A stretch of 64,000 bases of DNA from Haloflavibacter putidus (GTDB lineage: Bacteria; Bacteroidota; Bacteroidia; Flavobacteriales; Flavobacteriaceae): contig NZ_VIAR01000001.1 of NCBI RefSeq assembly GCF_006546625.1, positions 186,001-250,000 of the forward strand. The letters run 5' to 3'. Positions 1 to 64,000 of the stretch are shown piece after piece; position 1 is the stretch's first letter, and each line of letters opens with the position of its first letter. Position numbers and translations under genes: made by a program. The notes under the pieces were generated by a model. The model saw only the letters and a program-made list of their open reading frames with translations. It ran no database searches and was not told where the DNA came from.

Positions 1-1291
1 ATAAAGGTCCAAAAGCAAAACTGGTTACTTTGGCGTCTTTTTGTTGCAACTGCGGAATTTGAATTATAGAATCTAATTCTTGTCTAACCAAGACTTTGGG
101 AGTGGTAATTTTTACACTTGGCGTACCGTACGAGCTCGTAATCCAATCGCCGTGCAATAATTCTTTGGACGGATGCCCAAAAATTAAATCTTTGGTATAG
201 CTAAAACCTTTTTCGCCAATAAAGATTCCGACTGCGACCAAAATAATAACAACACCGGAAACGCCGGTAATAATCCATTGTTTTTTGCGTCTTTTTTGGC
301 GTTTTTCTTCCAAATAAGCAGCATCTTTTTCTGTGTCTTTTTCGGTTGGTTCCGGTATTGCTTGTTGCAAAGAATCTAAATGCTCTTCTATTGTTTTGCG
401 ATCTTCTTTGGCTGTTAACCGGTCTGGTTTTATACCGGCAAATTTTGCCAAATCTGCCCGATTTAAAATCGCCGTAAGGCTACCAATCAAACTGTCTTTT
501 ACGTAAAGTTTATTTTCGTTTTTCGCATTTTTAAGGTAGGCAATCAACTCGTTTGTGGTGCTTTCTAAGGCGCGACCGTCTACTTTTTTGTCTAAATATC
601 TTCGTATCGCTTCGGTTAAAACCGAATAATATTTTTTCACCTCGCCTTGCTCTAAAGTTTGGCTTTTATCTAATTCTTCTAATGTCTTTTTAGCCTGTTC
701 GTAAGGTGGCAATTGGCGTTGGGCTTCTTTTCTTTTTTTACGGGTTTTTAGCAACCAATACGTTAGTAACCCAAGAATTAACAAAGCTGCCAAAGTATAC
801 CAAAGCCAAGTTGGCACCCGAAATGGTTTTTCTACTTCTACAGATGGTTTTATGGGAAATAATTGTTGTTTGGTAGTATCTACCGCTACATTTCTTACTT
901 CTACTTGCAAAGAATCTGCATAAAAAGTTTGGTTGTTTATTAAAATACGCTGCCGCGGAATGGTATACGAACCAGAGTCAAATTGGGTTAAAGCATAACG
1001 CCGCATAAAGCTATAATCTGCAGCATTTTTAACCGTATCTGTGGGCGAAACTTCAAATGCTTCTAAAGGAAGAAAATCTTTTTTCTCCGGGAATTTTATA
1101 ACCGCAGAAGCCTCTGCAGATACTTTTATAGTATAATTTATTTGTTCCCCAATTTTTATGGTTGTGGTGTCTACTTCTGTTTTTACCTGTTGCCCGAAAA
1201 CCGTTTGCCCCAATAAAAAAAGACAAAACGTTGGCAACCAAAACCAATATTTGGCAAAATCTGTAGTATGTTTACATTTTGCCTTCATCAT
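1..1291 (-). CDS. BatD-like aerotolerance-operon membrane protein (partial)
   Basis: The frame is open from an ATG-ATG pair at 1291/1288 to the left edge of the window, about 430 codons, and no stop is reached. The translation begins with a hydrophobic signal segment (about residues 16-33) ending in GQ, followed by a beta-rich exported domain. A first membrane helix lies near 150-172, then a Lys-rich alpha-helical region with the pattern EAIRRYLDKK, then a second helix near 335-355. This arrangement fits the large membrane proteins that follow DUF58 genes in Bacteroidota Bat operons, but I cannot assign a precise family. The start overlaps the DUF58 stop (ATGATGA), so translation is probably coupled. 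The remainder of the operon (VWA proteins, TPR protein) would lie to the left. The ORF is certain; the family name is inferred from context. Confidence 0.75.
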   Translation of the reverse strand, partial: MMKAKCKHTTDFAKYWFWLPTFCLFLLGQTVFGQQVKTEVDTTTIKIGEQINYTIKVSAEASAVIKFPEKKDFLPLEAFEVSPTDTVKNAADYSFMRRYALTQFDSGSYTIPRQRILINNQTFYADSLQVEVRNVAVDTTKQQLFPIKPSVEVEKPFRVPTWLWYTLAALLILGLLTYWLLKTRKKRKEAQRQLPPYEQAKKTLEELDKSQTLEQGEVKKYYSVLTEAIRRYLDKKVDGRALESTTNELIAYLKNAKNENKLYVKDSLIGSLTAILNRADLAKFAGIKPDRLTAKEDRKTIEEHLDSLQQAIPEPTEKDTEKDAAYLEEKRQKRRKKQWIITGVSGVVIILVAVGIFIGEKGFSYTKDLIFGHPSKELLHGDWITSSYGTPSVKITTPKVLVRQELDSIIQIPQLQQKDAKVTSFAFGPL

Positions 1292-2154
1292 GCCCTGTTT
1301 TTAAAATATCCTAATAACTTTTTTACGTAGCTTTCACCTACTTCGGTATGTAAACGTCCGGCACCGCTTAAATTGAAAGTGGTGTCAAAATACCTAACTT
1401 GGTCTTGGTAGTTTTTTGCATAATTATTTCGTACGCTCTTAGAACTTGTATTTACAATAATAGCTTGATTGGTTTCCGCGTCAAGCATATTTACCATTCC
1501 TACATTGGGCATTTCTTTTTCGCGCTCATCATAAACCCTGATACCGGTAAGGTCGTGTTTGTTGGCTAAAATTTTTAAAGGTTTTTCATAATCTTCTGTC
1601 ATAAAATCTGACAAAATAAAAACTATGGCTTTCTTTTTAAGCATATTCTGCAAAAATTTAAGTGCTGTGTCCAAATTGGTGTTTTTGCTTTTGGGTTTAA
1701 ACTCCAATAACTCCCGAATAATACGTAAAACGTGCGATCTGCCTTTCTTTGGCGGAATAAAAAGTTCTACCTGATCTGAAAAAAGTAATAACCCAATTTT
1801 ATCGTTATTCTGGGTAGCCGAAAAAGCCAAAGTAGCGGCAATTTCTGTAACAATATCTTTTTTAAAAGCTTGGGAAGTACCAAAAAATTCGGAGCCGGAA
1901 ATATCTACCGCCAACATCATGGTGAGTTCGCGTTCTTCTTCAAAAACCTTAACAAAAGGTTCGTTGTAGCGCGCGGTAACATTCCAATCTATGCTTCTAA
2001 CATCGTCGCCGAATTGGTATTTTCTTACCTCGCTAAAAGTCATTCCCCTTCCTTTAAAAGTAGAATGGTATTCCCCGCCAAAAACGTTATTGCTTAAGCG
2101 CCGGGTTTTAATTTCTATTTTCCGAACTTTTTTAAGTAAGTCTTTTGTATCCAT
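1288..2154 (-). CDS. DUF58 protein with VWA-like fold
   Basis: This 288-residue protein has the DUF58 signature RSIDWNVTAR (about residues 53-62), followed by a von Willebrand A-like core with a metal-site motif DISGS at 84-88. No membrane segment is visible, so it should be cytoplasmic. DUF58 proteins nearly always sit beside MoxR ATPases and are thought to be their partners in maturation of metal or membrane complexes; that role is family knowledge and is not shown here. The gene lies 61 bp after moxR and overlaps the next gene by four bases, which points to one operon. Length is normal for the family. Confidence 0.93.
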   Translation of the reverse strand: MDTKDLLKKVRKIEIKTRRLSNNVFGGEYHSTFKGRGMTFSEVRKYQFGDDVRSIDWNVTARYNEPFVKVFEEERELTMMLAVDISGSEFFGTSQAFKKDIVTEIAATLAFSATQNNDKIGLLLFSDQVELFIPPKKGRSHVLRIIRELLEFKPKSKNTNLDTALKFLQNMLKKKAIVFILSDFMTEDYEKPLKILANKHDLTGIRVYDEREKEMPNVGMVNMLDAETNQAIIVNTSSKSVRNNYAKNYQDQVRYFDTTFNLSGAGRLHTEVGESYVKKLLGYFKNRA

Positions 2155-2215
2155 TTATTTGCAACATATTAAGAAAGATTGGTAGTTGTTTTTTTAAACA
2201 CCTTCTTGCAAATTT

Positions 2216-3220
2216 CTAGGGTACTTCTATCTCGTTTATAATTTTCCCAACAATATCTTCTGAAGTAATATTTTCTGCTTCTGCCTCGTAGGTTAAACCA
2301 ACCCTGTGCCGCAAAACATCTAAAACCACCGCCCGAACGTCTTCTGGTATTACATACCCGCGACGTTTGATAAAAGCGTAACACTTAGAAGCAACACCTA
2401 AGTTTATACTTGCCCGTGGCGAAGCGCCAAAAGATATAAGCGGTTTTAAACTTTCCAGATTATATTTTTCCGGATAACGGGTAGCAAAAACAATGTCTAA
2501 GATATATTTTTCTATCTTCTCATCCATATAGACTTGGCGGGCTGTTTCTTGCGCTCGTAGTATTTGCTCTAAGCTTACCACTTGGTTTACGCTCTCAAAA
2601 CCACCTTTTAAGTTTGCCCGCATTATTAATTGTTCTTCATCAAGTTTGGGATAGTCTATTACTGTTTTAAGCATAAACCGGTCTACTTGTGCTTCCGGCA
2701 ACGGATAAGTACCTTCTTGCTCTACCGGGTTTTGCGTGGCCATTACCAAAAAGGGTTTATCTAAAATAAAAGTTTCTTCGCCAATGGTAACTTGTTTTTC
2801 TTGCATGGCTTCCAGCAAAGCAGATTGTACTTTTGCCGGCGCCCGGTTAATCTCATCTGCCAAAACAAAATTGGCAAAAATGGGACCTTTTTTTATGCTA
2901 AAATCGTTGAGTTTCATATTATAGATCATCGTACCAACCACGTCTGCCGGCAGCAAGTCCGGCGTAAATTGTATACGGCTAAAACTCCCGTGAACCGCTT
3001 TAGAAAGTGTATTAATGGCCAAGGTTTTTGCCAACCCGGGAACACCTTCCAATAAAATATGACCTTGTCCCAAAAGACCTATCAAAAGACGTTCTACCAT
3101 ATATTTTTGCCCCACAATTACTTTGTTCATCTCTGTGGTAAGCAAATCTACAAATGCGCTTTCCTTTTCTATTTTTTCGTTTAAATCGGCAATATTGCTT
3201 GCCGTATTTGCATTTTCCAT
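2216..3220 (-). CDS. MoxR-type AAA+ ATPase
   Basis: The 334-residue product has a Walker A loop EGVPGLAKT (about 58-66), a Walker B segment FVLADEINR (118-126) and the downstream NPVEQEGTYPLPEAQ segment typical of MoxR ATPases. These act as cytoplasmic chaperone-like ATPases with VWA-domain partners. It is the first gene of the leftward Bat-type operon and is followed by DUF58 and a BatD-like gene. The 230 bp upstream is shared with a divergent dehydrogenase gene. Members of this operon are linked to oxygen or stress tolerance in Bacteroides; whether this holds here is inference. Confidence 0.95.
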   Translation of the reverse strand: MENANTASNIADLNEKIEKESAFVDLLTTEMNKVIVGQKYMVERLLIGLLGQGHILLEGVPGLAKTLAINTLSKAVHGSFSRIQFTPDLLPADVVGTMIYNMKLNDFSIKKGPIFANFVLADEINRAPAKVQSALLEAMQEKQVTIGEETFILDKPFLVMATQNPVEQEGTYPLPEAQVDRFMLKTVIDYPKLDEEQLIMRANLKGGFESVNQVVSLEQILRAQETARQVYMDEKIEKYILDIVFATRYPEKYNLESLKPLISFGASPRASINLGVASKCYAFIKRRGYVIPEDVRAVVLDVLRHRVGLTYEAEAENITSEDIVGKIINEIEVP

Positions 3221-3450
3221 AGGTTAAAAAATTTACCTGTTCTCTTATTTTCGCAACGTTGCAAAGTGTAAAATTATTAACGCATTAGCTGTTAACAATT
3301 GGTTAAAAATATTATATTGTAACAAGCTTAAGTTTTCCTTTGCTTTACCTTATAGACCAAGGCTTTGTAGCGATGTTGCAGCAAAAAGCTCAGATTAACG
3401 TATTTTTAACCAAAAACTAAATTGTTTTAACAATTCAAAAAAGAAATTAT
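3221..3450. promoter_or_regulatory. divergent intergenic region, moxR / SDR
   Basis: This 230 bp gap must hold promoters for both directions. I see no full TTG-N19-TAnnTTTG match. It contains a perfect palindrome GCAACGTTGC (3253-3262) close to moxR. An inverted repeat with arms AATTGTT and AACAATT (3420-3435) lies 15 bp before the dehydrogenase start. Either could be a protein-binding site, but AT-rich DNA gives such repeats by chance. Confidence 0.35.
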
Positions 3451-4203
3451 ATGCCTTCAACAGTATTAATAACCGGCGCTACCAGCGGAATAGGAAAAGC
3501 CGTTGCCGAAAGGTTAGCCCAAGAAAACTTTCAACTTGTTCTTTGCGGAAGACGTCTAGAGCGTTTAGAGAAATTGGAAAAGGAACTCAGTCAACAAACC
3601 GCTGTTTTATGTTTAAATTTTGATGTTCGCGATAAAGAAGAATTACAACAAAAAGTAGAAAGTTTGCCGGAGAAATTTCAGCAAATAGATATTTTAATCA
3701 ATAATGCCGCCAACGCTCACGGAAAAGATTTGATACAAGACGGCAATACGACAGATTGGGATGCCATGATAGACATAAATATAAAAGGTTTACTGTATAT
3801 GACCAAAGCCATTTTGCCCGGAATGCTAGAGCGCAAAAAAGGCCATATTTTACATATTGGCTCTACTGCCGGAAAAGAAGTTTACCCGACCGGCAATGTA
3901 TATTCTGCCACCAAACACGCGGTAGATGCCATAAATAAAAGTATGCGTTTAGACTTAAACGGCACCGGTGTAAAAGTTGGAGCAATAAATCCCGGTTTGG
4001 TAGAAACCGAGTTTAGCGAAATTCGTTTTAAAGGCGATAAAGAAAAAGCCAAAAAGGTTTACGAGGGTTACACGCCTTTACAACCTAAAGACGTTGCAGA
4101 GATTATTCATTTTATGCTAACGCGGCCGGCACACGTAAATATTGCAGATTTGATGGTGATGTGTACAGACCAAGCTTCGTCTACTATTATAGATAAAAAA
4201 TAA
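3451..4203 (+). CDS. short-chain dehydrogenase, YdfG-like
   Basis: The 250-residue protein is a classical SDR. It has the Rossmann glycine motif TGATSGIG (8-15), NNA (84-86), the catalytic Ser138 and the YxxxK pair Tyr151/Lys155. The C-terminal part, with NPGLVETEF and the adjacent long segment, resembles the YdfG group, which oxidises 3-hydroxy acids or L-allo-threonine/serine with NADP. The basic residues CGRRLERL after the second strand agree with NADP preference. Substrate is not provable from sequence. It is followed 6 bp later by a Schlafen-type gene, probably in one transcript. Confidence 0.9.
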   Translation: MPSTVLITGATSGIGKAVAERLAQENFQLVLCGRRLERLEKLEKELSQQTAVLCLNFDVRDKEELQQKVESLPEKFQQIDILINNAANAHGKDLIQDGNTTDWDAMIDINIKGLLYMTKAILPGMLERKKGHILHIGSTAGKEVYPTGNVYSATKHAVDAINKSMRLDLNGTGVKVGAINPGLVETEFSEIRFKGDKEKAKKVYEGYTPLQPKDVAEIIHFMLTRPAHVNIADLMVMCTDQASSTIIDKK

Positions 4204-4209
4204 ATTGTC

Positions 4210-5346
4210 ATGTTAAACAAGCGGCTTCTTATAAAAAACCTATTAGCTCACAACGATGAGAATAGTTTTTATGATAAGAAACGCAAAATAAACATCAACG
4301 AAACCGAGGGAAAAGGCAAATTTTTAAAACATATTTGTGCGCTGGCAAACAGCAACCCCAACAACAATTCTTATTTGGTTATTGGTGTAGAAGATAAAGA
4401 TAACCGCGTGGTTGGAGTAGATTTTTTTGACGATAGTAAAATTCAAAACCTCATAAATGCTTACTTAGAAAATCCGCCTTTAGTTACTTATGAGAATATT
4501 TTATTTCCACATTTGCCCAACGATAAAGTAGTAGGACTGGTAAGTATTCGGGCACAAAAAAACAAAATATGTGCGCTTAGAAAAAACATCTGGAAATATT
4601 ATGGCGGGATGGTTTTCTTTAGGGAAGGTAGCATAAGTTTACCCAAAGCTTTTGATGTAGAATTAAAAGATATAAATTCTAAAATAGTTGCTGCAATAGA
4701 AAAACACTCGCAAAACACTATAGCAGACACCTTAGACGGCGTCTTTGAGTTTATGCGTAAAAATGAAGATTACCATCCTACTTATAAAGTTTTTAAAGAA
4801 TATTTTGTGGTTTGCTGGGCGGCAAAACAGAAAAAGATTGAAGACACCATTTACCACTCCCGCGTAAATATCGAGTTGATAAACGAGCAGGTAAAACTCT
4901 TTTATTCAGATCTAGACGAGATAAGTATTGCTTATAACAAAGACAGTTTTAAAATTGTAGAATATGTACATTTAGGTTTGTACGAAAGCTATAAATATTA
5001 CCCTTTAGAGGAAGTTACTTTTCATTTTAAAAACAATATGAGTTACGAAATTGAAAGTAAAATGGTATTTGTACCGCCAAAATTCCCTAAAAAGACCTTA
5101 TACCACATTTTTAACAGCAACAATGCATTGCTTCAAAAGTTGGAAAAAACACAAAAGCTTACCGCTCAAGAAGAAAAAGACTTACTAAAATTACCGGCAA
5201 CTTACCTACTTTGCCATTTTAATAATTTTGAACAAGCTTTACCAAAATTAGAAAACGCAAAAAGCCTTTTAAAAACCCGGTCTGTTGCAGCTTACGAACG
5301 CTATAAAGAAAGCATGCGTATTTTGCGGAAACTGCGCTATAATTAA
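4210..5346 (+). CDS. AlbA_2/Schlafen-type putative DNA-binding protein
   Basis: The 378-residue protein starts with a segment resembling the AlbA_2 (Schlafen) fold: ETEGKGKFLKHICALAN at about 31-47, followed by a VIGVEDKDNRVVGVD strand-turn unit near 57-71. This domain is often annotated as ATP-binding or divergent AAA, although it is a nucleic-acid-associated fold. The remaining 250 residues are alpha/beta, lack membrane segments, and match no family that I recognise. It lies 6 bp after the SDR gene. Function is unknown; RNA/DNA binding is the best inference. Confidence 0.7.
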   Translation: MLNKRLLIKNLLAHNDENSFYDKKRKININETEGKGKFLKHICALANSNPNNNSYLVIGVEDKDNRVVGVDFFDDSKIQNLINAYLENPPLVTYENILFPHLPNDKVVGLVSIRAQKNKICALRKNIWKYYGGMVFFREGSISLPKAFDVELKDINSKIVAAIEKHSQNTIADTLDGVFEFMRKNEDYHPTYKVFKEYFVVCWAAKQKKIEDTIYHSRVNIELINEQVKLFYSDLDEISIAYNKDSFKIVEYVHLGLYESYKYYPLEEVTFHFKNNMSYEIESKMVFVPPKFPKKTLYHIFNSNNALLQKLEKTQKLTAQEEKDLLKLPATYLLCHFNNFEQALPKLENAKSLLKTRSVAAYERYKESMRILRKLRYN

Positions 5347-5411
5347 AGTTTCGCCAAAATTTCCCGCTATTAATTTAACATTCCTTATTTTTACCACATT
5401 CAGAAATTACT

Positions 5412-6137
5412 ATGAGAACATTTGCTATTGGAGACATTCACGGCGGTTTAAAAGCCTTAAAACAAGTTTTAGAACGCGCTGAAGTCACAAAAAACGATCG
5501 ACTCATTTTTTTGGGCGATTATGTAGACGGTTGGAGCGATTCTGCCAATGTTATAGGTTACCTAATAAATTTATCGCAAGACCACGATTGTATTTTTATA
5601 AAAGGCAATCATGACGATTTAGTAGCCTATTGGTTGCGAACCAGAAAAAAATACGACCAATGGTTAGAACACGGCGGTCGGTCTACCTTAAATGCTTACG
5701 AAGACTTTACGGAAACAGAAATTAAAGAACATCTACATTTTTTAGAAAACACCAAAAACTACTATATAAACGAAGAAAACCGTTTGTTTCTACATGCAGG
5801 TTTCGCCAATATTCACGGTCCGGCGCAGGAATATGAAGATTATGTTTTTTATTGGGACCGCACTTTGTGGGAAATGGCTTTGGCACTTGATAAAAACCTA
5901 GAAGAAGACGATATATTTTATCCTAAACGTTTAAAACTCTTTAAGGAAATTTTTATCGGGCACACCCCAACAACAAGAATTAACAAAGAAAGTCCGGTAA
6001 ACGCTGCCAATGTATGGAATGTAGATACCGGCGCCGCTTTTAAAGGCAAACTTTCTATGATAAATGTAGAAAGCAAAAAAGTGTACCAAAGCGAACCGGT
6101 TTATCAACTCTATCCTGATGAAAAGGGAAGAAATTAA
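5412..6137 (+). CDS. PPP-family metallophosphatase
   Basis: The 241-residue protein carries the complete PPP/calcineurin-like metal-site series: GDIHG (7-11), GDYVDG (35-40), GNHDD (65-69), a later HAGF, and GHTPT near 191. This is the layout of bacterial protein phosphatases and of ApaH-like diadenosine tetraphosphate hydrolases. I cannot choose between protein and nucleotide substrates. It has no signal peptide and should be cytoplasmic. Length is typical. The 3' end lies just before an outer-membrane protein gene whose true start is at 6157. Confidence 0.9.
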   Translation: MRTFAIGDIHGGLKALKQVLERAEVTKNDRLIFLGDYVDGWSDSANVIGYLINLSQDHDCIFIKGNHDDLVAYWLRTRKKYDQWLEHGGRSTLNAYEDFTETEIKEHLHFLENTKNYYINEENRLFLHAGFANIHGPAQEYEDYVFYWDRTLWEMALALDKNLEEDDIFYPKRLKLFKEIFIGHTPTTRINKESPVNAANVWNVDTGAAFKGKLSMINVESKKVYQSEPVYQLYPDEKGRN

Positions 6138-6156
6138 TCAAAAAAACAATTTTATC

Positions 6157-6723
6157 ATGAAAAAAATAGCTCTTTTAAGTTCGTTATTTTTTCTGGGTTA
6201 CACAATGCAAGCCCAAGAAAACGACTTTCCGCAAAATGAAGTAAAATTAAACATTGCCAACACCATAGCCATTGCTTCGGTAGAGGTTGGTTACGAACGT
6301 TTTATTGGTTTTAACCAGTCTATTGGCGCAGAAATTCTATTTAACGACCGTATAAATTATCATTCGGAGTCCGGCTCCAGAAAATTTAACACCAACAGTT
6401 TTAAGCTTGGGTACAATTATTATTTTGGCGAAGAAACTCCCGGCTCTGGTATTTATGCTAATCCATTTTTAAAATACCGTTTTGGGGATTTTGAACAGGA
6501 TAAACAAATACCTACCGGCCCGGAAACTACAGAAATAAAAACTGTAGAAACAGATATGAATACTTTTATGGTAGGAATTGGCGCCGGTTATAAATGGAAT
6601 TTCAACAACAAATTTGTAATTGGACCTTATGTCAATATTGCCCGTAATTTTAGCGAAGAGGTAAAAGATCGTTTTTCTGCAATTGAGTTTAATGCCGGTT
6701 TAACGGTTGGGTATAGATTTTAA
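6157..6723 (+). CDS. small outer-membrane beta-barrel protein
   Basis: I chose ATG 6157 because it places a signal peptide at the N-terminus (Lys-rich start, hydrophobic core, cleavage after MQAQ). The upstream in-frame ATG at 6118 lies inside the phosphatase gene. The mature part of about 170 residues is rich in alternating aromatic/polar strands and ends in an aromatic (VGYRF), as outer-membrane barrels do. Repeated strand-like blocks such as VGYERFIG and FKLGYNYYFG support an 8-strand barrel. Ligand or role is unknown. Two short hairpins follow the stop. Confidence 0.8.
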   Translation: MKKIALLSSLFFLGYTMQAQENDFPQNEVKLNIANTIAIASVEVGYERFIGFNQSIGAEILFNDRINYHSESGSRKFNTNSFKLGYNYYFGEETPGSGIYANPFLKYRFGDFEQDKQIPTGPETTEIKTVETDMNTFMVGIGAGYKWNFNNKFVIGPYVNIARNFSEEVKDRFSAIEFNAGLTVGYRF

Positions 6724-6787
6724 TTGTACAGAAAACAGGTTTCATCCTAAAAAAACGGATGTTCGTTTTATTTAAAATTTTTCTTTC

Positions 6788-6832
6788 AAAATGCTTTATA
6801 GTTTTAGTTTTCAACCTATAAAGCATTTTTTT
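6788..6832 (+). terminator. stem-loop with T-run abutting the next start codon
   Basis: Two 14-base arms (6788-6801 and 6816-6829, AAAATGCTTTATAG and its complement) surround a 14-base loop and run into seven Ts at 6826-6832. The ATG at 6833 follows directly. As a structure it is a typical intrinsic terminator for the beta-barrel gene, but its position makes it a possible attenuator of the four-gene operon that follows. Confidence 0.6.
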
Positions 6833-7699
6833 ATGAAATTTATTCTAATTCCCTTTTTGATTTGTTGCAGTCTTTCGCAAGCTATTGCACAAACAACTTT
6901 TAAAGATCCCGATGTGTTTTTACGGAAAGGAGAACAAGTGCCGCAAGTACTTTTGGTTGGCAGTTTTCATTTTAATTATCCGGGCTTAGACGCTCATAAA
7001 ACCACAGAAGAAGATAAAATTAATATCTACTCAAAAAAACGACAACTAGAACTGCAAGAATTGCTGGATTACATCAGTAAATTTAATCCAACAAAAATTA
7101 TGGTCGAAGCCGGGAAAAATACTGGTTATCTCTTTGCCAATTACAAAGCTTATAAAAACGGGACAGAAAAATTACGCGCCAGCGAAACCAGCCAAATAGG
7201 AATGCGATTGGTAAATCGTTTTAATTTGGATACAATTTATGGCGTAGATGCTCCCTCTTTGCTGTATGAATTGCAGCTGAAGAAAGATACATCAAGCCCA
7301 GAAACTTATATAGACACTATAACTAAAAGGCATTATTTTGGCGGAGAAGATAAAATTTCCAAACGCTACTACAAATACTACCGCTATAAAGATCAAGTAG
7401 AAGTTAATACTACTTTATTGCAAAGTTTTAAATATATGAATTCTGAAAAAGCATTGAATCGCGGTTTTGGCGCCTATATTGCCGGCGGCCAATTTACTTC
7501 TGATGCAAACGAGGGACCCGACGCACTTTCTATGCTTTGGTTAAACCGAAATCTTAGGATTTTTAGAAATATTCAAAAAATTGAAAATACTAAAAACGAC
7601 CGCATTTTGGTTTTATTTGGTGCCGGACACGTGCCTATTTTAAAATGGTTATTTGAATGTACTCCAGAATATGAGCTCGTAGAATTCAATAACCTTTAA
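6833..7699 (+). CDS. exported TraB/Tiki-fold protein, DUF5694-like
   Basis: From ATG 6833 the product is 288 residues and begins with a signal peptide ending SQAIAQ. A longer frame from ATG 6791 would add 14 residues encoded within the hairpin. The protein has the spaced motifs of the TraB/Tiki superfamily: GSFHF early (about 39-43), an acidic VEAG after the second strand, and GAGHV near the C-terminus. Known members (GumN, TraB/PrgY, Tiki) are metal-dependent peptidase-like proteins, and this one resembles the DUF5694 branch. It should act in the periplasm. Its stop is 2 bp from the next gene, a distant paralogue. Confidence 0.72.
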   Translation: MKFILIPFLICCSLSQAIAQTTFKDPDVFLRKGEQVPQVLLVGSFHFNYPGLDAHKTTEEDKINIYSKKRQLELQELLDYISKFNPTKIMVEAGKNTGYLFANYKAYKNGTEKLRASETSQIGMRLVNRFNLDTIYGVDAPSLLYELQLKKDTSSPETYIDTITKRHYFGGEDKISKRYYKYYRYKDQVEVNTTLLQSFKYMNSEKALNRGFGAYIAGGQFTSDANEGPDALSMLWLNRNLRIFRNIQKIENTKNDRILVLFGAGHVPILKWLFECTPEYELVEFNNL

Positions 7700-7701
7700 A
7701 A

Positions 7702-8640
7702 ATGAAAAATTTAATTCTCATTTTTTTTGTTATTTATATTGGTCCGGCTTCTTTAGCGCAAAAGAAAGAAGTTTTGTTAATTGGAACTATGCATACGGTT
7801 CCAAAAATTGTAAAAAACAGTTATAAAACCCTTTTAAAAAAAGTTTTAGATTACAAGCCAGAAGCTATTTATGTTGAAAGTCCGCGTGCGCAAGATTCCA
7901 TAAGTTGGCAATATTTAAAAGACGGCTGGTCTAAAGCCTATAAAGAATTTTATTTTTTGTCAGATTCGCTTCGGCATAACTTTTCCTTCCGTAAAGAGAA
8001 ATTAAACCGGCTTTTGAAAAAAAGTTTTAAGAATTTAACGGCAAGCCAATTAGATACTCTAATTTACTCTTTTGGTTATCTAAGAGATTACGCCAATTAT
8101 AAATTTTACCGTTATATTAAAAAACACGGTTCAAAAGGTACTAAAAAACCAAGCCGACACGAAGATGGAGATTTAACCGCAAAACTCGCTTTGCAATTAA
8201 ATATCAAACGTTTACAATCTATGGACGACCAGCAGACCAATAAAAAATACCATTTGGCTTGGAAAAAATGTGCTCAAGAAGGAAAAGAAAATGGCGATAA
8301 TAAAATAAACCAAAAAATCAATAAAAAGCAGTATAATCGTGGAATAATTCCGGCACTTTTTGGCAGATTGGGCTGGTATGTGAATAAGAGAAAATCTCTA
8401 ACAAGATTGCATAAGCTTGCTGCATTTACCTATGTGAAAAACAAAACAAAAAGTTGTACGTTGGGCGAAAAGTATTGGAATAAAAGAAACCAACGAATGG
8501 CAAAAAATATAGGAAGTCAAATAAAAGCCAATAGGGCGAAAAAAAATATCGTGATCGTTGGTGCAACGCATATCATAGGTTTGGAGAAATCTTTAAAAAA
8601 GGACTTTCCGGAGATTAAAGTAACACTATTAGAAGATTAA
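7702..8640 (+). CDS. second exported TraB/Tiki-fold protein
   Basis: The 312-residue product has a signal peptide ending PASLAQ, then GTMHT (about 27-31), YVES (near 57-60) and GATHI at the C-terminal end, the three conserved points of the TraB/GumN/Tiki fold. It shares little sequence with its upstream neighbour beyond these motifs, so the pair is an old duplication or a recruitment rather than a recent one. The middle is very Lys-rich. It lies 2 bp after the DUF5694-like gene and 8 bp before a histidine kinase gene, clearly in the same operon. Peptidase activity is inference. Confidence 0.7.
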   Translation: MKNLILIFFVIYIGPASLAQKKEVLLIGTMHTVPKIVKNSYKTLLKKVLDYKPEAIYVESPRAQDSISWQYLKDGWSKAYKEFYFLSDSLRHNFSFRKEKLNRLLKKSFKNLTASQLDTLIYSFGYLRDYANYKFYRYIKKHGSKGTKKPSRHEDGDLTAKLALQLNIKRLQSMDDQQTNKKYHLAWKKCAQEGKENGDNKINQKINKKQYNRGIIPALFGRLGWYVNKRKSLTRLHKLAAFTYVKNKTKSCTLGEKYWNKRNQRMAKNIGSQIKANRAKKNIVIVGATHIIGLEKSLKKDFPEIKVTLLED

Positions 8641-8648
8641 TTTAACAA

Positions 8649-9680
8649 ATGAATAAAAAACAAGAAATACGATACCATCTTATTTTTTGGATACTTTTTA
8701 TTATCATGGAAGTATTCTCTGATATTGTCTTAAAAGATAATTTAAACTCTTTTAACCTCTATTTACTGCATAATATTGAGTTCTTGCTTTTGCAAATAGG
8801 TGTTTTCTATATCGTTTATTCTTGGCTTGCGCCGAAGTGCGTTCCGCAAAAAAAATGGGGAAATTTGTTTTTGGGTTTATTAGGCATTCTCTTACTATTT
8901 GCAGCTTTACGCTATATTTTTGAAGAAGTAATACTGTATGCTATCACTGGTTATCACAATTATTACCCCGACTCATTACGGCCGCTTTATTATATTTTTG
9001 ACAATTCTTATTACGCTTTTCGGATTTTTTTACTGGCCTTGGTGTTTTATTTTGTCAAGCATTTGCTTAACACCAAACAAGAAATCAATGCGTTAAAATT
9101 AAAGAAAAAGCAAGCCGAATTGCGCGCATTAAAATCGCAATTGAGTCCGCATTTTCTTTTTAATACACTCAATAGTTTTTATGCAGAGGCTTTGGATGTA
9201 AACAGCAAATTGAGCGACGATATCTTAAAACTTTCAGAAATGCTTCGTTACATCACCTACGAACAAGAAAAAGAGTTTGTATTCTTAAAAGAGGAATTGC
9301 GCTTTCTAGAAAATTATATCAGTTTGTTTCAAAGAAGGTTTGACGATAATTTGTTTATTGAAAAATCTTTTCCTAAAAACACCAAAAACTATAAAATACC
9401 TGCTTTGCTTTTGCTTCATTTTATAGAAAATACTTTTAAGCATGGGGTTTTAGATAATCGTGAAGAGCCTGTTTTTCTAAAGCTTACCATTATGGACGAA
9501 TATTTAGAATTTAGTTTAAACAACGCAATTAAAACCGACCAACACTTAGATGTTGGCGGTATAGGTTATAAAAATATAGAACAACGTTTGCACTTATTGT
9601 TCAAAAAAACCTATGAACTAAAGCATTTTCAAAAAGAAAATAGGTATTTTGTTTTCTTAAAAATTCCGCTAAAAAACTAA
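8649..9680 (+). CDS. LytS/YehU-type sensor histidine kinase
   Basis: The 343-residue protein has four predicted membrane helices (about 10-28, 37-60, 71-95, 121-141) with almost no extracytoplasmic domain. A short coiled coil follows, then the His_kinase core with phospho-accepting His168 in LSPHFLFNTLN. The ATPase domain has N-box residues in HFIENTFKHG. This class pairs with LytTR regulators, and the next gene, 1 bp away, is one. With so little sensor surface it probably senses a membrane-embedded or accessory-protein signal; the two exported TraB-like proteins in the operon are candidates. That link is inference. Confidence 0.9.
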   Translation: MNKKQEIRYHLIFWILFIIMEVFSDIVLKDNLNSFNLYLLHNIEFLLLQIGVFYIVYSWLAPKCVPQKKWGNLFLGLLGILLLFAALRYIFEEVILYAITGYHNYYPDSLRPLYYIFDNSYYAFRIFLLALVFYFVKHLLNTKQEINALKLKKKQAELRALKSQLSPHFLFNTLNSFYAEALDVNSKLSDDILKLSEMLRYITYEQEKEFVFLKEELRFLENYISLFQRRFDDNLFIEKSFPKNTKNYKIPALLLLHFIENTFKHGVLDNREEPVFLKLTIMDEYLEFSLNNAIKTDQHLDVGGIGYKNIEQRLHLLFKKTYELKHFQKENRYFVFLKIPLKN

Positions 9681-9681
9681 T

Positions 9682-10395
9682 ATGTCCAGTCAATTTACAT
9701 GTTTAATTATAGATGATGAGCCACCGGCTATTCGTGTTTTAGAAAAATTTGTAAAAATGGTAAAAGAGCTAGAACTGCTTGCGAGCTCTACCAAACCTAT
9801 AGAAGCTTTAGAATTAATTAGACAACGCCAACCCGATATTATTTTCTTAGATATCCAGATGCCTACCATAACCGGGTTAGAATTATCTAAATTGATAAAA
9901 TATGATGCTAAAATTATTTTTACTACCGCCTACCCACAATTTGCGGTAGAGGGTTTTGAGCTTAATGCGGTAGATTATCTTTTGAAACCAATTGCGTTTC
10001 CACGCTTTTTAGAAGCTATCGAAAAAGCAAAAAAGAGTTCTACTAAAAACAAGAATGAGCAAACTAAACAAGAAGATTATTTTTTTATTAAAACAGACGG
10101 CAAGAACAATTTTAGCAAAGTGCAACTTGCGCAGATCCTCTACTTAGAAAGCATTAAAAATTATGTAATAATTCACACCAAAAATGAACAGTTGGTTACT
10201 TACAATACCTTAAAAAACCTACAAGAAAATTTACCAAAAAACAATTTTATTAAAATTCACAAATCCTTTATTGTGGCAATTAATAAGATTGAAAAAACAC
10301 AGAGTTATTCGGTTTTTATAAATAATAAAGAGCTTCCTTTAGGGGAAACTTATAAAACCGCTTTTTTTGAAAAAATAAACGCCATAAAGCTATAA
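9682..10395 (+). CDS. LytTR response regulator
   Basis: The 237-residue protein has a receiver domain with acidic pair DDE at 11-13, phospho-accepting Asp57 in FLDIQMP and Lys102 in LLKPI. A LytTR DNA-binding domain covers about 135-235 (FIKTDGKNNF, KSFIVAINKIE). It is the cognate partner of the upstream kinase, at 1 bp spacing. It probably regulates its own operon and other targets. LytTR regulators commonly control cell-surface, virulence or peptide-signalling genes; the targets here cannot be read from the window. A strong terminator follows 130 bp downstream. Confidence 0.93.
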   Translation: MSSQFTCLIIDDEPPAIRVLEKFVKMVKELELLASSTKPIEALELIRQRQPDIIFLDIQMPTITGLELSKLIKYDAKIIFTTAYPQFAVEGFELNAVDYLLKPIAFPRFLEAIEKAKKSSTKNKNEQTKQEDYFFIKTDGKNNFSKVQLAQILYLESIKNYVIIHTKNEQLVTYNTLKNLQENLPKNNFIKIHKSFIVAINKIEKTQSYSVFINNKELPLGETYKTAFFEKINAIKL

Positions 10396-10526
10396 AGTAA
10401 GTTTTAGCTTCTATTTTACAATCGTAATTTTGCTTAATTTTTTTCAATATAAAACCCCTATTATAGTTTAGTCTTTTCTCCTAGCGTTTCTTAACGTTTT
10501 TAAAATCTAAACCCAAAAAGAAATAA

Positions 10527-10559
10527 AAAACCCTCTTGCTGCAAAAACAAGAGGGTTTT
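10527..10559 (+). terminator. intrinsic terminator after the TraB/LytTR operon
   Basis: Arms AAAACCCTCTTG (10527-10538) and CAAGAGGGTTTT (10548-10559) enclose a 9-base loop. The A/T tracts on both sides would let it work in both directions, ending the LytTR operon from the left and the aldehyde dehydrogenase gene from the right. Confidence 0.85.
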
Positions 10560-10674
10560 GAAATTTAAGTTAAACGTGTTCTATTGTTAAGGTCTCGACT
10601 CCGCTCGACCTGACATCTTTCGACATCGCGCAATCTGACACTTACTTATTATTATTTAAACTTAAAAATGATTT
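10560..10674. repeat. spacer with GAGCGGAGTCGAGA-type element
   Basis: At 10591-10610 there is a GC-rich island (GGTCTCGACT followed by CCGCTCGACC), with an internal CGA/TCG hairpin. CTGACA follows directly and recurs at about 10634-10639. This composition differs sharply from the surrounding AT-rich DNA. Short words of the GAGCGGAGTCGA type recur between genes in many Bacteroidota genomes as I recall, often near convergent gene ends as here. I see just one copy in this window. Confidence 0.45.
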
Positions 10675-12234
10675 CTATAAATCAAATTTAATTCCTTGTG
10701 CCAATGGCAACTCGGTTGTATAATTTATCGTGTTGGTTTGTCTTCTCATATAAATTTTCCAAGCGTCAGAACCAGATTCGCGTCCGCCGCCGGTTTCTTT
10801 TTCACCGCCAAAAGCGCCGCCAATTTCTGCTCCGGATGTACCAATGTTTACGTTTGCAATTCCGCAATCAGATCCTTCTACAGATAAGAAACGTTCTGCT
10901 TCGCGCAAGTTATTGGTCATAATAGCAGAAGATAGACCTTGCCTAACACCATTTTGCAATTCTAAAGCATTAGCAACATCGCCTTTATACTTCATAATAT
11001 ATAAAACAGGACCAAAAGTCTCGTGTTGTACAATATCATAATGGTTTTCTGCTTCGGCAATGGCAGGTTTTACGTAGCAACCGCTTTCGTAACCTTCGCC
11101 TTCCAAAACGCCACCTTCAACCAAAATGTTTCCGCCTTCTTCTACAACTTTATCTAAAGCAGTTTGGTAATTTTTAACCGCATCTTTGTCAATTAACGGA
11201 CCAACGTGGTTGTTTTCATCTAAAGGATTCCCAATTCTAATTTGCTTATACGCATCTACAATCGCGTCTTTAACCTTATCATACACATCTTCGTGCACAA
11301 TTAATCTTCTAGTAGAAGTACAACGCTGTCCGCAAGTACCAACCGCACCAAATACAGCACCAATTACGGTGTTTTTAATGTTGGCATCTGGTGTTACAAT
11401 AATAGCGTTGTTTCCGCCAAGCTCTAATAAAGATTTTCCTAAACGTTTTGCTACGGCTTGTGCTACAATTTTACCCATTCTAATAGATCCGGTTGCAGAG
11501 ATTAACGGCACGCGCTCATCGTTGGTCATCATTTCGCCAACTTTATAATCTCCGGTAATTAAACAAGAAATCCCTTCTGGCAAACCATTTTCAGAAAACA
11601 CACGTGCTGCAATATTTTGACAAGCAACAGAAGTTAAAGGCGTTTTCTCCGATCCTTTCCAGATACAAGCATCACCACAAACCCAAGCTAAAGCTGTGTT
11701 CCAAGACCAAACTGCTACGGGAAAGTTAAATGCAGAAATAATACCTACCACGCCAAGCGGATGATATTGCTCGTACATTCTGTGTCCGGGACGCTCCGAG
11801 TGCATGGTCAAACCGTGCAATTGGCGCGAAAGTCCTACGGCAAAATCGCAGATATCTATCATTTCTTGTACCTCGCCCAAACCTTCTTGGTACGATTTTC
11901 CCATTTCGTAAGAAACCAATTTACCCAATGGTTCTTTAAGGCGACGCAACTCGTCATTAAATTGTCGTATAACCTCACCGCGTTGTGGTGCCGGCATTGT
12001 GCGCCACTCTTTAAAAGCTTTTTCTGCGGTAGTAATTACTTTTTCATAATCTTCTTTGGTGGTAGCTTTTACTTTTCCTATCAAAGCCCCATCAACAGGA
12101 GAATAGGATTCTATAACCTCTCCGTTACTAAAAAAATCCATTCCGGTAGAAGTACCTTTGTTTATATCTTGATTTAAACCTAAATCTTTCAAGGCTTTGT
12201 CAATTCCAAAGTTTTTCGCAATCTCACTCATCAA
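10675..12234 (-). CDS. ALDH7-type aldehyde dehydrogenase
   Basis: The 519-residue enzyme matches the ALDH7/antiquitin group over its whole length: SAFNFPVAVWSWN (167-179), the general-base segment LLELGGNN with Glu271, and GQRCTSTRRL with catalytic Cys305. The ending TINYTTELPLAQGIKF is characteristic of the family. ALDH7 enzymes oxidise alpha-aminoadipate semialdehyde (piperideine-6-carboxylate) to aminoadipate using NAD(P), a step of lysine catabolism. It lies 58 bp after the hydroxyanthranilate dioxygenase gene. That enzyme belongs to tryptophan breakdown, whose usual ALDH is of a different class, so the pairing may be positional only. Confidence 0.9.
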   Translation of the reverse strand: MMSEIAKNFGIDKALKDLGLNQDINKGTSTGMDFFSNGEVIESYSPVDGALIGKVKATTKEDYEKVITTAEKAFKEWRTMPAPQRGEVIRQFNDELRRLKEPLGKLVSYEMGKSYQEGLGEVQEMIDICDFAVGLSRQLHGLTMHSERPGHRMYEQYHPLGVVGIISAFNFPVAVWSWNTALAWVCGDACIWKGSEKTPLTSVACQNIAARVFSENGLPEGISCLITGDYKVGEMMTNDERVPLISATGSIRMGKIVAQAVAKRLGKSLLELGGNNAIIVTPDANIKNTVIGAVFGAVGTCGQRCTSTRRLIVHEDVYDKVKDAIVDAYKQIRIGNPLDENNHVGPLIDKDAVKNYQTALDKVVEEGGNILVEGGVLEGEGYESGCYVKPAIAEAENHYDIVQHETFGPVLYIMKYKGDVANALELQNGVRQGLSSAIMTNNLREAERFLSVEGSDCGIANVNIGTSGAEIGGAFGGEKETGGGRESGSDAWKIYMRRQTNTINYTTELPLAQGIKFDL

Positions 12235-12279
12235 ATTTTTATTTTTTTCGAATTAATAATCAACTAATTGCGAAAATAA

Positions 12280-12312
12280 CAAAAATAGACGGTTATTCCT
12301 CATCTGCTACAA
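12280..12312 (-). promoter_or_regulatory. candidate promoter of the ALDH7 gene
   Basis: Read on the minus strand, TATTTTTG (12287-12280) matches the Bacteroidota -7 consensus TAnnTTTG. It is preceded by TTG at 12312-12310 with 22 bases between. It overlaps the 3' end of the dioxygenase gene, so the dehydrogenase may be transcribed on its own. A second, weaker TATTTTCG lies just downstream at 12278-12271. Confidence 0.45.
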
Positions 12313-12835
12313 AACGTTTGTCAACCGGCATCACTTCGCCGCAATTATCGCAGGTTCGCAAGTCTTTGCTTGTGTAAAAATGCTTAAAATGCTTTAAAAA
12401 ATCTTTTTCTATATTATCTAACGGAAAGTAAACCTCATATAGTTTATGGTTGCAATTATCGCAAAACCACAACAAACCGTCTTTGCCCGGCAAATCTTTA
12501 CGCTTCCGCTCTACCACCAAACCAATAGAATTTTCTCCACGCGCCGGAGAATGCGGCACTTTTGCGGGATGCAAATACATATCTCCCGGTCCTAATTGCA
12601 TGGTTTTCTTTTTGCCATCTTCTTGAATGTGTACTTCTATATTGCCCTCCAATTGGTAAAACAATTCCTCGGTCTCGTTGTAGTGGTAATCTTTACGCGC
12701 GTTTGGTCCGGCCACAATCATTACAATATAATCGTCAGATTCTTTGTATAAATTTTTGTTACCTACCGGCGGTTTTAAATGTTTACGATTTTCTTCTAAC
12801 CACTTATCTAAATTAAAAGGTTTTGCAATAGCCAT
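12293..12835 (-). CDS. nbaC: 3-hydroxyanthranilate 3,4-dioxygenase
   Basis: From ATG 12835 the product is 180 residues, normal for bacterial HAAO. The frame stays open upstream to 13096, but the extra 87 codons resemble nothing and the family begins at this methionine. All iron ligands of the cupin site are present (His51, Glu57, His95), as are Arg47 and Arg99 for substrate. The C-terminal rubredoxin-like CxxC pairs are at 125-128 and 162-165. The enzyme opens the ring of 3-hydroxyanthranilate in tryptophan (kynurenine) degradation or quinolinate/NAD synthesis. No other kynurenine gene is in the window. Confidence 0.95.
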   Translation of the reverse strand: MAIAKPFNLDKWLEENRKHLKPPVGNKNLYKESDDYIVMIVAGPNARKDYHYNETEELFYQLEGNIEVHIQEDGKKKTMQLGPGDMYLHPAKVPHSPARGENSIGLVVERKRKDLPGKDGLLWFCDNCNHKLYEVYFPLDNIEKDFLKHFKHFYTSKDLRTCDNCGEVMPVDKRFVADEE

Positions 12836-13139
12836 AATAAAGTTTTTTTGATTGCTTAAATTTACTAAAAGCATTTTAATAGCTCTAATTTCTATTTGTA
12901 ATTTGGGCAGCTTTTGGCCAAAAAAGACCAAAACCGCGCTATCCGTTACAATTCCGTTTGTGTTGTTGCTGTTTTTCAATGTTTTCCGTAAAGATAAAAG
13001 CAGTCTACCTTTTGCTGTGGCTAATTGAAACCAAAAAAAGCACAAGCCGGGATTTTCACTACTATCGCTGCCGCAAAAAAATGACAGACTTTCCACCTTC
13101 CGTAAAGAAAAAATAAAAAACTTCTTATAGCGTTTAAAA
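12836..13139. promoter_or_regulatory. divergent intergenic region, dioxygenase / isoaspartyl peptidase
   Basis: This region of about 300 bp between divergent genes holds two direct copies of the word TTCCGTAAAG (12984-12993 and 13098-13107) and a perfect 12-base palindrome TTTTGGCCAAAA (12912-12923). I find no convincing full promoter. A 267-codon reading of the dioxygenase frame covers most of it and is probably not translated. Confidence 0.4.
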
Positions 13140-14225
13140 ATGTTTATTTTTAGTAAAAAAAGTATGCGTAACCTTTTTTATCTATTCGTATTTTGCCTAA
13201 GCTTTATCGCTTGTCAAAACCAAAAAGAACAACCAAAAACCGGTAGGCTGGTAACGGTAAAAGACACTTTGTTTACCAAAGAAAAACCGCCTTTTGCAAT
13301 TGCCATTCACGGCGGAGCGGGTTATATTGTTAAAGAAAATCTAAGCGATAGTCTTGAAAATGCTTACCGCAATAAACTAAAGGAAGCGATTTCTAAAGGC
13401 AACGAAATTCTAAAAAACGGCGGAAAAGCAGTAGATGCCGTAAGCCAAACCATACAAATTTTAGAAGCTTCGCCATTGTTTAATGCCGGAGTTGGCGCGG
13501 TGCTCACCAACCAAGCAGAAGCCGAGTTAGATGCATCTATAATGACTGGAAAAACCTTAAATGCCGGCGCAGTAGCTGGTGTAAAAAATGTAAAAAGCCC
13601 CATAGCTTTGGCGCAAGAAGTTATGCTTAGCTCAAAACACGTTTTGCTGGCACGCGAAGGCGCAGAAGCCTTTGCAAAACAACAAGGTTTAGCTATGGTA
13701 GATTCGGGATATTTTGTAACGCCAAAGCAGTTAAAAACCCTACAACGTTTAAAGAAAGAAGATTCTCTAAAACAGGCTTCCAACTACAATCCTTTTCTTA
13801 AAAATTCTAAGTTTGGTACCGTAGGTTGTGTTGCTTTAGATAAAGAAGGCAACTTGGCAGCAGGAACTTCTACCGGCGGAATGGCCAATAAAAAATGGGG
13901 CCGCATTGGCGACTCGCCCATAATTGGTGCGGGAACCTATGCCAATAACAAAACCTGCGCGATTTCTTCTACCGGTTGGGGAGAGTTTTATATTCGTGGC
14001 GTTTTGGCATACGATGTTTCGGCTTTGATGGAATATAAAGGCTTTTCGTTAGAAAAAGCTACCCGAGAGGTAATCTATAAAAAACTACCAAAAATGGGCG
14101 GTAATGGCGGTATGATTGCGTTAGATAAAAATGGCAACATTAGCATGCCATTTAATACCAAAGGAATGTTTCGCGCCAGCTACGTGAACGGAGAGTTGAG
14201 AATTAACATGTTTAAAGAAGAATGA
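13140..14225 (+). CDS. iaaA: isoaspartyl peptidase/L-asparaginase lipoprotein (Ntn hydrolase)
   Basis: The 361-residue product belongs to the plant-type asparaginase family. It has AIHGGAG at the start of the catalytic domain, the autocleavage site GTVG near residue 222-225 (the Thr becomes the N-terminal nucleophile), and TSTGGMANK plus IGDSPIIGAGTYAN downstream. It hydrolyses isoaspartyl dipeptides or asparagine. An N-terminal lipobox (LSFIAC) predicts a lipoprotein exported from the cytoplasm. ATG 13164 gives a more usual signal peptide (MRNLFYL...) than ATG 13140, which adds eight residues. It stands alone with its own upstream region. Confidence 0.92.
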   Translation: MFIFSKKSMRNLFYLFVFCLSFIACQNQKEQPKTGRLVTVKDTLFTKEKPPFAIAIHGGAGYIVKENLSDSLENAYRNKLKEAISKGNEILKNGGKAVDAVSQTIQILEASPLFNAGVGAVLTNQAEAELDASIMTGKTLNAGAVAGVKNVKSPIALAQEVMLSSKHVLLAREGAEAFAKQQGLAMVDSGYFVTPKQLKTLQRLKKEDSLKQASNYNPFLKNSKFGTVGCVALDKEGNLAAGTSTGGMANKKWGRIGDSPIIGAGTYANNKTCAISSTGWGEFYIRGVLAYDVSALMEYKGFSLEKATREVIYKKLPKMGGNGGMIALDKNGNISMPFNTKGMFRASYVNGELRINMFKEE

Positions 14226-14300
14226 AGCCTTTTGTAAAAGTTAGTTTTTTCACACCAACATTCTGCTTACCTTTAAGTTTCCTCTTTTAATAAAAGTTTT

Positions 14301-17300
14301 ATGCGTTTTTATTATTTTACCTTATTGTTTATCATAAGTCTTATTTTTACTACCTGTAAAGATGATGACACTCAAAAAACCGACAATCTCTATGAGTATA
14401 AAGATTATATAAGTTACCACACCAACGGGAGACATTCTGTTGCGGCACCCATTAAAATTAAACTCAACAAGCAAGTTGCGCAATACGAGCTTTCGCAGGA
14501 AATACCCTCTAACTTAATAGCCATTTCTCCTGAAATTAACGGGAAATTGTACATAGAAAACGGCAATACTTTGTTGTTTCAACCAAAAGAGAACTTAAAA
14601 CCCGACACCAAATACATTCTAAGTATAAACCTTAAAGAGGTTTACGGAAACCTACCAAAAGGTTTAGAAAAGTATACTTTTAGTTTTAAAACTATTGCCC
14701 CCAATTTTAAAATAGAAACAGGTAATCTGCAATCATACTCTAAAGAAAAACAATACTTATTTGGAGAAATAGAAACCGCAGATGTAATTAATTTAATACA
14801 AGCAAAACAATTGCTTATTGCCAAACAAGACGGTAAAACCTTGCCTATATCTTGGGGGAATAATGCCGCCACGTCTACTATTTTTCACTTTAAAATAGAT
14901 AGCATAAGTCGAAAAAAACAAAAAGATCAAATTTCACTTTCGTGGAATGGGAAACCTATTGGCGCAGAACATAAAGGTAAACGTAACTTTAAAATAGCCG
15001 GGCAAGACAACTTTAAAATTGTAGATATACACAGCAGATTAGACGAGGAAGTTTCTTTGGCTATCAATTTTTCAGATCCTATAAATCCGCAGCAAGATTT
15101 CCAGGGTTTGGTAAATATAGAAAACCAAAAAAATCTACGTTTTGAAGTAGACAATAACGTTCTGCACGTTTATCCTAAAAAGCGCGTAACCGGCAAACTA
15201 AAAGTAGAAGTTTTTAGCGGTTTGCAAAACCTGCAAGGCGCTACGCTGCAGCAAAACTTCAGTGAACTTATTGGTTTTCAAGAATTAAAACCGGCCGTTA
15301 GAATGCTATCTAAAGGCGTTATTTTACCGGCATCTACCAACACGCCCATACATTTTGAAACCGTAAACTTACGCGCTGTAGATGTGCGCATTATCAAAAT
15401 TTACCAAGATAATATTTTGTCTTTGCTGCAAACTTCCAATTTATACAACACCTATAATATAAGAAGAGTTGGAAGAAAAATTGCGCAAAAAACCATTCGT
15501 TTAAAAAACACTAACTCGTTTAATACTAGCAACTGGCAAGCTCACGCTATAAATTTATCTAATTTTATAAAAGCAGATCCAGGTGCTGTTTATCAAGTAG
15601 AAATAAGTTTTAGAAAAAACTACAGCACCTACAAATGCGGTAACCAAGACAAAAACGAGCAAAAACCAGTAGTACAAACAGAAAAAGCTTACCCAAACGA
15701 GCAATATCGCGAAGAGCAATATTGGAATAACGAGCTGTACAACTGGCGCCAAACACCCTACAATTGGCAAGAAAAAGACAATCCGTGTCACGCATCTTAT
15801 TACCAAGAAGACCGCTTTGCCAGAACCAATATTTTAGGGTCAGACCTTGGTTTATTGGTAAAAGAAAGCAACAAAAACACCTATAACGTAGTAACTACAA
15901 ATTTGCTAAAAGGAAATCGGGAAATTGGTGTAAAAATTTCTTTGTACGATTTTCAAAAACAGCTCATTAAAAAAGCTACCACCAAACAAGAAGGCATTGC
16001 AAAAGTTACCACCAACCGGAAAGCAGCTTTTATTATTGCCAAAAAAGGAAATAATTACGCTTACGCGGATTTAGACGGCGGCAACGCCCTTTCGTTAAGC
16101 AAGTTTGATGTTTCGGGACAAGAATTACGACGCGGTTTAAAAGGCTTTTTATATACAGAACGTGGTGTTCATAGACCCGGAGACAGCATTCATCTAACAT
16201 TTGTATTAAACGATAAAGAAAATCCCATTCCGCAAGAACATCCCATACAACTTTCTGTTACAGACGCGCGCGGCAGGTTGGTTTTAGAAGAAAATTTACG
16301 GGAAACAAAAACCTCAAGAAAAGCTAAAAACGGTTTTTATTATTTTCCCATCGCAACCCAGAAAAACGATCCTACCGGCAATTGGGAGGCCAAAATAAGT
16401 GTTGGTGGCGCAAATTTTACCAAAACCCTAAAAGTAGCAACGGTAAAACCCAACCGTTTAAAAATTAATATAGATTTTGATCAAGAAATCTTAAAAGCAG
16501 AAGAAACGATAGAAGGCAGTTTGTCTGCAAAATGGTTGCACGGCGCACCGGCCAGAAATTTAAAAGCAGCTATAAATGTAGAGCTAAGTCCGGCGCCCAG
16601 TGCTTTCCCAAATTACCAGAATTATATTTTTACAGATCCGGTGCGCAGTTTTGAAAGTATAGAAAACAAATTTCTAGAAACCCAACTTTCGGAAAGCGGT
16701 AAAGTGAATTTTCAAAAAAACATTCCGCTTAACACCAAAGCTCCGGGAATGCTACAAGCCAATTTCCTAACCAAAGTTTTTGAAGGCGGCGGCGATTTCT
16801 CGATGGATGTTATTTCAAAAAAATTAGCGCCTTACCCCTATTTTGTTGGTTTGCAAACCCCAAAAACTGAAAAATACGATTCCTACAACACAGAAGAAGA
16901 TATTAATTTTAAAGTACTTAGTCTTAACGACGAAGCCAAACCCGCCGCCAATCGGGAATTGAAAGTTTATGCTTATAAAATAGAATGGCGTTGGTGGTGG
17001 AACCGTGGAAAAGACAATCTTTCCCGCTACGAAAATGCCGAAGTACACAGAGCAATTAAAAAAACAGAAATAACCACCAACGCTAATGGTAAAGCAACAT
17101 TTAGCTTGAATATTCCCGAGCGCGAAGCCGGCAGATACTTAATTAGAATTGTAGACGAAGCCTCTGGTCACGCCACCGGAAAACTAACTTATTTTTATGA
17201 AGATTGGCACAAAAACCCATCTGATGCGCAATCTGAATCGGCTAAGATGTTGGTTTTTTCGGCAGATAAAAAAGCTTATAAAGTAGGCGAAGAAGCAGTT

Positions 17301-19838
17301 ATTACTTTTCCATCGGGAGAAGGTGGTAATGCTTTAATTAGTATTGAAAATGGCAGCAAAGTCTTATCGCAACAATGGGTAGAAACCAAAAAAGGAGAGA
17401 CGCAAGTAAAAATTCCGTTAAGTAAAGAAATGGCGCCCAACATTTATGTAAATATCACGTTATTGCAAGCACACGAACAAACCAAAAACGATTTACCAAT
17501 CAGACTTTATGGGGTTATTCCAATTTTAGTAGAAAACCCAAACACCAAGCTAGAACCAGAATTACAACTCCCTAAAAGCATAAAGCCAGAACAGAATTAT
17601 TCCGTAAAGGTATCTGAAAAAAACAACCGTGCAATGACCTACACGTTGGCCGTGGTAGACGAAGGTTTGTTAGATCTTACACGTTTTAAAACGCCCGACA
17701 TTCACCAAGCTTTTTATGCCCGCGAGGCATTGGGCGTAAAAACCTTTGACATTTATGATGATGTGATAGGGGCTTTTACCGGAAGTGTAGACAATATTTA
17801 CGAAATTGGTGGGGGAGATTTGGCTGCCGGCGCAAAAAACAGAAAAGCAGATCGTTTTAAACCAGTTGTAAGTTATTTAGGCCCTTTTTATTTAGAAGCC
17901 GGAAAAACCGCAACACACAAATTATACATGCCAAATTATATAGGCTCTGTACGCGCAATGGTAGTTGCTGGCAATGAGGAAGATACAGCTTACGGAAATG
18001 CAGAAAAAACGATTTCTGTAAAAAAACCATTGATGGTATTAACCTCGCTTCCGCGGAAATTATCGCCGGGAGAAAAAGTAACGCTGCCGGTAACCGTCTT
18101 TGCGATGGAAAAAAAGATAAAAAATGTGCAGGTAAAGGTAAAAACAGATGCTGCTTTAAAACCTCTAAAAGAAACCAAGCAAAATATACGTTTTAACGAA
18201 GTAGGCGAACAAATTGTAAACTTTGAATTTGAAGTAAATTCTGCCAGTAAGCCACAAAACATACAAGTTTTTGCCTCAAGCGCCGGCGAAAAAGCAAAGT
18301 CTTTTGTAGAGATAGATGTAATTAACCCAAATCCGGTAACCCATAAAGTGCAAACTAAAGCCTTAAAAAACGAGCAAGAGGCTAGCTTTACATTTTCACC
18401 TTTTGGCGTTTCTGGAAGTAATAGCGCCAATCTTGTAGTTTCTACTTTACCACCAATTAATTTGGAGAAGCGTTTAGATTTTTTAATCAATTATCCGCAC
18501 GGATGTTTAGAACAGATTATTTCTGGTGCTTTTCCACAATTATACCTCAACGATTTGGCAGAAATTACCTATGATAAAAAACAAGAAATTAAAGAAAACA
18601 TAGAAAGTACTTTACAAAAATTAAACGATTATCAATTAGCTTCGGGCGCATTTGCGTATTGGCCAGGAGGTAATTCTCCAGACGATTGGTCTACTACTTA
18701 TGCGGGACATTTTATGCTGGAAGCCAAACAGAAAGGTTATGTTTTGCCGGTAAGTTTGCTTTCTAATTGGTTGTCTCACCAAAAACGTAAAGCCCAACAT
18801 TGGCGTAATTCGTATACATCGTATAACAGTAGTCTAAATCAGGCTTACCGTTTATATACTCTAGCTTTGGCAGGACAACCGGCATTGGCCGCAATGAACC
18901 GTTTGCGCGAATCTAATGAGATGAACACAGCTGCAAAATGGCGTCTGGCTGCTGCCTATGCTCAAAATGGTAAAAAAGATATTGCCAACGATTTACGTTC
19001 TACAACCAATATTAATTTTGACGAAAGTAAAAACAATAAGTTTACCTACGGTTCTGCATTTAGAAACAAAGCAATGGCATTAGAAACTTTGGTTTTATTA
19101 GAAGACAAAAATCAGCTAGAATTGGCACAATCTTTAGCCAAAGGCTTGTCTTCGCAAAAATGGTACAGCACGCAAGAAACGGCCTATGCCTTGTTGGCGT
19201 TATCTAAAATGGCAGTAAAACAAGATGAAAAAGCTATAAATGTGGGCTATATCCTAAATGGAAAAGAATTTAATGCTAAATCTGATAAAAGTTTGGTTAG
19301 TAAAAAGCTCCACTTGAAAGCAGACGAAAATAAATTAAACCTGACAAATCATAATAATCAGATGGTTTTTGTAACCTTGACCCAAAGCGGGAAGTTACCG
19401 GTTGGAAAAGAATTACAAGAACAACGCAATTTGCAAGTAAAAACACAGTTTGTAGATGCAGAAGGCAGCAAACTAAACATTAAAAATTTACGCCAAGGCA
19501 CAGAAATTACGTCAAAAATAACAATTACCAATACCGGATTAGACGCTATTAAAGACGTAGCATTAACACAACTTTTTCCAAGTGGATGGGAAATTGTAAA
19601 TACCGGATTTACCAATTTTGGAAACGAGCAAAACACCAATTATACGTATAAAGACATTCGGGATGATAGGGTGAGTTTTTATTTCGATTTGGATAAAAAA
19701 CAAACAAAAACCTTCCGCGTAAAGCTAAACGCTTCCTATTTGGGCAACTATTATTTGCCGGGAACGCAAGCAGAAGCCATGTACGATAATAACTATTTTG
19801 CCCGTAATAATGGAGTTTGGGTAAAGGTAATAGAGTAA
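14301..19838 (+). CDS. alpha-2-macroglobulin family lipoprotein, YfhM-like
   Basis: The 1845-residue protein starts with a lipobox (IIFTTC-type, Cys near residue 20) and consists of repeated macroglobulin beta-sandwich domains. It has the central segment GLLDLTRFKTPDIHQAFYAR, and a thioester motif in YPHGCLEQ near residue 1397-1404, followed by an alpha-helical toroid with YAGHFMLEAKQKG. The reactive Cys-Gln bond is used to trap attacking proteases in the periplasm. The gene is 34 bp from pbpC. That pairing is known from Escherichia coli, where a2M is proposed to guard the cell when the wall is breached and PBP1C repairs it. Length is somewhat above the E. coli homologue. Confidence 0.93.
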   Translation: MRFYYFTLLFIISLIFTTCKDDDTQKTDNLYEYKDYISYHTNGRHSVAAPIKIKLNKQVAQYELSQEIPSNLIAISPEINGKLYIENGNTLLFQPKENLKPDTKYILSINLKEVYGNLPKGLEKYTFSFKTIAPNFKIETGNLQSYSKEKQYLFGEIETADVINLIQAKQLLIAKQDGKTLPISWGNNAATSTIFHFKIDSISRKKQKDQISLSWNGKPIGAEHKGKRNFKIAGQDNFKIVDIHSRLDEEVSLAINFSDPINPQQDFQGLVNIENQKNLRFEVDNNVLHVYPKKRVTGKLKVEVFSGLQNLQGATLQQNFSELIGFQELKPAVRMLSKGVILPASTNTPIHFETVNLRAVDVRIIKIYQDNILSLLQTSNLYNTYNIRRVGRKIAQKTIRLKNTNSFNTSNWQAHAINLSNFIKADPGAVYQVEISFRKNYSTYKCGNQDKNEQKPVVQTEKAYPNEQYREEQYWNNELYNWRQTPYNWQEKDNPCHASYYQEDRFARTNILGSDLGLLVKESNKNTYNVVTTNLLKGNREIGVKISLYDFQKQLIKKATTKQEGIAKVTTNRKAAFIIAKKGNNYAYADLDGGNALSLSKFDVSGQELRRGLKGFLYTERGVHRPGDSIHLTFVLNDKENPIPQEHPIQLSVTDARGRLVLEENLRETKTSRKAKNGFYYFPIATQKNDPTGNWEAKISVGGANFTKTLKVATVKPNRLKINIDFDQEILKAEETIEGSLSAKWLHGAPARNLKAAINVELSPAPSAFPNYQNYIFTDPVRSFESIENKFLETQLSESGKVNFQKNIPLNTKAPGMLQANFLTKVFEGGGDFSMDVISKKLAPYPYFVGLQTPKTEKYDSYNTEEDINFKVLSLNDEAKPAANRELKVYAYKIEWRWWWNRGKDNLSRYENAEVHRAIKKTEITTNANGKATFSLNIPEREAGRYLIRIVDEASGHATGKLTYFYEDWHKNPSDAQSESAKMLVFSADKKAYKVGEEAVITFPSGEGGNALISIENGSKVLSQQWVETKKGETQVKIPLSKEMAPNIYVNITLLQAHEQTKNDLPIRLYGVIPILVENPNTKLEPELQLPKSIKPEQNYSVKVSEKNNRAMTYTLAVVDEGLLDLTRFKTPDIHQAFYAREALGVKTFDIYDDVIGAFTGSVDNIYEIGGGDLAAGAKNRKADRFKPVVSYLGPFYLEAGKTATHKLYMPNYIGSVRAMVVAGNEEDTAYGNAEKTISVKKPLMVLTSLPRKLSPGEKVTLPVTVFAMEKKIKNVQVKVKTDAALKPLKETKQNIRFNEVGEQIVNFEFEVNSASKPQNIQVFASSAGEKAKSFVEIDVINPNPVTHKVQTKALKNEQEASFTFSPFGVSGSNSANLVVSTLPPINLEKRLDFLINYPHGCLEQIISGAFPQLYLNDLAEITYDKKQEIKENIESTLQKLNDYQLASGAFAYWPGGNSPDDWSTTYAGHFMLEAKQKGYVLPVSLLSNWLSHQKRKAQHWRNSYTSYNSSLNQAYRLYTLALAGQPALAAMNRLRESNEMNTAAKWRLAAAYAQNGKKDIANDLRSTTNINFDESKNNKFTYGSAFRNKAMALETLVLLEDKNQLELAQSLAKGLSSQKWYSTQETAYALLALSKMAVKQDEKAINVGYILNGKEFNAKSDKSLVSKKLHLKADENKLNLTNHNNQMVFVTLTQSGKLPVGKELQEQRNLQVKTQFVDAEGSKLNIKNLRQGTEITSKITITNTGLDAIKDVALTQLFPSGWEIVNTGFTNFGNEQNTNYTYKDIRDDRVSFYFDLDKKQTKTFRVKLNASYLGNYYLPGTQAEAMYDNNYFARNNGVWVKVIE

Positions 19839-19872
19839 AACCTTAAGAAGTTTTAAAAATCTTCTACTAATT

Positions 19873-22236
19873 TTGCAAGCACAAAAAAAACAATTATTTA
19901 AATTTCTTAAAAAATACCGGTTTGTACTACTTGGTATTTTACTTGCTTTTGGCGTTTGGTGGTTTTGTCTTCCGCAGCAGCTTTTTACCGCGCCAACCTC
20001 TACCGTTGTAAAAAGCAAAGAAGGCTTATTTTTAGGTGGACGCATTGCCAGAGACGGTCAATGGCGATTTCCCGAAACAAGCCACGTGCCAAAAAGATTT
20101 GCCAAGTGTTTACTTTATTTTGAAGACGAATATTTTTACCAACATCCTGGCTTTAATCCCGTGGCAATAGCAAAAGCTTTTTGGCAGAATATCACTACAA
20201 ATAAACGTCGTGGCGGAAGTACAATAACGCAGCAGGTAATTAGGCTTTCGCGGAAAAACCAAAATCGTACTTATCTTGAAAAAGGTATAGAACTGGTGCA
20301 AGCAACCCGGCTAGAGGTAGCTTTTTCTAAAAAAGAAATTCTTAATCTATATGCTTCTTATGCACCTTTCGGCGGAAATGTGGTTGGTTTGGAAACCGCA
20401 GCTTGGCGTTATTTTGGCATTCCGGCAAAAGATTTAAGTTGGGGACAAGCAGCAGCTTTAGCCGTTTTACCTAACGCGCCGGCCTTAATTTTTCCGGGAA
20501 AAAACGAAGCAATTCTGCGAAAAAAAAGAAACCGATTATTACATAAATTACACGCAAATCAAGTTATAGATAAAATAAGTTTAGAATTAGCTTTGCAAGA
20601 GCCTTTGCCACAAAAACCTTTAGCTCTACCCGACCTGGCTCCGCATTTAACAGAAAAAATCCGTAAAGAACATAGAGGTAAACAGATTACTACCTCTTTA
20701 TCGTACAATTTGCAAAAAGAATTGCAACAATTAGCAAAGAAGCACTATTTACAATTAAAACAAAACAAAATTCACAACCTGGCCGTTGTGGTACTAGATA
20801 TAAAAACAAGAAAAGTTGTTGGTTATATTGGTAATGCCCCAAATACGCAAAAAGATCCTTTTGTAGATATAATTCAGCAACCGCGAAGTACCGGCAGTAT
20901 ATTAAAACCTTTTTTATATGCTGCCGCTTTAGATGCCGGACAGTTTTTGCCGCATAGTTTGATAGAAGATGTACCCACTAACATTAACGGTTATGCTCCA
21001 TTAAATTATGATAAGAAATATCGAGGAGCCACGCCGGCAGGAGAAGCTTTAGCAATGTCTCTTAATGTGCCATTTGTTAGGATTTTACAAGATTATGGTG
21101 TTGCAAAATTTTATAATCTGTTACAGAAATTAAAATTAAAAGATATTAACCGCAGTGCAAATTCGTATGGTTTATCGTTAATTTTAGGCGGTGCAGAAAG
21201 TTCTTTGTGGGATATTACCAATGCTTTTGCCACTATGGCAGGGAGTTTAAATTTTTATGTAGAAAACTCCAGCCAATACCGCTCTAATGAATTTTTAAAA
21301 GCCCATTATATAAAAAATACTACTACAAATTTTGGTAAAAAAATCGCATTGCCATCAGTGTTTTCTGCAGGAAGTATTTATCACACCTTAAAAAGCCTAC
21401 AAAATGTAAACCGACCCGAAGAAGAACGTAATTGGGAGTTTTTTAGCAGCAATCAAGCTATTGCTTGGAAAACGGGCACCAGTTATGGTTTTAAAGATGC
21501 TTGGGCAGTTGGCGTTACTCCAAAATATGCGGTTGGTGTTTGGGCAGGAAATGCAGATGGTGAGGGAAGACCCGGACTTACTGGCGTACAAGCTGCGGCA
21601 CCTTTACTTTTTGATGTCTTTAAGAAATTGCCTTTCGGCGGAAATTTTCAAGTACCGCACGATGATTTAGAACAAGCAACTATTTGCAACAAAAGTGGTG
21701 ATTTAGCCGGAATTTATTGTGAAAACACCACAAAAGAATTAATTCCTATTCGTGGCAAACAGACGCAGACCTGTGGGTATCATCAACAAATTATTTTAGA
21801 TACTGAAGAAAATTTTAGAGTAAATGCTTCTTGCTATTCTTTAGAAAACATGCGTTTTAAAAACTGGTTTGTCTTGCCGCCCATAATGGCTCACTATTAT
21901 GCCGAAGAACATCCCGGTTATAAAGAAATTCCGTCGTTTAAAGATGGTTGTTCTAGAGAAGATAGCGCGGTTATGCAATTTATCTACCCCAAAAAAAACA
22001 CCAGCATAATTTTACCTAAAAATTTCAAAGAAGAAAGTAATCCGCTTGTTTTAAAACTGATACATCGTTCTCCGCAAACTCGTGTTTATTGGTATTTGGA
22101 TAACACCTACCTGGGCAGCACCCAAAACTTTCATGAAAAGTACCTTTCTCCTGCTTCGGGCTTGCGTCGTTTAACGGTTATAGACGAGGCAGGAAATAAG
22201 ATACAACAACGCATACGAATAGAAAGAGAAAAATAA
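19873..22236 (+). CDS. pbpC: penicillin-binding protein 1C
   Basis: The 787-residue product has one N-terminal membrane anchor (about 16-33). A glycosyltransferase domain follows, with EDEYFYQHPGFNP (84-96) and RRGGSTITQQ (112-121). The transpeptidase domain has S-I-L-K near 341-344, SLN near 397 and KTGTS near 533. A C-terminal beta domain with several Cys residues fits BiPBP_C. It polymerises peptidoglycan in the periplasm. The only in-frame start before the anchor is TTG 19873; no ATG is available, so a TTG start is likely. It follows the a2M gene in one operon. Confidence 0.94.
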   Translation: MQAQKKQLFKFLKKYRFVLLGILLAFGVWWFCLPQQLFTAPTSTVVKSKEGLFLGGRIARDGQWRFPETSHVPKRFAKCLLYFEDEYFYQHPGFNPVAIAKAFWQNITTNKRRGGSTITQQVIRLSRKNQNRTYLEKGIELVQATRLEVAFSKKEILNLYASYAPFGGNVVGLETAAWRYFGIPAKDLSWGQAAALAVLPNAPALIFPGKNEAILRKKRNRLLHKLHANQVIDKISLELALQEPLPQKPLALPDLAPHLTEKIRKEHRGKQITTSLSYNLQKELQQLAKKHYLQLKQNKIHNLAVVVLDIKTRKVVGYIGNAPNTQKDPFVDIIQQPRSTGSILKPFLYAAALDAGQFLPHSLIEDVPTNINGYAPLNYDKKYRGATPAGEALAMSLNVPFVRILQDYGVAKFYNLLQKLKLKDINRSANSYGLSLILGGAESSLWDITNAFATMAGSLNFYVENSSQYRSNEFLKAHYIKNTTTNFGKKIALPSVFSAGSIYHTLKSLQNVNRPEEERNWEFFSSNQAIAWKTGTSYGFKDAWAVGVTPKYAVGVWAGNADGEGRPGLTGVQAAAPLLFDVFKKLPFGGNFQVPHDDLEQATICNKSGDLAGIYCENTTKELIPIRGKQTQTCGYHQQIILDTEENFRVNASCYSLENMRFKNWFVLPPIMAHYYAEEHPGYKEIPSFKDGCSREDSAVMQFIYPKKNTSIILPKNFKEESNPLVLKLIHRSPQTRVYWYLDNTYLGSTQNFHEKYLSPASGLRRLTVIDEAGNKIQQRIRIEREK

Positions 22237-22339
22237 AGCTTCTAAATTGCTGATTGCTTGCGCTTAGCAGATAAAAATTCCCCATAAGGAAACTTCCTGA
22301 TATTTGTTGATAAACCTTTAACACTTTTTTATGTTTAGT

Positions 22340-22373
22340 TTGTTCGGTTATATACGAACTAAGTGTACTTTTG
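22340..22373 (+). promoter_or_regulatory. promoter with embedded operator for the efflux operon
   Basis: TACTTTTG at 22366-22373 matches TAnnTTTG exactly, with TTTG at 22339-22342 upstream (23-base spacing). Between them lies an inverted repeat GTTCG (22342-22346) and CGAAC (22355-22359), extended by TTAGTT before and TAAG after. This is where the GbsR/MarR-type regulator encoded next would be expected to bind and block its own operon. Confidence 0.65.
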
Positions 22374-22398
22374 CACTCGATTTGAAGAAAAAGTGAAA

Positions 22399-22881
22399 AT
22401 GACTAATTGTACAGAGAAAAAAAGAAAACTTATAGAGCGCATAGGTATTCATTTTGAAAAGGAAATGGATTTATCGCCGCTAGCAGCACGTATTTTAGGA
22501 TTGTTGATTTTATCGCCTTCAGAAGATTTAAGTTTTGAAGACATAACCAACATTACTTGTGCCAGCAAAAGTTCTATATCTACCAATATTAATCTTTTGT
22601 TGCAGCTTAAAATTATAGATTACTTCACAAAGCCGGGCGATAGACGTCGGTATTTTAGAGCAAGCAGAAACCATTTAAAGTTGGCTTTAAATGACAATCT
22701 TTCTAAAGTAGAGAAAGAATTAGAGGTTTTGGAGTTGATAGACGAATTTAACCAAGGTGATGAAAAAGAGTCTAACCACAAATTTCAAGTACGGCTTTTA
22801 TACCGTGAGTTTTTAAAAAATCAGCAAAAAAATTTACAGAATACCCTTAAGAAAATTTCAGAAATACAAGATACACAATAG
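22399..22881 (+). CDS. GbsR/MarR-type transcriptional regulator of the efflux operon
   Basis: The product from ATG 22399 is 160 residues. The frame can be extended to GTG 22363, but that codon lies upstream of the predicted transcription start, so I reject it. A winged-helix core spans about 25-95, with helix-turn-helix ITNITCASKSSISTNINLLLQL and a wing rich in basic residues (KPGDRRRYFRAS). A charged helical tail follows. It precedes a complete RND pump by 8 bp, so it is probably the local repressor and autoregulator. Ligand unknown. Confidence 0.85.
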   Translation: MTNCTEKKRKLIERIGIHFEKEMDLSPLAARILGLLILSPSEDLSFEDITNITCASKSSISTNINLLLQLKIIDYFTKPGDRRRYFRASRNHLKLALNDNLSKVEKELEVLELIDEFNQGDEKESNHKFQVRLLYREFLKNQQKNLQNTLKKISEIQDTQ

Positions 22882-22889
22882 AAACAACC

Positions 22890-24008
22890 ATGAAAAAGAG
22901 AAATATTATCCTAAGCATTATAGTAATTTTTGCTTTATCCTTAAGTTCCTGCGGCGATCAAGCACAAGGAAGACAGCAAACCCAAGGGCCAAAACCGTTT
23001 CCGGTAACAGAGACGGTAACCAGAACTGTTACCGGATATGAGAGTTATCCTGCCAGTGTAGAAGGTGTTATAAATAGCCAAATACGTCCTAAAGTACAAG
23101 GTTACATCACAGATGTTTTGGTAGACGAAGGCCAAAAAGTAACAAAAGGGCAAATGCTTTTTAAACTAGAAACAGAAAGTTTAAGTCAAGATGCAGAAGC
23201 TGCAAAAGCCAATGTAAATGCGGCACAAGTTGAGGTAAACAAGTTAAAACCACTCGTAGAAAAAGAAATTATAAGTCAAGTGCAATTAGAAACTGCCAAA
23301 GCAAAGCTTGCACAAGCAAAAGCCAGTTATAATAGTGTAGCCGCTAATATAGACTATGCAAACATAAAAAGTTCTGTAGACGGTTATATTGGGTCTATAA
23401 ACCATAGAAATGGTGCGTTGGTAAGCCCTAATGATGTGTTAACCACCGTTTCACAAACCGATAAGGTTTATGCTTTCTTTAGCATGAATGAGAAAGAATA
23501 CCTTAACTTTTTGAGCGAAGCAGAAGGAAAAGATATTGAAGAAAAATTAGCCAATTTTCCGCTGGTTAAATTACGTTTGGCCAACGAAGAAATCTATAAG
23601 GAGAAGGGAAAAATAGAAACTGTATCTGGCCAAGTTAACCCTAAAACAGGAACTGTAAGCTTTCGGGCACAATTTCCTAATCCAAATAGGATTTTAAGCA
23701 ACGGAAACAGTGGTAGTGTTTTAATTCCTGAAACGTATGAAAATGCTTTAATTATTCCAGAAATTTCCAGTTTTGAGCGACAAGGTCGTGTATATGTTTA
23801 CGGAATACAAGGCGATACGCTTGCAGTGAACAAACCTATAGAGATTACAACCCGGGTAGATAATTTTCTTGTAGTGAAATCTGGTATTAAAAAAGGAGAA
23901 AAGTTTGTTGCAAAAGGTGTAGGACAGTTGCGTAACAATGCGCCCATAAAACCGCAGCCTGTACCATTTGATAGTGTTGCGCAACCTATTAAGCCTGTTT
24001 TTAAATAA
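22890..24008 (+). CDS. RND efflux periplasmic adaptor (MFP) lipoprotein
   Basis: The 372-residue protein has a lipobox LSSC (Cys near residue 21), then the lipoyl/hairpin unit with VEGVINSQIRPKVQGYITDVLVDEGQKV split around an alpha-helical hairpin of Ala/Lys-rich repeats. A beta-barrel and a membrane-proximal domain follow. It bridges the inner-membrane RND pump and the outer-membrane channel encoded by the next two genes. It is 15 bp from the permease gene. Length and order are standard for AcrA/MexA-like adaptors. Confidence 0.95.
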   Translation: MKKRNIILSIIVIFALSLSSCGDQAQGRQQTQGPKPFPVTETVTRTVTGYESYPASVEGVINSQIRPKVQGYITDVLVDEGQKVTKGQMLFKLETESLSQDAEAAKANVNAAQVEVNKLKPLVEKEIISQVQLETAKAKLAQAKASYNSVAANIDYANIKSSVDGYIGSINHRNGALVSPNDVLTTVSQTDKVYAFFSMNEKEYLNFLSEAEGKDIEEKLANFPLVKLRLANEEIYKEKGKIETVSGQVNPKTGTVSFRAQFPNPNRILSNGNSGSVLIPETYENALIIPEISSFERQGRVYVYGIQGDTLAVNKPIEITTRVDNFLVVKSGIKKGEKFVAKGVGQLRNNAPIKPQPVPFDSVAQPIKPVFK

Positions 24009-24023
24009 AAATATATAATTCTC

Positions 24024-27000
24024 ATGTTAAAGAAATTTATAGAACGACCTGTTTTATCGACGGTTGTTTCAATTATCATAGTAATTTTAGGTATACTTGG
24101 TATTACCAGTTTACCGGTTTCGCAATATCCAGATATTGCCCCGCCAACTGTACAAGTTACAGCAAATTATCCGGGTGCTAACGCAGAAACGGTTCTAGAG
24201 AGTGTAATTATTCCTATAGAAGAACAAATTAATGGGGTAGAAGGAATGGATTATATTACTTCTACTGCCAGTAATAGCGGTCGGGCGCAAATTCAGGTTT
24301 TCTTTAAACAAGGTTATGATCCCGATATTGCAGCGGTAAACGTGCAAAACCGTGTAGCCAGGGCAAATCCTTTATTACCGCGAGAAGTAACCCAATCTGG
24401 GGTAATTACCCAAAAGCAGCAAACCAGTGCTTTGATGTTCTTGGCGGTGCTTTCTAAAAACGAAGAATACAACTCGACTTACTTACAAAACTACCTGAAC
24501 ATTAATTTGTTACCGGAGTTAAAACGTATTAACGGGGTTGGAGATGTATCTGTTTTTGGTAGTAAAACCTATGCCATGCGAATTTGGTTAAAACCGGAAA
24601 AATTAAAAGCTTATGGCTTAATACCATCTGATGTTACCAAAGCTATTAACGAGCAAAGTTTGGAAGCAGCTGCAGGATCTATTGGTCAAAACAACGCAGA
24701 AGCTTTTGAATATGTAGTAAAATACAGCGGTCGTTTTAAAACCGAAGATCAGTACAGAAGTATTGTTATAAAAGCTTTAGACCAAGGAGAGTATTTGCGT
24801 TTATCTGATGTTGCCGATGTAGAATTAGATGCTGAAGGTTATAGTACGCACGCAACTACCAACGGTTATCCTGCAATTAATATGGCGGTTTACCAAACTC
24901 CAGGATCTAACGCGCAAGAGATTATTCAGCAAATACACGAAAAGCTGGATGCCGCAGAAAAAGATTTCCCGGAAGGCTTAGAAGTTTATATCAACTTAGA
25001 TTCCAATGAGTTTTTGGAGGCTTCTATCAGTAAAGTAATTACTACTTTAATAGAAGCATTTATTTTGGTATTTATTGTAGTATTTATCTTTTTACAAGAT
25101 GTTAGGTCTACTTTAATTCCGGCTATTGCCGTACCGGTTTCTATTATTGGTACGTTCTTTTTCCTTAACCTATTTGGTTATTCTATCAACCTATTAACCT
25201 TGTTCGCTTTAGTATTGGCTATCGGTATTGTGGTAGATGATGCCATTGTCGTCGTCGAGGCCGTACACGCTAAGTTAGAAGAAGGTGCAGACTCGGCACT
25301 TTCTGCCACGCGAACCGCAATGGATGAAATTACCGGAGCTATTATTTCTATTACTTTGGTAATGGCCGCGGTATTTATTCCGGTTACTTTTATAACCGGT
25401 CCTACAGGGGTTTTTTATGAGCAATTTGGGATTACCCTAATTGTGGCTATTGCAATTTCGGCAGTAAATGCTTTGACTTTGAGTCCTGCGCTTTGTGCTC
25501 TATTTTTAAAACCTCAGCACGAGAAAGAAAAAGACAAAAACAAGAGTTGGTTACAGAAATTTTATAGCAGGTTTAACACTGCTTTCGAGACAACCACCAA
25601 TCGCTACGTAAGCAGTTTATCGTTTTTATACAAACATAAATGGATTACTCCGGTAGTAATTTTATTAACCGTGGGCGGAATTTACTATGGGGTAGAAAAA
25701 ACACCAACCGGTTTTGTTCCTAACGAAGATCGTGGAGTGCTTTTTGCCAATATAGAATTGCCGGCCGGAGCTACATTAGACCGTACAGTTGCTATTACTA
25801 ACAATTTAAAAACAAGGGTAAACCAACTAGACGGCGTTACCGGTGTTACCGTAGTAAATGGTTTTAGTTTAATTAGCGGACAAGGAAGTAACTTTGCTAT
25901 TGCCTTTATACGTTTGGCGCCTTGGGAAGAAAGAGAAGGCGATGAGGTTTCGGCGGAAGCCATTACCGGAAAATTGTTTGGTATTGGTGCACAAATACCC
26001 GGTGCAGAAATGATTTTCTTTGCTCCGCCAAGTATACCCGGTTTTGGAGTTTCGGCAGGATTTGAATTTCAATTGTTAGACCGCAGTGGTGGTAGTTTTA
26101 AAGAACTCGATAGAAAATCACAAGAATTTTTGGCCACTTTATCCGGTAGACCCGAAATTCTTTACGCACAAAGTTCGTTTAACACCAACTACCCGCAATA
26201 CCAATTAGATATTAATATTCCTAAAGCCAAAGAAGCCGGTGTATCTGTTAGCGATATTTTTGGTACCCTACAAGGTTATATAGGTAGTATTTATGCAGCA
26301 GATTTTTCTAGATATGGTAAACAATATCGCGTTTACATACAAGCTTTACCGGAAGACCGGGCAAAAAAAGCAGATTTAAATGCTATGTACGTAAGAAACA
26401 TTAGTGGCGAAATGTCTCCTATTACAGAATTTATAGAATTAAACCGCGTATACGGTCCGCAGCAGGTTACTAGATTTAACCTTTTTAACTCTGCCAGTAT
26501 TAGTGGTGCTTCGGCGCCGGGTTATTCTTCTGGAGATGCAATTGCAGCGCTTCAACAAGAGGCAGCAAAATTACCTAGTGATTTTGGGATAGATTATTCC
26601 GGTTTAACACGAGAAGAAGTAAATGCCGGCTCGCAAGCTTTATTTATATTTTTGCTAAGTATTGTCTTTGTTTATTTTATTCTATCTGCACAATACGAGA
26701 GTTATTTTATTCCTTTTGCAGTACTTTTCTCTTTACCTGTTGGGGTAATGGGAGCATATCTGGTTACCAATTTAATGGGATTACAAGCAAATATTTATTT
26801 CCAAATTGCATTAATTATGTTGGTTGGTCTACTCGCAAAAAACGCTATTCTTATTGTTGAATTTGCTATGCAAAGAAGAAGGGAAGGCATGAGTATTGTA
26901 GATGCTGCCTTAGATGGTGCAAAAGTTAGATTACGCCCTATTTTAATGACCTCACTAGCATTTATTATTGGTCTATTACCATTGGTTTTTGCAAGCGGAA

Positions 27001-27188
27001 TTGGAGCCGAAGGTAACCGCTCTATTGGCACCGGTGCTGTAGGAGGTTTACTAATTGGTACTATTCTGGGAGTCTTTATAATTCCTATACTTTATATTTT
27101 CTTTGAATACTTGCAAGAAAAAGTTTCCGGTAAACCGGAAGCAGTAGAAAAAAAGGAGACAAATCAAATATCAGAAACTAACAAGTAA
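24024..27188 (+). CDS. RND multidrug efflux permease (HAE1 type)
   Basis: The 1054-residue transporter begins with FIERPVLSTVVSIIIVILG and has twelve membrane helices in two halves with large periplasmic loops. The proton-relay helix carries the adjacent Asp pair in IGIVVDDAIVVVEAV. AGCATLD-like loops and the GMSIVDAALDGAKVRLRPILMTS segment in the second half are typical of AcrB/MexB. It exports hydrophobic drugs using the proton gradient. Its TAA stop shares one base with the ATG of the outer-membrane gene (TAATG), so expression is coupled. Confidence 0.97.
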   Translation: MLKKFIERPVLSTVVSIIIVILGILGITSLPVSQYPDIAPPTVQVTANYPGANAETVLESVIIPIEEQINGVEGMDYITSTASNSGRAQIQVFFKQGYDPDIAAVNVQNRVARANPLLPREVTQSGVITQKQQTSALMFLAVLSKNEEYNSTYLQNYLNINLLPELKRINGVGDVSVFGSKTYAMRIWLKPEKLKAYGLIPSDVTKAINEQSLEAAAGSIGQNNAEAFEYVVKYSGRFKTEDQYRSIVIKALDQGEYLRLSDVADVELDAEGYSTHATTNGYPAINMAVYQTPGSNAQEIIQQIHEKLDAAEKDFPEGLEVYINLDSNEFLEASISKVITTLIEAFILVFIVVFIFLQDVRSTLIPAIAVPVSIIGTFFFLNLFGYSINLLTLFALVLAIGIVVDDAIVVVEAVHAKLEEGADSALSATRTAMDEITGAIISITLVMAAVFIPVTFITGPTGVFYEQFGITLIVAIAISAVNALTLSPALCALFLKPQHEKEKDKNKSWLQKFYSRFNTAFETTTNRYVSSLSFLYKHKWITPVVILLTVGGIYYGVEKTPTGFVPNEDRGVLFANIELPAGATLDRTVAITNNLKTRVNQLDGVTGVTVVNGFSLISGQGSNFAIAFIRLAPWEEREGDEVSAEAITGKLFGIGAQIPGAEMIFFAPPSIPGFGVSAGFEFQLLDRSGGSFKELDRKSQEFLATLSGRPEILYAQSSFNTNYPQYQLDINIPKAKEAGVSVSDIFGTLQGYIGSIYAADFSRYGKQYRVYIQALPEDRAKKADLNAMYVRNISGEMSPITEFIELNRVYGPQQVTRFNLFNSASISGASAPGYSSGDAIAALQQEAAKLPSDFGIDYSGLTREEVNAGSQALFIFLLSIVFVYFILSAQYESYFIPFAVLFSLPVGVMGAYLVTNLMGLQANIYFQIALIMLVGLLAKNAILIVEFAMQRRREGMSIVDAALDGAKVRLRPILMTSLAFIIGLLPLVFASGIGAEGNRSIGTGAVGGLLIGTILGVFIIPILYIFFEYLQEKVSGKPEAVEKKETNQISETNK

Positions 27189-28588
27189 TGAAAAATAACA
27201 GAATATATACCATTTTATTTACGGGCGCGTTACCTTTTTTGTTGGTCTCATGTTTTGCCGCAAAAGAGTACGAAAAACCTCAAGTGGTAGAAGAAGCAAA
27301 TTATAGAACAGACGAAATTCCTACAGATAGTCTTACGATGGCAACTATCTCTTGGCGGGAAATTTTTGAAGATGATGTTTTGCAAGGTCACGTAGAGACG
27401 GCCTTGCAAAACAATATAGATATTCGGGTGGCTATACAGCAAATTATGGCTGCAGAAGCCTATTTAAAACAAGGCAAAGCCGGTTATTTTCCGACTCTAG
27501 GCGTGAATGCGCAGTGGACACACCAAGAAAACTCAGAAAACAGCCAGCTAGGTTCTTTCTTAAGTAATTCTTCAGACCAATACCAATTGGCTGCCAACTT
27601 ATCTTGGGAAGCTGATATTTGGGGAAAAATAAGAAGTCAAAAACGAGCATTTGGAGCCAACTATTTACAAAGTGTAGCAGCACACAAAGCTGTAAAAACC
27701 CGTTTAATTGCCAATGTAGCCTCTATATATTACCAATTATTAGCTATAGACGAACAGATAAAAGTTACCGAAGAAACCATTAGTAACCGCCAAAACAGTT
27801 TAGAAACTACAAAAGCCTTAAAAGAGGCAGGTAACGTGACAGAAGTTGGTGTGCAACAAACAGAAGCTCAACTCTATACCGCCCAAGCAATTTTGGTAGA
27901 TTTACAAAAGCAAACCAGGTTACTAGAAAACAGCTTATCTATTTTATTAGGAGAAGCACCTATGTTTATTCCGCGTACAGAGTTGGAAGAGCAAAAAATC
28001 ATGTTAGATTTAAATACCGGTGTACCGGCACAATTGCTTAGTAACAGACCAGATGTAATGGCTGCCGAATATGCCTATAGAAATGCTTTTGAAATGACCA
28101 ACGTGGTACGAAGTAACTTTTACCCATCGTTAACTATTTCTGCAAGTGGTGGTTTTCAAAGTTTAGAATTAGATAATTTGCTAAATGCAAATTCGCTTTT
28201 TGCCAACATTGTATCGGGCATTGCGCAACCAATTTTTAATAAAAGACAAATACGCACCCAGTTTGAAGTAGCGCAAGCACAACAAGAACAAGCAAGGCTG
28301 CGTTTTAGAGAATCTATTTTGCAAGCCAGCAAAGAAGTTTCTGACGCTATGTATTCTTACAAAGCAGCTTCGCAAAAGATAGATTTAAAAGAAAAAGAAT
28401 ACCAAGCATATAAAAATGCCACAGACTATTCTGAAGAGCTACTAAACAACGGCTTAGCCAATTATTTAGAAGTATTAACAGCAAGAGAAAATGCTTTAAA
28501 TTCTCAATTGGGTGTAATAGATGCCAAGTATAACCGACTAAATTCTATGGTAGATTTATACCGCGCGCTAGGTGGTGGTTGGCAATAG
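27188..28588 (+). CDS. TolC/NodT-type outer-membrane efflux lipoprotein
   Basis: The 466-residue protein has a lipobox LVSC (Cys near residue 22) and two OEP repeats: long coiled-coil helices rich in Ala/Gln, with the conserved NRPDVMAAEYAYRNA near 278-292 and a closing DLYRALGGGW. NodT-family lipoproteins form the trimeric outer-membrane exit duct of RND pumps. It is the last gene of the four-gene efflux operon and is followed by a strong terminator. Confidence 0.96.
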   Translation: MKNNRIYTILFTGALPFLLVSCFAAKEYEKPQVVEEANYRTDEIPTDSLTMATISWREIFEDDVLQGHVETALQNNIDIRVAIQQIMAAEAYLKQGKAGYFPTLGVNAQWTHQENSENSQLGSFLSNSSDQYQLAANLSWEADIWGKIRSQKRAFGANYLQSVAAHKAVKTRLIANVASIYYQLLAIDEQIKVTEETISNRQNSLETTKALKEAGNVTEVGVQQTEAQLYTAQAILVDLQKQTRLLENSLSILLGEAPMFIPRTELEEQKIMLDLNTGVPAQLLSNRPDVMAAEYAYRNAFEMTNVVRSNFYPSLTISASGGFQSLELDNLLNANSLFANIVSGIAQPIFNKRQIRTQFEVAQAQQEQARLRFRESILQASKEVSDAMYSYKAASQKIDLKEKEYQAYKNATDYSEELLNNGLANYLEVLTARENALNSQLGVIDAKYNRLNSMVDLYRALGGGWQ

Positions 28589-28625
28589 AAGATGATTTTT
28601 TGATTGATTTTTTTTGGTTAGTGTT

Positions 28626-28667
28626 AAAAGAGCTTTCTTACAAGAAATTGTAGAAAGCTCTTTTTTT
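28626..28667. terminator. bidirectional terminator between the efflux operon and the CYTH gene
   Basis: Arms AAAAGAGCTTTCT plus ACAA (28626-28643, with one bulged T) and TTGT plus AGAAAGCTCTTTT (28648-28664) enclose a GAAA loop, followed by a T-run. It sits between convergent genes and has A/T tracts on both sides, so it should end transcription from both. Confidence 0.88.
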
Positions 28668-28680
28668 ATAACCTTTTAAT

Positions 28681-29148
28681 CTACCAATTTTTATAAGGGT
28701 TTTTCGCTATAGCGGAATTATAATATTCCGGTTTTCCGGTAACTTCTTTACCAAGCCAATCGGGAACATTTATGCTTTCGTCTGCAGAGTTGAGTTCTAT
28801 TTCTGCTAGGGTTAGCCCTTTATTATTTCCGTAAAATTCGTCTACCTCTATGGTATGATTTCCATTTTTTACCAAAAACCTGGTTTTTTCTATTTTTCCT
28901 TTTTCGCAAAGTTTTAAAAGCTCTTTTGCTTCACTAAGTTCAATTTCTTTTTCCCACTCAAATCTAGAAGCACCATCTGCAGAAGATTTTCCTTTTACCG
29001 TTATAAAAGCTTGCTCTCCTTTTGTACGAATACGGGTAGTACGCTCTGGATGAGAATTTAAATAGGCTTGTATAATTGAAAAAGAAGTGTGTGCAAGCTC
29101 TTTATATACATTAGATTTTACCAAATATTTACGTTCAATTTCCTGCAT
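28681..29148 (-). CDS. CYTH-domain protein (triphosphatase-like)
   Basis: The 155-residue protein opens with the hallmark EIERKYLV (3-10), which supplies the ExExK metal and triphosphate residues. It continues with RTTRIRTKGEQAFITVKGKS and the later acidic strand VDEFYGNNKGLTLAEIEL of the CYTH tunnel fold. Small stand-alone CYTH proteins of this size hydrolyse inorganic triphosphate or act on related substrates; adenylate cyclase activity is possible but less likely. It follows the MltF-like gene by 6 bp and is probably cotranscribed with it. Confidence 0.9.
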   Translation of the reverse strand: MQEIERKYLVKSNVYKELAHTSFSIIQAYLNSHPERTTRIRTKGEQAFITVKGKSSADGASRFEWEKEIELSEAKELLKLCEKGKIEKTRFLVKNGNHTIEVDEFYGNNKGLTLAEIELNSADESINVPDWLGKEVTGKPEYYNSAIAKNPYKNW

Positions 29149-29154
29149 AATTAT

Positions 29155-30648
29155 TTAAATTTCTTGTTCGGGTGAGGGTTCTAGTGGTATTAATTTTCTA
29201 TAATGTTCATAGCGCAAAAATATTTCTTTTACATACAAAAAGGGTTCTCTCCCACGCACAAAACCGTATCTTACTTCTGGTCGTGAATAATATTCTCTAG
29301 AATTTAACTTTAGCATAAAATCTTCTACGTGGTCATCCCATTGCAGCGGATTTTCTCCTGCAGCTTTGGTTAGTCGTTGGGCGTCGCGTACGTGACCCAA
29401 GCCGGCATTATATGCCGCCATCGTAAATTTTATTTTTTGAACACTATCTGTAACTTTTTCAAATTTACTTTGCATTTGCTTAAGATAAAGACTGCCGGCA
29501 CGCAGATTTTCGGTAGGGTTGTTTACATTGGCCACTCCCAAATCTTTGGCGGTAGCAGGCATAATTTGCATTAAGCCACCTGCGCCGGCCCAAGATTTTT
29601 CTGTTGGTTTAAATCTAGATTCTTGATATACTAAAGAACTAAGCAATCGCCAATCCCAACCTAACTTTTGGGCATTGGCTTTTATGGCAGCATCATAAAC
29701 GCTTATCTTACCTTCGTTTTTGCTATAAAATTCACTTTTTATACGACGTCGGTATGATTTCTTATTTTTAAAATATTTGTTGTAAACCACATAATAAAAG
29801 TCTTTTTTCTTGATGTTTTTGATCCATTGATTAATTTTTTTGGTTAAAACCGGCGACTTTTTCCTTACGCCCCAAGCTACTCTTTGCGAAAAGCTTATCT
29901 CTGTTTCAATATCTAAAATAGGATAATAAGTTTGGTTAATAGACGCCACGTTATAATCTGCAATGGTGTATTCTATACTATCATCTACCACCAATTTTAT
30001 AATTTCATCTGTAGTTTTCTTCCCCGGAAGGGTTTTTATGTTAATGCTACCACCAATTTCTTCTTCAAGGTTATTTAGTCGCTCAAAATAAGATGAATTT
30101 CTACGCACATAAACGGTTTCGCCAATTAAATCTACAGGATCTCCAATAAGTTGCCGCTCTACTTTATAGCGTGGTAAACGCCGCCAGTTGGCAGGCTTTT
30201 TTTGTACCAAAACTTGATGTGTGAGATATAATGGTTGCGTAAATTGTATAGTTTTTTTTCTTGCCTCTGTGATAGATAAACCATACGCAATCAAGTCTCC
30301 CTCGCCTCTATTTAACATATTAAAAAGCTGATCTATGTCTTTGGCTACTTTAATTTCTAACTCCAAACCTAAATCTTCTGCCAATTGCTCTACCAATTCA
30401 TATTCAAAACCCATTGGTTTACCACGATAAATAAAATAGCCCGTAGAGTTATAAATGGTAATTACCTTTAGTTTGCCATCGCTTTTAATTGTCTCAAAAT
30501 CTCTTTCTACAGACGGTATTCCGGCCATATTTTCTTCTACAGATTTTTCTGTTGCGGGATTATTTTTGCAAGCGCTTAAAAAGCCCAAAAATAAAAGAGT
30601 AATAAAATAATATAGGAGTTTAGAAAAGGAAAAATGATGCATAGGCAA
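29155..30648 (-). CDS. mltF: membrane-bound lytic transglycosylase F-like lipoprotein
   Basis: The 497-residue protein has a lipobox GFLSAC (Cys near 27). A solute-binding (SBP_bac_3) domain covers about 50-290, and an SLT domain has catalytic Glu in YQESRFKP near 343 with AGGLMQIMPATA after it. It cleaves peptidoglycan glycan strands with 1,6-anhydro product formation, at the outer membrane facing the periplasm, and the binding domain senses muropeptides. The N-terminal MPMHH offers two ATGs and either gives the same signal. It heads the two-gene leftward operon with the CYTH gene. Confidence 0.93.
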   Translation of the reverse strand: MPMHHFSFSKLLYYFITLLFLGFLSACKNNPATEKSVEENMAGIPSVERDFETIKSDGKLKVITIYNSTGYFIYRGKPMGFEYELVEQLAEDLGLELEIKVAKDIDQLFNMLNRGEGDLIAYGLSITEARKKTIQFTQPLYLTHQVLVQKKPANWRRLPRYKVERQLIGDPVDLIGETVYVRRNSSYFERLNNLEEEIGGSINIKTLPGKKTTDEIIKLVVDDSIEYTIADYNVASINQTYYPILDIETEISFSQRVAWGVRKKSPVLTKKINQWIKNIKKKDFYYVVYNKYFKNKKSYRRRIKSEFYSKNEGKISVYDAAIKANAQKLGWDWRLLSSLVYQESRFKPTEKSWAGAGGLMQIMPATAKDLGVANVNNPTENLRAGSLYLKQMQSKFEKVTDSVQKIKFTMAAYNAGLGHVRDAQRLTKAAGENPLQWDDHVEDFMLKLNSREYYSRPEVRYGFVRGREPFLYVKEIFLRYEHYRKLIPLEPSPEQEI

Positions 30649-30740
30649 GCTGTTGAAAGTTATGAGAAAAGGTACGAAAAAAAATAATAAGTTATAAAAA
30701 GCGTAGATTTAACACTTGTAGCGGGTAGCAAAGCAAGTTC

Positions 30741-30775
30741 TTGCGCATCAAATCTTAAAACTTATTTTACCTTTG
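30741..30775 (+). promoter_or_regulatory. dinB promoter, near-leaderless
   Basis: TACCTTTG at 30768-30775 matches TAnnTTTG, and TTG at 30741-30743 lies 24 bases upstream. The ATG follows the -7 box by 7 bases, so the transcript would begin at or within a few bases of the start codon. No SOS-like box is evident. Confidence 0.5.
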
Positions 30776-30782
30776 CAGGGAA

Positions 30783-31868
30783 ATGGATTCCCGTAAAATA
30801 ATTCACGTAGATATGGATGCTTTCTACGCTTCTGTAGAACAGCTGGACAACCCGGATTTGCGCGGAAAAGCAATTGCCGTTGGCGGCGGAAGCAAGCGCG
30901 GTGTTGTGGCAGCAGCAAGTTATGAAGCGCGTAAATTTGGTGTAAAAAGTGCAATGAGCGGGGCATTGGCTGCCAAACTTTGTCCGCATTTAATTTTTGT
31001 AAAAACCCGTTTTGACCGTTACCGGGAAATTTCTAAAAGCATACGTTCTATATTTTTTGAATATACAGATTTGGTTGAACCATTATCTTTAGACGAAGCA
31101 TATTTAGACGTTACCCATAATAAAAAAGACCTTGGCAGTGCTACGCTTATCGCGGAAGAAATCCGTAAAGAAATAAAAGAAAAAACAGGACTTAATGCCT
31201 CTGCAGGAATTTCTATAAATAAATTTGTTGCTAAAATTGCCAGCGATTTTAATAAACCAAACGGACAAAAAACCGTGCATCCGGAAGAGGTAGCAGCATT
31301 TTTAGAGAAACTGGAAATTAGAAAATTTCACGGCGTAGGAAAAGTTACCGCACAAAAAATGTATAGTCTGGGAATTTTTACCGGGGCAGATTTAAAGAAA
31401 AAAGAGTTAGATTTCTTAGAAAAGCAATTTGGCAAAAGCGGTAAGCATTATTATAATGTAGTACGCGGTATACATTTGAGTGAAGTAAAACCGCACCGCA
31501 TTAGAAAATCTTTGGGTGCAGAACGCACCTTTACGGAAAATATATCTTCTGAAATTTATATCTTAGAAAAATTAGAACATATTGCAACGGAAGTAGAAAA
31601 CCGTCTTAAAAAACAGCAATTGGCAGGGAAAACCATTACTTTAAAACTAAAATATAGCGATTTTAGTATACAGACCAGAAGTAAAACCGTAGAACATTTT
31701 GTTGCCTCTAAAGAGGCTTTTTTAGAAATTGCAAAGGAACTTTTATACCAAGAAAAATTAAAAAATTCTGTCCGATTATTGGGTTTGTCTTTATCTAATT
31801 TAAATACCAATCTCCAAGATAAAAACGAGAGAAAAGATACTTACCAACAATTAAAGTTTAACTTCTAA
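30783..31868 (+). CDS. dinB: DNA polymerase IV
   Basis: The 361-residue protein is a Y-family polymerase. It has the first metal motif HVDMDAFYASVE (8-19), a YEARKFGVKSAM segment (47-58), the second carboxylate pair LSLDEAYLDV with Asp104/Glu105, and a C-terminal little-finger domain. It performs translesion synthesis in the cytoplasm. It is monocistronic and its stop overlaps the stop of the convergent PH-like gene by three bases. The C-terminal beta-clamp peptide is not obvious (the protein ends QQLKFNF, which may serve). Confidence 0.96.
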   Translation: MDSRKIIHVDMDAFYASVEQLDNPDLRGKAIAVGGGSKRGVVAAASYEARKFGVKSAMSGALAAKLCPHLIFVKTRFDRYREISKSIRSIFFEYTDLVEPLSLDEAYLDVTHNKKDLGSATLIAEEIRKEIKEKTGLNASAGISINKFVAKIASDFNKPNGQKTVHPEEVAAFLEKLEIRKFHGVGKVTAQKMYSLGIFTGADLKKKELDFLEKQFGKSGKHYYNVVRGIHLSEVKPHRIRKSLGAERTFTENISSEIYILEKLEHIATEVENRLKKQQLAGKTITLKLKYSDFSIQTRSKTVEHFVASKEAFLEIAKELLYQEKLKNSVRLLGLSLSNLNTNLQDKNERKDTYQQLKFNF

Positions 31869-32353
31869 ATTTTAGAACGCAAGATTTTTAAAATTTTTTC
31901 TTTGTGGTTGGTTATAAATAAAATGTTTTTTCTTGTATCTAAACTTAAATAAAAAGTGTGCTCTTCACTATTTAACAAGTTTCTGTTATCTACCAATTTC
32001 ACTTTATTATAAGGGTAGACTTGTTCTTCTCTGCCTTGTAAAAATAGTAAATGTTTGTTGGTAAGCTTCAAGTAGGTTTTCTGCACAGACATATAGGCTG
32101 GTATTGCAACCTCTGCTTGCAATAGTAACTTTTCTCCTTCTTGCAAAGTATAATTTTTTTGCTTGCGTAACTTTCCGAAAAGTTTTAAAACCAGCGGAAA
32201 AACAAAAAGTAAAACCAACGAAAACAAGACAGCAGTAATCAAACTTTCTATAAAATTGTGGCCTTTATTGAAAAAATAGTAATCTACCACAAAATAGATT
32301 ACCACCATTAAAGCTCCTTGTAGAGCCAAGAATTTATAAATTACTTTTTTCAT
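31865..32353 (-). CDS. two-helix membrane protein with PH-like domain
   Basis: The 162-residue protein has two N-terminal membrane helices (about 8-28 and 36-58), then a soluble part whose pattern (LLLQAEVAIPA, YLKLTNKHLLFL, EQVYPYNKVKLV, ILFIT) fits a bacterial PH/GRAM-like beta-sandwich. Function is unknown; such domains may sense membrane or lipid state. It stands alone on the minus strand, and its TAG lies inside the TAA of dinB. The domain call is from pattern only. Confidence 0.6.
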   Translation of the reverse strand: MKKVIYKFLALQGALMVVIYFVVDYYFFNKGHNFIESLITAVLFSLVLLFVFPLVLKLFGKLRKQKNYTLQEGEKLLLQAEVAIPAYMSVQKTYLKLTNKHLLFLQGREEQVYPYNKVKLVDNRNLLNSEEHTFYLSLDTRKNILFITNHKEKILKILRSKI

Positions 32354-32469
32354 ACTTTGAGAAATCTTCGCTTCTTTATTTATTACAATGGCTTATCGCT
32401 CTAGAGTTATTTGGCATCTACAAAATATATGCGTTTTATGTTTTCCGTAAAGGGAAATTATTAATGCAA
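32354..32469. other. spacer downstream of pyk with TTCCGTAAAG copy
   Basis: This 116 bp spacer separates pyk from the membrane protein gene. It holds one TTCCGTAAAG word (32443-32452), which also forms a small hairpin TTTCC/GGAAA around GTAAAG that might act as the pyk terminator. No gene is seen. Confidence 0.4.
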
Positions 32470-33900
32470 TTACTCTATTTCTGTAACCCGTAAGGTATTT
32501 ACCATTCCTTTATTTGCGATGGGCATGGCTGCCAAATTAATAATATAATCGCCTTTAGTCACAAAATTTTTATCGCACGCAATTTGGTTTACGTCTTCTA
32601 CCGTTTCGTCTGTACTAACATATTTATCGTAATAATAAGCATTAACGCCCCATAACAGACTTAGCTGGGTTAAAATTCGGCGGTTAGAAGAAAATGCTAA
32701 AATATGTGCTTTTGGTCGCCAAGCGCTAATTTGAAACGCCGTATAGCCAGAGTTAGTAAGCGTACAAATTGCTTTGGCATCTATCTCGTTGGCCATTAAT
32801 GAGGCGTGGTAACATACAGATTTCGTTAAGTAGCGTTTGGTAATAATATTGGGCGGGTCGTGTGGTACGTTTATTAAATTAGAGTTTTCTACGCTTTTTA
32901 AAATTTGCGTCATTTTCTGAATTACTTCTACAGGATATTTCCCAACCGAAGTTTCTCCGCTAAGCATTACCGCATCGGCTCCATCCATAACAGAGTTGGC
33001 TACATCGTTTACTTCTGCCCTAGTTGGAGTTAGACTGGTAATCATAGTTTCCATCATTTGTGTAGCTATAATAACGGGTATTCTAGATTTTTTAGCTTTT
33101 AACACCAATTCCTTTTGAATTAACGGTACTTCATTAGCCGGAACTTCTACGCCTAAATCTCCGCGCGCTACCATAATTCCGTCACAGAACGCTATAATTT
33201 CATCTATATTTTTTACGCCTTCGGGTTTTTCTATTTTTGCTATAATAGGAATTTTATGCGTACCGTGCTTTTCTATAATTTTTTGAAGCACCTTCAAATC
33301 GTCTGATCGTCTTACAAAACTCAATGCCAGCCAATCTACTTCTTGCTGGATAGCAAAAATGGCATCTTCTACATCTTTTTCTGTTAAAGCTGGTAAAGTA
33401 ATATTAGTATTGGGTAAGTTTACACCTTTTCTAGAGCGCAGTGGACCGCCTTGAATTACTTTAGCTTCTACTTCATTCTTTCGATTAGTACTTATTACTT
33501 CAAAAATGAGCTTTCCATCATCTAGTAAAATGTGTTCTTTAGGATTTACATCGTTAGGAAAAGCATCATAATTCATATACACTTTTTGCGCGTTGCCTTC
33601 AAATTCTTCTCCGGTTAAGAAACGTATACGGTCTCCTTTAGAAACCACCACTTCTTCTTTCATCATTCCTACTCGCAATTTTGGCCCCTGTAAATCTGCT
33701 AATATTCCAGCATTAAAATTATACTTTTCGTTAAGCTCTCGTATAATTTTAATTTTTTGTTGTACGTCTTTATAATTGGCGTGCGAAAAATTTATTCTAA
33801 AGATATTTACGCCTTCTTGCAACATTGCTTTTAAAACCTCTTTTTTGCTGGTAGAAGGTCCTAAAGTAGCTACTATCTTTGTTTTTTTTTGCGTTTGCAT
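32470..33900 (-). CDS. pyk: pyruvate kinase
   Basis: The 476-residue enzyme has the full pyruvate kinase pattern: ATLGPSTS (12-19), RINFSHA near 35, ILADLQGPKLR, then IIAKIEKPEGVKNIDEI with the catalytic Lys, and MVARGDLGVEVP followed by TQMMETMI. It converts phosphoenolpyruvate and ADP to pyruvate and ATP at the end of glycolysis. Length matches bacterial type without extra domains. It is 5 bp downstream of the IPExxxVDY gene, and this order is familiar from other Flavobacteriia. Confidence 0.97.
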   Translation of the reverse strand: MQTQKKTKIVATLGPSTSKKEVLKAMLQEGVNIFRINFSHANYKDVQQKIKIIRELNEKYNFNAGILADLQGPKLRVGMMKEEVVVSKGDRIRFLTGEEFEGNAQKVYMNYDAFPNDVNPKEHILLDDGKLIFEVISTNRKNEVEAKVIQGGPLRSRKGVNLPNTNITLPALTEKDVEDAIFAIQQEVDWLALSFVRRSDDLKVLQKIIEKHGTHKIPIIAKIEKPEGVKNIDEIIAFCDGIMVARGDLGVEVPANEVPLIQKELVLKAKKSRIPVIIATQMMETMITSLTPTRAEVNDVANSVMDGADAVMLSGETSVGKYPVEVIQKMTQILKSVENSNLINVPHDPPNIITKRYLTKSVCYHASLMANEIDAKAICTLTNSGYTAFQISAWRPKAHILAFSSNRRILTQLSLLWGVNAYYYDKYVSTDETVEDVNQIACDKNFVTKGDYIINLAAMPIANKGMVNTLRVTEIE

Positions 33901-33905
33901 TAGTA

Positions 33906-34391
33906 TTAGTTAAAGATTAAATTTTGTTTAGATTTTAAAGTAGAGGTAACTACTTCATAAGCAGTTACAACTTGCTTAATGGTATTAATTTTTTCTACAA
34001 GAGATGGCACATTTACCAATTTGGAAAAGTCGTCTATTTTGAAAAAAAAGTCTGCCCATTTATATTCCGGCACTAGATAGGTAAGTTGAGCACTTCCAGA
34101 TTTTGGAAATAAACTACCATTGCTTTGTAAATTGGTAGCATTAGCTCTACATTTATTAGCTACCAAATTAAAATCGCATCCGGTAGCTGTGCAATAATGG
34201 TAATAAAGCGGATAAAAGCCAATAGAGTGTTCGTGGGTAAAATCTACATCTACTTCTTCACGCTTAAGTTGTATTTCTAGATACTGATTAATAAAAAAAG
34301 CCAATTTATAAGCTTCTAAAGAGGAATGGATTGCTATAAGCTTATAGTCATCGTTATATACATCTGTTAAGAAAAGTTTATTTACTGCCAT
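33906..34391 (-). CDS. IPExxxVDY family protein
   Basis: The 161-residue protein carries VPEYKWADF near 107-115, a variant of the IPExxxVDY motif that names this Bacteroidota family of unknown function. It has no signal or membrane segment. In the group it commonly lies between rnc and pyk, exactly as here, 87 bp after rnc and 5 bp before pyk. Nothing in the sequence indicates catalysis. The conserved location suggests a housekeeping role. Confidence 0.85.
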   Translation of the reverse strand: MAVNKLFLTDVYNDDYKLIAIHSSLEAYKLAFFINQYLEIQLKREEVDVDFTHEHSIGFYPLYYHYCTATGCDFNLVANKCRANATNLQSNGSLFPKSGSAQLTYLVPEYKWADFFFKIDDFSKLVNVPSLVEKINTIKQVVTAYEVVTSTLKSKQNLIFN

Positions 34392-34478
34392 ATTACCTCA
34401 TATTCTTGCCAATAAAGATACATTTATCTACGAACAAAAACCGGCACAATGTTGTTAAGTTATAGTAAAATTTACAAT

Positions 34479-35219
34479 TTAATGACTGGTATTTATATGG
34501 GTTTGCAGCGCATAATAACTTCTTTTAGATGCCTTTTCTTCCGCTTTCTTCTTGGAAGTTGCTCTGGCTTTGGCCACAACTTTACCATCAATCCATAATT
34601 TTACGGCAAAATGTTTATTTTCTGCCTTGCCAGTATCTTCGTAAATTTCGTAATTAAAATCTTTTTTTTCTTTTTGGCACCATTCTATCAATAAACTCTT
34701 ATAGCTTATAATTTTCCCTTCTAGCTGCTCAATATCTACATAAGGCTTGATTACTCGAGAATAAATAAATTTTTCGCAATATTTATAACCACGATCTAGA
34801 TAAATAGCACCTACCAAAGCCTCAAAAAGATTACCATGAATATTCTCGCCAAAATGCTCTTTTGGTAAATTGGTTTTTACAAATTTTAGTAAATTTAGGT
34901 CTTTCCCCAGTTCATTAAGGTGCTTTCTACTCACCACTTTAGAGCGCATTTTAGTAAGATAACCTTCATTACCTTCTGGCACTTCATCAAACAAATATGC
35001 TGCAATGATAGAGCTAAGCATCGCATCTCCCAAAAATTCTAAACGTTCATAATTTAATGCGTTCCCGTGCTCGTCTTTTTTATTTAAAGAACGATGAATA
35101 AAAGCGCGTTCATAAGGTTTTATGGTTTTGGGTTTAAAACCAATAATATCTTGAATAGCCGAAAAAAAATTCCCGTCCTTTTTAGAACGGGAACTTAATA
35201 TATTACTTATAAGGCTCAT
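34479..35219 (-). CDS. rnc: ribonuclease III
   Basis: The 246-residue protein has the RNase III signature ERLEFLGDAML (58-68, with metal ligands Glu61 and Asp65), a second acidic site in NLFEALVGAIYLD, and a C-terminal double-stranded RNA-binding domain (about 165-240) ending in KKAEEKASKRSYYAL. It processes rRNA precursors and structured mRNA. It follows fabF by 11 bp in the acpP-fabF-rnc operon, a widespread order. Confidence 0.97.
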   Translation of the reverse strand: MSLISNILSSRSKKDGNFFSAIQDIIGFKPKTIKPYERAFIHRSLNKKDEHGNALNYERLEFLGDAMLSSIIAAYLFDEVPEGNEGYLTKMRSKVVSRKHLNELGKDLNLLKFVKTNLPKEHFGENIHGNLFEALVGAIYLDRGYKYCEKFIYSRVIKPYVDIEQLEGKIISYKSLLIEWCQKEKKDFNYEIYEDTGKAENKHFAVKLWIDGKVVAKARATSKKKAEEKASKRSYYALQTHINTSH

Positions 35220-35230
35220 AAAAAGCGGGT

Positions 35231-36484
35231 TTACTCGCCCAATTTTTTAAATAAAACACAAGCATTATGCCCTCCAAAACCAAAAGTATTGCTCATAGCA
35301 ATATTCACCTCGCGGTTTTGCGCTTTATTTAGGGTCAAATTCAATTCCGGATCAATATTCTCGTCTGCTACCTCGTGATTAATAGTAGGTGGCACAATAT
35401 TATCGCGCATAGCCAAAATAGAAGCAATTGCCTCTATAGCTCCTGCAGCACCTAATAAGTGACCTGTCATAGATTTGGTAGAGTTGATATTTATAGATTT
35501 TGCGTGTTCGCCAAAAACTTTTTTAATCGCTTTTAGTTCTGCAACATCCCCTAGAGGCGTAGAAGTACCGTGGGTATTAATGGCATCTACATCTTCGGGT
35601 TTTAGACCGGCATTTTGCAGACAGTTTTCCATAACTGCAACAACACCTGTTCCTTCCGGATGTGGCGCTGTCATATGGTAAGCGTCAGAAGACATTCCGC
35701 CGCCAACTATTTCTGCATAAATTTTTGCTCCTCTTGCCTTAGCGTGCTCATATTCTTCTAGAATAAGAGCTCCGGCACCTTCTCCCAAAACAAAACCATC
35801 TCTAGTGGCATCAAAAGGTCTGGAAGCTTTTTCCATATCTTCGTTTCTGGTAGATAGAGCGTGCATGGCATTAAAACCACCCATACCGGCTTGTGTGACG
35901 GCAGCCTCGCTCCCTCCGCTTACAATTACATCGCTATATCCCAATCTTATATAATTGAGAGCGTCTATCATTGCATTAGCAGAAGATGCGCACGCAGAAA
36001 CCGTTGTGTAATTGGGCCCCATAAAGCCGTGTTTGATAGAAATATTACCAGGAGCAATATCTGCTATCATTTTGGGAATAAAGAAAGGGTTAAAACGAGG
36101 AGTTCCGTCTCCATTTGCGAAATTCTTCACTTCTTCTTGAAATGTTTCCAAGCCACCAATTCCGGCGCCCCAAATTACCCCAACACGATGCTTATTTACT
36201 GTCTCTAAATCTATTTTAGAGTCGGCTATAGCCTCATCAGAAGCTATTAAAGCATATTGAGCAAATTTGTCTAACCTTCTAATTTCTTTGCGGTCAAAAT
36301 ACGATTTGAAGTCAAAGTTTTTAATTTCACAAGCGAACTTCGTTTTAAATTTTTCGGTATCGAAATAGGTTATGGGAGCGCTCCCACTCTTACCATTTAC
36401 CAACCCGTCCCAATATTCTTCAACATTGTTACCAATTGGGGTTAATGCACCTAAACCTGTAACTACTACTCGCTTTAACTCCAT
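35231..36484 (-). CDS. fabF: beta-ketoacyl-ACP synthase II
   Basis: The 417-residue enzyme begins KRVVVTGLGALTPIG and has the condensing triad: Cys in TVSACASSANAM (near 163), His in NTHGTSTPLGD (near 303) and His in STKSMTGHLLGAAG (near 340). It extends acyl-ACP with malonyl-ACP in fatty acid synthesis. It lies 12 bp downstream of acpP, its substrate carrier, and before rnc. Length is normal. Confidence 0.98.
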   Translation of the reverse strand: MELKRVVVTGLGALTPIGNNVEEYWDGLVNGKSGSAPITYFDTEKFKTKFACEIKNFDFKSYFDRKEIRRLDKFAQYALIASDEAIADSKIDLETVNKHRVGVIWGAGIGGLETFQEEVKNFANGDGTPRFNPFFIPKMIADIAPGNISIKHGFMGPNYTTVSACASSANAMIDALNYIRLGYSDVIVSGGSEAAVTQAGMGGFNAMHALSTRNEDMEKASRPFDATRDGFVLGEGAGALILEEYEHAKARGAKIYAEIVGGGMSSDAYHMTAPHPEGTGVVAVMENCLQNAGLKPEDVDAINTHGTSTPLGDVAELKAIKKVFGEHAKSININSTKSMTGHLLGAAGAIEAIASILAMRDNIVPPTINHEVADENIDPELNLTLNKAQNREVNIAMSNTFGFGGHNACVLFKKLGE

Positions 36485-36496
36485 AGTTATAGCTTG

Positions 36497-36733
36497 TTAT
36501 TTTTTTGCTTCTTCAATGTACGAAATAGCTTGACCTACCGTAGCGATGTTTTCTGCTTGGTCATCTGGGATTTGAATATCAAATTCTTTTTCAAACTCCA
36601 TAATTAATTCTACGGTGTCTAAAGAATCGGCACCTAAATCGTTTGTGAAGCTTGCTTCGTTTACAACTTCATTCTCGTCAACTCCTAATTTATCAACGAT
36701 AATTGCTTTTACTCTTGATGCAATGTCTGACAT
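36497..36733 (-). CDS. acpP: acyl carrier protein
   Basis: The 78-residue acidic protein has the phosphopantetheine site [12 protein letters not shown] with Ser37. It carries growing fatty acyl chains. It is the first gene of the acpP-fabF-rnc operon and has a very clear promoter upstream. Size and composition are fully typical. Confidence 0.98.
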
Positions 36734-36764
36734 AATCTTTTAATTTTTAAATTTGATTAAGTGG

Positions 36765-36793
36765 CAAAAATAAAAAACTTTAGTTTAAAACAA
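36765..36793 (-). promoter_or_regulatory. promoter of acpP-fabF-rnc
   Basis: On the minus strand TTG (36793-36791), 18 bases and TATTTTTG (36772-36765) form a complete Bacteroidota promoter. The transcript would start about 27 bases before the acpP ATG. Confidence 0.75.
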
Positions 36794-36864
36794 GTTTTAA
36801 TACCAAAAATGTGGCGTCAATTTACATAATTTTAAATAGAGTAACTATTTTTACGTTTTAATAA

Positions 36865-37473
36865 TTGTTAATTTCAGTCGTTTTGGATACAAATATAACC
36901 TATTCTCCCAAAAGAATTGTAATTTTTGCTTCGGGAGCAGGAAGCAATGCAAAAAATATTATAGAATACTTTCAAGCAACAGATGCTGTAGAGGTAGTGC
37001 ACGTATTATCTAACAACATTAGAGCAAAAGTTTTACAAACCGCACACGATCTAGAAGTAAATGCTTTGCATTTTGATCGCGCTGCACTTTATGAAACCAA
37101 CGAAGTTTTAAATGTACTTAAAGATGCAAATCCGCATTTAATAGTGCTAGCAGGATTTTTATGGAAAATGCCAGAAAAGATAATCGAGGTTTTTCCTAAT
37201 AAAATTATTAATGTGCATCCGGCGCTTTTGCCAAAATATGGAGGTAAAGGCATGTATGGTGAGCGTGTGCACAAAGCTATTTTAGAAAATAAAGAAACAG
37301 AAACAGGAATAAGTTTTCATTATGTCAATGAGAAATATGACGAAGGCGAAATAATAAAACAATTTAAAGTAAAAATCACTCCAGACGACACATTAACTTC
37401 GCTTACGCGGAAAATAAAAAAACTGGAACACAAACATTTCCCTAAAGTAATCGAAAAACTTTTAGACCGATAA
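36865..37473 (+). CDS. purN: phosphoribosylglycinamide formyltransferase
   Basis: The protein has the PurN fold: RIVIFASGAGSNAKNII for the nucleotide site, and INVHPALLPKYGGKGMYGERVH with the catalytic His and the later Asp in YDEGEII. It transfers a formyl group from formyltetrahydrofolate to GAR in purine synthesis. No ATG exists ahead of the fold. Both TTG 36865 and TTG 36883 are possible; 36883 gives a 196-residue product closer to the usual N-terminus, so the true start is uncertain. The rnhA gene follows 6 bp later. Confidence 0.93.
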   Translation: MLISVVLDTNITYSPKRIVIFASGAGSNAKNIIEYFQATDAVEVVHVLSNNIRAKVLQTAHDLEVNALHFDRAALYETNEVLNVLKDANPHLIVLAGFLWKMPEKIIEVFPNKIINVHPALLPKYGGKGMYGERVHKAILENKETETGISFHYVNEKYDEGEIIKQFKVKITPDDTLTSLTRKIKKLEHKHFPKVIEKLLDR

Positions 37474-37479
37474 GCAAGT

Positions 37480-38109
37480 ATGGCCAAAACCAAAAAATAC
37501 TACGTGGTCTGGAAAGGCAAGCAACCTGGCATTTATCAATCTTGGAAAGCGTGCAAAGAACAAATAGATAATTTTAAAGGCGCGCAATACAAAGCTTTCC
37601 CCGATTTGAAATTAGCAAAAAAAGCCTTTGACGGGAAGTTTGAAGACTACAAAAGCAAACCAAAAGCTACAACTGCACAACAAACACACAAAAAATTAAA
37701 GGAAGTAAACTTTAAATCTATTGCCGTAGATGCCGCTTCAAGCGGAAATCCGGGAAAAATGGAATATCGCGGCGTGGTTACCAAAACAGGCAAAGAACTA
37801 TTTAAACAAGGACCGTTTGCCCAAGGCACCAATAATATTGGCGAATTTTTGGCTATTGTACACGGGCTCGCTTTTTTGCAAAAAAACGACAGCAATTATA
37901 TTATTTATACAGATTCTAAAACCGCCATGGCTTGGGTACGCAAAAGAAAATGCAATACTAAATTAACACCAAATGCCAAAAATGCAGCTCTATTTGATTT
38001 GATAAAAAGAGCCGAAACCTGGTTGCAAAAAAACAACTATCAAAACCGCATTATAAAGTGGAACACCAAGACCTGGGGAGAAATTCCAGCAGATTTTGGC
38101 AGAAAATAG
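37480..38109 (+). CDS. rnhA: ribonuclease H with viroplasmin domain
   Basis: The 209-residue protein starts with a viroplasmin/RNase H N-terminal domain (KYYVVWKGKQPGIYQSW, residues 5-21), which binds RNA-DNA hybrids. An RNase H catalytic domain from about 72 follows, with acidic residues in IAVDAAS, GEFLAIV, IYTDSK and the terminal IPADF. It removes RNA from hybrids. It is next to purN in an apparent two-gene operon; the association is positional only. Confidence 0.95.
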   Translation: MAKTKKYYVVWKGKQPGIYQSWKACKEQIDNFKGAQYKAFPDLKLAKKAFDGKFEDYKSKPKATTAQQTHKKLKEVNFKSIAVDAASSGNPGKMEYRGVVTKTGKELFKQGPFAQGTNNIGEFLAIVHGLAFLQKNDSNYIIYTDSKTAMAWVRKRKCNTKLTPNAKNAALFDLIKRAETWLQKNNYQNRIIKWNTKTWGEIPADFGRK

Positions 38110-38296
38110 CGAAGTTTAAATTGCTTTACGGAAAAGCTAAACCTAATAAATTTTAGAATTTTTTCTTCCGTAAAGTTTAAATAATCAAGCCTTCTACTTG
38201 AAGGCTCTTTGGTAATTTTTAAGCTATTGTACTAAAAAACATCTTCCTATTAATTATTCCTTGAAAAACACCTTATATTTGCAAAAAACAACAAAC
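38110..38296. promoter_or_regulatory. spacer with inverted motif pair, weak terminator and pfkB promoter
   Basis: The spacer holds CTTTACGGAA (38124-38133) and its complement TTCCGTAAAG (38166-38175), flanked by TTTAAA on both outer sides, so it can fold into a stem with a 32-base loop. A second hairpin AGCCTTC/GAAGGCT (38188-38206) may end rnhA. TATATTTG (38274-38281) matches the -7 box for the kinase gene, although no TTG lies at the right distance. Confidence 0.55.
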
Positions 38297-39220
38297 ATGA
38301 GCAAGCTTTTAATTGTGGGCACCGTAGCCTTTGACGCGATAGAAACCCCTTTTGGAAAAACCGATAAAATATTAGGCGGCGCCGGCACATATATTGCCTT
38401 AGCAGCCGAAAAATTTGGGGTAGACAGCGCAATTGTTTCGGTGGTTGGAGATGATTTTCCACAAGATTATATGCAACTTTTAAAAGACAGAAATGTAAAC
38501 TTAGAAGGTCTGGAAGTTGTAAAAGGAGGTAAAACATTTTTCTGGAGCGGGCGTTACCATAACGATATGAACACACGCGATACTTTAGACACACAATTAA
38601 ATGTTTTGGCAGATTTTCAGCCCAAAGTACCAGAAAATTACAAAGATGCAGAAGTTGTAATGTTGGGTAATCTGCACCCATTGGTGCAATTAAGCGTTTT
38701 GGAACAAGTAAAAAATCCGAAACTGGTAGCTTTAGACACTATGAATTTCTGGATGGACAATGCACTGGAAGATTTACTGAAAGTTATTGCAAAAGTAGAC
38801 GTATTAACCATTAACGACGAAGAAGCCAGACAGCTTTCGGGAGAATACTCGTTGGTAAAAGCTGCCCGGAAAATAGAGAAAATGGGTCCAAAATTTGTGG
38901 TTATTAAAAAAGGAGAACACGGCGCATTGCTTTTTCATGACAATCAAATGTTTTTTGCTCCTGCTTTGCCTTTAGAAGAAGTTTTTGATCCAACCGGAGC
39001 TGGCGATACATTTGCAGGAGGTTTTGCCGGTTATTTGGCAAAAACCAATAACACCTCTTTTAAAAACATGAAAAACGCAATTATTTACGGTTCTAACTTA
39101 GCGTCGTTTTGCGTAGAAAAATTTGGCACAGAACGAATGCTAAATCTCTCTGATGAAGAAATTGACGAGCGTCTAAAGGTTTTTAAATCCTTAACGCAAT
39201 TTAAGATAGACTTAAACTAA
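38297..39220 (+). CDS. PfkB-family sugar/nucleoside kinase
   Basis: From ATG 38297 the product is 307 residues. The longer frame from TTG 38261 begins upstream of the -7 box and is rejected. It has the PfkB anion-hole signature DPTGAGDTFAGGFAGYL near 246-262 and the ribokinase N-terminal GGAGTYIALAAEKFG. The substrate is unknown; ribokinase-like kinases phosphorylate sugars, adenosine or related compounds. It is followed by a terminator and then a PurF-like gene, an order I associate with Flavobacteriia, which makes a nucleotide-linked substrate a reasonable guess. Confidence 0.93.
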   Translation: MSKLLIVGTVAFDAIETPFGKTDKILGGAGTYIALAAEKFGVDSAIVSVVGDDFPQDYMQLLKDRNVNLEGLEVVKGGKTFFWSGRYHNDMNTRDTLDTQLNVLADFQPKVPENYKDAEVVMLGNLHPLVQLSVLEQVKNPKLVALDTMNFWMDNALEDLLKVIAKVDVLTINDEEARQLSGEYSLVKAARKIEKMGPKFVVIKKGEHGALLFHDNQMFFAPALPLEEVFDPTGAGDTFAGGFAGYLAKTNNTSFKNMKNAIIYGSNLASFCVEKFGTERMLNLSDEEIDERLKVFKSLTQFKIDLN

Positions 39221-39226
39221 AATTAC

Positions 39227-39252
39227 ACGCCCTGAAATTTCAGGGCGTTTTT
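39227..39252 (+). terminator. intrinsic terminator after pfkB-like gene
   Basis: The arms ACGCCCTGAAA and TTTCAGGGCGT (39227-39248) form a perfect inverted repeat followed by five Ts. It lies directly after the kinase gene and only 30 bp before the PurF-like gene, so the latter probably has a separate or read-through transcript. Confidence 0.88.
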
Positions 39253-39281
39253 ATTAGTAAAGACATAACAACACAACAATT

Positions 39282-41180
39282 ATGAGCGACGCTATAAAAC
39301 ATGAATGCGGTATTGCATTACTTAGACTTTTAAAACCTTTGGAGTATTATAAAGAAAAATACGGCACAGGTTTTTATGGTCTAAATAAAATGTATTTGAT
39401 GATGGAAAAGCAGCACAATCGCGGACAAGATGGTGCCGGATTGGCCAGCATTAAATTAAACATGGAGCCCGGTAGACGATACATTAGCAGAATACGCTCT
39501 AACGATGCGCAACCCATACAAGATATTTTTGCTAGAATTAACGAGCGAATAAACCAAGAACTAGAATTACACCCGGAGTACGCGGATAATACGGGGTTAC
39601 AAAAAAACAATATTCCTTATTTAGGAGAAGTTTTTTTAGGCCACGTACGCTACGGCACTTTTGGGAAAAACAGCATAGAAAATGTGCATCCGTTTTTACG
39701 CCAAAACAATTGGATGCATCGAAATCTTATTGTTGCAGGAAACTTTAATATGACCAATGTTTTTCAGCTATTTAATAAATTAGTAGAGCTAGGACAACAT
39801 CCTAAAGAAAAAGCAGATACGGTCACGGTAATGGAAAAAATAGGTCATTTTTTAGATGCCGAAGTAAACAAATTATACAAAAAACTTAAAAAGAAAGGTT
39901 ACAGTAAACGAGAGGCTTCGCCCCATATAGTAGAAAAGCTAAACTTGGCCAAAATATTAAGAAAGTCCTCTAAAGACTGGGACGGCGGTTATGCTATAGC
40001 GGGAATGTTGGGCCACGGAGATTCTTTTGTGCTGCGCGACCCATCTGGCATACGTCCTGTATATTATTATAAAGACGATGAGATTGTGGTAACGGCCTCA
40101 GAACGACCGGTAATTCAAACTACTTTTAATGTCAAATTTAAAGATGTAAAAGAGTTAGAACCCGGCCACGCATTAATTACCGAAAAAAATGGGAACACTA
40201 CAATAAAAAAAATAATAGAACCTCTAGAACGCAAAGCGTGTTCTTTTGAGCGTATTTATTTTTCCCGCGGAAGCGATGCAGAAATCTATGAAGAGCGCAA
40301 AAATTTGGGGAAATTTATTATGCCAGATGTTTTAGAGGCTATAAATCATGATACGGTAAACTCTGTATTTTCTTTTATTCCTAATACGGCAGAAACTTCT
40401 TTTTACGGAATGGTAGAAGCGGCGCAAGACGAATTAAACCGACAAAAAAATGAAGCTATTCTAGAAGAAAAAGAAAATTTAACTAATGACCGTTTAAGCG
40501 AAATTTTATCGCGCCGTTTACGTACAGAAAAAATTGCGGTAAAAGATGCAAAATTACGAACCTTTATTACAGAAGATAGTAGTAGAGACGACTTGGTTGC
40601 CCACGTTTATGATGTGACGTACGGTGTGGTAAAGCCACAAGACAATCTGGTAATTATAGACGATAGTATTGTGCGAGGCACTACTTTGCAAAAAAGTATT
40701 CTAACAATGATGGATAGATTAGAACCCAAGAAAATTATTGTAGTTTCTTCTGCCCCACAAATACGTTATCCCGATTGTTATGGGATAGATATGGCGCGTT
40801 TAGAAGATTTTGTTGCTTTTAAAGCTGCCCTGGCTTTGCTAAAAGAGCGTGACCAATATCACGTTGTAGAAAACGTTTATACAAAATGCAAAGAGCAAGT
40901 AGACTTAGACGACAACCAAGTACAAAATTTTGTAAAAGAAATTTATGCACCTTTTAGTCCACAAGAAATATCTGCCAAAATAGCCGAAATTTTAAGTGAT
41001 AATAAATTAAATGCGGCTTTAGAGGTTATTTACCAAAGTATAGAAAAACTTCATCAAGCCTGTCCAAAAAATCTAGGAGACTGGTATTTTACAGGTAATT
41101 ACCCTACCCCTGGCGGAAACCGAGTAGTAAACCAAGCCTTTATTAACTTTTATGAAGGCAATAAAAAAAGAGCCTATTAA
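39282..41180 (+). CDS. large PurF-like amidophosphoribosyltransferase homologue
   Basis: The 632-residue protein has a glutamine amidotransferase II domain whose nucleophile is probably Cys9 in HECGIALLR, after an 8-residue leader that would have to be cut off. GHVRYGTFG near 119-127 and DPSGIRPVYYY support the domain. The phosphoribosyltransferase domain has a PRPP loop VIIDDSIVRGTT near 462-473. It is about 130 residues longer than usual PurF, with insertions near 60-110, 180-225 and 385-430. It may be the purine-pathway enzyme or a specialised homologue; the sequence does not decide. Confidence 0.85.
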   Translation: MSDAIKHECGIALLRLLKPLEYYKEKYGTGFYGLNKMYLMMEKQHNRGQDGAGLASIKLNMEPGRRYISRIRSNDAQPIQDIFARINERINQELELHPEYADNTGLQKNNIPYLGEVFLGHVRYGTFGKNSIENVHPFLRQNNWMHRNLIVAGNFNMTNVFQLFNKLVELGQHPKEKADTVTVMEKIGHFLDAEVNKLYKKLKKKGYSKREASPHIVEKLNLAKILRKSSKDWDGGYAIAGMLGHGDSFVLRDPSGIRPVYYYKDDEIVVTASERPVIQTTFNVKFKDVKELEPGHALITEKNGNTTIKKIIEPLERKACSFERIYFSRGSDAEIYEERKNLGKFIMPDVLEAINHDTVNSVFSFIPNTAETSFYGMVEAAQDELNRQKNEAILEEKENLTNDRLSEILSRRLRTEKIAVKDAKLRTFITEDSSRDDLVAHVYDVTYGVVKPQDNLVIIDDSIVRGTTLQKSILTMMDRLEPKKIIVVSSAPQIRYPDCYGIDMARLEDFVAFKAALALLKERDQYHVVENVYTKCKEQVDLDDNQVQNFVKEIYAPFSPQEISAKIAEILSDNKLNAALEVIYQSIEKLHQACPKNLGDWYFTGNYPTPGGNRVVNQAFINFYEGNKKRAY

Positions 41181-41308
41181 GTAACTATAACCGTGTTTTT
41201 AAAACACTTTATCTTAAATAACGATATTGTTTTTCTTAATTTGATATAAAATTTATATATTTATCATCCATAATTTAAGTAGGTTAAGTTTATGGTAAAA
41301 TTTGGGGC

Positions 41309-41339
41309 AAAAAAGGTGGTTTCTATAATCACCTTTTTT
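41309..41339 (+). terminator. intrinsic terminator after the PurF-like gene
   Basis: Arms AAAAAAGGTG (41309-41318) and CACCTTTTTT (41330-41339) enclose an 11-base loop and end in a T-run. It lies about 130 bp after the PurF-like stop and 47 bp before the TPR kinase gene. The rest of the 41181-41385 spacer is AT-rich with no gene. Confidence 0.75.
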
Positions 41340-41385
41340 ATTTAATTCGTTTTTAAAGTTTACCTTCGCTACATAGATTAAAAAA

Positions 41386-43317
41386 ATGGCTTTAAAAATA
41401 CAAGTTGTTAGACTTACGGCAATCTTTTGCTTTCTATTATTTCAATTCGAATTAGCAGCGCAAGGCAATTTCTCTTCTGCATTAGACAGCATTTTAACAG
41501 ATAGGCCGCAGACGTATAAAAATATAAACGACCGGCTTAAATTTTTTCAACGAGATTCTGTAAAAGTATTAGAAGCGCTTAAGCGTTTTGATCAAGAAAC
41601 TTACTACACCGGCGCAAGTTATGAAGCAATCAAATTGGGTAACATATATAGAAAATTTGCCAAACACCAACCAGCTTTAAAAATGCATTTTAAAGCGCTA
41701 GATTTTTCGAAAAAAGCCAATAATCAAGAATTCGAGATTTTTAGTTTGAATATGATTGGGGTAGATTATCGCAAAATGAATGCCTACGAATCTTCTATAG
41801 ATTACCATACAAAAGCGCTTACTATTGCAGAAAAAATAGAAAACCCTTCTAAAGGAATTTTACGAAGTACAGAGGTATCTTACAACTCTATTGGTAATAT
41901 TTATATTTTGCTGGAGCAATATGATTTGGCATTAGAAAGTTTTCAAAAAGCTCTGGGCATAGCAGAGCAATCTGGTAATAAATGGTCTGTTTCTATAAAC
42001 AACGAGAACATTGGTAAAACCTACGAGAAATTAGGAAACTACGATGACGCGATTTTTCACGTTAATAAAGCTTTGAAGATAGACACAGAATTAGGCAACC
42101 ATTTTGGAAGAATGATTTGTTATAATAGGTTGGCAAGTATTTACCTCAAAAAAAAAGATTCTGTTAAAGCTAAAGAGTTTATAGAAAAAGCAAGGCCTAT
42201 AGCAAAAAGCGTTAATAGTGATTACTATCTTTTGTTAGTAAATATAAACGCTGGCAAATTGGCATTTGCAACAAAAGATTATGACTTGGCAGAAGAAATA
42301 TTCTTGTCTAGCCTAACTGAAACTAGAGAAAAGGGCCTACAAGATTTAGAGGTTTCTTTACACCAACATCTTACTCTGCTTTATGAAGCAGTAAAACAAC
42401 CACAAGATGCTCTAAAACATTTTAAACAATACCAGAAGTTAGAGAATGAGCTTACCGGATTAAAAAAAGCAAAATACATTAACGACTTGATTATTAAATA
42501 TGAGTCGGTTAAAAAAACAGAGAAAATAAAAACTCTTTCTGCGCAAAATAAAATAAACCAATTGCAACATGAGCGCAAAGAAAATATCTGGATTGTAATT
42601 GCGGTTTTGACTGGTTTAGGATTAATAAGTTTTTACTTATTTTACCGTCAGCGGCAATTAAAATCAGAGAAAAATATCTTAGAATTAGAGCAGCGATTAA
42701 TGCGTTTTCAAATGAATCCGCATTTTATTTTTAATGCGCTTAACGCTATTAAATTGCACGTAATTCAAAACGACAAAAAGAACGCGGTATATTACCTCAA
42801 CAAATTCTCTAAACTAATGCGAAAGATTTTAGAGTCTTCTCTATCTAAGCAAGTTTCACTAAAAGAAGAACTGGAAACCGCCACGCTTTATTTACAAATT
42901 GAAAATATTAGGTTTGACCAACAGATTATTTTTAAAACCGCTATTGAAACCAATTATGATTTGGAAGATATTTTTGTGCCGTCGTTGTTTTTACAACCTT
43001 TTATAGAAAATTCTTTGTGGCACGGTCTATTGGCTAAAAAAGAAGGGGAAAAAAACTTAGACATTCGTGTTTTAGAAGATGCCAGGCATTTACTTATAGA
43101 AGTTAAAGACAATGGTGTTGGCAGAAAACAAGCGGCTTCTACAAATGCCAAAAAGAAATCTACCAAAAAATCTGTAGGTATTAAAATTACCAAAGAGTTA
43201 CTTACCAATTTTTACAAGAATCACCGGTATAATTTTTCGGTAACTTATAAAGATTTAGATGTTGATAAAGATGGAACATATGGCACGTTGGTGCGCATTG
43301 CAATTCCTAAGAAATAA
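41386..43317 (+). CDS. TPR sensor histidine kinase, LytS class
   Basis: The 643-residue protein has a signal peptide (ends ELAAQ). About eight tetratricopeptide repeats in the periplasm cover residues 60-370 (for example YEASIDYHTKALTIAEK-type units). A coiled coil, one membrane helix near 401-420, and the His_kinase core with His446 in QMNPHFIFNALN and an ATPase domain follow. This architecture is common in Bacteroidota and signals to LytTR regulators. No regulator gene is adjacent: the next gene is on the other strand. The ligand is unknown; the repeats probably bind a protein or peptide. Confidence 0.9.
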   Translation: MALKIQVVRLTAIFCFLLFQFELAAQGNFSSALDSILTDRPQTYKNINDRLKFFQRDSVKVLEALKRFDQETYYTGASYEAIKLGNIYRKFAKHQPALKMHFKALDFSKKANNQEFEIFSLNMIGVDYRKMNAYESSIDYHTKALTIAEKIENPSKGILRSTEVSYNSIGNIYILLEQYDLALESFQKALGIAEQSGNKWSVSINNENIGKTYEKLGNYDDAIFHVNKALKIDTELGNHFGRMICYNRLASIYLKKKDSVKAKEFIEKARPIAKSVNSDYYLLLVNINAGKLAFATKDYDLAEEIFLSSLTETREKGLQDLEVSLHQHLTLLYEAVKQPQDALKHFKQYQKLENELTGLKKAKYINDLIIKYESVKKTEKIKTLSAQNKINQLQHERKENIWIVIAVLTGLGLISFYLFYRQRQLKSEKNILELEQRLMRFQMNPHFIFNALNAIKLHVIQNDKKNAVYYLNKFSKLMRKILESSLSKQVSLKEELETATLYLQIENIRFDQQIIFKTAIETNYDLEDIFVPSLFLQPFIENSLWHGLLAKKEGEKNLDIRVLEDARHLLIEVKDNGVGRKQAASTNAKKKSTKKSVGIKITKELLTNFYKNHRYNFSVTYKDLDVDKDGTYGTLVRIAIPKK

Positions 43318-43412
43318 AAAAACCACCTAAAGAGTAGTTTTGTAAAACTTCCGCGTAAAGCGAAAAGTGACAAATTATACTTTTTAGGCAGTTTCTAAAA
43401 ATGGACTAAAAT
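43318..43412. other. short convergent spacer with no clear hairpin
   Basis: This 95 bp stretch separates the TPR kinase and superoxide dismutase genes. It has a variant TTCCGCGTAAAG word near 43349 and no obvious strong terminator. Confidence 0.3.
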
Positions 43413-44021
43413 TTACTTAGCCTCGTTATATTTCTCTGCAACTTTATCCCAATTTATCACGTTAAAAAACGCATCTATATAATCTGGACGTTTGTTTTGG
43501 TATTTTAAATAATAGGCATGTTCCCAAACATCTAAACCTAAGATTGGATAACCACCGCAACCGGTATCTGGCATTAATGGGTTATCTTGATTTGGTGTAG
43601 AGCAAACTTCTACTTTGCCACCTTTGTGTACGCAAAGCCAAGCCCAACCAGAACCAAATTGTCCTGCTGCAGCATTAGAAAATTCTTCTTTAAATTTATC
43701 AAAAGAACCGTAAGCATCATCTATTGCTTTAGCTAAATCTCCGCTTGGGTTACCGCCACCGTTAGGAGACATTACTTCCCAAAATAAATTGTGGTTATAG
43801 TAACCGCCGCCGTTATTTCTAACCGCTTTTTTAGACATATCTAAACCTTTAAGAATCTCTTCTATAGATTTGTTTTCAAGGTCGCTTCCTTCTATTGCAT
43901 TATTTAATTTTTTGGTATAACCTGCGTGATGTTTCCCATAATGAATTTTCATGGTTTCGGCATCTATATTAGGTTCTAATGCATCGTATGCGTAAGGCAG
44001 TTTTGGTTGTTCAAAAGCCAT
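43413..44021 (-). CDS. sodA: superoxide dismutase, Mn-type by signature
   Basis: The 202-residue enzyme has all four metal ligands: His27 (KIHYGKHH), His76 (YYNHNLFW), Asp163 and His167 (DVWEHAYY). Gly-rich GGGYYNH before the second ligand and Gln144 in TPNQDNP are the residues seen in Mn enzymes, whereas Fe enzymes place Gln in the first position. It converts superoxide to peroxide and oxygen in the cytoplasm. It is monocistronic with its own promoter. Cambialistic metal use cannot be excluded. Confidence 0.95.
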
Positions 44022-44059
44022 AATTTAATTTTTTTTAATTGTTAAACTTTAGTTTCTCT

Positions 44060-44067
44060 CAAAATTA
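44060..44067 (-). promoter_or_regulatory. -7 element of the superoxide dismutase gene
   Basis: On the minus strand TAATTTTG (44067-44060) matches TAnnTTTG and lies 39 bases before the ATG. A matching TTG at the usual distance is not present, so the upstream element may be replaced by an activator. Confidence 0.45.
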
Positions 44068-44182
44068 ACTATTATCTGCTACACTAAAGGTTTTAAAATG
44101 TTATAAATTACCTAAAAATAAGGGATAGGCAGCGTCTTTTTAAAATTTAATTACAATTTAAGCACCAACCCGAATAAAATTT

Positions 44183-44211
44183 TTGATTACCGTTTGCAGT
44201 TCTTATTTTTA
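44183..44211 (+). promoter_or_regulatory. candidate promoter of the AddA-like gene
   Basis: TTG (44183-44185), 18 bases and TATTTTTA (44204-44211) match the Bacteroidota promoter in all but the last base of the -7 box. The proposed TTG start codon follows 15 bases later. Confidence 0.45.
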
Positions 44212-44225
44212 GACAAAAATTCATC

Positions 44226-47200
44226 TTGCAGCAAAACTCTCCTTTTAAAATTTACGATGCCTCGGCCGGCTCCGGAAAAACCTTCACGCTCGTTAGTCGC
44301 TACTTGAGTATTTTACTCTCAGAAAAACGTTTGGATGCCTACCAAAATATATTGGCTATTACGTTTATGAATAAGGCTGTGGCCGAAATGAAAAGCAGAA
44401 TTATAGATAGTTTGCGCGCTTTCGCGGAAACAAATTCTGCCGAAAAAACATCGCCGTTATTTAAGCAAGTACAAAGCCAAACCAATTTAAGCGCAGAGGA
44501 AATTCAGCAAAAATCAAAAAAAATATTAGAGCAAATATTGCACAATTATGCAGGCTTTGAAGTTTCTACAATAGATGGTTTTACCCACCGGCTGTTACGC
44601 ACGTTTGCCAAAGATTTAGACATACCCACCAATTTTGAAGTAGAGATGGACCAAGAAACCATCTTAACAGAAGCGGTAGATCGCATAATTGCAAAAGCTG
44701 GAAAAAACAAGATAATAACCCGGGCGCTAATTAATTTTGTTATAGAAAAAACAGACGACGACAAAAGTTGGGATGTAAGCAAAGATTTATTTAGTATTTC
44801 TAAGCTACTTATTAACGAAAACAATTTACCAGCCTTATTAAAATTGAGCGGTAAAAGCTTAACAGACTTTGAAAATTTTAAGAAAGAGCTAAATACAAAA
44901 TTGGCAGAAAACGAAAAAGCTTTAAGTCATTTGGCTGAAGGTTTTTTTGCTCTGTTGAATCAAAAAGGTTTAGAAAACAGCAATTTTAACAGAAGCTCAA
45001 TTCCTAACTATTTTTCTAAAATTTTGGCAAAAGAATTGCCCGCTCTTAGCAAAAACAAACCAAAATGGCAAGAAAATATTGCTACCCACCCACATTACAA
45101 AGGCGCAGAAAAAGAAGTAATAAAAGCAACTATGGATGCCATACAAGCAGAAATAGTTTCACTTTTTGAAAAAACCGAAAGCTTGGTAATAGAAAACAGT
45201 TTTTTACGAGATATTGCCAAAGACACAAGCTCGTTATCACTTTTAGCGGCAATTCAAGAAGAATTAGAAGTTTTGAAAAAAGAATACAACGCAGTTCTTA
45301 TTTCAGAATTTAACCAAACAATCAGCAAAAACATACAAGGCCAACCCACACCGTTTATTTATGAACGTCTGGGCGAACGGTACAAACATTTTTTTATAGA
45401 CGAGTTTCAAGATACTTCTATTTTGCAATGGCAAAATTTGATTCCGTTAGTTGGACACCAATTAGAAATGTTGGAAGGAAGCTTAATGTTGGTAGGAGAT
45501 GTAAAACAATCTATTTACCGGTGGCGCGGCGGGAGAGCAGAACAATTTTTACGACTAAGCAACCAAACCGATAAAAATTTTTCTGTACTACAAGAAAAAA
45601 TCTCTCTACAATACAATTTTAGGAGTGCGCCGCAAATAATAGAATTTAACAATGCTTTTTTTACCCACGCAGCACAATTTTTAAGCAAGCAAGAATACCA
45701 AGAGCTTTTTAAAAATGCTACCCAAGAAATAGGTAAAACCAACCAAGCAGAACAAGGTTATGTAAATCTACGTTTTTTAGAGGCCAATAATGTCGAAGAA
45801 AAAAACGAAGTTTTTCCGCAGGAAGTTTATCAAATTATACAAGACTTAGAAGAAAAAAACTTTGCAAAAAAAGATATCTGCATTTTGGTGCGAAACAAAA
45901 AAGAAGGCATTGCCATAGCCAATTACCTTAGCCAAAAAGACGTTCCAATAATATCTTCTGAAACTTTGTTGTTAAATAATGCGCCCGAAGTACGATTTAT
46001 AGACACATTGTTGCAGCTAAGTTTACAACCAGACGATAAAAATCTTCGCTTTGAAGTTTTAGACTTTTTATTTTCGCAACAAACAGATAAAGGGTTAAAC
46101 CATTTTCAATTTCAAAACAATAAACTAAACCTGCCTTTACCAGATTTTTTCAAAAGCCTTGAATCTATAGGAATTAACTTTGCGATAGAAAATTTTTATA
46201 ATTTACCACTTTATGATGCAGTAGAGTATAGTTTGCGCAGTTTTGGTTTAGCCAACACGAGCAACGCTTATTTACAATTTTTCTTAGACACCATTTACAC
46301 GTATACGCAAAAACACAAAGACGGTATACAAGGATTTGTAAATTTTTGGGGAAATAAGAAAGACAGCTTAAGCATTAGCGCTCCCGAAACTATTGATGCT
46401 GTACAAATATTAACCATTCATAAATCTAAAGGTTTAGAGTTTCCTATAGTAATTTACCCATATGCAGATGAAAAAATAAACGACACTAGTAAAGAGAAAA
46501 TATGGATAGATTTACCGCAAAATTTTAGTATTCCTACAGCACAAATAAGAGCTTCTCAAAAATTGCAGCACTACAAACCTGTCGTATCAGAAGCTTATCA
46601 AGAAGTACTAGAACAAACCGAATTGGATAATCTTAATTTACTATATGTAACTTTAACCCGCGCCAAACAGCAATTGTATGTTTTATCTACCTTAGATTTA
46701 AGCAAAAACAAAATAGAAAAAACAGAAAAGTTCTCGGGTATCTTTATAAATTTCTTAAAAAAACAGAATGCTTGGCAAGAAGATAAAAGCAATTATGAAT
46801 TTGGCAAAATACCTGGGGCAAATCTACAAAAGCAAAAGATTCAAACTCTTTCGGAAGATAATTTATTAAACTCTAGTTCTCCCTCAGCACATAATTTGGA
46901 AATAGTAACCAAATCTGGGGCTTTATGGGAAAGTCATGCAGAGAAAGCTATTGCAGAAGGTAATTTAATTCATGAATTATTAAAAACTGTATCTTACCAA
47001 GAAGATGTAGAAAAAGCAGTAAAAAATGCTATACAAACCGGACTTCTTCTAAAAACAGAAGCCGAGCAGTATTTAGATTTGCTTCAAAAAGTAAGTTTGC
47101 ATCCACAACTAAAACAGTATTTTAAAAAAGATTATCAAGTCTTTACGGAAAAAGAAATTTTAAATCAAAAAAAGTTTAAACGTCTAGACCGTTTGTGTAT

Positions 47201-47366
47201 TAAAGCAAAATTAGCTACCATTATAGACTATAAAACCGGCAGTTATTCCGGTACACATACCAAACAAGTAAATCAATATGCAAAAGCAATAGAAGAAATG
47301 GGTTATATTGTAGAGAAAAAACTATTGGTTTACATAAATGAGGATGTAACCGTAAAGAATGTGTAA
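44226..47366 (+). CDS. AddA-like UvrD helicase-nuclease
   Basis: The 1046-residue protein has superfamily 1 helicase motifs: ASAGSGKT (12-19), Walker B FFIDEFQDTS (near 392-401), GDVKQSIYRWRGG (near 424-436), TIHKSKGLEFP (near 735-745) and LYVTLTRAKQQ (near 806-816). A C-terminal PD-(D/E)XK nuclease carries IIDYKTG near 1000. This is the AddA/RecB plan: end resection of double-strand breaks with an AddB partner. The start is TTG 44226, since the first ATG is far inside. The AddB-like gene lies 2.8 kb downstream, not adjacent. Confidence 0.9.
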   Translation: MQQNSPFKIYDASAGSGKTFTLVSRYLSILLSEKRLDAYQNILAITFMNKAVAEMKSRIIDSLRAFAETNSAEKTSPLFKQVQSQTNLSAEEIQQKSKKILEQILHNYAGFEVSTIDGFTHRLLRTFAKDLDIPTNFEVEMDQETILTEAVDRIIAKAGKNKIITRALINFVIEKTDDDKSWDVSKDLFSISKLLINENNLPALLKLSGKSLTDFENFKKELNTKLAENEKALSHLAEGFFALLNQKGLENSNFNRSSIPNYFSKILAKELPALSKNKPKWQENIATHPHYKGAEKEVIKATMDAIQAEIVSLFEKTESLVIENSFLRDIAKDTSSLSLLAAIQEELEVLKKEYNAVLISEFNQTISKNIQGQPTPFIYERLGERYKHFFIDEFQDTSILQWQNLIPLVGHQLEMLEGSLMLVGDVKQSIYRWRGGRAEQFLRLSNQTDKNFSVLQEKISLQYNFRSAPQIIEFNNAFFTHAAQFLSKQEYQELFKNATQEIGKTNQAEQGYVNLRFLEANNVEEKNEVFPQEVYQIIQDLEEKNFAKKDICILVRNKKEGIAIANYLSQKDVPIISSETLLLNNAPEVRFIDTLLQLSLQPDDKNLRFEVLDFLFSQQTDKGLNHFQFQNNKLNLPLPDFFKSLESIGINFAIENFYNLPLYDAVEYSLRSFGLANTSNAYLQFFLDTIYTYTQKHKDGIQGFVNFWGNKKDSLSISAPETIDAVQILTIHKSKGLEFPIVIYPYADEKINDTSKEKIWIDLPQNFSIPTAQIRASQKLQHYKPVVSEAYQEVLEQTELDNLNLLYVTLTRAKQQLYVLSTLDLSKNKIEKTEKFSGIFINFLKKQNAWQEDKSNYEFGKIPGANLQKQKIQTLSEDNLLNSSSPSAHNLEIVTKSGALWESHAEKAIAEGNLIHELLKTVSYQEDVEKAVKNAIQTGLLLKTEAEQYLDLLQKVSLHPQLKQYFKKDYQVFTEKEILNQKKFKRLDRLCIKAKLATIIDYKTGSYSGTHTKQVNQYAKAIEEMGYIVEKKLLVYINEDVTVKNV

Positions 47367-47398
47367 ATTTGTAAAGCAACACACGTAAATAAAGAGAT

Positions 47399-48595
47399 AT
47401 GTATAGTAGTAAGATTAAAAAACACCTACAAGAAGAATTAAAGTCTATTAAAGAAGAAGGCCTTTATAAAGAAGAGCGCATTATCACATCACCCCAAGAT
47501 GCTGTAATTCAAATTAGTTCAGGGCAAGAAGTAATTAATTTTTGTGCTAATAACTATTTAGGTCTATCGTCCCACCCAGATGTAGTAGAAGCAGCCAAAA
47601 AAACTTTAGACGAACGTGGTTTCGGCATGAGTAGTGTTCGTTTTATTTGCGGCACGCAAGACATCCATAAAGAACTAGAAGGCAAAATAGCAGACTTTTA
47701 TAAAACAGACGACACTATTTTGTACGCAGCCGCTTTTGACGCCAATGGTGGTATTTTTGAGCCACTTCTTACAAAAGAAGATGCTATTATTTCAGACTCT
47801 TTAAACCACGCTTCTATTATAGACGGCGTACGTTTATGTAAAGCTGCCCGTTATCGTTATCAAAATGGCGATATGGAAGATTTGGAAGAGCAATTAAAAG
47901 AAGCAAATAAAAATGGCGCCCGTTTTAAAATTATAGTAACAGATGGCGTTTTCTCTATGGATGGTCTTTTGGCTCCGTTAGATGAAATTTGCGATTTGGC
48001 AGAACAATACGACGCATTGGTAATGATAGATGAGTGTCACGCCACCGGATTTATTGGCGATAATGGTATTGGCACCTTAGAAGAAAAAAATGTTTTAGAC
48101 CGTATAGATATTATAACCGGTACTTTAGGTAAAGCTTTAGGAGGCGCAATGGGTGGTTACACTACAGGAAAGCAGGAAATCATAGATTTACTGCGCCAAC
48201 GCTCTAGACCTTATTTATTTTCCAACTCTTTAGCTCCCGCTATAGTGGGCGCTTCTATCAAAGTTTTCGAAATGCTTTCTGAAACTAACGAACTAAGAGA
48301 CAAATTGCACGAAAATACTAAATATTTTAAAAAGAAAATAAAAGATGCTGGCTTTGAAATTATAGACGGAGACTCTGCAATTGTTCCCGTAATGCTACAC
48401 GATGCCAAGCTCTCACAGCAAATGGCAGATATGCTTTTAGAAGAGGGAATATATGTTATTGGTTTTTTCTTCCCCGTAGTTCCTAAAGGTAAAGCTAGAA
48501 TTCGCGTGCAACTATCTGCCGCACACACCAGAGAACACTTAGATAAAGCCATTGCGGCATTTACTAAAGTAGGGAAACAATTAGACATTATTTAA
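47399..48595 (+). CDS. kbl: glycine C-acetyltransferase (2-amino-3-ketobutyrate CoA ligase)
   Basis: The 398-residue PLP enzyme belongs to the alpha-oxoamine synthases. It has [15 protein letters not shown] near 42-56, the PLP strand [15 protein letters not shown] near 208-222 and the Lys-bearing [15 protein letters not shown] near 240-254. The overall match is to KBL rather than to BioF or ALAS. It cleaves 2-amino-3-ketobutyrate with CoA to glycine and acetyl-CoA in threonine breakdown. No threonine dehydrogenase gene is near. It sits between the AddA-like and OmpA genes. Confidence 0.93.
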
Positions 48596-48649
48596 ACGCA
48601 AATCTAAAGCAATAGCAGGGGTGTTAAGAAAATTTTATTATATTAAACT

Positions 48650-48679
48650 TTGTTAATTCTTTACAACCGATTACTTTTG
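48650..48679 (+). promoter_or_regulatory. strong promoter of the OmpA-type gene
   Basis: TTTG (48649-48652), 19 bases and TACTTTTG (48672-48679) give a complete Bacteroidota consensus. The expected start is about 30 bases before ATG 48714, consistent with a highly expressed outer-membrane protein. Confidence 0.8.
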
Positions 48680-48713
48680 CTTAAGTTAACACTTAAAATT
48701 AAACTTTTTGAAT

Positions 48714-50093
48714 ATGAAACATCTTAGCAGATTATTACTAGCTTCATTGTTCATGTTGAGCTTTACATTTATGCAAGCGCAAGACGAGAACAATCCTTGG
48801 GTTATCGGTATTGGAGTTAATGCCGTAGACCTTTACCCTGTAGGGGAAGATTTCCCTAGAGGAGATTTCTTAGACGAACCTTTTAACCTAGACGACCACT
48901 GGAATATTTTACCTTCTGTTTCTAAACTTACAATTGGTAAATATATTGCAACTGGTTTTTCTGCAGAAGTTGCAGGTAGTGTAAACCGAATTGATAAGTT
49001 TGGTGATGCTTCCGCAAACGATTTAACTTATTATGCCGTAGATGGTGGCGTAAATTACAGCTTTAAGGATCTAATCAACGAAGAAGGTTGGTTTGACCCT
49101 TATTTAGGTGTAGGTGGTGGTTATACTTGGGTTGACGAGATTGGTGCTGGTACCTTAAATGGTAACCTAGGTATCAACTTTTGGTTAACAGACAACATCG
49201 CTTTTAATGCAGAGATGAAGTATAAACATGCTTTCGAAGATTATGGTTATAAGCATTGGCAACATTCTGCCGGCTTTAAAGTAGCCTTTGGCGGAACTGA
49301 TACAGATGGCGATGGTATTTATGATGACGAAGATGAGTGCCCAGATACTCCAGGTCTAGCTGAATTTAACGGTTGCCCGGATTCTGATGGTGATGGGATT
49401 CCAGATAAAGATGACGAATGTCCTAACGAACCAGGTTTAGCTGAATTTAACGGATGTCCAGATTCTGATGGTGATGGTATTCCAGATCATAAAGATGACT
49501 GTCCAACTGTTGCTGGAGATAAAATGTTAAACGGTTGCCCAGATTCTGACGGCGATGGTATCGCAGACGAAAAGGATGACTGTCCTAACGAAGCTGGACC
49601 AAAAGAAAACAACGGTTGTCCTTACGAAGATCGTGATGGTGACGGTGTTTTAGACAAAGACGATCAATGTCCTGATGTTGCCGGTACTGCCGCTAACAAC
49701 GGATGTCCTGAAGTAACTGTTGAAGTTATTAACGAATTAAACGAGTATTCTAAAACTATCTTATTCGACCTTAACAAGTCTAGCATAAGAAAAGATTCTT
49801 ATGATGCATTAGAATCTATCGCAGAAATAATGAATGAATATCCTAACACTGTATTCCATATTGAAGGTCATACAGATAGTCAAGGTAGAGATTCTTACAA
49901 TATGAAGCTTTCTAAAGAAAGAGCTGCTTCTGTTAGAGATTACTTAGTAAAAGAACAAAACATCGATGCTAACAGAGTAACTTCTGAAGGTTATGGTGAA
50001 GAAAGACCTATTGCTACAAACAAAACAGCAGCTGGTAGACAACAAAACCGTCGTGTTGAAGTTTCTTTAGAGAAAAACAGAGACGACAAATAA
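48714..50093 (+). CDS. OmpA-family protein with thrombospondin type 3 repeats
   Basis: ATG 48714 is chosen over TTG 48708 because it starts the signal peptide, which ends FMQAQ. The 459-residue protein has an N-terminal beta-barrel (about 25-190). Five Ca-binding TSP3 repeats follow (about 195-330; units of type [17 protein letters not shown]). A C-terminal OmpA domain has [10 protein letters not shown] and [19 protein letters not shown], which bind peptidoglycan. It anchors outer membrane to wall and is usually among the most abundant proteins. Codon use is noticeably richer in GGT/AAC-type codons than in its neighbours, as in highly expressed genes. Confidence 0.96.
49300..49710 (+). repeat. 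in-gene TSP3-coding tandem repeat
   Basis: Units of roughly 80 bp share GATTCTGATGGTGATGG-type cores at about 49381, 49462 and 49543, with diverged units on both sides. They code for the calcium-binding repeats of the OmpA-type protein. Such repeats can gain or lose units by slippage. Confidence 0.8.
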
Positions 50094-50120
50094 TAAAAAA
50101 TAGATAAAGCTATTTTTCAG

Positions 50121-50152
50121 AAAACGTCCCGTTAATTCGGGGCGTTTTTTTT
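50121..50152 (+). terminator. intrinsic terminator after the OmpA-type gene
   Basis: Arms AAAACGTCCCG (50121-50131) and CGGGGCGTTTT (50138-50148, with one G-T pair) are followed by a T-run. It separates the OmpA gene from the AddB-like gene 13 bp later. Confidence 0.88.
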
Positions 50153-50164
50153 ATTTTAGGTGTT

Positions 50165-52870
50165 ATGAAAGCATTTTTAGAAGAAGTACTCGACTACTTG
50201 ATTACAGAGCAAAAAATAGACCTTGCACAAACTAGTTTTATCTTACCTAGTAAAAGAGCAGGAAATGCTTTAAAAGATCATTTAAAGCAAAAAGTTTCGG
50301 GTACTATCTTTAGTCCAGAGGTATGGAGTATAGAAGAGTTTTTAAATGAAGTGACGCAACTTTCTGAGTTAGACAACACACAAAGTATTTTTAGTTTTTA
50401 TGAAGTATACACAAAATTAACCCCGCCTAAAGAAACCGAAGATTTTGAAACTTTTTATGGTTGGGCGCAAACTTTAATACACGATTTTAACGAGATAGAC
50501 CGGCATCTTATAGAAGTAGACAATTTCTTTTCTTACCTCTCAGATATACAGGAAATAAACCACTGGTCTACCCAAGATAACCAAACAGATTTAATAAAAA
50601 ACTATTTGCGTTTCTGGCGTCAATTACCAATTTATTATAAGCACTTTACCCAACAAATACTCAAAGCTGGTACCGCTTATCAAGGTTTGCAATATCGTAA
50701 AGCGGCAGAAACAATTTCTAAATTTTTAAACACTACAGATAAAAACTATATCTTTTTGGGCTTTAATGCTCTAAACAAAGCCGAGCAAGAAATAATTCAA
50801 AATGTTTTAGCAGCAAAAAAGGGTGATGTTTTTTGGGACATAGATAAAAGTTTTTTTGAAAATCAAAATCATCAAGCTGGCCTTTTTATAAGAGACTATA
50901 AAAAGAATTGGCCTTACTACGCACAAGAAAAGCAAAGTTTAAAGCAACTCTCTAATAACTACTCGCAACCTAAAAATATAAAAACTTATGCCGTTTCTCA
51001 GAATATAGGACAAGCAAAAAAAATTGGTGATATCCTTTCTAAGTTTTCTTTAGAGGAGCTAACAAAGACAGCTGTTGTTTTAAATGACGAAGCTTTGCTA
51101 TTGCCTATCTTAAATTCGTTACCTAAAAACGTAGAAAAGGTAAATATTACTATGGGCTTGCCTTTAAAAGATACGCCTTTAGCTTCTTTTTTTGAAGTGC
51201 TTTTTAACATACAACGTGAACAGCAAAAGAAAATTTATTACAAACACGTTTTAGAAGTTATAAACCATCCGTTTTTTATGCAGAAAATTGGCGACACCGG
51301 TTGGCAAACCCGCGCACGTATAATGCAAGAGAATTTGGTTTTTATTAGCTTAGAAGAGCTTCTAGAATTAACCGAAGACAAAACCAGTCATTTACTAAAA
51401 CTATGTTTCTCAAAATACGATAAAAACCCTATTATTTTTCTGCGTGCTTTAAAAGAAATATCTCTCGCCCTTCGGGTAGATGATGTAGAAAACTTTAGGT
51501 TAGAAACAGAGTATCTTTTCCATTTCCACAAACTATTCAGTAAATTAATTAACCTACTTCAAGACAAGAATAGCTTAACAAACATTAATGCTTTACATCG
51601 CGTTTATAATGATTTACTTACTAGCGAAAACCTAGACTTTAGCGGCTCTCCCTTTAGTGGCTTACAACTTATGGGAATGCTAGAAAGCCGCGTTTTAGAT
51701 TTTGAAAATGTCATCATCAGCTCGGTTAACGAAGGTATTTTACCAGCCGGAAAAAGCACCAATTCTTTTATACCGTACGATTTAAAAAAAGCGTATAAAC
51801 TTCCTACTTATAAAGAGAAAGACGCAGTTTACACCTATCATTTTTACCATTTGTTGCAACGTGCCAAAAATGTGTTTTTATTATATAATTCAGATCATAA
51901 CAGTACAAACGGCGGTGAGAAAAGTAGATTTATAACCCAGTTAGAAATAGAACGAGAGGTAAAAAACATAAGTGTTAGTCCGCAAGTGCCCGCCATAAAA
52001 CAATTATTAAAAGAAATAGAAAAAACGCCGGAAGTTCTCGAAAAAATAAAATCTATTACCAAATCCGGTTTTTCTCCTTCGGCTTTAACCGCCTACATCC
52101 GTAATCCTTTAGATTTTTATAAACAATATATTTTAGAAATAAAAGACAGTCCGGAAGTAGAAGAAACTGTAGCTTATAATACTTTAGGCAGCATTGTTCA
52201 CGATAGTTTGGAAAAATTATTCAAACCTTTTGAAAATAAAAAACTCACTGTTGCACACCTAAAACAAATGTTGCAAACTTATAAAGAGCGTGTACAAACA
52301 GAATTTGCTGCCAACTATAAACAAGCGCCGATAAACAGCGGTAAAAACTTACTTATTTACGAAGTTGCCAATCGTTACGTTAAAAATTTTCTTAGCAATC
52401 AACTGCATGATTTAGAAAATAATAACGATATAGAAATTTTAATTATTGAAGAAACTCACAAAAAAAATCTTCCTATAGAAAAGCTAAATTTTCCGGTAAA
52501 TTTAAAAGGAAAAGTAGACCGCGTAGATCGTTTAAATGGCATGCTTAGGGTAGTAGATTATAAAACCGGAATGGTAACTGCAAAAAACCTAAAAGTTACC
52601 AATTGGGAAAATTTAATTACAGATTACGATAATAGTAAAGCTTTTCAGGTACTAACTTATGCCTTTTTAATACAAGATAAACTACCAGATAACAAGTTTG
52701 AAGCCGGTATTATTTCTTTACGGAAAATGAAGGAAGGGTTTTTCCATTTTAAGAACAACAATATTACTATTATTAATGCAGAAACCTTAACTTTATATGA
52801 AAATGCAGTAAAAGAATTAATAACTGAAATTGCGAATCCGCAAATTCCGTTTATAGAAAAAGAAGTTTGA
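50165..52870 (+). CDS. AddB-like PD-(D/E)XK nuclease without Fe-S cysteines
   Basis: The 901-residue protein has a degenerate SF1 helicase-like N-terminal part (ILPSKRAGN near 26-34 stands where AddB has a Walker A, with no GKT), a conserved ESRVLDFENVIISSVNEGILP segment near 508-528, and a C-terminal nuclease domain with VVDYKTGM near 797-804 and QVLTYAF. The protein contains one Cys only, so the four-Cys iron-sulphur site of classical AddB is missing; at the first site IRNPLDFY replaces the Cys. It is probably the partner of the AddA-like protein encoded at 44226. Confidence 0.85.
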   Translation: MKAFLEEVLDYLITEQKIDLAQTSFILPSKRAGNALKDHLKQKVSGTIFSPEVWSIEEFLNEVTQLSELDNTQSIFSFYEVYTKLTPPKETEDFETFYGWAQTLIHDFNEIDRHLIEVDNFFSYLSDIQEINHWSTQDNQTDLIKNYLRFWRQLPIYYKHFTQQILKAGTAYQGLQYRKAAETISKFLNTTDKNYIFLGFNALNKAEQEIIQNVLAAKKGDVFWDIDKSFFENQNHQAGLFIRDYKKNWPYYAQEKQSLKQLSNNYSQPKNIKTYAVSQNIGQAKKIGDILSKFSLEELTKTAVVLNDEALLLPILNSLPKNVEKVNITMGLPLKDTPLASFFEVLFNIQREQQKKIYYKHVLEVINHPFFMQKIGDTGWQTRARIMQENLVFISLEELLELTEDKTSHLLKLCFSKYDKNPIIFLRALKEISLALRVDDVENFRLETEYLFHFHKLFSKLINLLQDKNSLTNINALHRVYNDLLTSENLDFSGSPFSGLQLMGMLESRVLDFENVIISSVNEGILPAGKSTNSFIPYDLKKAYKLPTYKEKDAVYTYHFYHLLQRAKNVFLLYNSDHNSTNGGEKSRFITQLEIEREVKNISVSPQVPAIKQLLKEIEKTPEVLEKIKSITKSGFSPSALTAYIRNPLDFYKQYILEIKDSPEVEETVAYNTLGSIVHDSLEKLFKPFENKKLTVAHLKQMLQTYKERVQTEFAANYKQAPINSGKNLLIYEVANRYVKNFLSNQLHDLENNNDIEILIIEETHKKNLPIEKLNFPVNLKGKVDRVDRLNGMLRVVDYKTGMVTAKNLKVTNWENLITDYDNSKAFQVLTYAFLIQDKLPDNKFEAGIISLRKMKEGFFHFKNNNITIINAETLTLYENAVKELITEIANPQIPFIEKEV

Positions 52871-52872
52871 TT

Positions 52873-53712
52873 ATGTTTAGAGAGAAAAATTTTAAAATAC
52901 CAGGAAAACACCAACGTCCAATAGTTACAGACGTTTTTTATAACCCGGATAGAAAACCAAAACCCATTGCCATTTTTTGCCACGGCTACAAAGGTTTTAA
53001 AGATTGGGGGGCTTGGAATTTGGTAGCCGAAGAGTTTGCACGTAACAATTTCTTTTTTATAAAATTTAATTTTTCGCATAACGGTGGTACCGCACAAAAC
53101 CCAATAGATTTTCCAGATTTAGAAGCTTTTGGCAACGATAATTACACCAAACAATTAGACGATTTAGACACTATTATTAATTGGATTACTACTACAAAAG
53201 AATTTTCATCAGACGCAGATGTCACCAAGTTAAGCCTAATTGGGCATAGTCGCGGTGGCGGTATTGTTTTGTTAAAAGCTGCCAATAACAACCTCGTAAA
53301 AAAAGTGGTTACTTGGGCAGGAGTGTGCAATTTTGAGTCGCGTTTCCCTTCTGGGGAAAAATTAGAGACCTGGAAAAACGAAGGGGTTTATTATATAGAA
53401 AATGGGCGTACCAAGCAGAAAATGCCACATTACTATCAATTTTACGAAGATTTTCAGAAAAATAAAGAAGCTTTAAGTATAAAAAGAGCTGTAAAAAAAC
53501 TCAACATTCCGCAATTAATTGTACACGCCAAAAATGATTTTTCTGTAATGGTAGAGGAAGCACATCAACTAGAAGAATGGCATCCGCATAGTGAGCTCTT
53601 TTTATTAGAAAACAGCAACCATGTTTTTAATACCAAACATCCTTGGCCAGAAAAAGTACTCTCTCAAGATCTTGAAATAGTAACACATAAAACCCTTGAA
53701 TTCTTAAAATAA
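52873..53712 (+). CDS. alpha/beta hydrolase
   Basis: From ATG 52873 the product is 279 residues; the TTG two codons earlier overlaps the AddB-like stop and is less likely. The fold shows FCHGYKGFKDWG with the oxyanion loop (about 35-46), the nucleophile elbow GHSRGGG near 122-128, Asp in AKNDFSV near 223 and His in NSNHVF near 254. This group resembles dienelactone hydrolase- or esterase-like enzymes. Substrate is unknown. It lies directly after the AddB-like gene and 2 bp before an oxidoreductase gene, so it shares a transcript with them. Confidence 0.88.
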   Translation: MFREKNFKIPGKHQRPIVTDVFYNPDRKPKPIAIFCHGYKGFKDWGAWNLVAEEFARNNFFFIKFNFSHNGGTAQNPIDFPDLEAFGNDNYTKQLDDLDTIINWITTTKEFSSDADVTKLSLIGHSRGGGIVLLKAANNNLVKKVVTWAGVCNFESRFPSGEKLETWKNEGVYYIENGRTKQKMPHYYQFYEDFQKNKEALSIKRAVKKLNIPQLIVHAKNDFSVMVEEAHQLEEWHPHSELFLLENSNHVFNTKHPWPEKVLSQDLEIVTHKTLEFLK

Positions 53713-53714
53713 AG

Positions 53715-54662
53715 ATGGTGAAAGCAGTAATTCTAAAAAATACCGGAGGCTCTGATCAACTTAATATAGAAGAAGTAGCAAAGCCGGAAATAAACGCACG
53801 ACAAATTTTGATAAAAGTAAAAGCTTTTGGCATTAACCCAATAGAAGTAAAAACCCGTAATGGCAATAAATTTAGCGAAAAACTTTTAACAGACAAACCA
53901 AGTATTTTAGGTTGGGACGTTAGCGGAATTGTAGAAGAAGTTGGTAACGAAGTAAAAAACTTTGAAGTCGGAGATCGCGTTTGTGGTATGTTAAACTTTC
54001 CAGACTTTGGTAAAACCTACGCACAATACACCGTTGCTAGTCCGCAAGATTTAGCGAAATTCACAGAGCATACCAGTTTCGAGGAAGCTGCTGGATTACC
54101 TTTGGCAGGACTTACCGCCTATCAAGCTTTAAAACACGCCGGACAATTACAACCAGGACAAAAAGTTTTAATACACGCCGGCGGTGGCGGCGTTGGCCAT
54201 TTAGGTATTCAATTTGCCAAAAATCTTGGTGCCCACGTTAGCGTAACCGCTTCTGGAGAAAAAGAAGAATTAGTGCGGCATTTAGGTGCAGACAACTACA
54301 TTAATTATAAAGAGCAAAAGTTTGAAGAAACACTAAAAGACATTGATTTAGTTTTTGATTTGGTTGGTGGCACTTATATAGATCGCTCCTTAAAAACTCT
54401 AAAAAAGGGCGGCATAATAATCTCTATACCTTCTTCTGCCAATCAAGAAGTAGTAGAAAAAGCAAATCAAGCCGGTTGTTTAGGTATTCGTTTTGTAGTA
54501 AAACCAACTCAATTAGATCTTAGAGATATTGTAGGTATGCTAGACAGCAAAAACCTGCAAATAGAAGTCTCTAAAACTTTTAAAATGGAAGAAATTCGTC
54601 AAGCCCATGACAGTTTAGAAAAAGGTGGTACACAAGGCAAAATAGTAGTGCAGGTAGATTAA
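53715..54662 (+). CDS. NADP-dependent quinone oxidoreductase-like protein (MDR)
   Basis: The 315-residue protein is a zinc-free medium-chain dehydrogenase: FGINPIEVKTRNG near 36-48, GWDVSGIVEEVG near 64-75, then the nucleotide loop HAGGGGVGHLGIQFAKNLGA near 154-173. It should use NADPH to reduce quinones or enones. It has no Cys-zinc site. It begins 2 bp after the hydrolase gene. A 140 bp spacer with a weak TATTTTAG box (54780-54787) separates it from the tRNA gene. Confidence 0.92.
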   Translation: MVKAVILKNTGGSDQLNIEEVAKPEINARQILIKVKAFGINPIEVKTRNGNKFSEKLLTDKPSILGWDVSGIVEEVGNEVKNFEVGDRVCGMLNFPDFGKTYAQYTVASPQDLAKFTEHTSFEEAAGLPLAGLTAYQALKHAGQLQPGQKVLIHAGGGGVGHLGIQFAKNLGAHVSVTASGEKEELVRHLGADNYINYKEQKFEETLKDIDLVFDLVGGTYIDRSLKTLKKGGIIISIPSSANQEVVEKANQAGCLGIRFVVKPTQLDLRDIVGMLDSKNLQIEVSKTFKMEEIRQAHDSLEKGGTQGKIVVQVD

Positions 54663-54802
54663 AAGATTAGTATAAAGAAGCTATAGTAACATAAAAGATA
54701 AAGATTTTCACAAAAGGTTTTAAACCGTATTGCAGGCGTTAAAAAATACAGATAAATTTTTCAGATTAGAAAATATATGTATTTTAGCGTTCTCGAATTT
54801 TA

Positions 54803-54876
54803 GGGGGATTAGCTCAGTTGGCTAGAGCGTTTGGCTGGCAGCCAAAAGGTCATCGGTTCGAATCCGATATTCTCCA
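54803..54876 (+). tRNA. tRNA-Ala (anticodon GGC)
   Basis: The 74-base sequence folds into a full cloverleaf: acceptor GGGGGAT/ATTCTCC, D arm GCTC/GAGC, anticodon stem TTTGG/CCAAA with loop CTGGCAG (anticodon GGC), and T arm ATCGG-TTCGAAT-CCGAT. The acceptor contains the G3-U70 pair that identifies alanine tRNAs. The discriminator base is A and the 3' CCA is not encoded. It decodes GCC/GCU. Confidence 0.97.
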
Positions 54877-54877
54877 C

Positions 54878-54904
54878 AAAATCCCGCTTTTAGCGGGATT
54901 TTTT
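54878..54904 (+). terminator. intrinsic terminator after tRNA-Ala
   Basis: Arms AAAATCCCGC (54878-54887) and GCGGGATTTT (54893-54902) with a 5-base loop and T-run follow the tRNA end by one base, so the tRNA transcript is short. Confidence 0.92.
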
Positions 54905-55078
54905 CTTTATAATTTTATAGTGTTTTCCGTAAAGTTTACTGTATTTTTTTTGAAATAAAGAAATTTTCTATTGTCTCTGTATAATGAACATTTTACGCCA
55001 AACGTAAACGTTAAAGCATCTTTATTTTGATTGGCTTCAAATAAAAGGTCGTAATTTTGCAGCAAATTTTGGTCTAAA
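54905..55078. promoter_or_regulatory. spacer with motif copy and SCO promoter
   Basis: TTG (55031-55033), 18 bases and TAATTTTG (55052-55059) give a promoter for the SCO gene. One TTCCGTAAAG word is at 54925-54934. A 65-codon minus-strand frame covers the stretch, but I do not regard it as a gene. Confidence 0.6.
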
Positions 55079-55756
55079 ATGCTAAGCTTTTTTGCTAAAT
55101 TCAAGTACGTCGCAATAGTTTTATTGGTTCTATCTATAATTATTGTTACAGCTATTTACTCGTTGTTAAAACCAGCACCTTCTTTACCCGTTTACCAACC
55201 AGATATGGTAAATGCAGAATTGGTAGACTCTACCGTACAATATGTACGTAAATACCATAAAATTGCAGATTTTAAACTCATAAATCAAAATGGCGACACG
55301 ATTACTGAAAAAGATTATGACGATAAAATTTATGTAGCGGATTTTTTCTTTACCACCTGCCAAACTATTTGCCCCATTATGACAGACCATATGGCAAAAA
55401 TTCAGGAAAAATTAAAAAATGATAACGAGATTTTACTACTTTCTCATACGGTTACCCCGGAAATAGATACGGTAGCGCAACTAAAACGCTATGCAGAGAA
55501 AAAAGGAGTTATAGACGACAAATGGAATTTGGTTACCGGAGATAAAAAACAAATTTACGACCTGGCTAGAAAGTCTTATCTAGTAAGTAAAACACAAGGT
55601 GACGGCGGCAAGTATGATATGATTCATACAGAGAACTTTGTGTTGGTAGACAAAGACAAACAAATACGCGGTTTTTACGATGGCACGGATCCTGAAGCTA
55701 TTGAAGAATTATTAACAGACATTCAAAAATTAAAAAAAATCGAAGCCAAACAATAG
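55079..55756 (+). CDS. SCO1/SenC-family copper chaperone
   Basis: The 225-residue protein has an N-terminal membrane anchor (about 10-29) and a thioredoxin-like domain on the periplasmic side. Copper ligands are Cys94 and Cys98 in TTCQTICPI, and a His in MIHTENF near 182. It delivers copper to cytochrome oxidase or acts as a thiol reductase. It has a promoter of its own. The following gene starts the iron-uptake operon, so this entry is probably independent. Confidence 0.95.
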   Translation: MLSFFAKFKYVAIVLLVLSIIIVTAIYSLLKPAPSLPVYQPDMVNAELVDSTVQYVRKYHKIADFKLINQNGDTITEKDYDDKIYVADFFFTTCQTICPIMTDHMAKIQEKLKNDNEILLLSHTVTPEIDTVAQLKRYAEKKGVIDDKWNLVTGDKKQIYDLARKSYLVSKTQGDGGKYDMIHTENFVLVDKDKQIRGFYDGTDPEAIEELLTDIQKLKKIEAKQ

Positions 55757-55797
55757 GCTTTTTATTACTTAGGTTTTCCTATCCCACTTTTTTCAGT

Positions 55798-55827
55798 TAC
55801 TTTTGTGTAGTTTAAATTTAATCTAAA
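55798..55827 (+). promoter_or_regulatory. feoAB promoter with putative iron-responsive operator
   Basis: TACTTTTG (55798-55805) matches the -7 box. Immediately after it, at the expected transcription start, lies TTTAAATTTAATCTAAA (55811-55827), which equals its own reverse complement at 14 of 17 positions. Given the downstream iron-uptake genes, a Fur- or DtxR-type site is plausible. A TTG -33 element is not visible. Confidence 0.5.
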
Positions 55828-55833
55828 TAAGCT

Positions 55834-56067
55834 TTGAAACGTACAATTGCAGATTTGAAAAATGGCGAGCACGCAATTATCAAAAAATTTTCTACAGAAG
55901 AAATTCCTTTAAAGTTATTAGAGATGGGTTGTTTGCCAGGCAATGAGGTAGAACTCGTTTTGGTGGCGCCTTTTCGTGACCCGTTATATCTAAATATTAA
56001 TAACGGTAGCCATTTAGCCATCCGTAAAGAAACTGCACTGCAAATTGAAATAGAAGATATTTATTAG
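55834..56067 (+). CDS. feoA: ferrous iron transport protein A
   Basis: The 77-residue protein has the SH3-like FeoA fold: IADLKNGEHAIIKKF, LLEMGCLPGNEVELV and a C-terminal LAIRKETALQIEI strand. It modulates FeoB in the cytoplasm. The start is TTG 55834; no ATG is available upstream of the fold. It is separated from feoB by 2 bp and shares a promoter with it. Confidence 0.94.
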   Translation: MKRTIADLKNGEHAIIKKFSTEEIPLKLLEMGCLPGNEVELVLVAPFRDPLYLNINNGSHLAIRKETALQIEIEDIY

Positions 56068-56069
56068 CT

Positions 56070-58172
56070 ATGCCCAAACAAATTAATGTCGCTTTAATTG
56101 GGAATCCCAATACCGGAAAAACCTCTGTTTTTAATCAACTTACCGGCTTAAATCAACAAGTTGGTAATTATCCTGGTATTACAGTAGAGAAAAAAGAAGG
56201 TATTTGCAAATTGCCTCGTGGGCTTAAAGCGCATATCATAGATTTACCAGGCACTTACAGCCTTAATGTTTCTTCCTTAGATGAGAATTTGGTGATAGAA
56301 CTATTGCTTAACAAGAACGATAAAGATTATCCGGATGTAGCAATAGTGGTTAGCGATGTAGAAAATCTTAAACGTAATTTGCTCTTATTTACCCAAATTA
56401 AAGATTTGGGCATACCAACTATTCTCTGCATCAATATGGCCGATCGTATGAAACGAAAAGGCATTAGCTTAGATGTAGAACATATGGAGCAAATGCTTAA
56501 CACCAAAATTGTATTGGTAAGCGCACGTAAAAAAACCGGAATAGCAGAGCTTAAAGAACTTATAACACAATATGGAAGTATTTCTACAGAACCTTGTTTA
56601 AACGCTTCTTCTATAGATCCTGAGTATTTTGAACGACTGCACAAAGCTTATCCCAATCAGTCTTTATACAAGCTTTGGTTGGTAATTACCCAAGATGTGA
56701 ATTTTGGTAATTTAGACCGACAAATAATAAGACAAAAAGAAGATTTTAACCCAAAACCTAAACCCGAATTAAAAAGGCTTCAACAAAAAGAAACTATTTT
56801 TCGGTATCAATTTATAAACAATGTTTTAAAAGAAACGTTTACCAGAGATGTTAATGCAGCAACAGACCTTCGCGCACGTTTAGACCGTGTTTTAACACAT
56901 AAAATTTGGGGTTATGTGATCTTTTTTAGCATAATGTTGCTAATTTTTCAAGCAATTTATGATTGGTCCAGTTACCCAATGGACTTTATAGACGCCAGTT
57001 TTGTCTTATTGAGCGAGTGGGTTGAAGCCACTTTCCCGGCCGGTATGTTTACCAGTTTAATTTCCGAAGGTATTATTCCCGGTATTGGTGGTGTGGTTAT
57101 ATTTATTCCGCAAATTGCTTTCTTGTTCTTGTTTATTTCTTTATTGGAAGAAAGCGGTTATATGAGTCGTGTTGTCTTTTTGATGGACAAAGTTATGAAA
57201 CGCTTTGGCTTAAGCGGAAAAAGCGTGGTGCCTTTAGTTTCGGGAACGGCTTGTGCCATCCCCGCAGTTATGGCAACCAGAAATATAGAAGATTGGAAAG
57301 AACGGCTTATTACCATTTTGGTAGTACCATTTACTACGTGTTCTGCTCGTTTACCGGTCTATCTTATTATTATTGCTTTGGTAATTCCAGACGAGCATGT
57401 TTTGGGCATTTTTAACCTACAAGGTATAACGCTTATGCTCTTATATCTTTTTGGATTTGGTATGTCTGTATTTTCGGCTTGGGTGCTTAATAAAATATTA
57501 AAAATTAAAAGTAAAAGTTATTTTGTTATAGAAATGCCAGATTACAAGCTGCCGCTTTTTAAGAATATAGCTTTAAATGTAGTAGAAAAAACAAAATCTT
57601 TTGTAGTTGGTGCCGGTAAAATAATCTTAGCTATTTCTATTATTCTTTGGGTTTTGGCAAGTTACGGCCCAACAGAAACATTTGATAATGCCGAAGAAAT
57701 TGTTAGCGAGCAGTACGATGGCGAAAACCTTTCTAAAGACGAGTTTAACACCAAAGTGGCCTCGCTTAAATTAGAAAATTCGTATATTGGGTATATGGGT
57801 CACGCCATAGAGCCGGCGGTCGCTCCGTTAGGATACGATTGGAAAATAGGCATTGCGATAATTAGTTCTTTTGCAGCACGCGAAGTTTTTGTAGGAACTT
57901 TAGCCACCATTTACAGCGTTGGTAGCGAGAATGAGCAAACCATAAAAAGCAGGATGGCAGCAGAAAAAAACCCAATTTTAGGCGGTCCGCTATTTACCTT
58001 TGCCAGTGGCATTAGTTTGTTGCTGTTTTATGCGCTAGCAATGCAATGCATGAGTACATTGGCAATTGTAAAACAAGAAACCAATTCTTGGAAATGGCCA
58101 ACTTTACAATTTATTGGTATGACAATTATAGCCTATGTTGCAGCATTAGTGGCTTTTCAACTTTTAAAATAA
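56070..58172 (+). CDS. feoB: ferrous iron transport protein B
   Basis: The 700-residue protein has an N-terminal G domain (GNPNTGKTSVFNQLTG near 10-25, DLPGTYSL near 59-66, NMADR near 122-126) and a membrane part with two Gate motifs (VPLVSGTACAIPAVMATR; FTTCSARLPVY). It takes up Fe(II) at the inner membrane. It follows feoA by 2 bp, and a small Cys-rich gene follows 7 bp later. Length is typical, without fused FeoA or FeoC. Confidence 0.97.
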   Translation: MPKQINVALIGNPNTGKTSVFNQLTGLNQQVGNYPGITVEKKEGICKLPRGLKAHIIDLPGTYSLNVSSLDENLVIELLLNKNDKDYPDVAIVVSDVENLKRNLLLFTQIKDLGIPTILCINMADRMKRKGISLDVEHMEQMLNTKIVLVSARKKTGIAELKELITQYGSISTEPCLNASSIDPEYFERLHKAYPNQSLYKLWLVITQDVNFGNLDRQIIRQKEDFNPKPKPELKRLQQKETIFRYQFINNVLKETFTRDVNAATDLRARLDRVLTHKIWGYVIFFSIMLLIFQAIYDWSSYPMDFIDASFVLLSEWVEATFPAGMFTSLISEGIIPGIGGVVIFIPQIAFLFLFISLLEESGYMSRVVFLMDKVMKRFGLSGKSVVPLVSGTACAIPAVMATRNIEDWKERLITILVVPFTTCSARLPVYLIIIALVIPDEHVLGIFNLQGITLMLLYLFGFGMSVFSAWVLNKILKIKSKSYFVIEMPDYKLPLFKNIALNVVEKTKSFVVGAGKIILAISIILWVLASYGPTETFDNAEEIVSEQYDGENLSKDEFNTKVASLKLENSYIGYMGHAIEPAVAPLGYDWKIGIAIISSFAAREVFVGTLATIYSVGSENEQTIKSRMAAEKNPILGGPLFTFASGISLLLFYALAMQCMSTLAIVKQETNSWKWPTLQFIGMTIIAYVAALVAFQLLK

Positions 58173-58179
58173 ATTAAAA

Positions 58180-58314
58180 ATGATACAGGAAATTTTAGTT
58201 TTAATAACCTTTTTATTGGCAGTAGGTTTTCTGCTTAAAAAATTCTTTTGGAAAAGTAAAAAGAAAGCCGCCACCACAAAATCTTGCGGGGTTTCCGGCT
58301 GTGGTTGCGATTAA
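58180..58314 (+). CDS. FeoB-associated Cys-rich membrane protein
   Basis: This 44-residue frame starts at ATG 58180, 7 bp after feoB. It has one membrane helix (about 5-23), a Lys-rich stretch, and a C-terminal Cys cluster SCGVSGCGCD. It fits the small FeoB-associated Cys-rich family that replaces FeoC in many anaerobes and Bacteroidota. The cluster may bind iron or a Fe-S centre near the pore, but this is inferred. Confidence 0.85.
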   Translation: MIQEILVLITFLLAVGFLLKKFFWKSKKKAATTKSCGVSGCGCD

Positions 58315-58608
58315 AACTTATTACCCTTACCGGGGAATTTCAAAACCCTAATTTTTTTCAAGCTTTCTAAAAGCTAACAGCACAAGTTTATACCTGACAA
58401 TATTTTTTAAATGATGCTATTCTTTACGGAAAGTCTAGGCGTAAAAAGATAAACTTTATACTATTATAAAGAAACCGTTACTCCTTCCGTAAAGAAATTA
58501 AAAATGTTTGTGTTTATTACCAAAAAACATACGACTAATAACTTCCAAAAAAATAAAAAAACGAGTAGTTTAGCTTTCTTAACTTCAACTTCAAAAAAAA
58601 GTATTTAA
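58315..58608. repeat. spacer with inverted CTTTACGGAA pair
   Basis: The 294 bp between the feo operon and hemJ contain TTCTTTACGGAA (58420-58431) and its complement TTCCGTAAAGAA (58485-58496), which can pair over 12 bases with a 53-base loop. No strong promoter is seen. A 34-codon frame (58504-58608) ends directly against the hemJ ATG and is probably fortuitous. Confidence 0.55.
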
Positions 58609-59145
58609 ATGGAATACCTTTATATAAAATCTCTCCATTTAATTTTTGTGATCACTTGGTTTGCAGGTCTGTTTTACATTCCGCGCTTGTTTATTTATCA
58701 TATAGAAGCCCAAGAAAAACCCCAACCCGACAAAGACATTTTAAGCAAGCAATTAAAAATAATGACACGGCGTTTGTGGTATATAATAACTTGGCCGTCT
58801 GCTGTGCTGGCAACTATTTTTGCCATTTGGCTTTTAATTTTAAATCCGGCTTGGTTATCTGATGCTTGGATGCATGTAAAGTTGGTTTTTGTATTACTAC
58901 TATTTATCTACCACGGCAAAACACATCAAATTTTTAAGCAGCAACAGCAAGGTATATTTAAATGGAGCTCTAACCAAATGCGTATTTTTAACGAAGGCGC
59001 AACACTAATTCTGTTTTCGGTGGTATTTTTAGTAATTTTAAAAAATGCCTTTAATTGGATTTTTGGCGTTGTTGGTATTTTTGTCTTGGCGTTATTATTG
59101 ATGTTGGGTATCAAGTTGTACAAGCGCATTCGGCAAAAAAAATAA
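58609..59145 (+). CDS. hemJ: protoporphyrinogen IX oxidase HemJ (CopD/HemJ family)
   Basis: The 178-residue integral membrane protein has four predicted helices, the N-terminal LHLIFVITWFAGLFYIPRLF with conserved His10, and a later WMHVKLVFVLLLFIYHG with a conserved Lys. This pattern is that of HemJ, the heme-binding enzyme that oxidises protoporphyrinogen in the last steps of heme synthesis. The next gene, a sensor kinase, starts 44 bp downstream. No other heme gene is in the window. Confidence 0.88.
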   Translation: MEYLYIKSLHLIFVITWFAGLFYIPRLFIYHIEAQEKPQPDKDILSKQLKIMTRRLWYIITWPSAVLATIFAIWLLILNPAWLSDAWMHVKLVFVLLLFIYHGKTHQIFKQQQQGIFKWSSNQMRIFNEGATLILFSVVFLVILKNAFNWIFGVVGIFVLALLLMLGIKLYKRIRQKK

Positions 59146-59189
59146 AAAACCTTATAGCGCCTACGGCTTCCAAAATTTAAAAACAACGT

Positions 59190-60641
59190 ATGAATTTTCT
59201 CAAACGCTCTTTGCGCACCCGCATATTTTTGAGTATGATATTTTTGGTAATCGGGGCTTCTGTTTTAATAGCCGGCGTTACCATTTATCAATATCGCGAA
59301 GAAGCGCGTGTGTACCAAAAAGACAAATTAAAACGTAAAGAAGCTTCTATACGAGCCAGTATTAATTACGAAATAAAAACCACTACTTACCCGGTAGATA
59401 CAGAGCATATTCCGCTTATTTTTAAAGAGAAAATTTACGAATTAAAAAATATTCACGACACAGAAATTAATATTTATGACCTTGACGGAAAATTATTAAA
59501 ATCTTCTAAAGCCAACTTTTTTAGAGACACCGCTTCTACCAAAATGCCGACTTATGCTTTAAAAGGATTAGAAAATGCCTCTAATAAACGCTTTATAAAA
59601 TACCATTTAGACAACGAAAACGATTATATTTCTTCGTACACTTATATAACCGATAAGTATTTTAAACCGCTTGCTATTCTCAATTTACCACATATTGAAG
59701 ACGACGGTTTTATAGACAGGCAACTGCGCAATTTTTTAGTCATCTTGGCACAAGTTTATTTGGTTACACTTATCGCGGCTATTTTGTTGGCTTACTTTTT
59801 ATCTAAATACATAACCAAATCTTTAAAAACCGTTAGTCAAAAAATACACAGCACAAGATTAGACCGCAAAAACAAAAAAATAGTTATTCAAGACGCTTCA
59901 CAAGAAATAAAATTCTTGGTAGAAGCCTATAACTCTATGATAGACGAGCTGGAAGAAAGCGCGGTAAAATTAGCTACCAATGAGCGGGAGCACGCTTGGC
60001 GCGAAATGGCAAAACAGGTCGCACACGAGATTAAAAATCCCTTAACGCCAATGCGACTTAGCGTACAAAGTTTTGAAAGGCGTTTTGATAAAAACGATCC
60101 GGAAATTGAAGAAAAATTAAAAGAATTTAGCACTTCTTTAATTCAGCAAATAGACACGATGAGCTCTATAGCATCGGCTTTTTCTAATTTTGCCAAAATG
60201 CCCGCCCAACAAAACGAAACGCTAAACGTGCCTAAAATCGTAAAATTGGCGGTAGATATTTTTAACGAAAGCTATGTAGAATTCCGTACAGAAAAAGAAG
60301 AGGTTTTTGCCAAATTTGATCGTACCCAACTTATACGCGTGGTAACCAACTTGGTAAAAAATGCCATTCAGGCCACCAAAAGTCAAGAAAACCCAAAAGT
60401 TACCGTAAAGGTGGCAGAAGACCAAAACCAAGTTTGTATCTTTATATTAGATAATGGGATGGGAATATCAGAAAAAAACAAATCGCGTATCTTTGAACCT
60501 AAATTTACGACTAAATCTAGCGGAATGGGCCTAGGTTTGGGGATAATTAAAACCATTATAGAAGCTTACGACGGAAGCATAGATTTTACTTCTCAAGAAA
60601 ATGTGGGCACAACTTTTATCGTTAAATTTCCTAAAAAATAA
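59190..60641 (+). CDS. NtrY-like sensor histidine kinase
   Basis: The 483-residue protein has two membrane helices (about 12-32 and 178-203) enclosing a periplasmic sensor of about 145 residues. A HAMP domain follows. The HisKA segment has His in QVAHEIKNPLTPMRLSVQSFER (near 277), with the LTPMRL signature of NtrY, and the ATPase domain ends in GMGLGLGIIK. The sensor matches nothing that I recognise. No response regulator gene lies near. It is preceded by hemJ and followed 6 bp later by an enoyl-CoA hydratase gene. Confidence 0.9.
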   Translation: MNFLKRSLRTRIFLSMIFLVIGASVLIAGVTIYQYREEARVYQKDKLKRKEASIRASINYEIKTTTYPVDTEHIPLIFKEKIYELKNIHDTEINIYDLDGKLLKSSKANFFRDTASTKMPTYALKGLENASNKRFIKYHLDNENDYISSYTYITDKYFKPLAILNLPHIEDDGFIDRQLRNFLVILAQVYLVTLIAAILLAYFLSKYITKSLKTVSQKIHSTRLDRKNKKIVIQDASQEIKFLVEAYNSMIDELEESAVKLATNEREHAWREMAKQVAHEIKNPLTPMRLSVQSFERRFDKNDPEIEEKLKEFSTSLIQQIDTMSSIASAFSNFAKMPAQQNETLNVPKIVKLAVDIFNESYVEFRTEKEEVFAKFDRTQLIRVVTNLVKNAIQATKSQENPKVTVKVAEDQNQVCIFILDNGMGISEKNKSRIFEPKFTTKSSGMGLGLGIIKTIIEAYDGSIDFTSQENVGTTFIVKFPKK

Positions 60642-60647
60642 AAGAAA

Positions 60648-61430
60648 ATGAACTATAACAACATTAGCATTAGCAACCAAAACGGCATTTCTTATTTAAT
60701 CATAGACAGACCAAAAAAGTTAAATGCCTTAAACCGCGAAACCCTGGCAGAAATACACCAAGCTTTTGAAGATTTTAAAACAGACGAAGCTACCAAAATA
60801 ATTATCTTAACCGGAAGCGGAGAAAAAGCCTTTGTTGCCGGAGCAGATATTTCAGAATTTGCTAATTACAGCGTTTCAGAAGGTAAAGACCTTTCTGCAA
60901 AAGGCCACGAAGAAGTTTTTGATAAAATTGCCAATTTCCATAAACCCGTAATTGCCGCCATAAATGGTTTTGCCCTTGGCGGCGGACTAGAATTGGCTAT
61001 GGCAGCACACTTAAGAGTAGCATCTGATAACGCAAAAATGGGCTTGCCAGAAACTTCTCTTGGCGTAATACCCGGCTATGGCGGTACGCAACGTTTACCA
61101 CAGTTGGTAGGAAAAGGTCGCGCTATGGAAATGATTTTCACCGCAAAAATGATAGACGCTAAGCAAGCGCTACAATATGGTTTAGTAAACCATGTAACCA
61201 CCCAAGAAGAATTAAAAGACTTTACGGAAAATTTAGCCAACAAAATCACCAAAAATTCGATGGTAGCCGTTGCGCAAGCAATAGAAGCTATAAACGCCAA
61301 TTATAAAGATGGCGTGAATGGTTTTGAAAAAGAAATAGAGAATTTCGGGAAGAGTTTTGGTACCGAAGATTTTAAGGAAGGTACACAAGCTTTTTTAAAC
61401 AAAAAGAAGCCAGAATTCCCAAATAAGTAA
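60648..61430 (+). CDS. enoyl-CoA hydratase/isomerase family protein
   Basis: The 260-residue protein has the crotonase oxyanion segments AFVAGADISEF near 62-72 and NGFALGGGLELAMA near 105-118. LPETSLGVIPGYGGTQRLPQLVG near 130-152 carries the catalytic Glu. It hydrates short-chain enoyl-CoA, most likely in beta-oxidation or amino-acid breakdown. It shares the transcript of the sensor kinase and ends before a strong terminator. Confidence 0.94.
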   Translation: MNYNNISISNQNGISYLIIDRPKKLNALNRETLAEIHQAFEDFKTDEATKIIILTGSGEKAFVAGADISEFANYSVSEGKDLSAKGHEEVFDKIANFHKPVIAAINGFALGGGLELAMAAHLRVASDNAKMGLPETSLGVIPGYGGTQRLPQLVGKGRAMEMIFTAKMIDAKQALQYGLVNHVTTQEELKDFTENLANKITKNSMVAVAQAIEAINANYKDGVNGFEKEIENFGKSFGTEDFKEGTQAFLNKKKPEFPNK

Positions 61431-61447
61431 AATATTCTACGATCAAC

Positions 61448-61490
61448 AACAAAAAACCGAATATAAAATACATATTCGGTTTTTTGTTTT
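61448..61490 (+). terminator. intrinsic terminator after the hydratase gene
   Basis: Arms of 17 bases (61448-61464 and 61472-61488, centred on CCGAATAT/ATATTCGG) enclose a 7-base loop and end in T-rich sequence. It is the longest perfect hairpin that I find in the window. Confidence 0.92.
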
Positions 61491-61536
61491 GTTAAAATGT
61501 GTTAAATTGCCGGCAAACCAATTTAACCAACTTATT

Positions 61537-63144
61537 ATGAAAAAAACCTTTTTAGGTCTTAGCTTCCTTATGCTTTTTTTTAGCTATAGCCTACAAGCCC
61601 AAATCTATACTAACTATTCTATAGAAAAAAGCAAAACTTTTAAAGACAAGAAAAAACATTCTGAATTAGTTTTTACCGCTAACGACGATAATGGCGGTAC
61701 GGTAATAGTACGTATGTATTATGCCGGTTTAATAACAAAATCCCCTAAAGGTTATTTGATAGAATATTACGATTCTGACTTAAATCTAGTAAACGACGCA
61801 GAATATGAAATAGATGACAGCAGTATAAAAAACATTTTTATCAAAGACCAAAAGCTGCATTTAATTTCTTATGAACGAGACCGTAAAAGCAACACAAATG
61901 TTTATAGTGTTTTAAGTGCGCCCTTAAGCACTATGAAGTTTACAGAAAAAGAGCTTTTTAGTCTAAGCAGAAAAGAAGTTAAAAAACCTTTCTATTTTGC
62001 TATTGGTGCCATTCCTATAACCAACCAAGGTAAAATAGACCACGACCCTACGGGAGAAGTATGGCTTTCAGATAATAAAAAATTCTTCGTTTTCAATTTC
62101 GATTTAAAAGACGATGATAACCAAACCAACCGTGTTTTGGTATATAACGATAACTTAGAAAAAGTTTTTGAGCACGAATTTAAAAGCGACTTACGCGACC
62201 GTTTGTTCTCATACAACGATATTGTGGTAAACGACAAAGACGGCACGGTATACTTTTTGGGAAAAGCCTATGAAAACGATTCCAAGCGGAAAAAGAAAGA
62301 CGGCGAAGCGAATTATCACTTTAAATTATACAAATTAAATAAAGATGGTATGCAAGAAGCCAACTTCGATACTGCCGAAAATTTTGTGGTTTCTATGAAA
62401 CTTGTTCATAAAAAAGACCAACTGGTTTGCGTAGGTTTTTATTCAGACAAGCACGATAATAGAGCAAAAGTTGGCACGGTTTACTACCGTTTAAACCCAG
62501 AGAATTTAGCCGTAGAGAAACAAAAATTTAATCGTTTTACAGAACAGTTTTTAATTGATAAATATGGCGAAAAGCGAGGAAAACGCAAAAAGAGAAAAGG
62601 CAAAGAAAAAGCAGAGTTTACCTATCGTGGTATTTACATAAACGATGTTGGTGATGTTATTTTTAGTGCAGAAGAATATTACGTAATTACCAGCACGGTT
62701 TATGGCGGAATGGGAGCTTCTACTACCCAAACAACCTATCATTTTGATGATATTTTTAGTTGCCGGATGAACCCTTCCGGGGAAATGATTTGGGCTAGAA
62801 ACATTAATAAAAAACAAGAAGCCGGCACCAAATCGCCGTATTTATCGTTTACGGCAATGCCATTTAATAATAAAACATTAATCTTTTTAAACGCTGCAGA
62901 CAAGGTTAAAAAAATGCGCGACGATCGTATAAGATTTAAAGATAAACGCGCTAAGAAAATGAATATGTATTTGGTAGAAATAGATATGGATGGCAATTTT
63001 GATTATAAAAAAATCATAGATAATTCAGAATCTAAAGTAACTTATAAAGTAATGCACGGTATTTCTAATAAAACCGGCGATAAATTAATTTTTGAAGGCT
63101 CTAAAGGCCGAAAGAAAAAGATGGTAGAAATTTCTTTAAATTAG
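61537..63144 (+). CDS. secreted protein of unknown function, 535 residues
   Basis: ATG 61537 begins a good signal peptide (KKTFLG start, cleavage after LQAQ); the TTG 61489 start lies in the terminator and is rejected. The mature protein is rich in short beta-strands, aromatic residues and DxDG turns, and repeated units such as VLVYNDNLEKVFEHEF suggest a beta-propeller-like fold. A strongly basic segment (GKRKKRKGKEK, near 352) lies in the middle. It resembles no enzyme family that I know. Its own transcript seems likely, as a terminator precedes it. Confidence 0.7.
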   Translation: MKKTFLGLSFLMLFFSYSLQAQIYTNYSIEKSKTFKDKKKHSELVFTANDDNGGTVIVRMYYAGLITKSPKGYLIEYYDSDLNLVNDAEYEIDDSSIKNIFIKDQKLHLISYERDRKSNTNVYSVLSAPLSTMKFTEKELFSLSRKEVKKPFYFAIGAIPITNQGKIDHDPTGEVWLSDNKKFFVFNFDLKDDDNQTNRVLVYNDNLEKVFEHEFKSDLRDRLFSYNDIVVNDKDGTVYFLGKAYENDSKRKKKDGEANYHFKLYKLNKDGMQEANFDTAENFVVSMKLVHKKDQLVCVGFYSDKHDNRAKVGTVYYRLNPENLAVEKQKFNRFTEQFLIDKYGEKRGKRKKRKGKEKAEFTYRGIYINDVGDVIFSAEEYYVITSTVYGGMGASTTQTTYHFDDIFSCRMNPSGEMIWARNINKKQEAGTKSPYLSFTAMPFNNKTLIFLNAADKVKKMRDDRIRFKDKRAKKMNMYLVEIDMDGNFDYKKIIDNSESKVTYKVMHGISNKTGDKLIFEGSKGRKKKMVEISLN

Positions 63145-63217
63145 GTAATAATCCATTAATTTGGAATAAATCCTATTTATAACTAACTTTGGCTTAGCAA
63201 TAAGTCAAAGTTTTTTT

Positions 63218-64000
63218 ATGCAAAAAATTAAAGGAAGAGGTGCGCAGAAAAATACGGGAAATAGTTTTTTTGAACTCAACCACACACCAGACAACGAGTT
63301 TTTAGAACATTGCCACAAAGAAGGCGAAGAACCGGAAAGTAAGCAAACCAAATTCCAAACAATTTTTCCTAAAACAATTGTAAACAAAATAAAAAGCCCG
63401 GATGTTGGTATGGAATATTCTGTAAATCCGTACCAAGGTTGCGAGCACGGTTGTATTTATTGCTACGCCAGAAACACGCACGAGTTTTGGGGGTATTCTG
63501 CAGGCTTAGATTTTGAAAAGAAAATTTTGGTAAAAAAGAACGCCCCGCAATTGCTCGAAAAGAAAATAAATTCTAAAAATTGGTTAGTAAACACCATTGT
63601 ATTTTCAGGTAACACAGATTGTTACCAACCCATTGAAAAAAAGTTAAAAATTACGCGAGAATGTTTACAGCTAATGCTTCGGTATCGTCATCCTACTGCA
63701 ATTATTACCAAGAATTCTTTAGTGTTGCGTGATCTAGACATTTTAAGAGAACTGGCAAAAGACAATCTTATACGGGTAAATATTTCCATAACCTCCCTTT
63801 CCGAAAATACAAGAAGGTTGCTAGAACCCAGAACCGCCAGTATAAAAAAGCGTTTGCAAACCGTAGAAACCTTAGCCGCCAATAATATTCCGGTAAACGT
63901 TATGATGGCACCAATTATACCCGGAATAAACAATCACGAGATTTTAGGTTTAGTAAAAGAAGTAGCTAATCGCGGCGCAGAAAGTGTTGGGTATACAATT
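63218..64000 (+). CDS. PA0069-like radical SAM protein (partial)
   Basis: The frame runs from ATG 63218 to the window edge, 261 codons without a stop. The radical SAM cluster CEHGCIYCYARNTHEFWG (Cys near 75, 79 and 82) follows SVNPYQG. Later strands IVFSGNTDCYQPIE, AIITKNSLVLRDL and VNVMMAPIIPGIN match the PA0069 or spore-photoproduct-lyase-like group. It binds a 4Fe-4S cluster and cleaves S-adenosylmethionine; the substrate is not known. The rest of the gene lies beyond the window. Confidence 0.9.
   Translation, partial: MQKIKGRGAQKNTGNSFFELNHTPDNEFLEHCHKEGEEPESKQTKFQTIFPKTIVNKIKSPDVGMEYSVNPYQGCEHGCIYCYARNTHEFWGYSAGLDFEKKILVKKNAPQLLEKKINSKNWLVNTIVFSGNTDCYQPIEKKLKITRECLQLMLRYRHPTAIITKNSLVLRDLDILRELAKDNLIRVNISITSLSENTRRLLEPRTASIKKRLQTVETLAANNIPVNVMMAPIIPGINNHEILGLVKEVANRGAESVGYTI

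Follow-up and report, generated by a model that had tools for sequence, protein, structure and literature searches.

Why does a single 10-nucleotide word, CTTTACGGAA, recur throughout the window, the whole 64-kb stretch of DNA analysed here? The initial annotation listed 15 exact copies and offered three readings: an uptake-signal-like word, a recombination or nucleoid-protein site, or a dispersed-repeat remnant. All 15 copies are present, one of them starting at 47141 rather than 47142, and we consider CTTTACGGAA to be probably (at roughly 0.74) a DUS-like DNA uptake sequence, by which a naturally competent Mesonia species recognises its own DNA. This option is the best fit of the three to the density of the word, its two orientations, its coding and intergenic copies, its conservation relative to flanking DNA, and its dialects. 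The scatter of CTTTACGGAA, like that of the uptake tags of two other families, and the altered versions in relatives suggest that this group may be able to identify its own DNA without relying on the pilus that serves for this in other bacteria. The copies in the window, with their state in the sister genome G211, are as follows.

5705..5714, plus strand: CTTTACGGAA, coding; changed in G211
7987..7996, minus strand: CTTTACGGAA (TTCCGTAAAG on the plus strand), coding; changed in G211
12984..12993, minus strand: CTTTACGGAA, upstream of a 3-hydroxyanthranilate dioxygenase domain, probably intergenic; unchanged in G211
13098..13107, minus strand: CTTTACGGAA, intergenic; unchanged in G211
17600..17609, minus strand: CTTTACGGAA, coding; unchanged in G211
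31529..31538, plus strand: CTTTACGGAA, coding; unchanged in G211
32443..32452, minus strand: CTTTACGGAA, intergenic; unchanged in G211
38124..38133, plus strand: CTTTACGGAA, intergenic, inverted pair with 38166; unchanged in G211
38166..38175, minus strand: CTTTACGGAA, intergenic; unchanged in G211
47141..47150, plus strand: CTTTACGGAA, coding, within the AddA/RecB-like gene; unchanged in G211
52716..52725, plus strand: CTTTACGGAA, coding, within the AddB-like gene; unchanged in G211
54925..54934, minus strand: CTTTACGGAA, intergenic; unchanged in G211
58422..58431, plus strand: CTTTACGGAA, intergenic, inverted pair with 58485; unchanged in G211
58485..58494, minus strand: CTTTACGGAA, intergenic; last base an alignment gap against G211
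61220..61229, plus strand: CTTTACGGAA, coding; unchanged in G211

Eight copies had been described as intergenic. Mechanical ORF calling agrees for seven; the eighth, at 12984, falls inside an ORF call (12293-13096, GTG start), yet is probably intergenic because the family match starts only at residue 88, downstream of the copy.

The abundance of the word is a property of the genome rather than of the window. A whole-genome count gave 746 copies in 2.92 Mb, split 376/370 between the strands in line with the near-equal orientations first reported, against eight copies of the backwards word as control. In the window, matches with at most one mismatch number 33 against a mean of 6.8, a count as high being reached in none of 100 shuffles. 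A codon-aware comparison had been proposed: in a sample of ~0.52 Mb that includes the window, 89 coding copies were observed, where 20 codon shuffles gave 3.4 and 100 synonymous-codon shuffles gave 3.0. As expected of an uptake word, CTTTACGGAA is thus far above expectation genome-wide, also after correction for codon use. All stop-free reading frames are enriched over the 100 shuffles, both sense (36, 19 and 10 copies against 1.96, 0.50 and 0.24) and antisense (20 and 4 against 0.16 and 0.13). The readings FTE and ALRK do recur, as they would if the word were an artefact of codon usage or of a peptide motif, but the shuffles, the enrichment in every stop-free frame, the intergenic excess, and counts near or at control level in the majority of genomes from this family make such an artefact scarcely credible. 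Coding copies follow gene direction (66 sense, 24 antisense in the sample); this excess can arise from the frames, since a stop occurs in one antisense frame, and the commonest reading is FTE.

The word is also conserved beyond its surroundings. From this genome to G211, 14 of 17 aligned copies stay the same, compared with 24 of 102 flanking 10-mers (p 5e-6); in the reverse direction the figures are 15 of 17 and 26 of 102. For the window only, 12 of the 15 copies are unchanged in G211, as are 38.6% of all aligned 10-mers. The control words in this test had between 0 and 4 aligned sites each, too few for use.

Placement bears on the remaining alternatives. In the sample, 44 of 134 copies are intergenic although such DNA makes up ~15% of the total, a density ~2.8 times the genic one (44 in ~71 kb against 90 in ~407 kb) and an enrichment outside genes of the kind looked for in an uptake word. 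Relative to a leading strand guessed from the local GC skew of draft contigs, a crude stand-in, these intergenic copies divide 22/22 in this genome and 14/12 in G211; by gene direction they divide 19/25 and 13/13, respectively. CTTTACGGAA thus occurs in both orientations without replication polarity, as uptake words do. Its spacing within the sampled stretches proved random rather than even, which counts against an uptake word.

The lack of polarity weighs against the word being Chi-like or otherwise serving an AddAB-like nuclease in recombination processing. The initial annotation had named AddAB-like pathways for comparison. An AddA-like gene (44226-47366) and an AddB-like gene (50165-52870) are indeed present in the window, although nothing was found that links their proteins to the word, and at one copy per 3.9 kb the word is about as dense as Chi is in E. 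coli. Chi words are, however, 5-8 bp long and skewed with replication, whereas CTTTACGGAA has 10 bp and its intergenic copies show no strand polarity of the Chi kind in the two genomes, as judged from local GC skew. The Chi type is therefore disfavoured, and we regard a recombination site as quite improbable.

A site without a role in uptake, read inside the cell by a nucleoid protein or by one that organises or segregates the chromosome, would account for hundreds of copies on both strands, in coding and intergenic DNA, that are conserved relative to their flanks. Words known to act in segregation or at the terminus have a polarity or are confined to a region, while the intergenic copies of CTTTACGGAA are unpolar and randomly spaced within sampled stretches; nucleoid-protein sites are not expected to shift between species of one genus, as this word does. 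Such a site seems to us unlikely.

The inverted pairs at 38124/38166 and 58422/58485 might point to a regulatory or terminator element of which the copies are pieces, or to the remnant of a mobile repeat. Yet 90 of the 134 sampled copies lie in genes, and close pairs in the samples of this genome and G211 are inverted in eight cases and direct in seven; no hairpin pairing was found. There is no wider repeat unit either: similarity does not extend past the 10-mer, beyond which base preferences are weak, and the dispersed-repeat remnant therefore fits poorly. Elements of this kind are a very unlikely source of the word.

The reading as an uptake sequence gains from the dialects seen in relatives. 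Within Mesonia, CTTTACGGAT occurs 169, 154 and 162 times in G053, G208 and G212 (controls 10, 9 and 12), and CTTVRCGGAA 423 times in G200 and 341 in G206 (controls 23 and 31). Of 46 genomes searched for a cousin word, CTTCGGAAA, 9 have at least four times the control count; there are 967 copies in Patiriisocius (control 42) and 774, 736 and 605 in three further genomes (controls 82, 100 and 54). Species dialects that differ by small changes, as known for uptake words, are thus found in Mesonia, with a cousin word in other genera. Against this reading, no clear word of the CTTTACGGAA type was found in 8 of the 16 Mesonia genomes.

Two candidates, CTTATGCTATGG and AACTTAACCT, high in several ~20-kb loci, were rejected; they appear to be part of one repeat near the pyruvate kinase gene, and independent stretches of two of those high-count genomes contain 0 copies. 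In M. mobilis, 8-mers of the TTGCTGAAG type reach ~3 times the codon-shuffle expectation or less. An intergenic excess of words related to TTGCTGAAG persists in that species.

Two families with known uptake words are among the closest comparisons. The flanks of the Pasteurellaceae USS are A/T-rich, a feature shared by CTTTACGGAA, as is a short core that exists in versions; the words themselves are unrelated. The account of the USS in one report describes two versions of the short core within one family (PMC3630211), and its predicted reader is, according to another, a minor pilin (PMC12616744). The Neisseriaceae DUS is presented in the former as a short word present in hundreds to thousands of copies, with numerous single-base variants and eight dialects that differ between species (PMC3630211). 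CTTTACGGAA resembles it in being a short repeated word with single-base variants and dialects; it differs in sequence, phylum and lower copy number, and its role in uptake would be a proposed one. Exact to one-mismatch ratios of 1:1.15 and 1:1.45 are given there for two Neisseria species (PMC3630211), and CTTTACGGAA comes close to these with 126:150 in the sample, where 55.5 of the 150 one-mismatch copies are expected and the backwards control stands at 65.

The reader in Neisseria is the minor pilin ComP. No match to the T4P/T2SS ATPase (PF00437) above the cut-off was found in 12 of 16 Mesonia genomes, this one among them; the other four have one, G212 alone among the seven genomes with at least 60 copies. 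Judged from this ATPase alone, a type IV minor pilin does not fit as reader. A pilus-less route is described for Riemerella, where ComEC and DprA are essential (PMC8459023), together with an adjacent pair comprising a carboxypeptidase-regulatory outer-membrane protein and a DUF5689/DUF5017 protein (PMC8459023). Mesonia resembles it, by domains rather than by alignment, in having all of these components. ComEC and DprA, found in 16 of 16 Mesonia genomes each, prove little because they are widespread in bacteria: of 14 control genomes, 10 and 11, respectively, were positive in the same searches. An adjacent DUF5689 lipoprotein and outer-membrane protein are likewise present in all 16, with the domains of the pair checked in this genome only. 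Here, a CarboxypepD_reg outer-membrane protein, TonB-dependent-receptor-like, stands beside a DUF5689/DUF5017-type lipoprotein that also carries a choice-of-anchor J domain, so that the pair is of Riemerella type by its domains. The match of this lipoprotein to the M949_1556 family is full-length (E 1.4e-98), yet stays below the cut-off of the model.

We infer that the bacterium is competent, that CTTTACGGAA raises uptake, and that the lipoprotein with its TonB-dependent-receptor-like partner, not a pilin, is the reader. Free DNA with the word would bind to a sequence-reading surface receptor and be imported, entering the cytoplasm via ComEC; DprA and RecA would then assist its recombination. 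With word-bearing DNA taken up more often, chance copies would spread by transformation and damaged ones be restored, so that the word would accumulate on both strands, within and between genes; drift in receptor preference would cause the word to drift, giving dialects in related species. More tentatively, and at a little under even odds, uptake words may have arisen in a further lineage, the Bacteroidota, with dialects on CTT..CGGAA in Mesonia, Patiriisocius, Aequorivita, Psychroserpens and others that are read by a fast-evolving surface lipoprotein and a TonB-dependent-receptor-like channel instead of a pilin.

The requirement for a short uptake word was called unique to Neisseria and Pasteurellaceae in a passage of a 2013 paper (PMC3630211). 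If the proposal is true, DNA self-recognition would be a repeated evolutionary outcome that is not tied to pilins, since the case would be independent and the competent members studied in this phylum have no pilus. It would also provide a reason why R. columbina prefers its own DNA (PMC7965970); the k-mer section of that work lists the commonest raw k-mers, all A/T-rich, and establishes no uptake word (PMC7965970), a difference from the word proposed here for Mesonia. The genetics of marine flavobacteria would be helped, and there would be a direct route to the reader protein because the available species include ones that differ both in their words and in their surface pairs. A literature search found no uptake or competence experiments on Mesonia.

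Neither protein of the pair has an identified DNA-binding domain. A sequence search of the PDB returned no match for the outer-membrane partner, whose structural model (mean pLDDT 49) is too poor for use, and one for the lipoprotein, covering its C-terminal part. Among the best 50 structure matches listed for the lipoprotein model (pLDDT 81), given without aligned ranges, there is no nucleic-acid-binding protein; adhesin and carbohydrate-binding jelly rolls are at the top. The pair might further be supposed to set the dialect; against the proposal, however, trees of the surface pair conflict with that of pyruvate kinase, which stands for the species tree, and do not sort by dialect: G199 has a pair close to that of the CTTTACGGAA group, yet lacks CTTTACGGAA, and the CTTTACGGAT group has the other class of pair with a word nearly the same as CTTTACGGAA.

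All 15 copies of CTTTACGGAA that the initial annotation had listed were found in the window, although one had been placed a single base off, and the over-representation extends to single-base variants, with 33 matches at no more than one mismatch against 6.8 expected. The word is not confined to the window (C11:186001-250000 of the source genome). The 2,923,547 bases of that genome (53 contigs) hold 376 forward and 370 reverse copies, one per 3.9 kb, against 4 forward and 4 reverse copies of the backwards word, its reversed form and composition control.

Codon use is not the explanation of this excess. The codon-aware comparison proposed in the initial annotation gave 89 coding copies in approximately 438 kb of called coding DNA of the source genome, against 3.4 in 20 synonymous shuffles or 3.0 in 100, and in the larger set all five stop-free frames were enriched. 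A 478 kb sample, 85% of it coding, contained 90 coding copies (66 sense, 24 antisense) and 44 intergenic ones. Likeness among the copies stops at the edge of the 10-mer. The most distinct flanking preferences are, in intergenic copies, for T at -4 to -2 and for A following the word, together with a scarcity of C at the next position (6 of 190 copies, source genome and sister genome G211); other outside columns show further weak preferences. Two stretches of the source genome are word-free: a ribosomal protein operon stretch (C4:45001-65000), as strong protein constraint would predict, and C2:20001-40000, where the GC content is 32%, the open reading frames are short and nearly all in one direction, and two small genes resemble each other, so that the stretch has the look of an acquired, cassette-like island.

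The orientation check also suggested at the outset revealed no polarity of intergenic copies, either in the source genome (22/22 by GC skew, 19/25 by gene direction) or in G211 (14/12 and 13/13), a test limited by a leading strand guessed from the local GC skew of draft contigs. Pairs less than 150 bp apart were inverted in eight cases and direct in seven. Even spacing was sought among the sampled copies and not found, their spacing varying as under random placement.

The word is conserved between close relatives. Over the part of the window that aligns with G211 (89.5% identity), 12 of the 15 copies are identical, against 38.6% of all aligned 10-mers. When every aligned sample is pooled, G211 keeps 14 of 17 source-genome copies and 24 of 102 flanking 10-mers (Fisher p 5e-6); in the reverse direction the figures are 15 of 17 and 26 of 102. 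The exact word occurred at none of the 2-4 alignable places in each of five more distant Mesonia genomes.

Among named relatives, Mesonia phycicola (81% identity) and M. mobilis (82%) have the pyruvate kinases closest to that of the window; the source genome is inferred to belong to Mesonia. Three forms of the word were counted in each of 16 Mesonia genomes.

Counts of CTTTACGGAA, CTTTACGGAT and CTTVRCGGAA in 16 Mesonia genomes
Genome: CTTTACGGAA; CTTTACGGAT; CTTVRCGGAA
G211: 804; 102; 168
Source genome: 746; 97; 143
G206: 263; 61; 341
G200: 255; 37; 423
G053: 70; 169; 36-54
G208: 70; 154; 36-54
G212: 69; 162; 36-54
G207: 27; 29; 145
G201: 4-18; up to 12; 84
Seven others: 4-18; up to 12; 36-54
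Controls: 5-18; 5-18; 16-49

The pyruvate kinase tree separates the eight word-bearing genomes, G207 with its weak signal among them, from the remaining eight (support 82). Among 198 other genomes of the family sample, the highest CTTTACGGAA count was that of G053, itself a Mesonia (70, control 16), followed by G114 (59, control 29), G077 (46, 21) and G094 (38, 14); a few of the remainder reached about twofold and most lay at or below control. Stretches of G202 carry TACAGGAA/TTACAGGAA, and those of G203, G199 and G201 words of the TTCAGAAA/TTCAGCAA type, each about 2-3-fold enriched in genes and more between them, possibly weaker dialects of other Mesonia.

ComEC and DprA are present in all 16 Mesonia genomes. 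PF00437 exceeded its cut-off only in G212, G209, G205 and G204; since it falls below in the source genome, a pilus route would be unlikely there. In Riemerella anatipestifer, a transposon screen of competence without a pilus showed ComEC, DprA, ComF, RecA and four further proteins to be essential, the four including an outer-membrane protein that has a carboxypeptidase-regulatory domain and, adjacent to it, a DUF5689/DUF5017 protein (PMC8459023). Searches for DUF5689 and both genes found such an adjacent surface pair in 16 of 16 Mesonia genomes, in the source genome as follows.

C52: 9599-10945, lipoprotein gene (PF18942, PF16409)
C52: 6780-9569, outer-membrane partner gene (PF13715, PF13620; Plug slightly below cut-off)

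The match of the lipoprotein to the NCBIfam 'M949_1556 family lipoprotein' spans its full length and scores 330.7 bits, short of the curated cut-off of 475. Among the literature matches listed, papers that name M949_1556 concern R. anatipestifer, and it is probably the same gene as RA0C_RS04920. The lipoprotein diverges fast, the partner less and pyruvate kinase least: compared with every other Mesonia genome except G211 (14 genomes), their identities are 34-56%, 60-78% and 76-83%, respectively. The trees of the surface pair are out of step with the dialects, and a structure search of the lipoprotein gave no DNA-binding fold among the matches listed. The pair is no more than a candidate reader of the word.

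CTTTACGGAA behaves in these sequence tests like an uptake word, one of the readings that the initial annotation had offered, with two exceptions: a reader of the known kind is missing, and even spacing was not found. 'Uptake signal sequence' and Flavobacteriaceae occur together in print in PMC7965970, which reports that R. columbina favours its own DNA and tabulates only A/T-rich words as its commonest k-mers, their function being left open by the authors. Neither these words as text nor a pairing of Mesonia with natural competence was present in the literature searched, which is thin in subscription journals and preprints; papers joining 'DNA uptake sequence', Bacteroidetes and natural transformation concern, by title, other matters.

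A cousin word, CTTCGGAAAT, stood out in an approximately 21 kb locus of Patiriisocius marinistellae. In 81 kb of that species, CTTCGGAA has 33 copies, 28 of which read CTTCGGAAAT; 20 of the 33 are coding, where codon shuffles give 2.0, and 13 lie between genes. The count of CTTCGGAAA took in three Mesonia genomes and the genomes behind 43 of the 80 pyruvate kinase loci, 46 in all, and nine of them reached at least fourfold over control: P. marinistellae 967 (control 42), UBA3611 774 (82), UBA4166 736 (100), a Psychroserpens MAG 605 (54), isolate 3-490-G 467 (83), Aequorivita lipolytica 442 (75), P. marinus 440 (42), a Zunongwangia MAG 365 (67) and a Marixanthomonas MAG 313 (68). This share is biased upward by the choice of eight of the 46 for loci with at least four CTTCGGAA; four of the nine were so selected and five were not. 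Five more genomes showed 2.1 to 2.6-fold, and nine less than half of control, including a Dokdonia MAG (4, control 68) and two Psychroflexus (30, 101; 20, 89). The three Mesonia were near control (41, 54 and 41 against 38, 43 and 39). Common descent of CTTTACGGAA and the cousin word is a guess.

Other repeated words were also observed. A repeat with AACTTAACCT and CTTATGCTATGG occurs 3-6 times per locus near the pyruvate kinase gene in four genera (L007, L016, L019, L028); two of the genomes were checked in independent stretches, which lacked it. The half-palindrome GCTTTCGCGA has six copies in 21 kb of the same Dokdonia MAG (L025), which is nearly without CTTCGGAAA. Finally, TCCGCGGAA, part of the palindrome CTTCCGCGGAAG, is over-represented in coding DNA of the source-genome sample (the window, L081-L100, L212, L224 and L225) and of stretches of G211, G206 and G200; the source genome has 17 coding copies against 0.6 expected and two intergenic ones.
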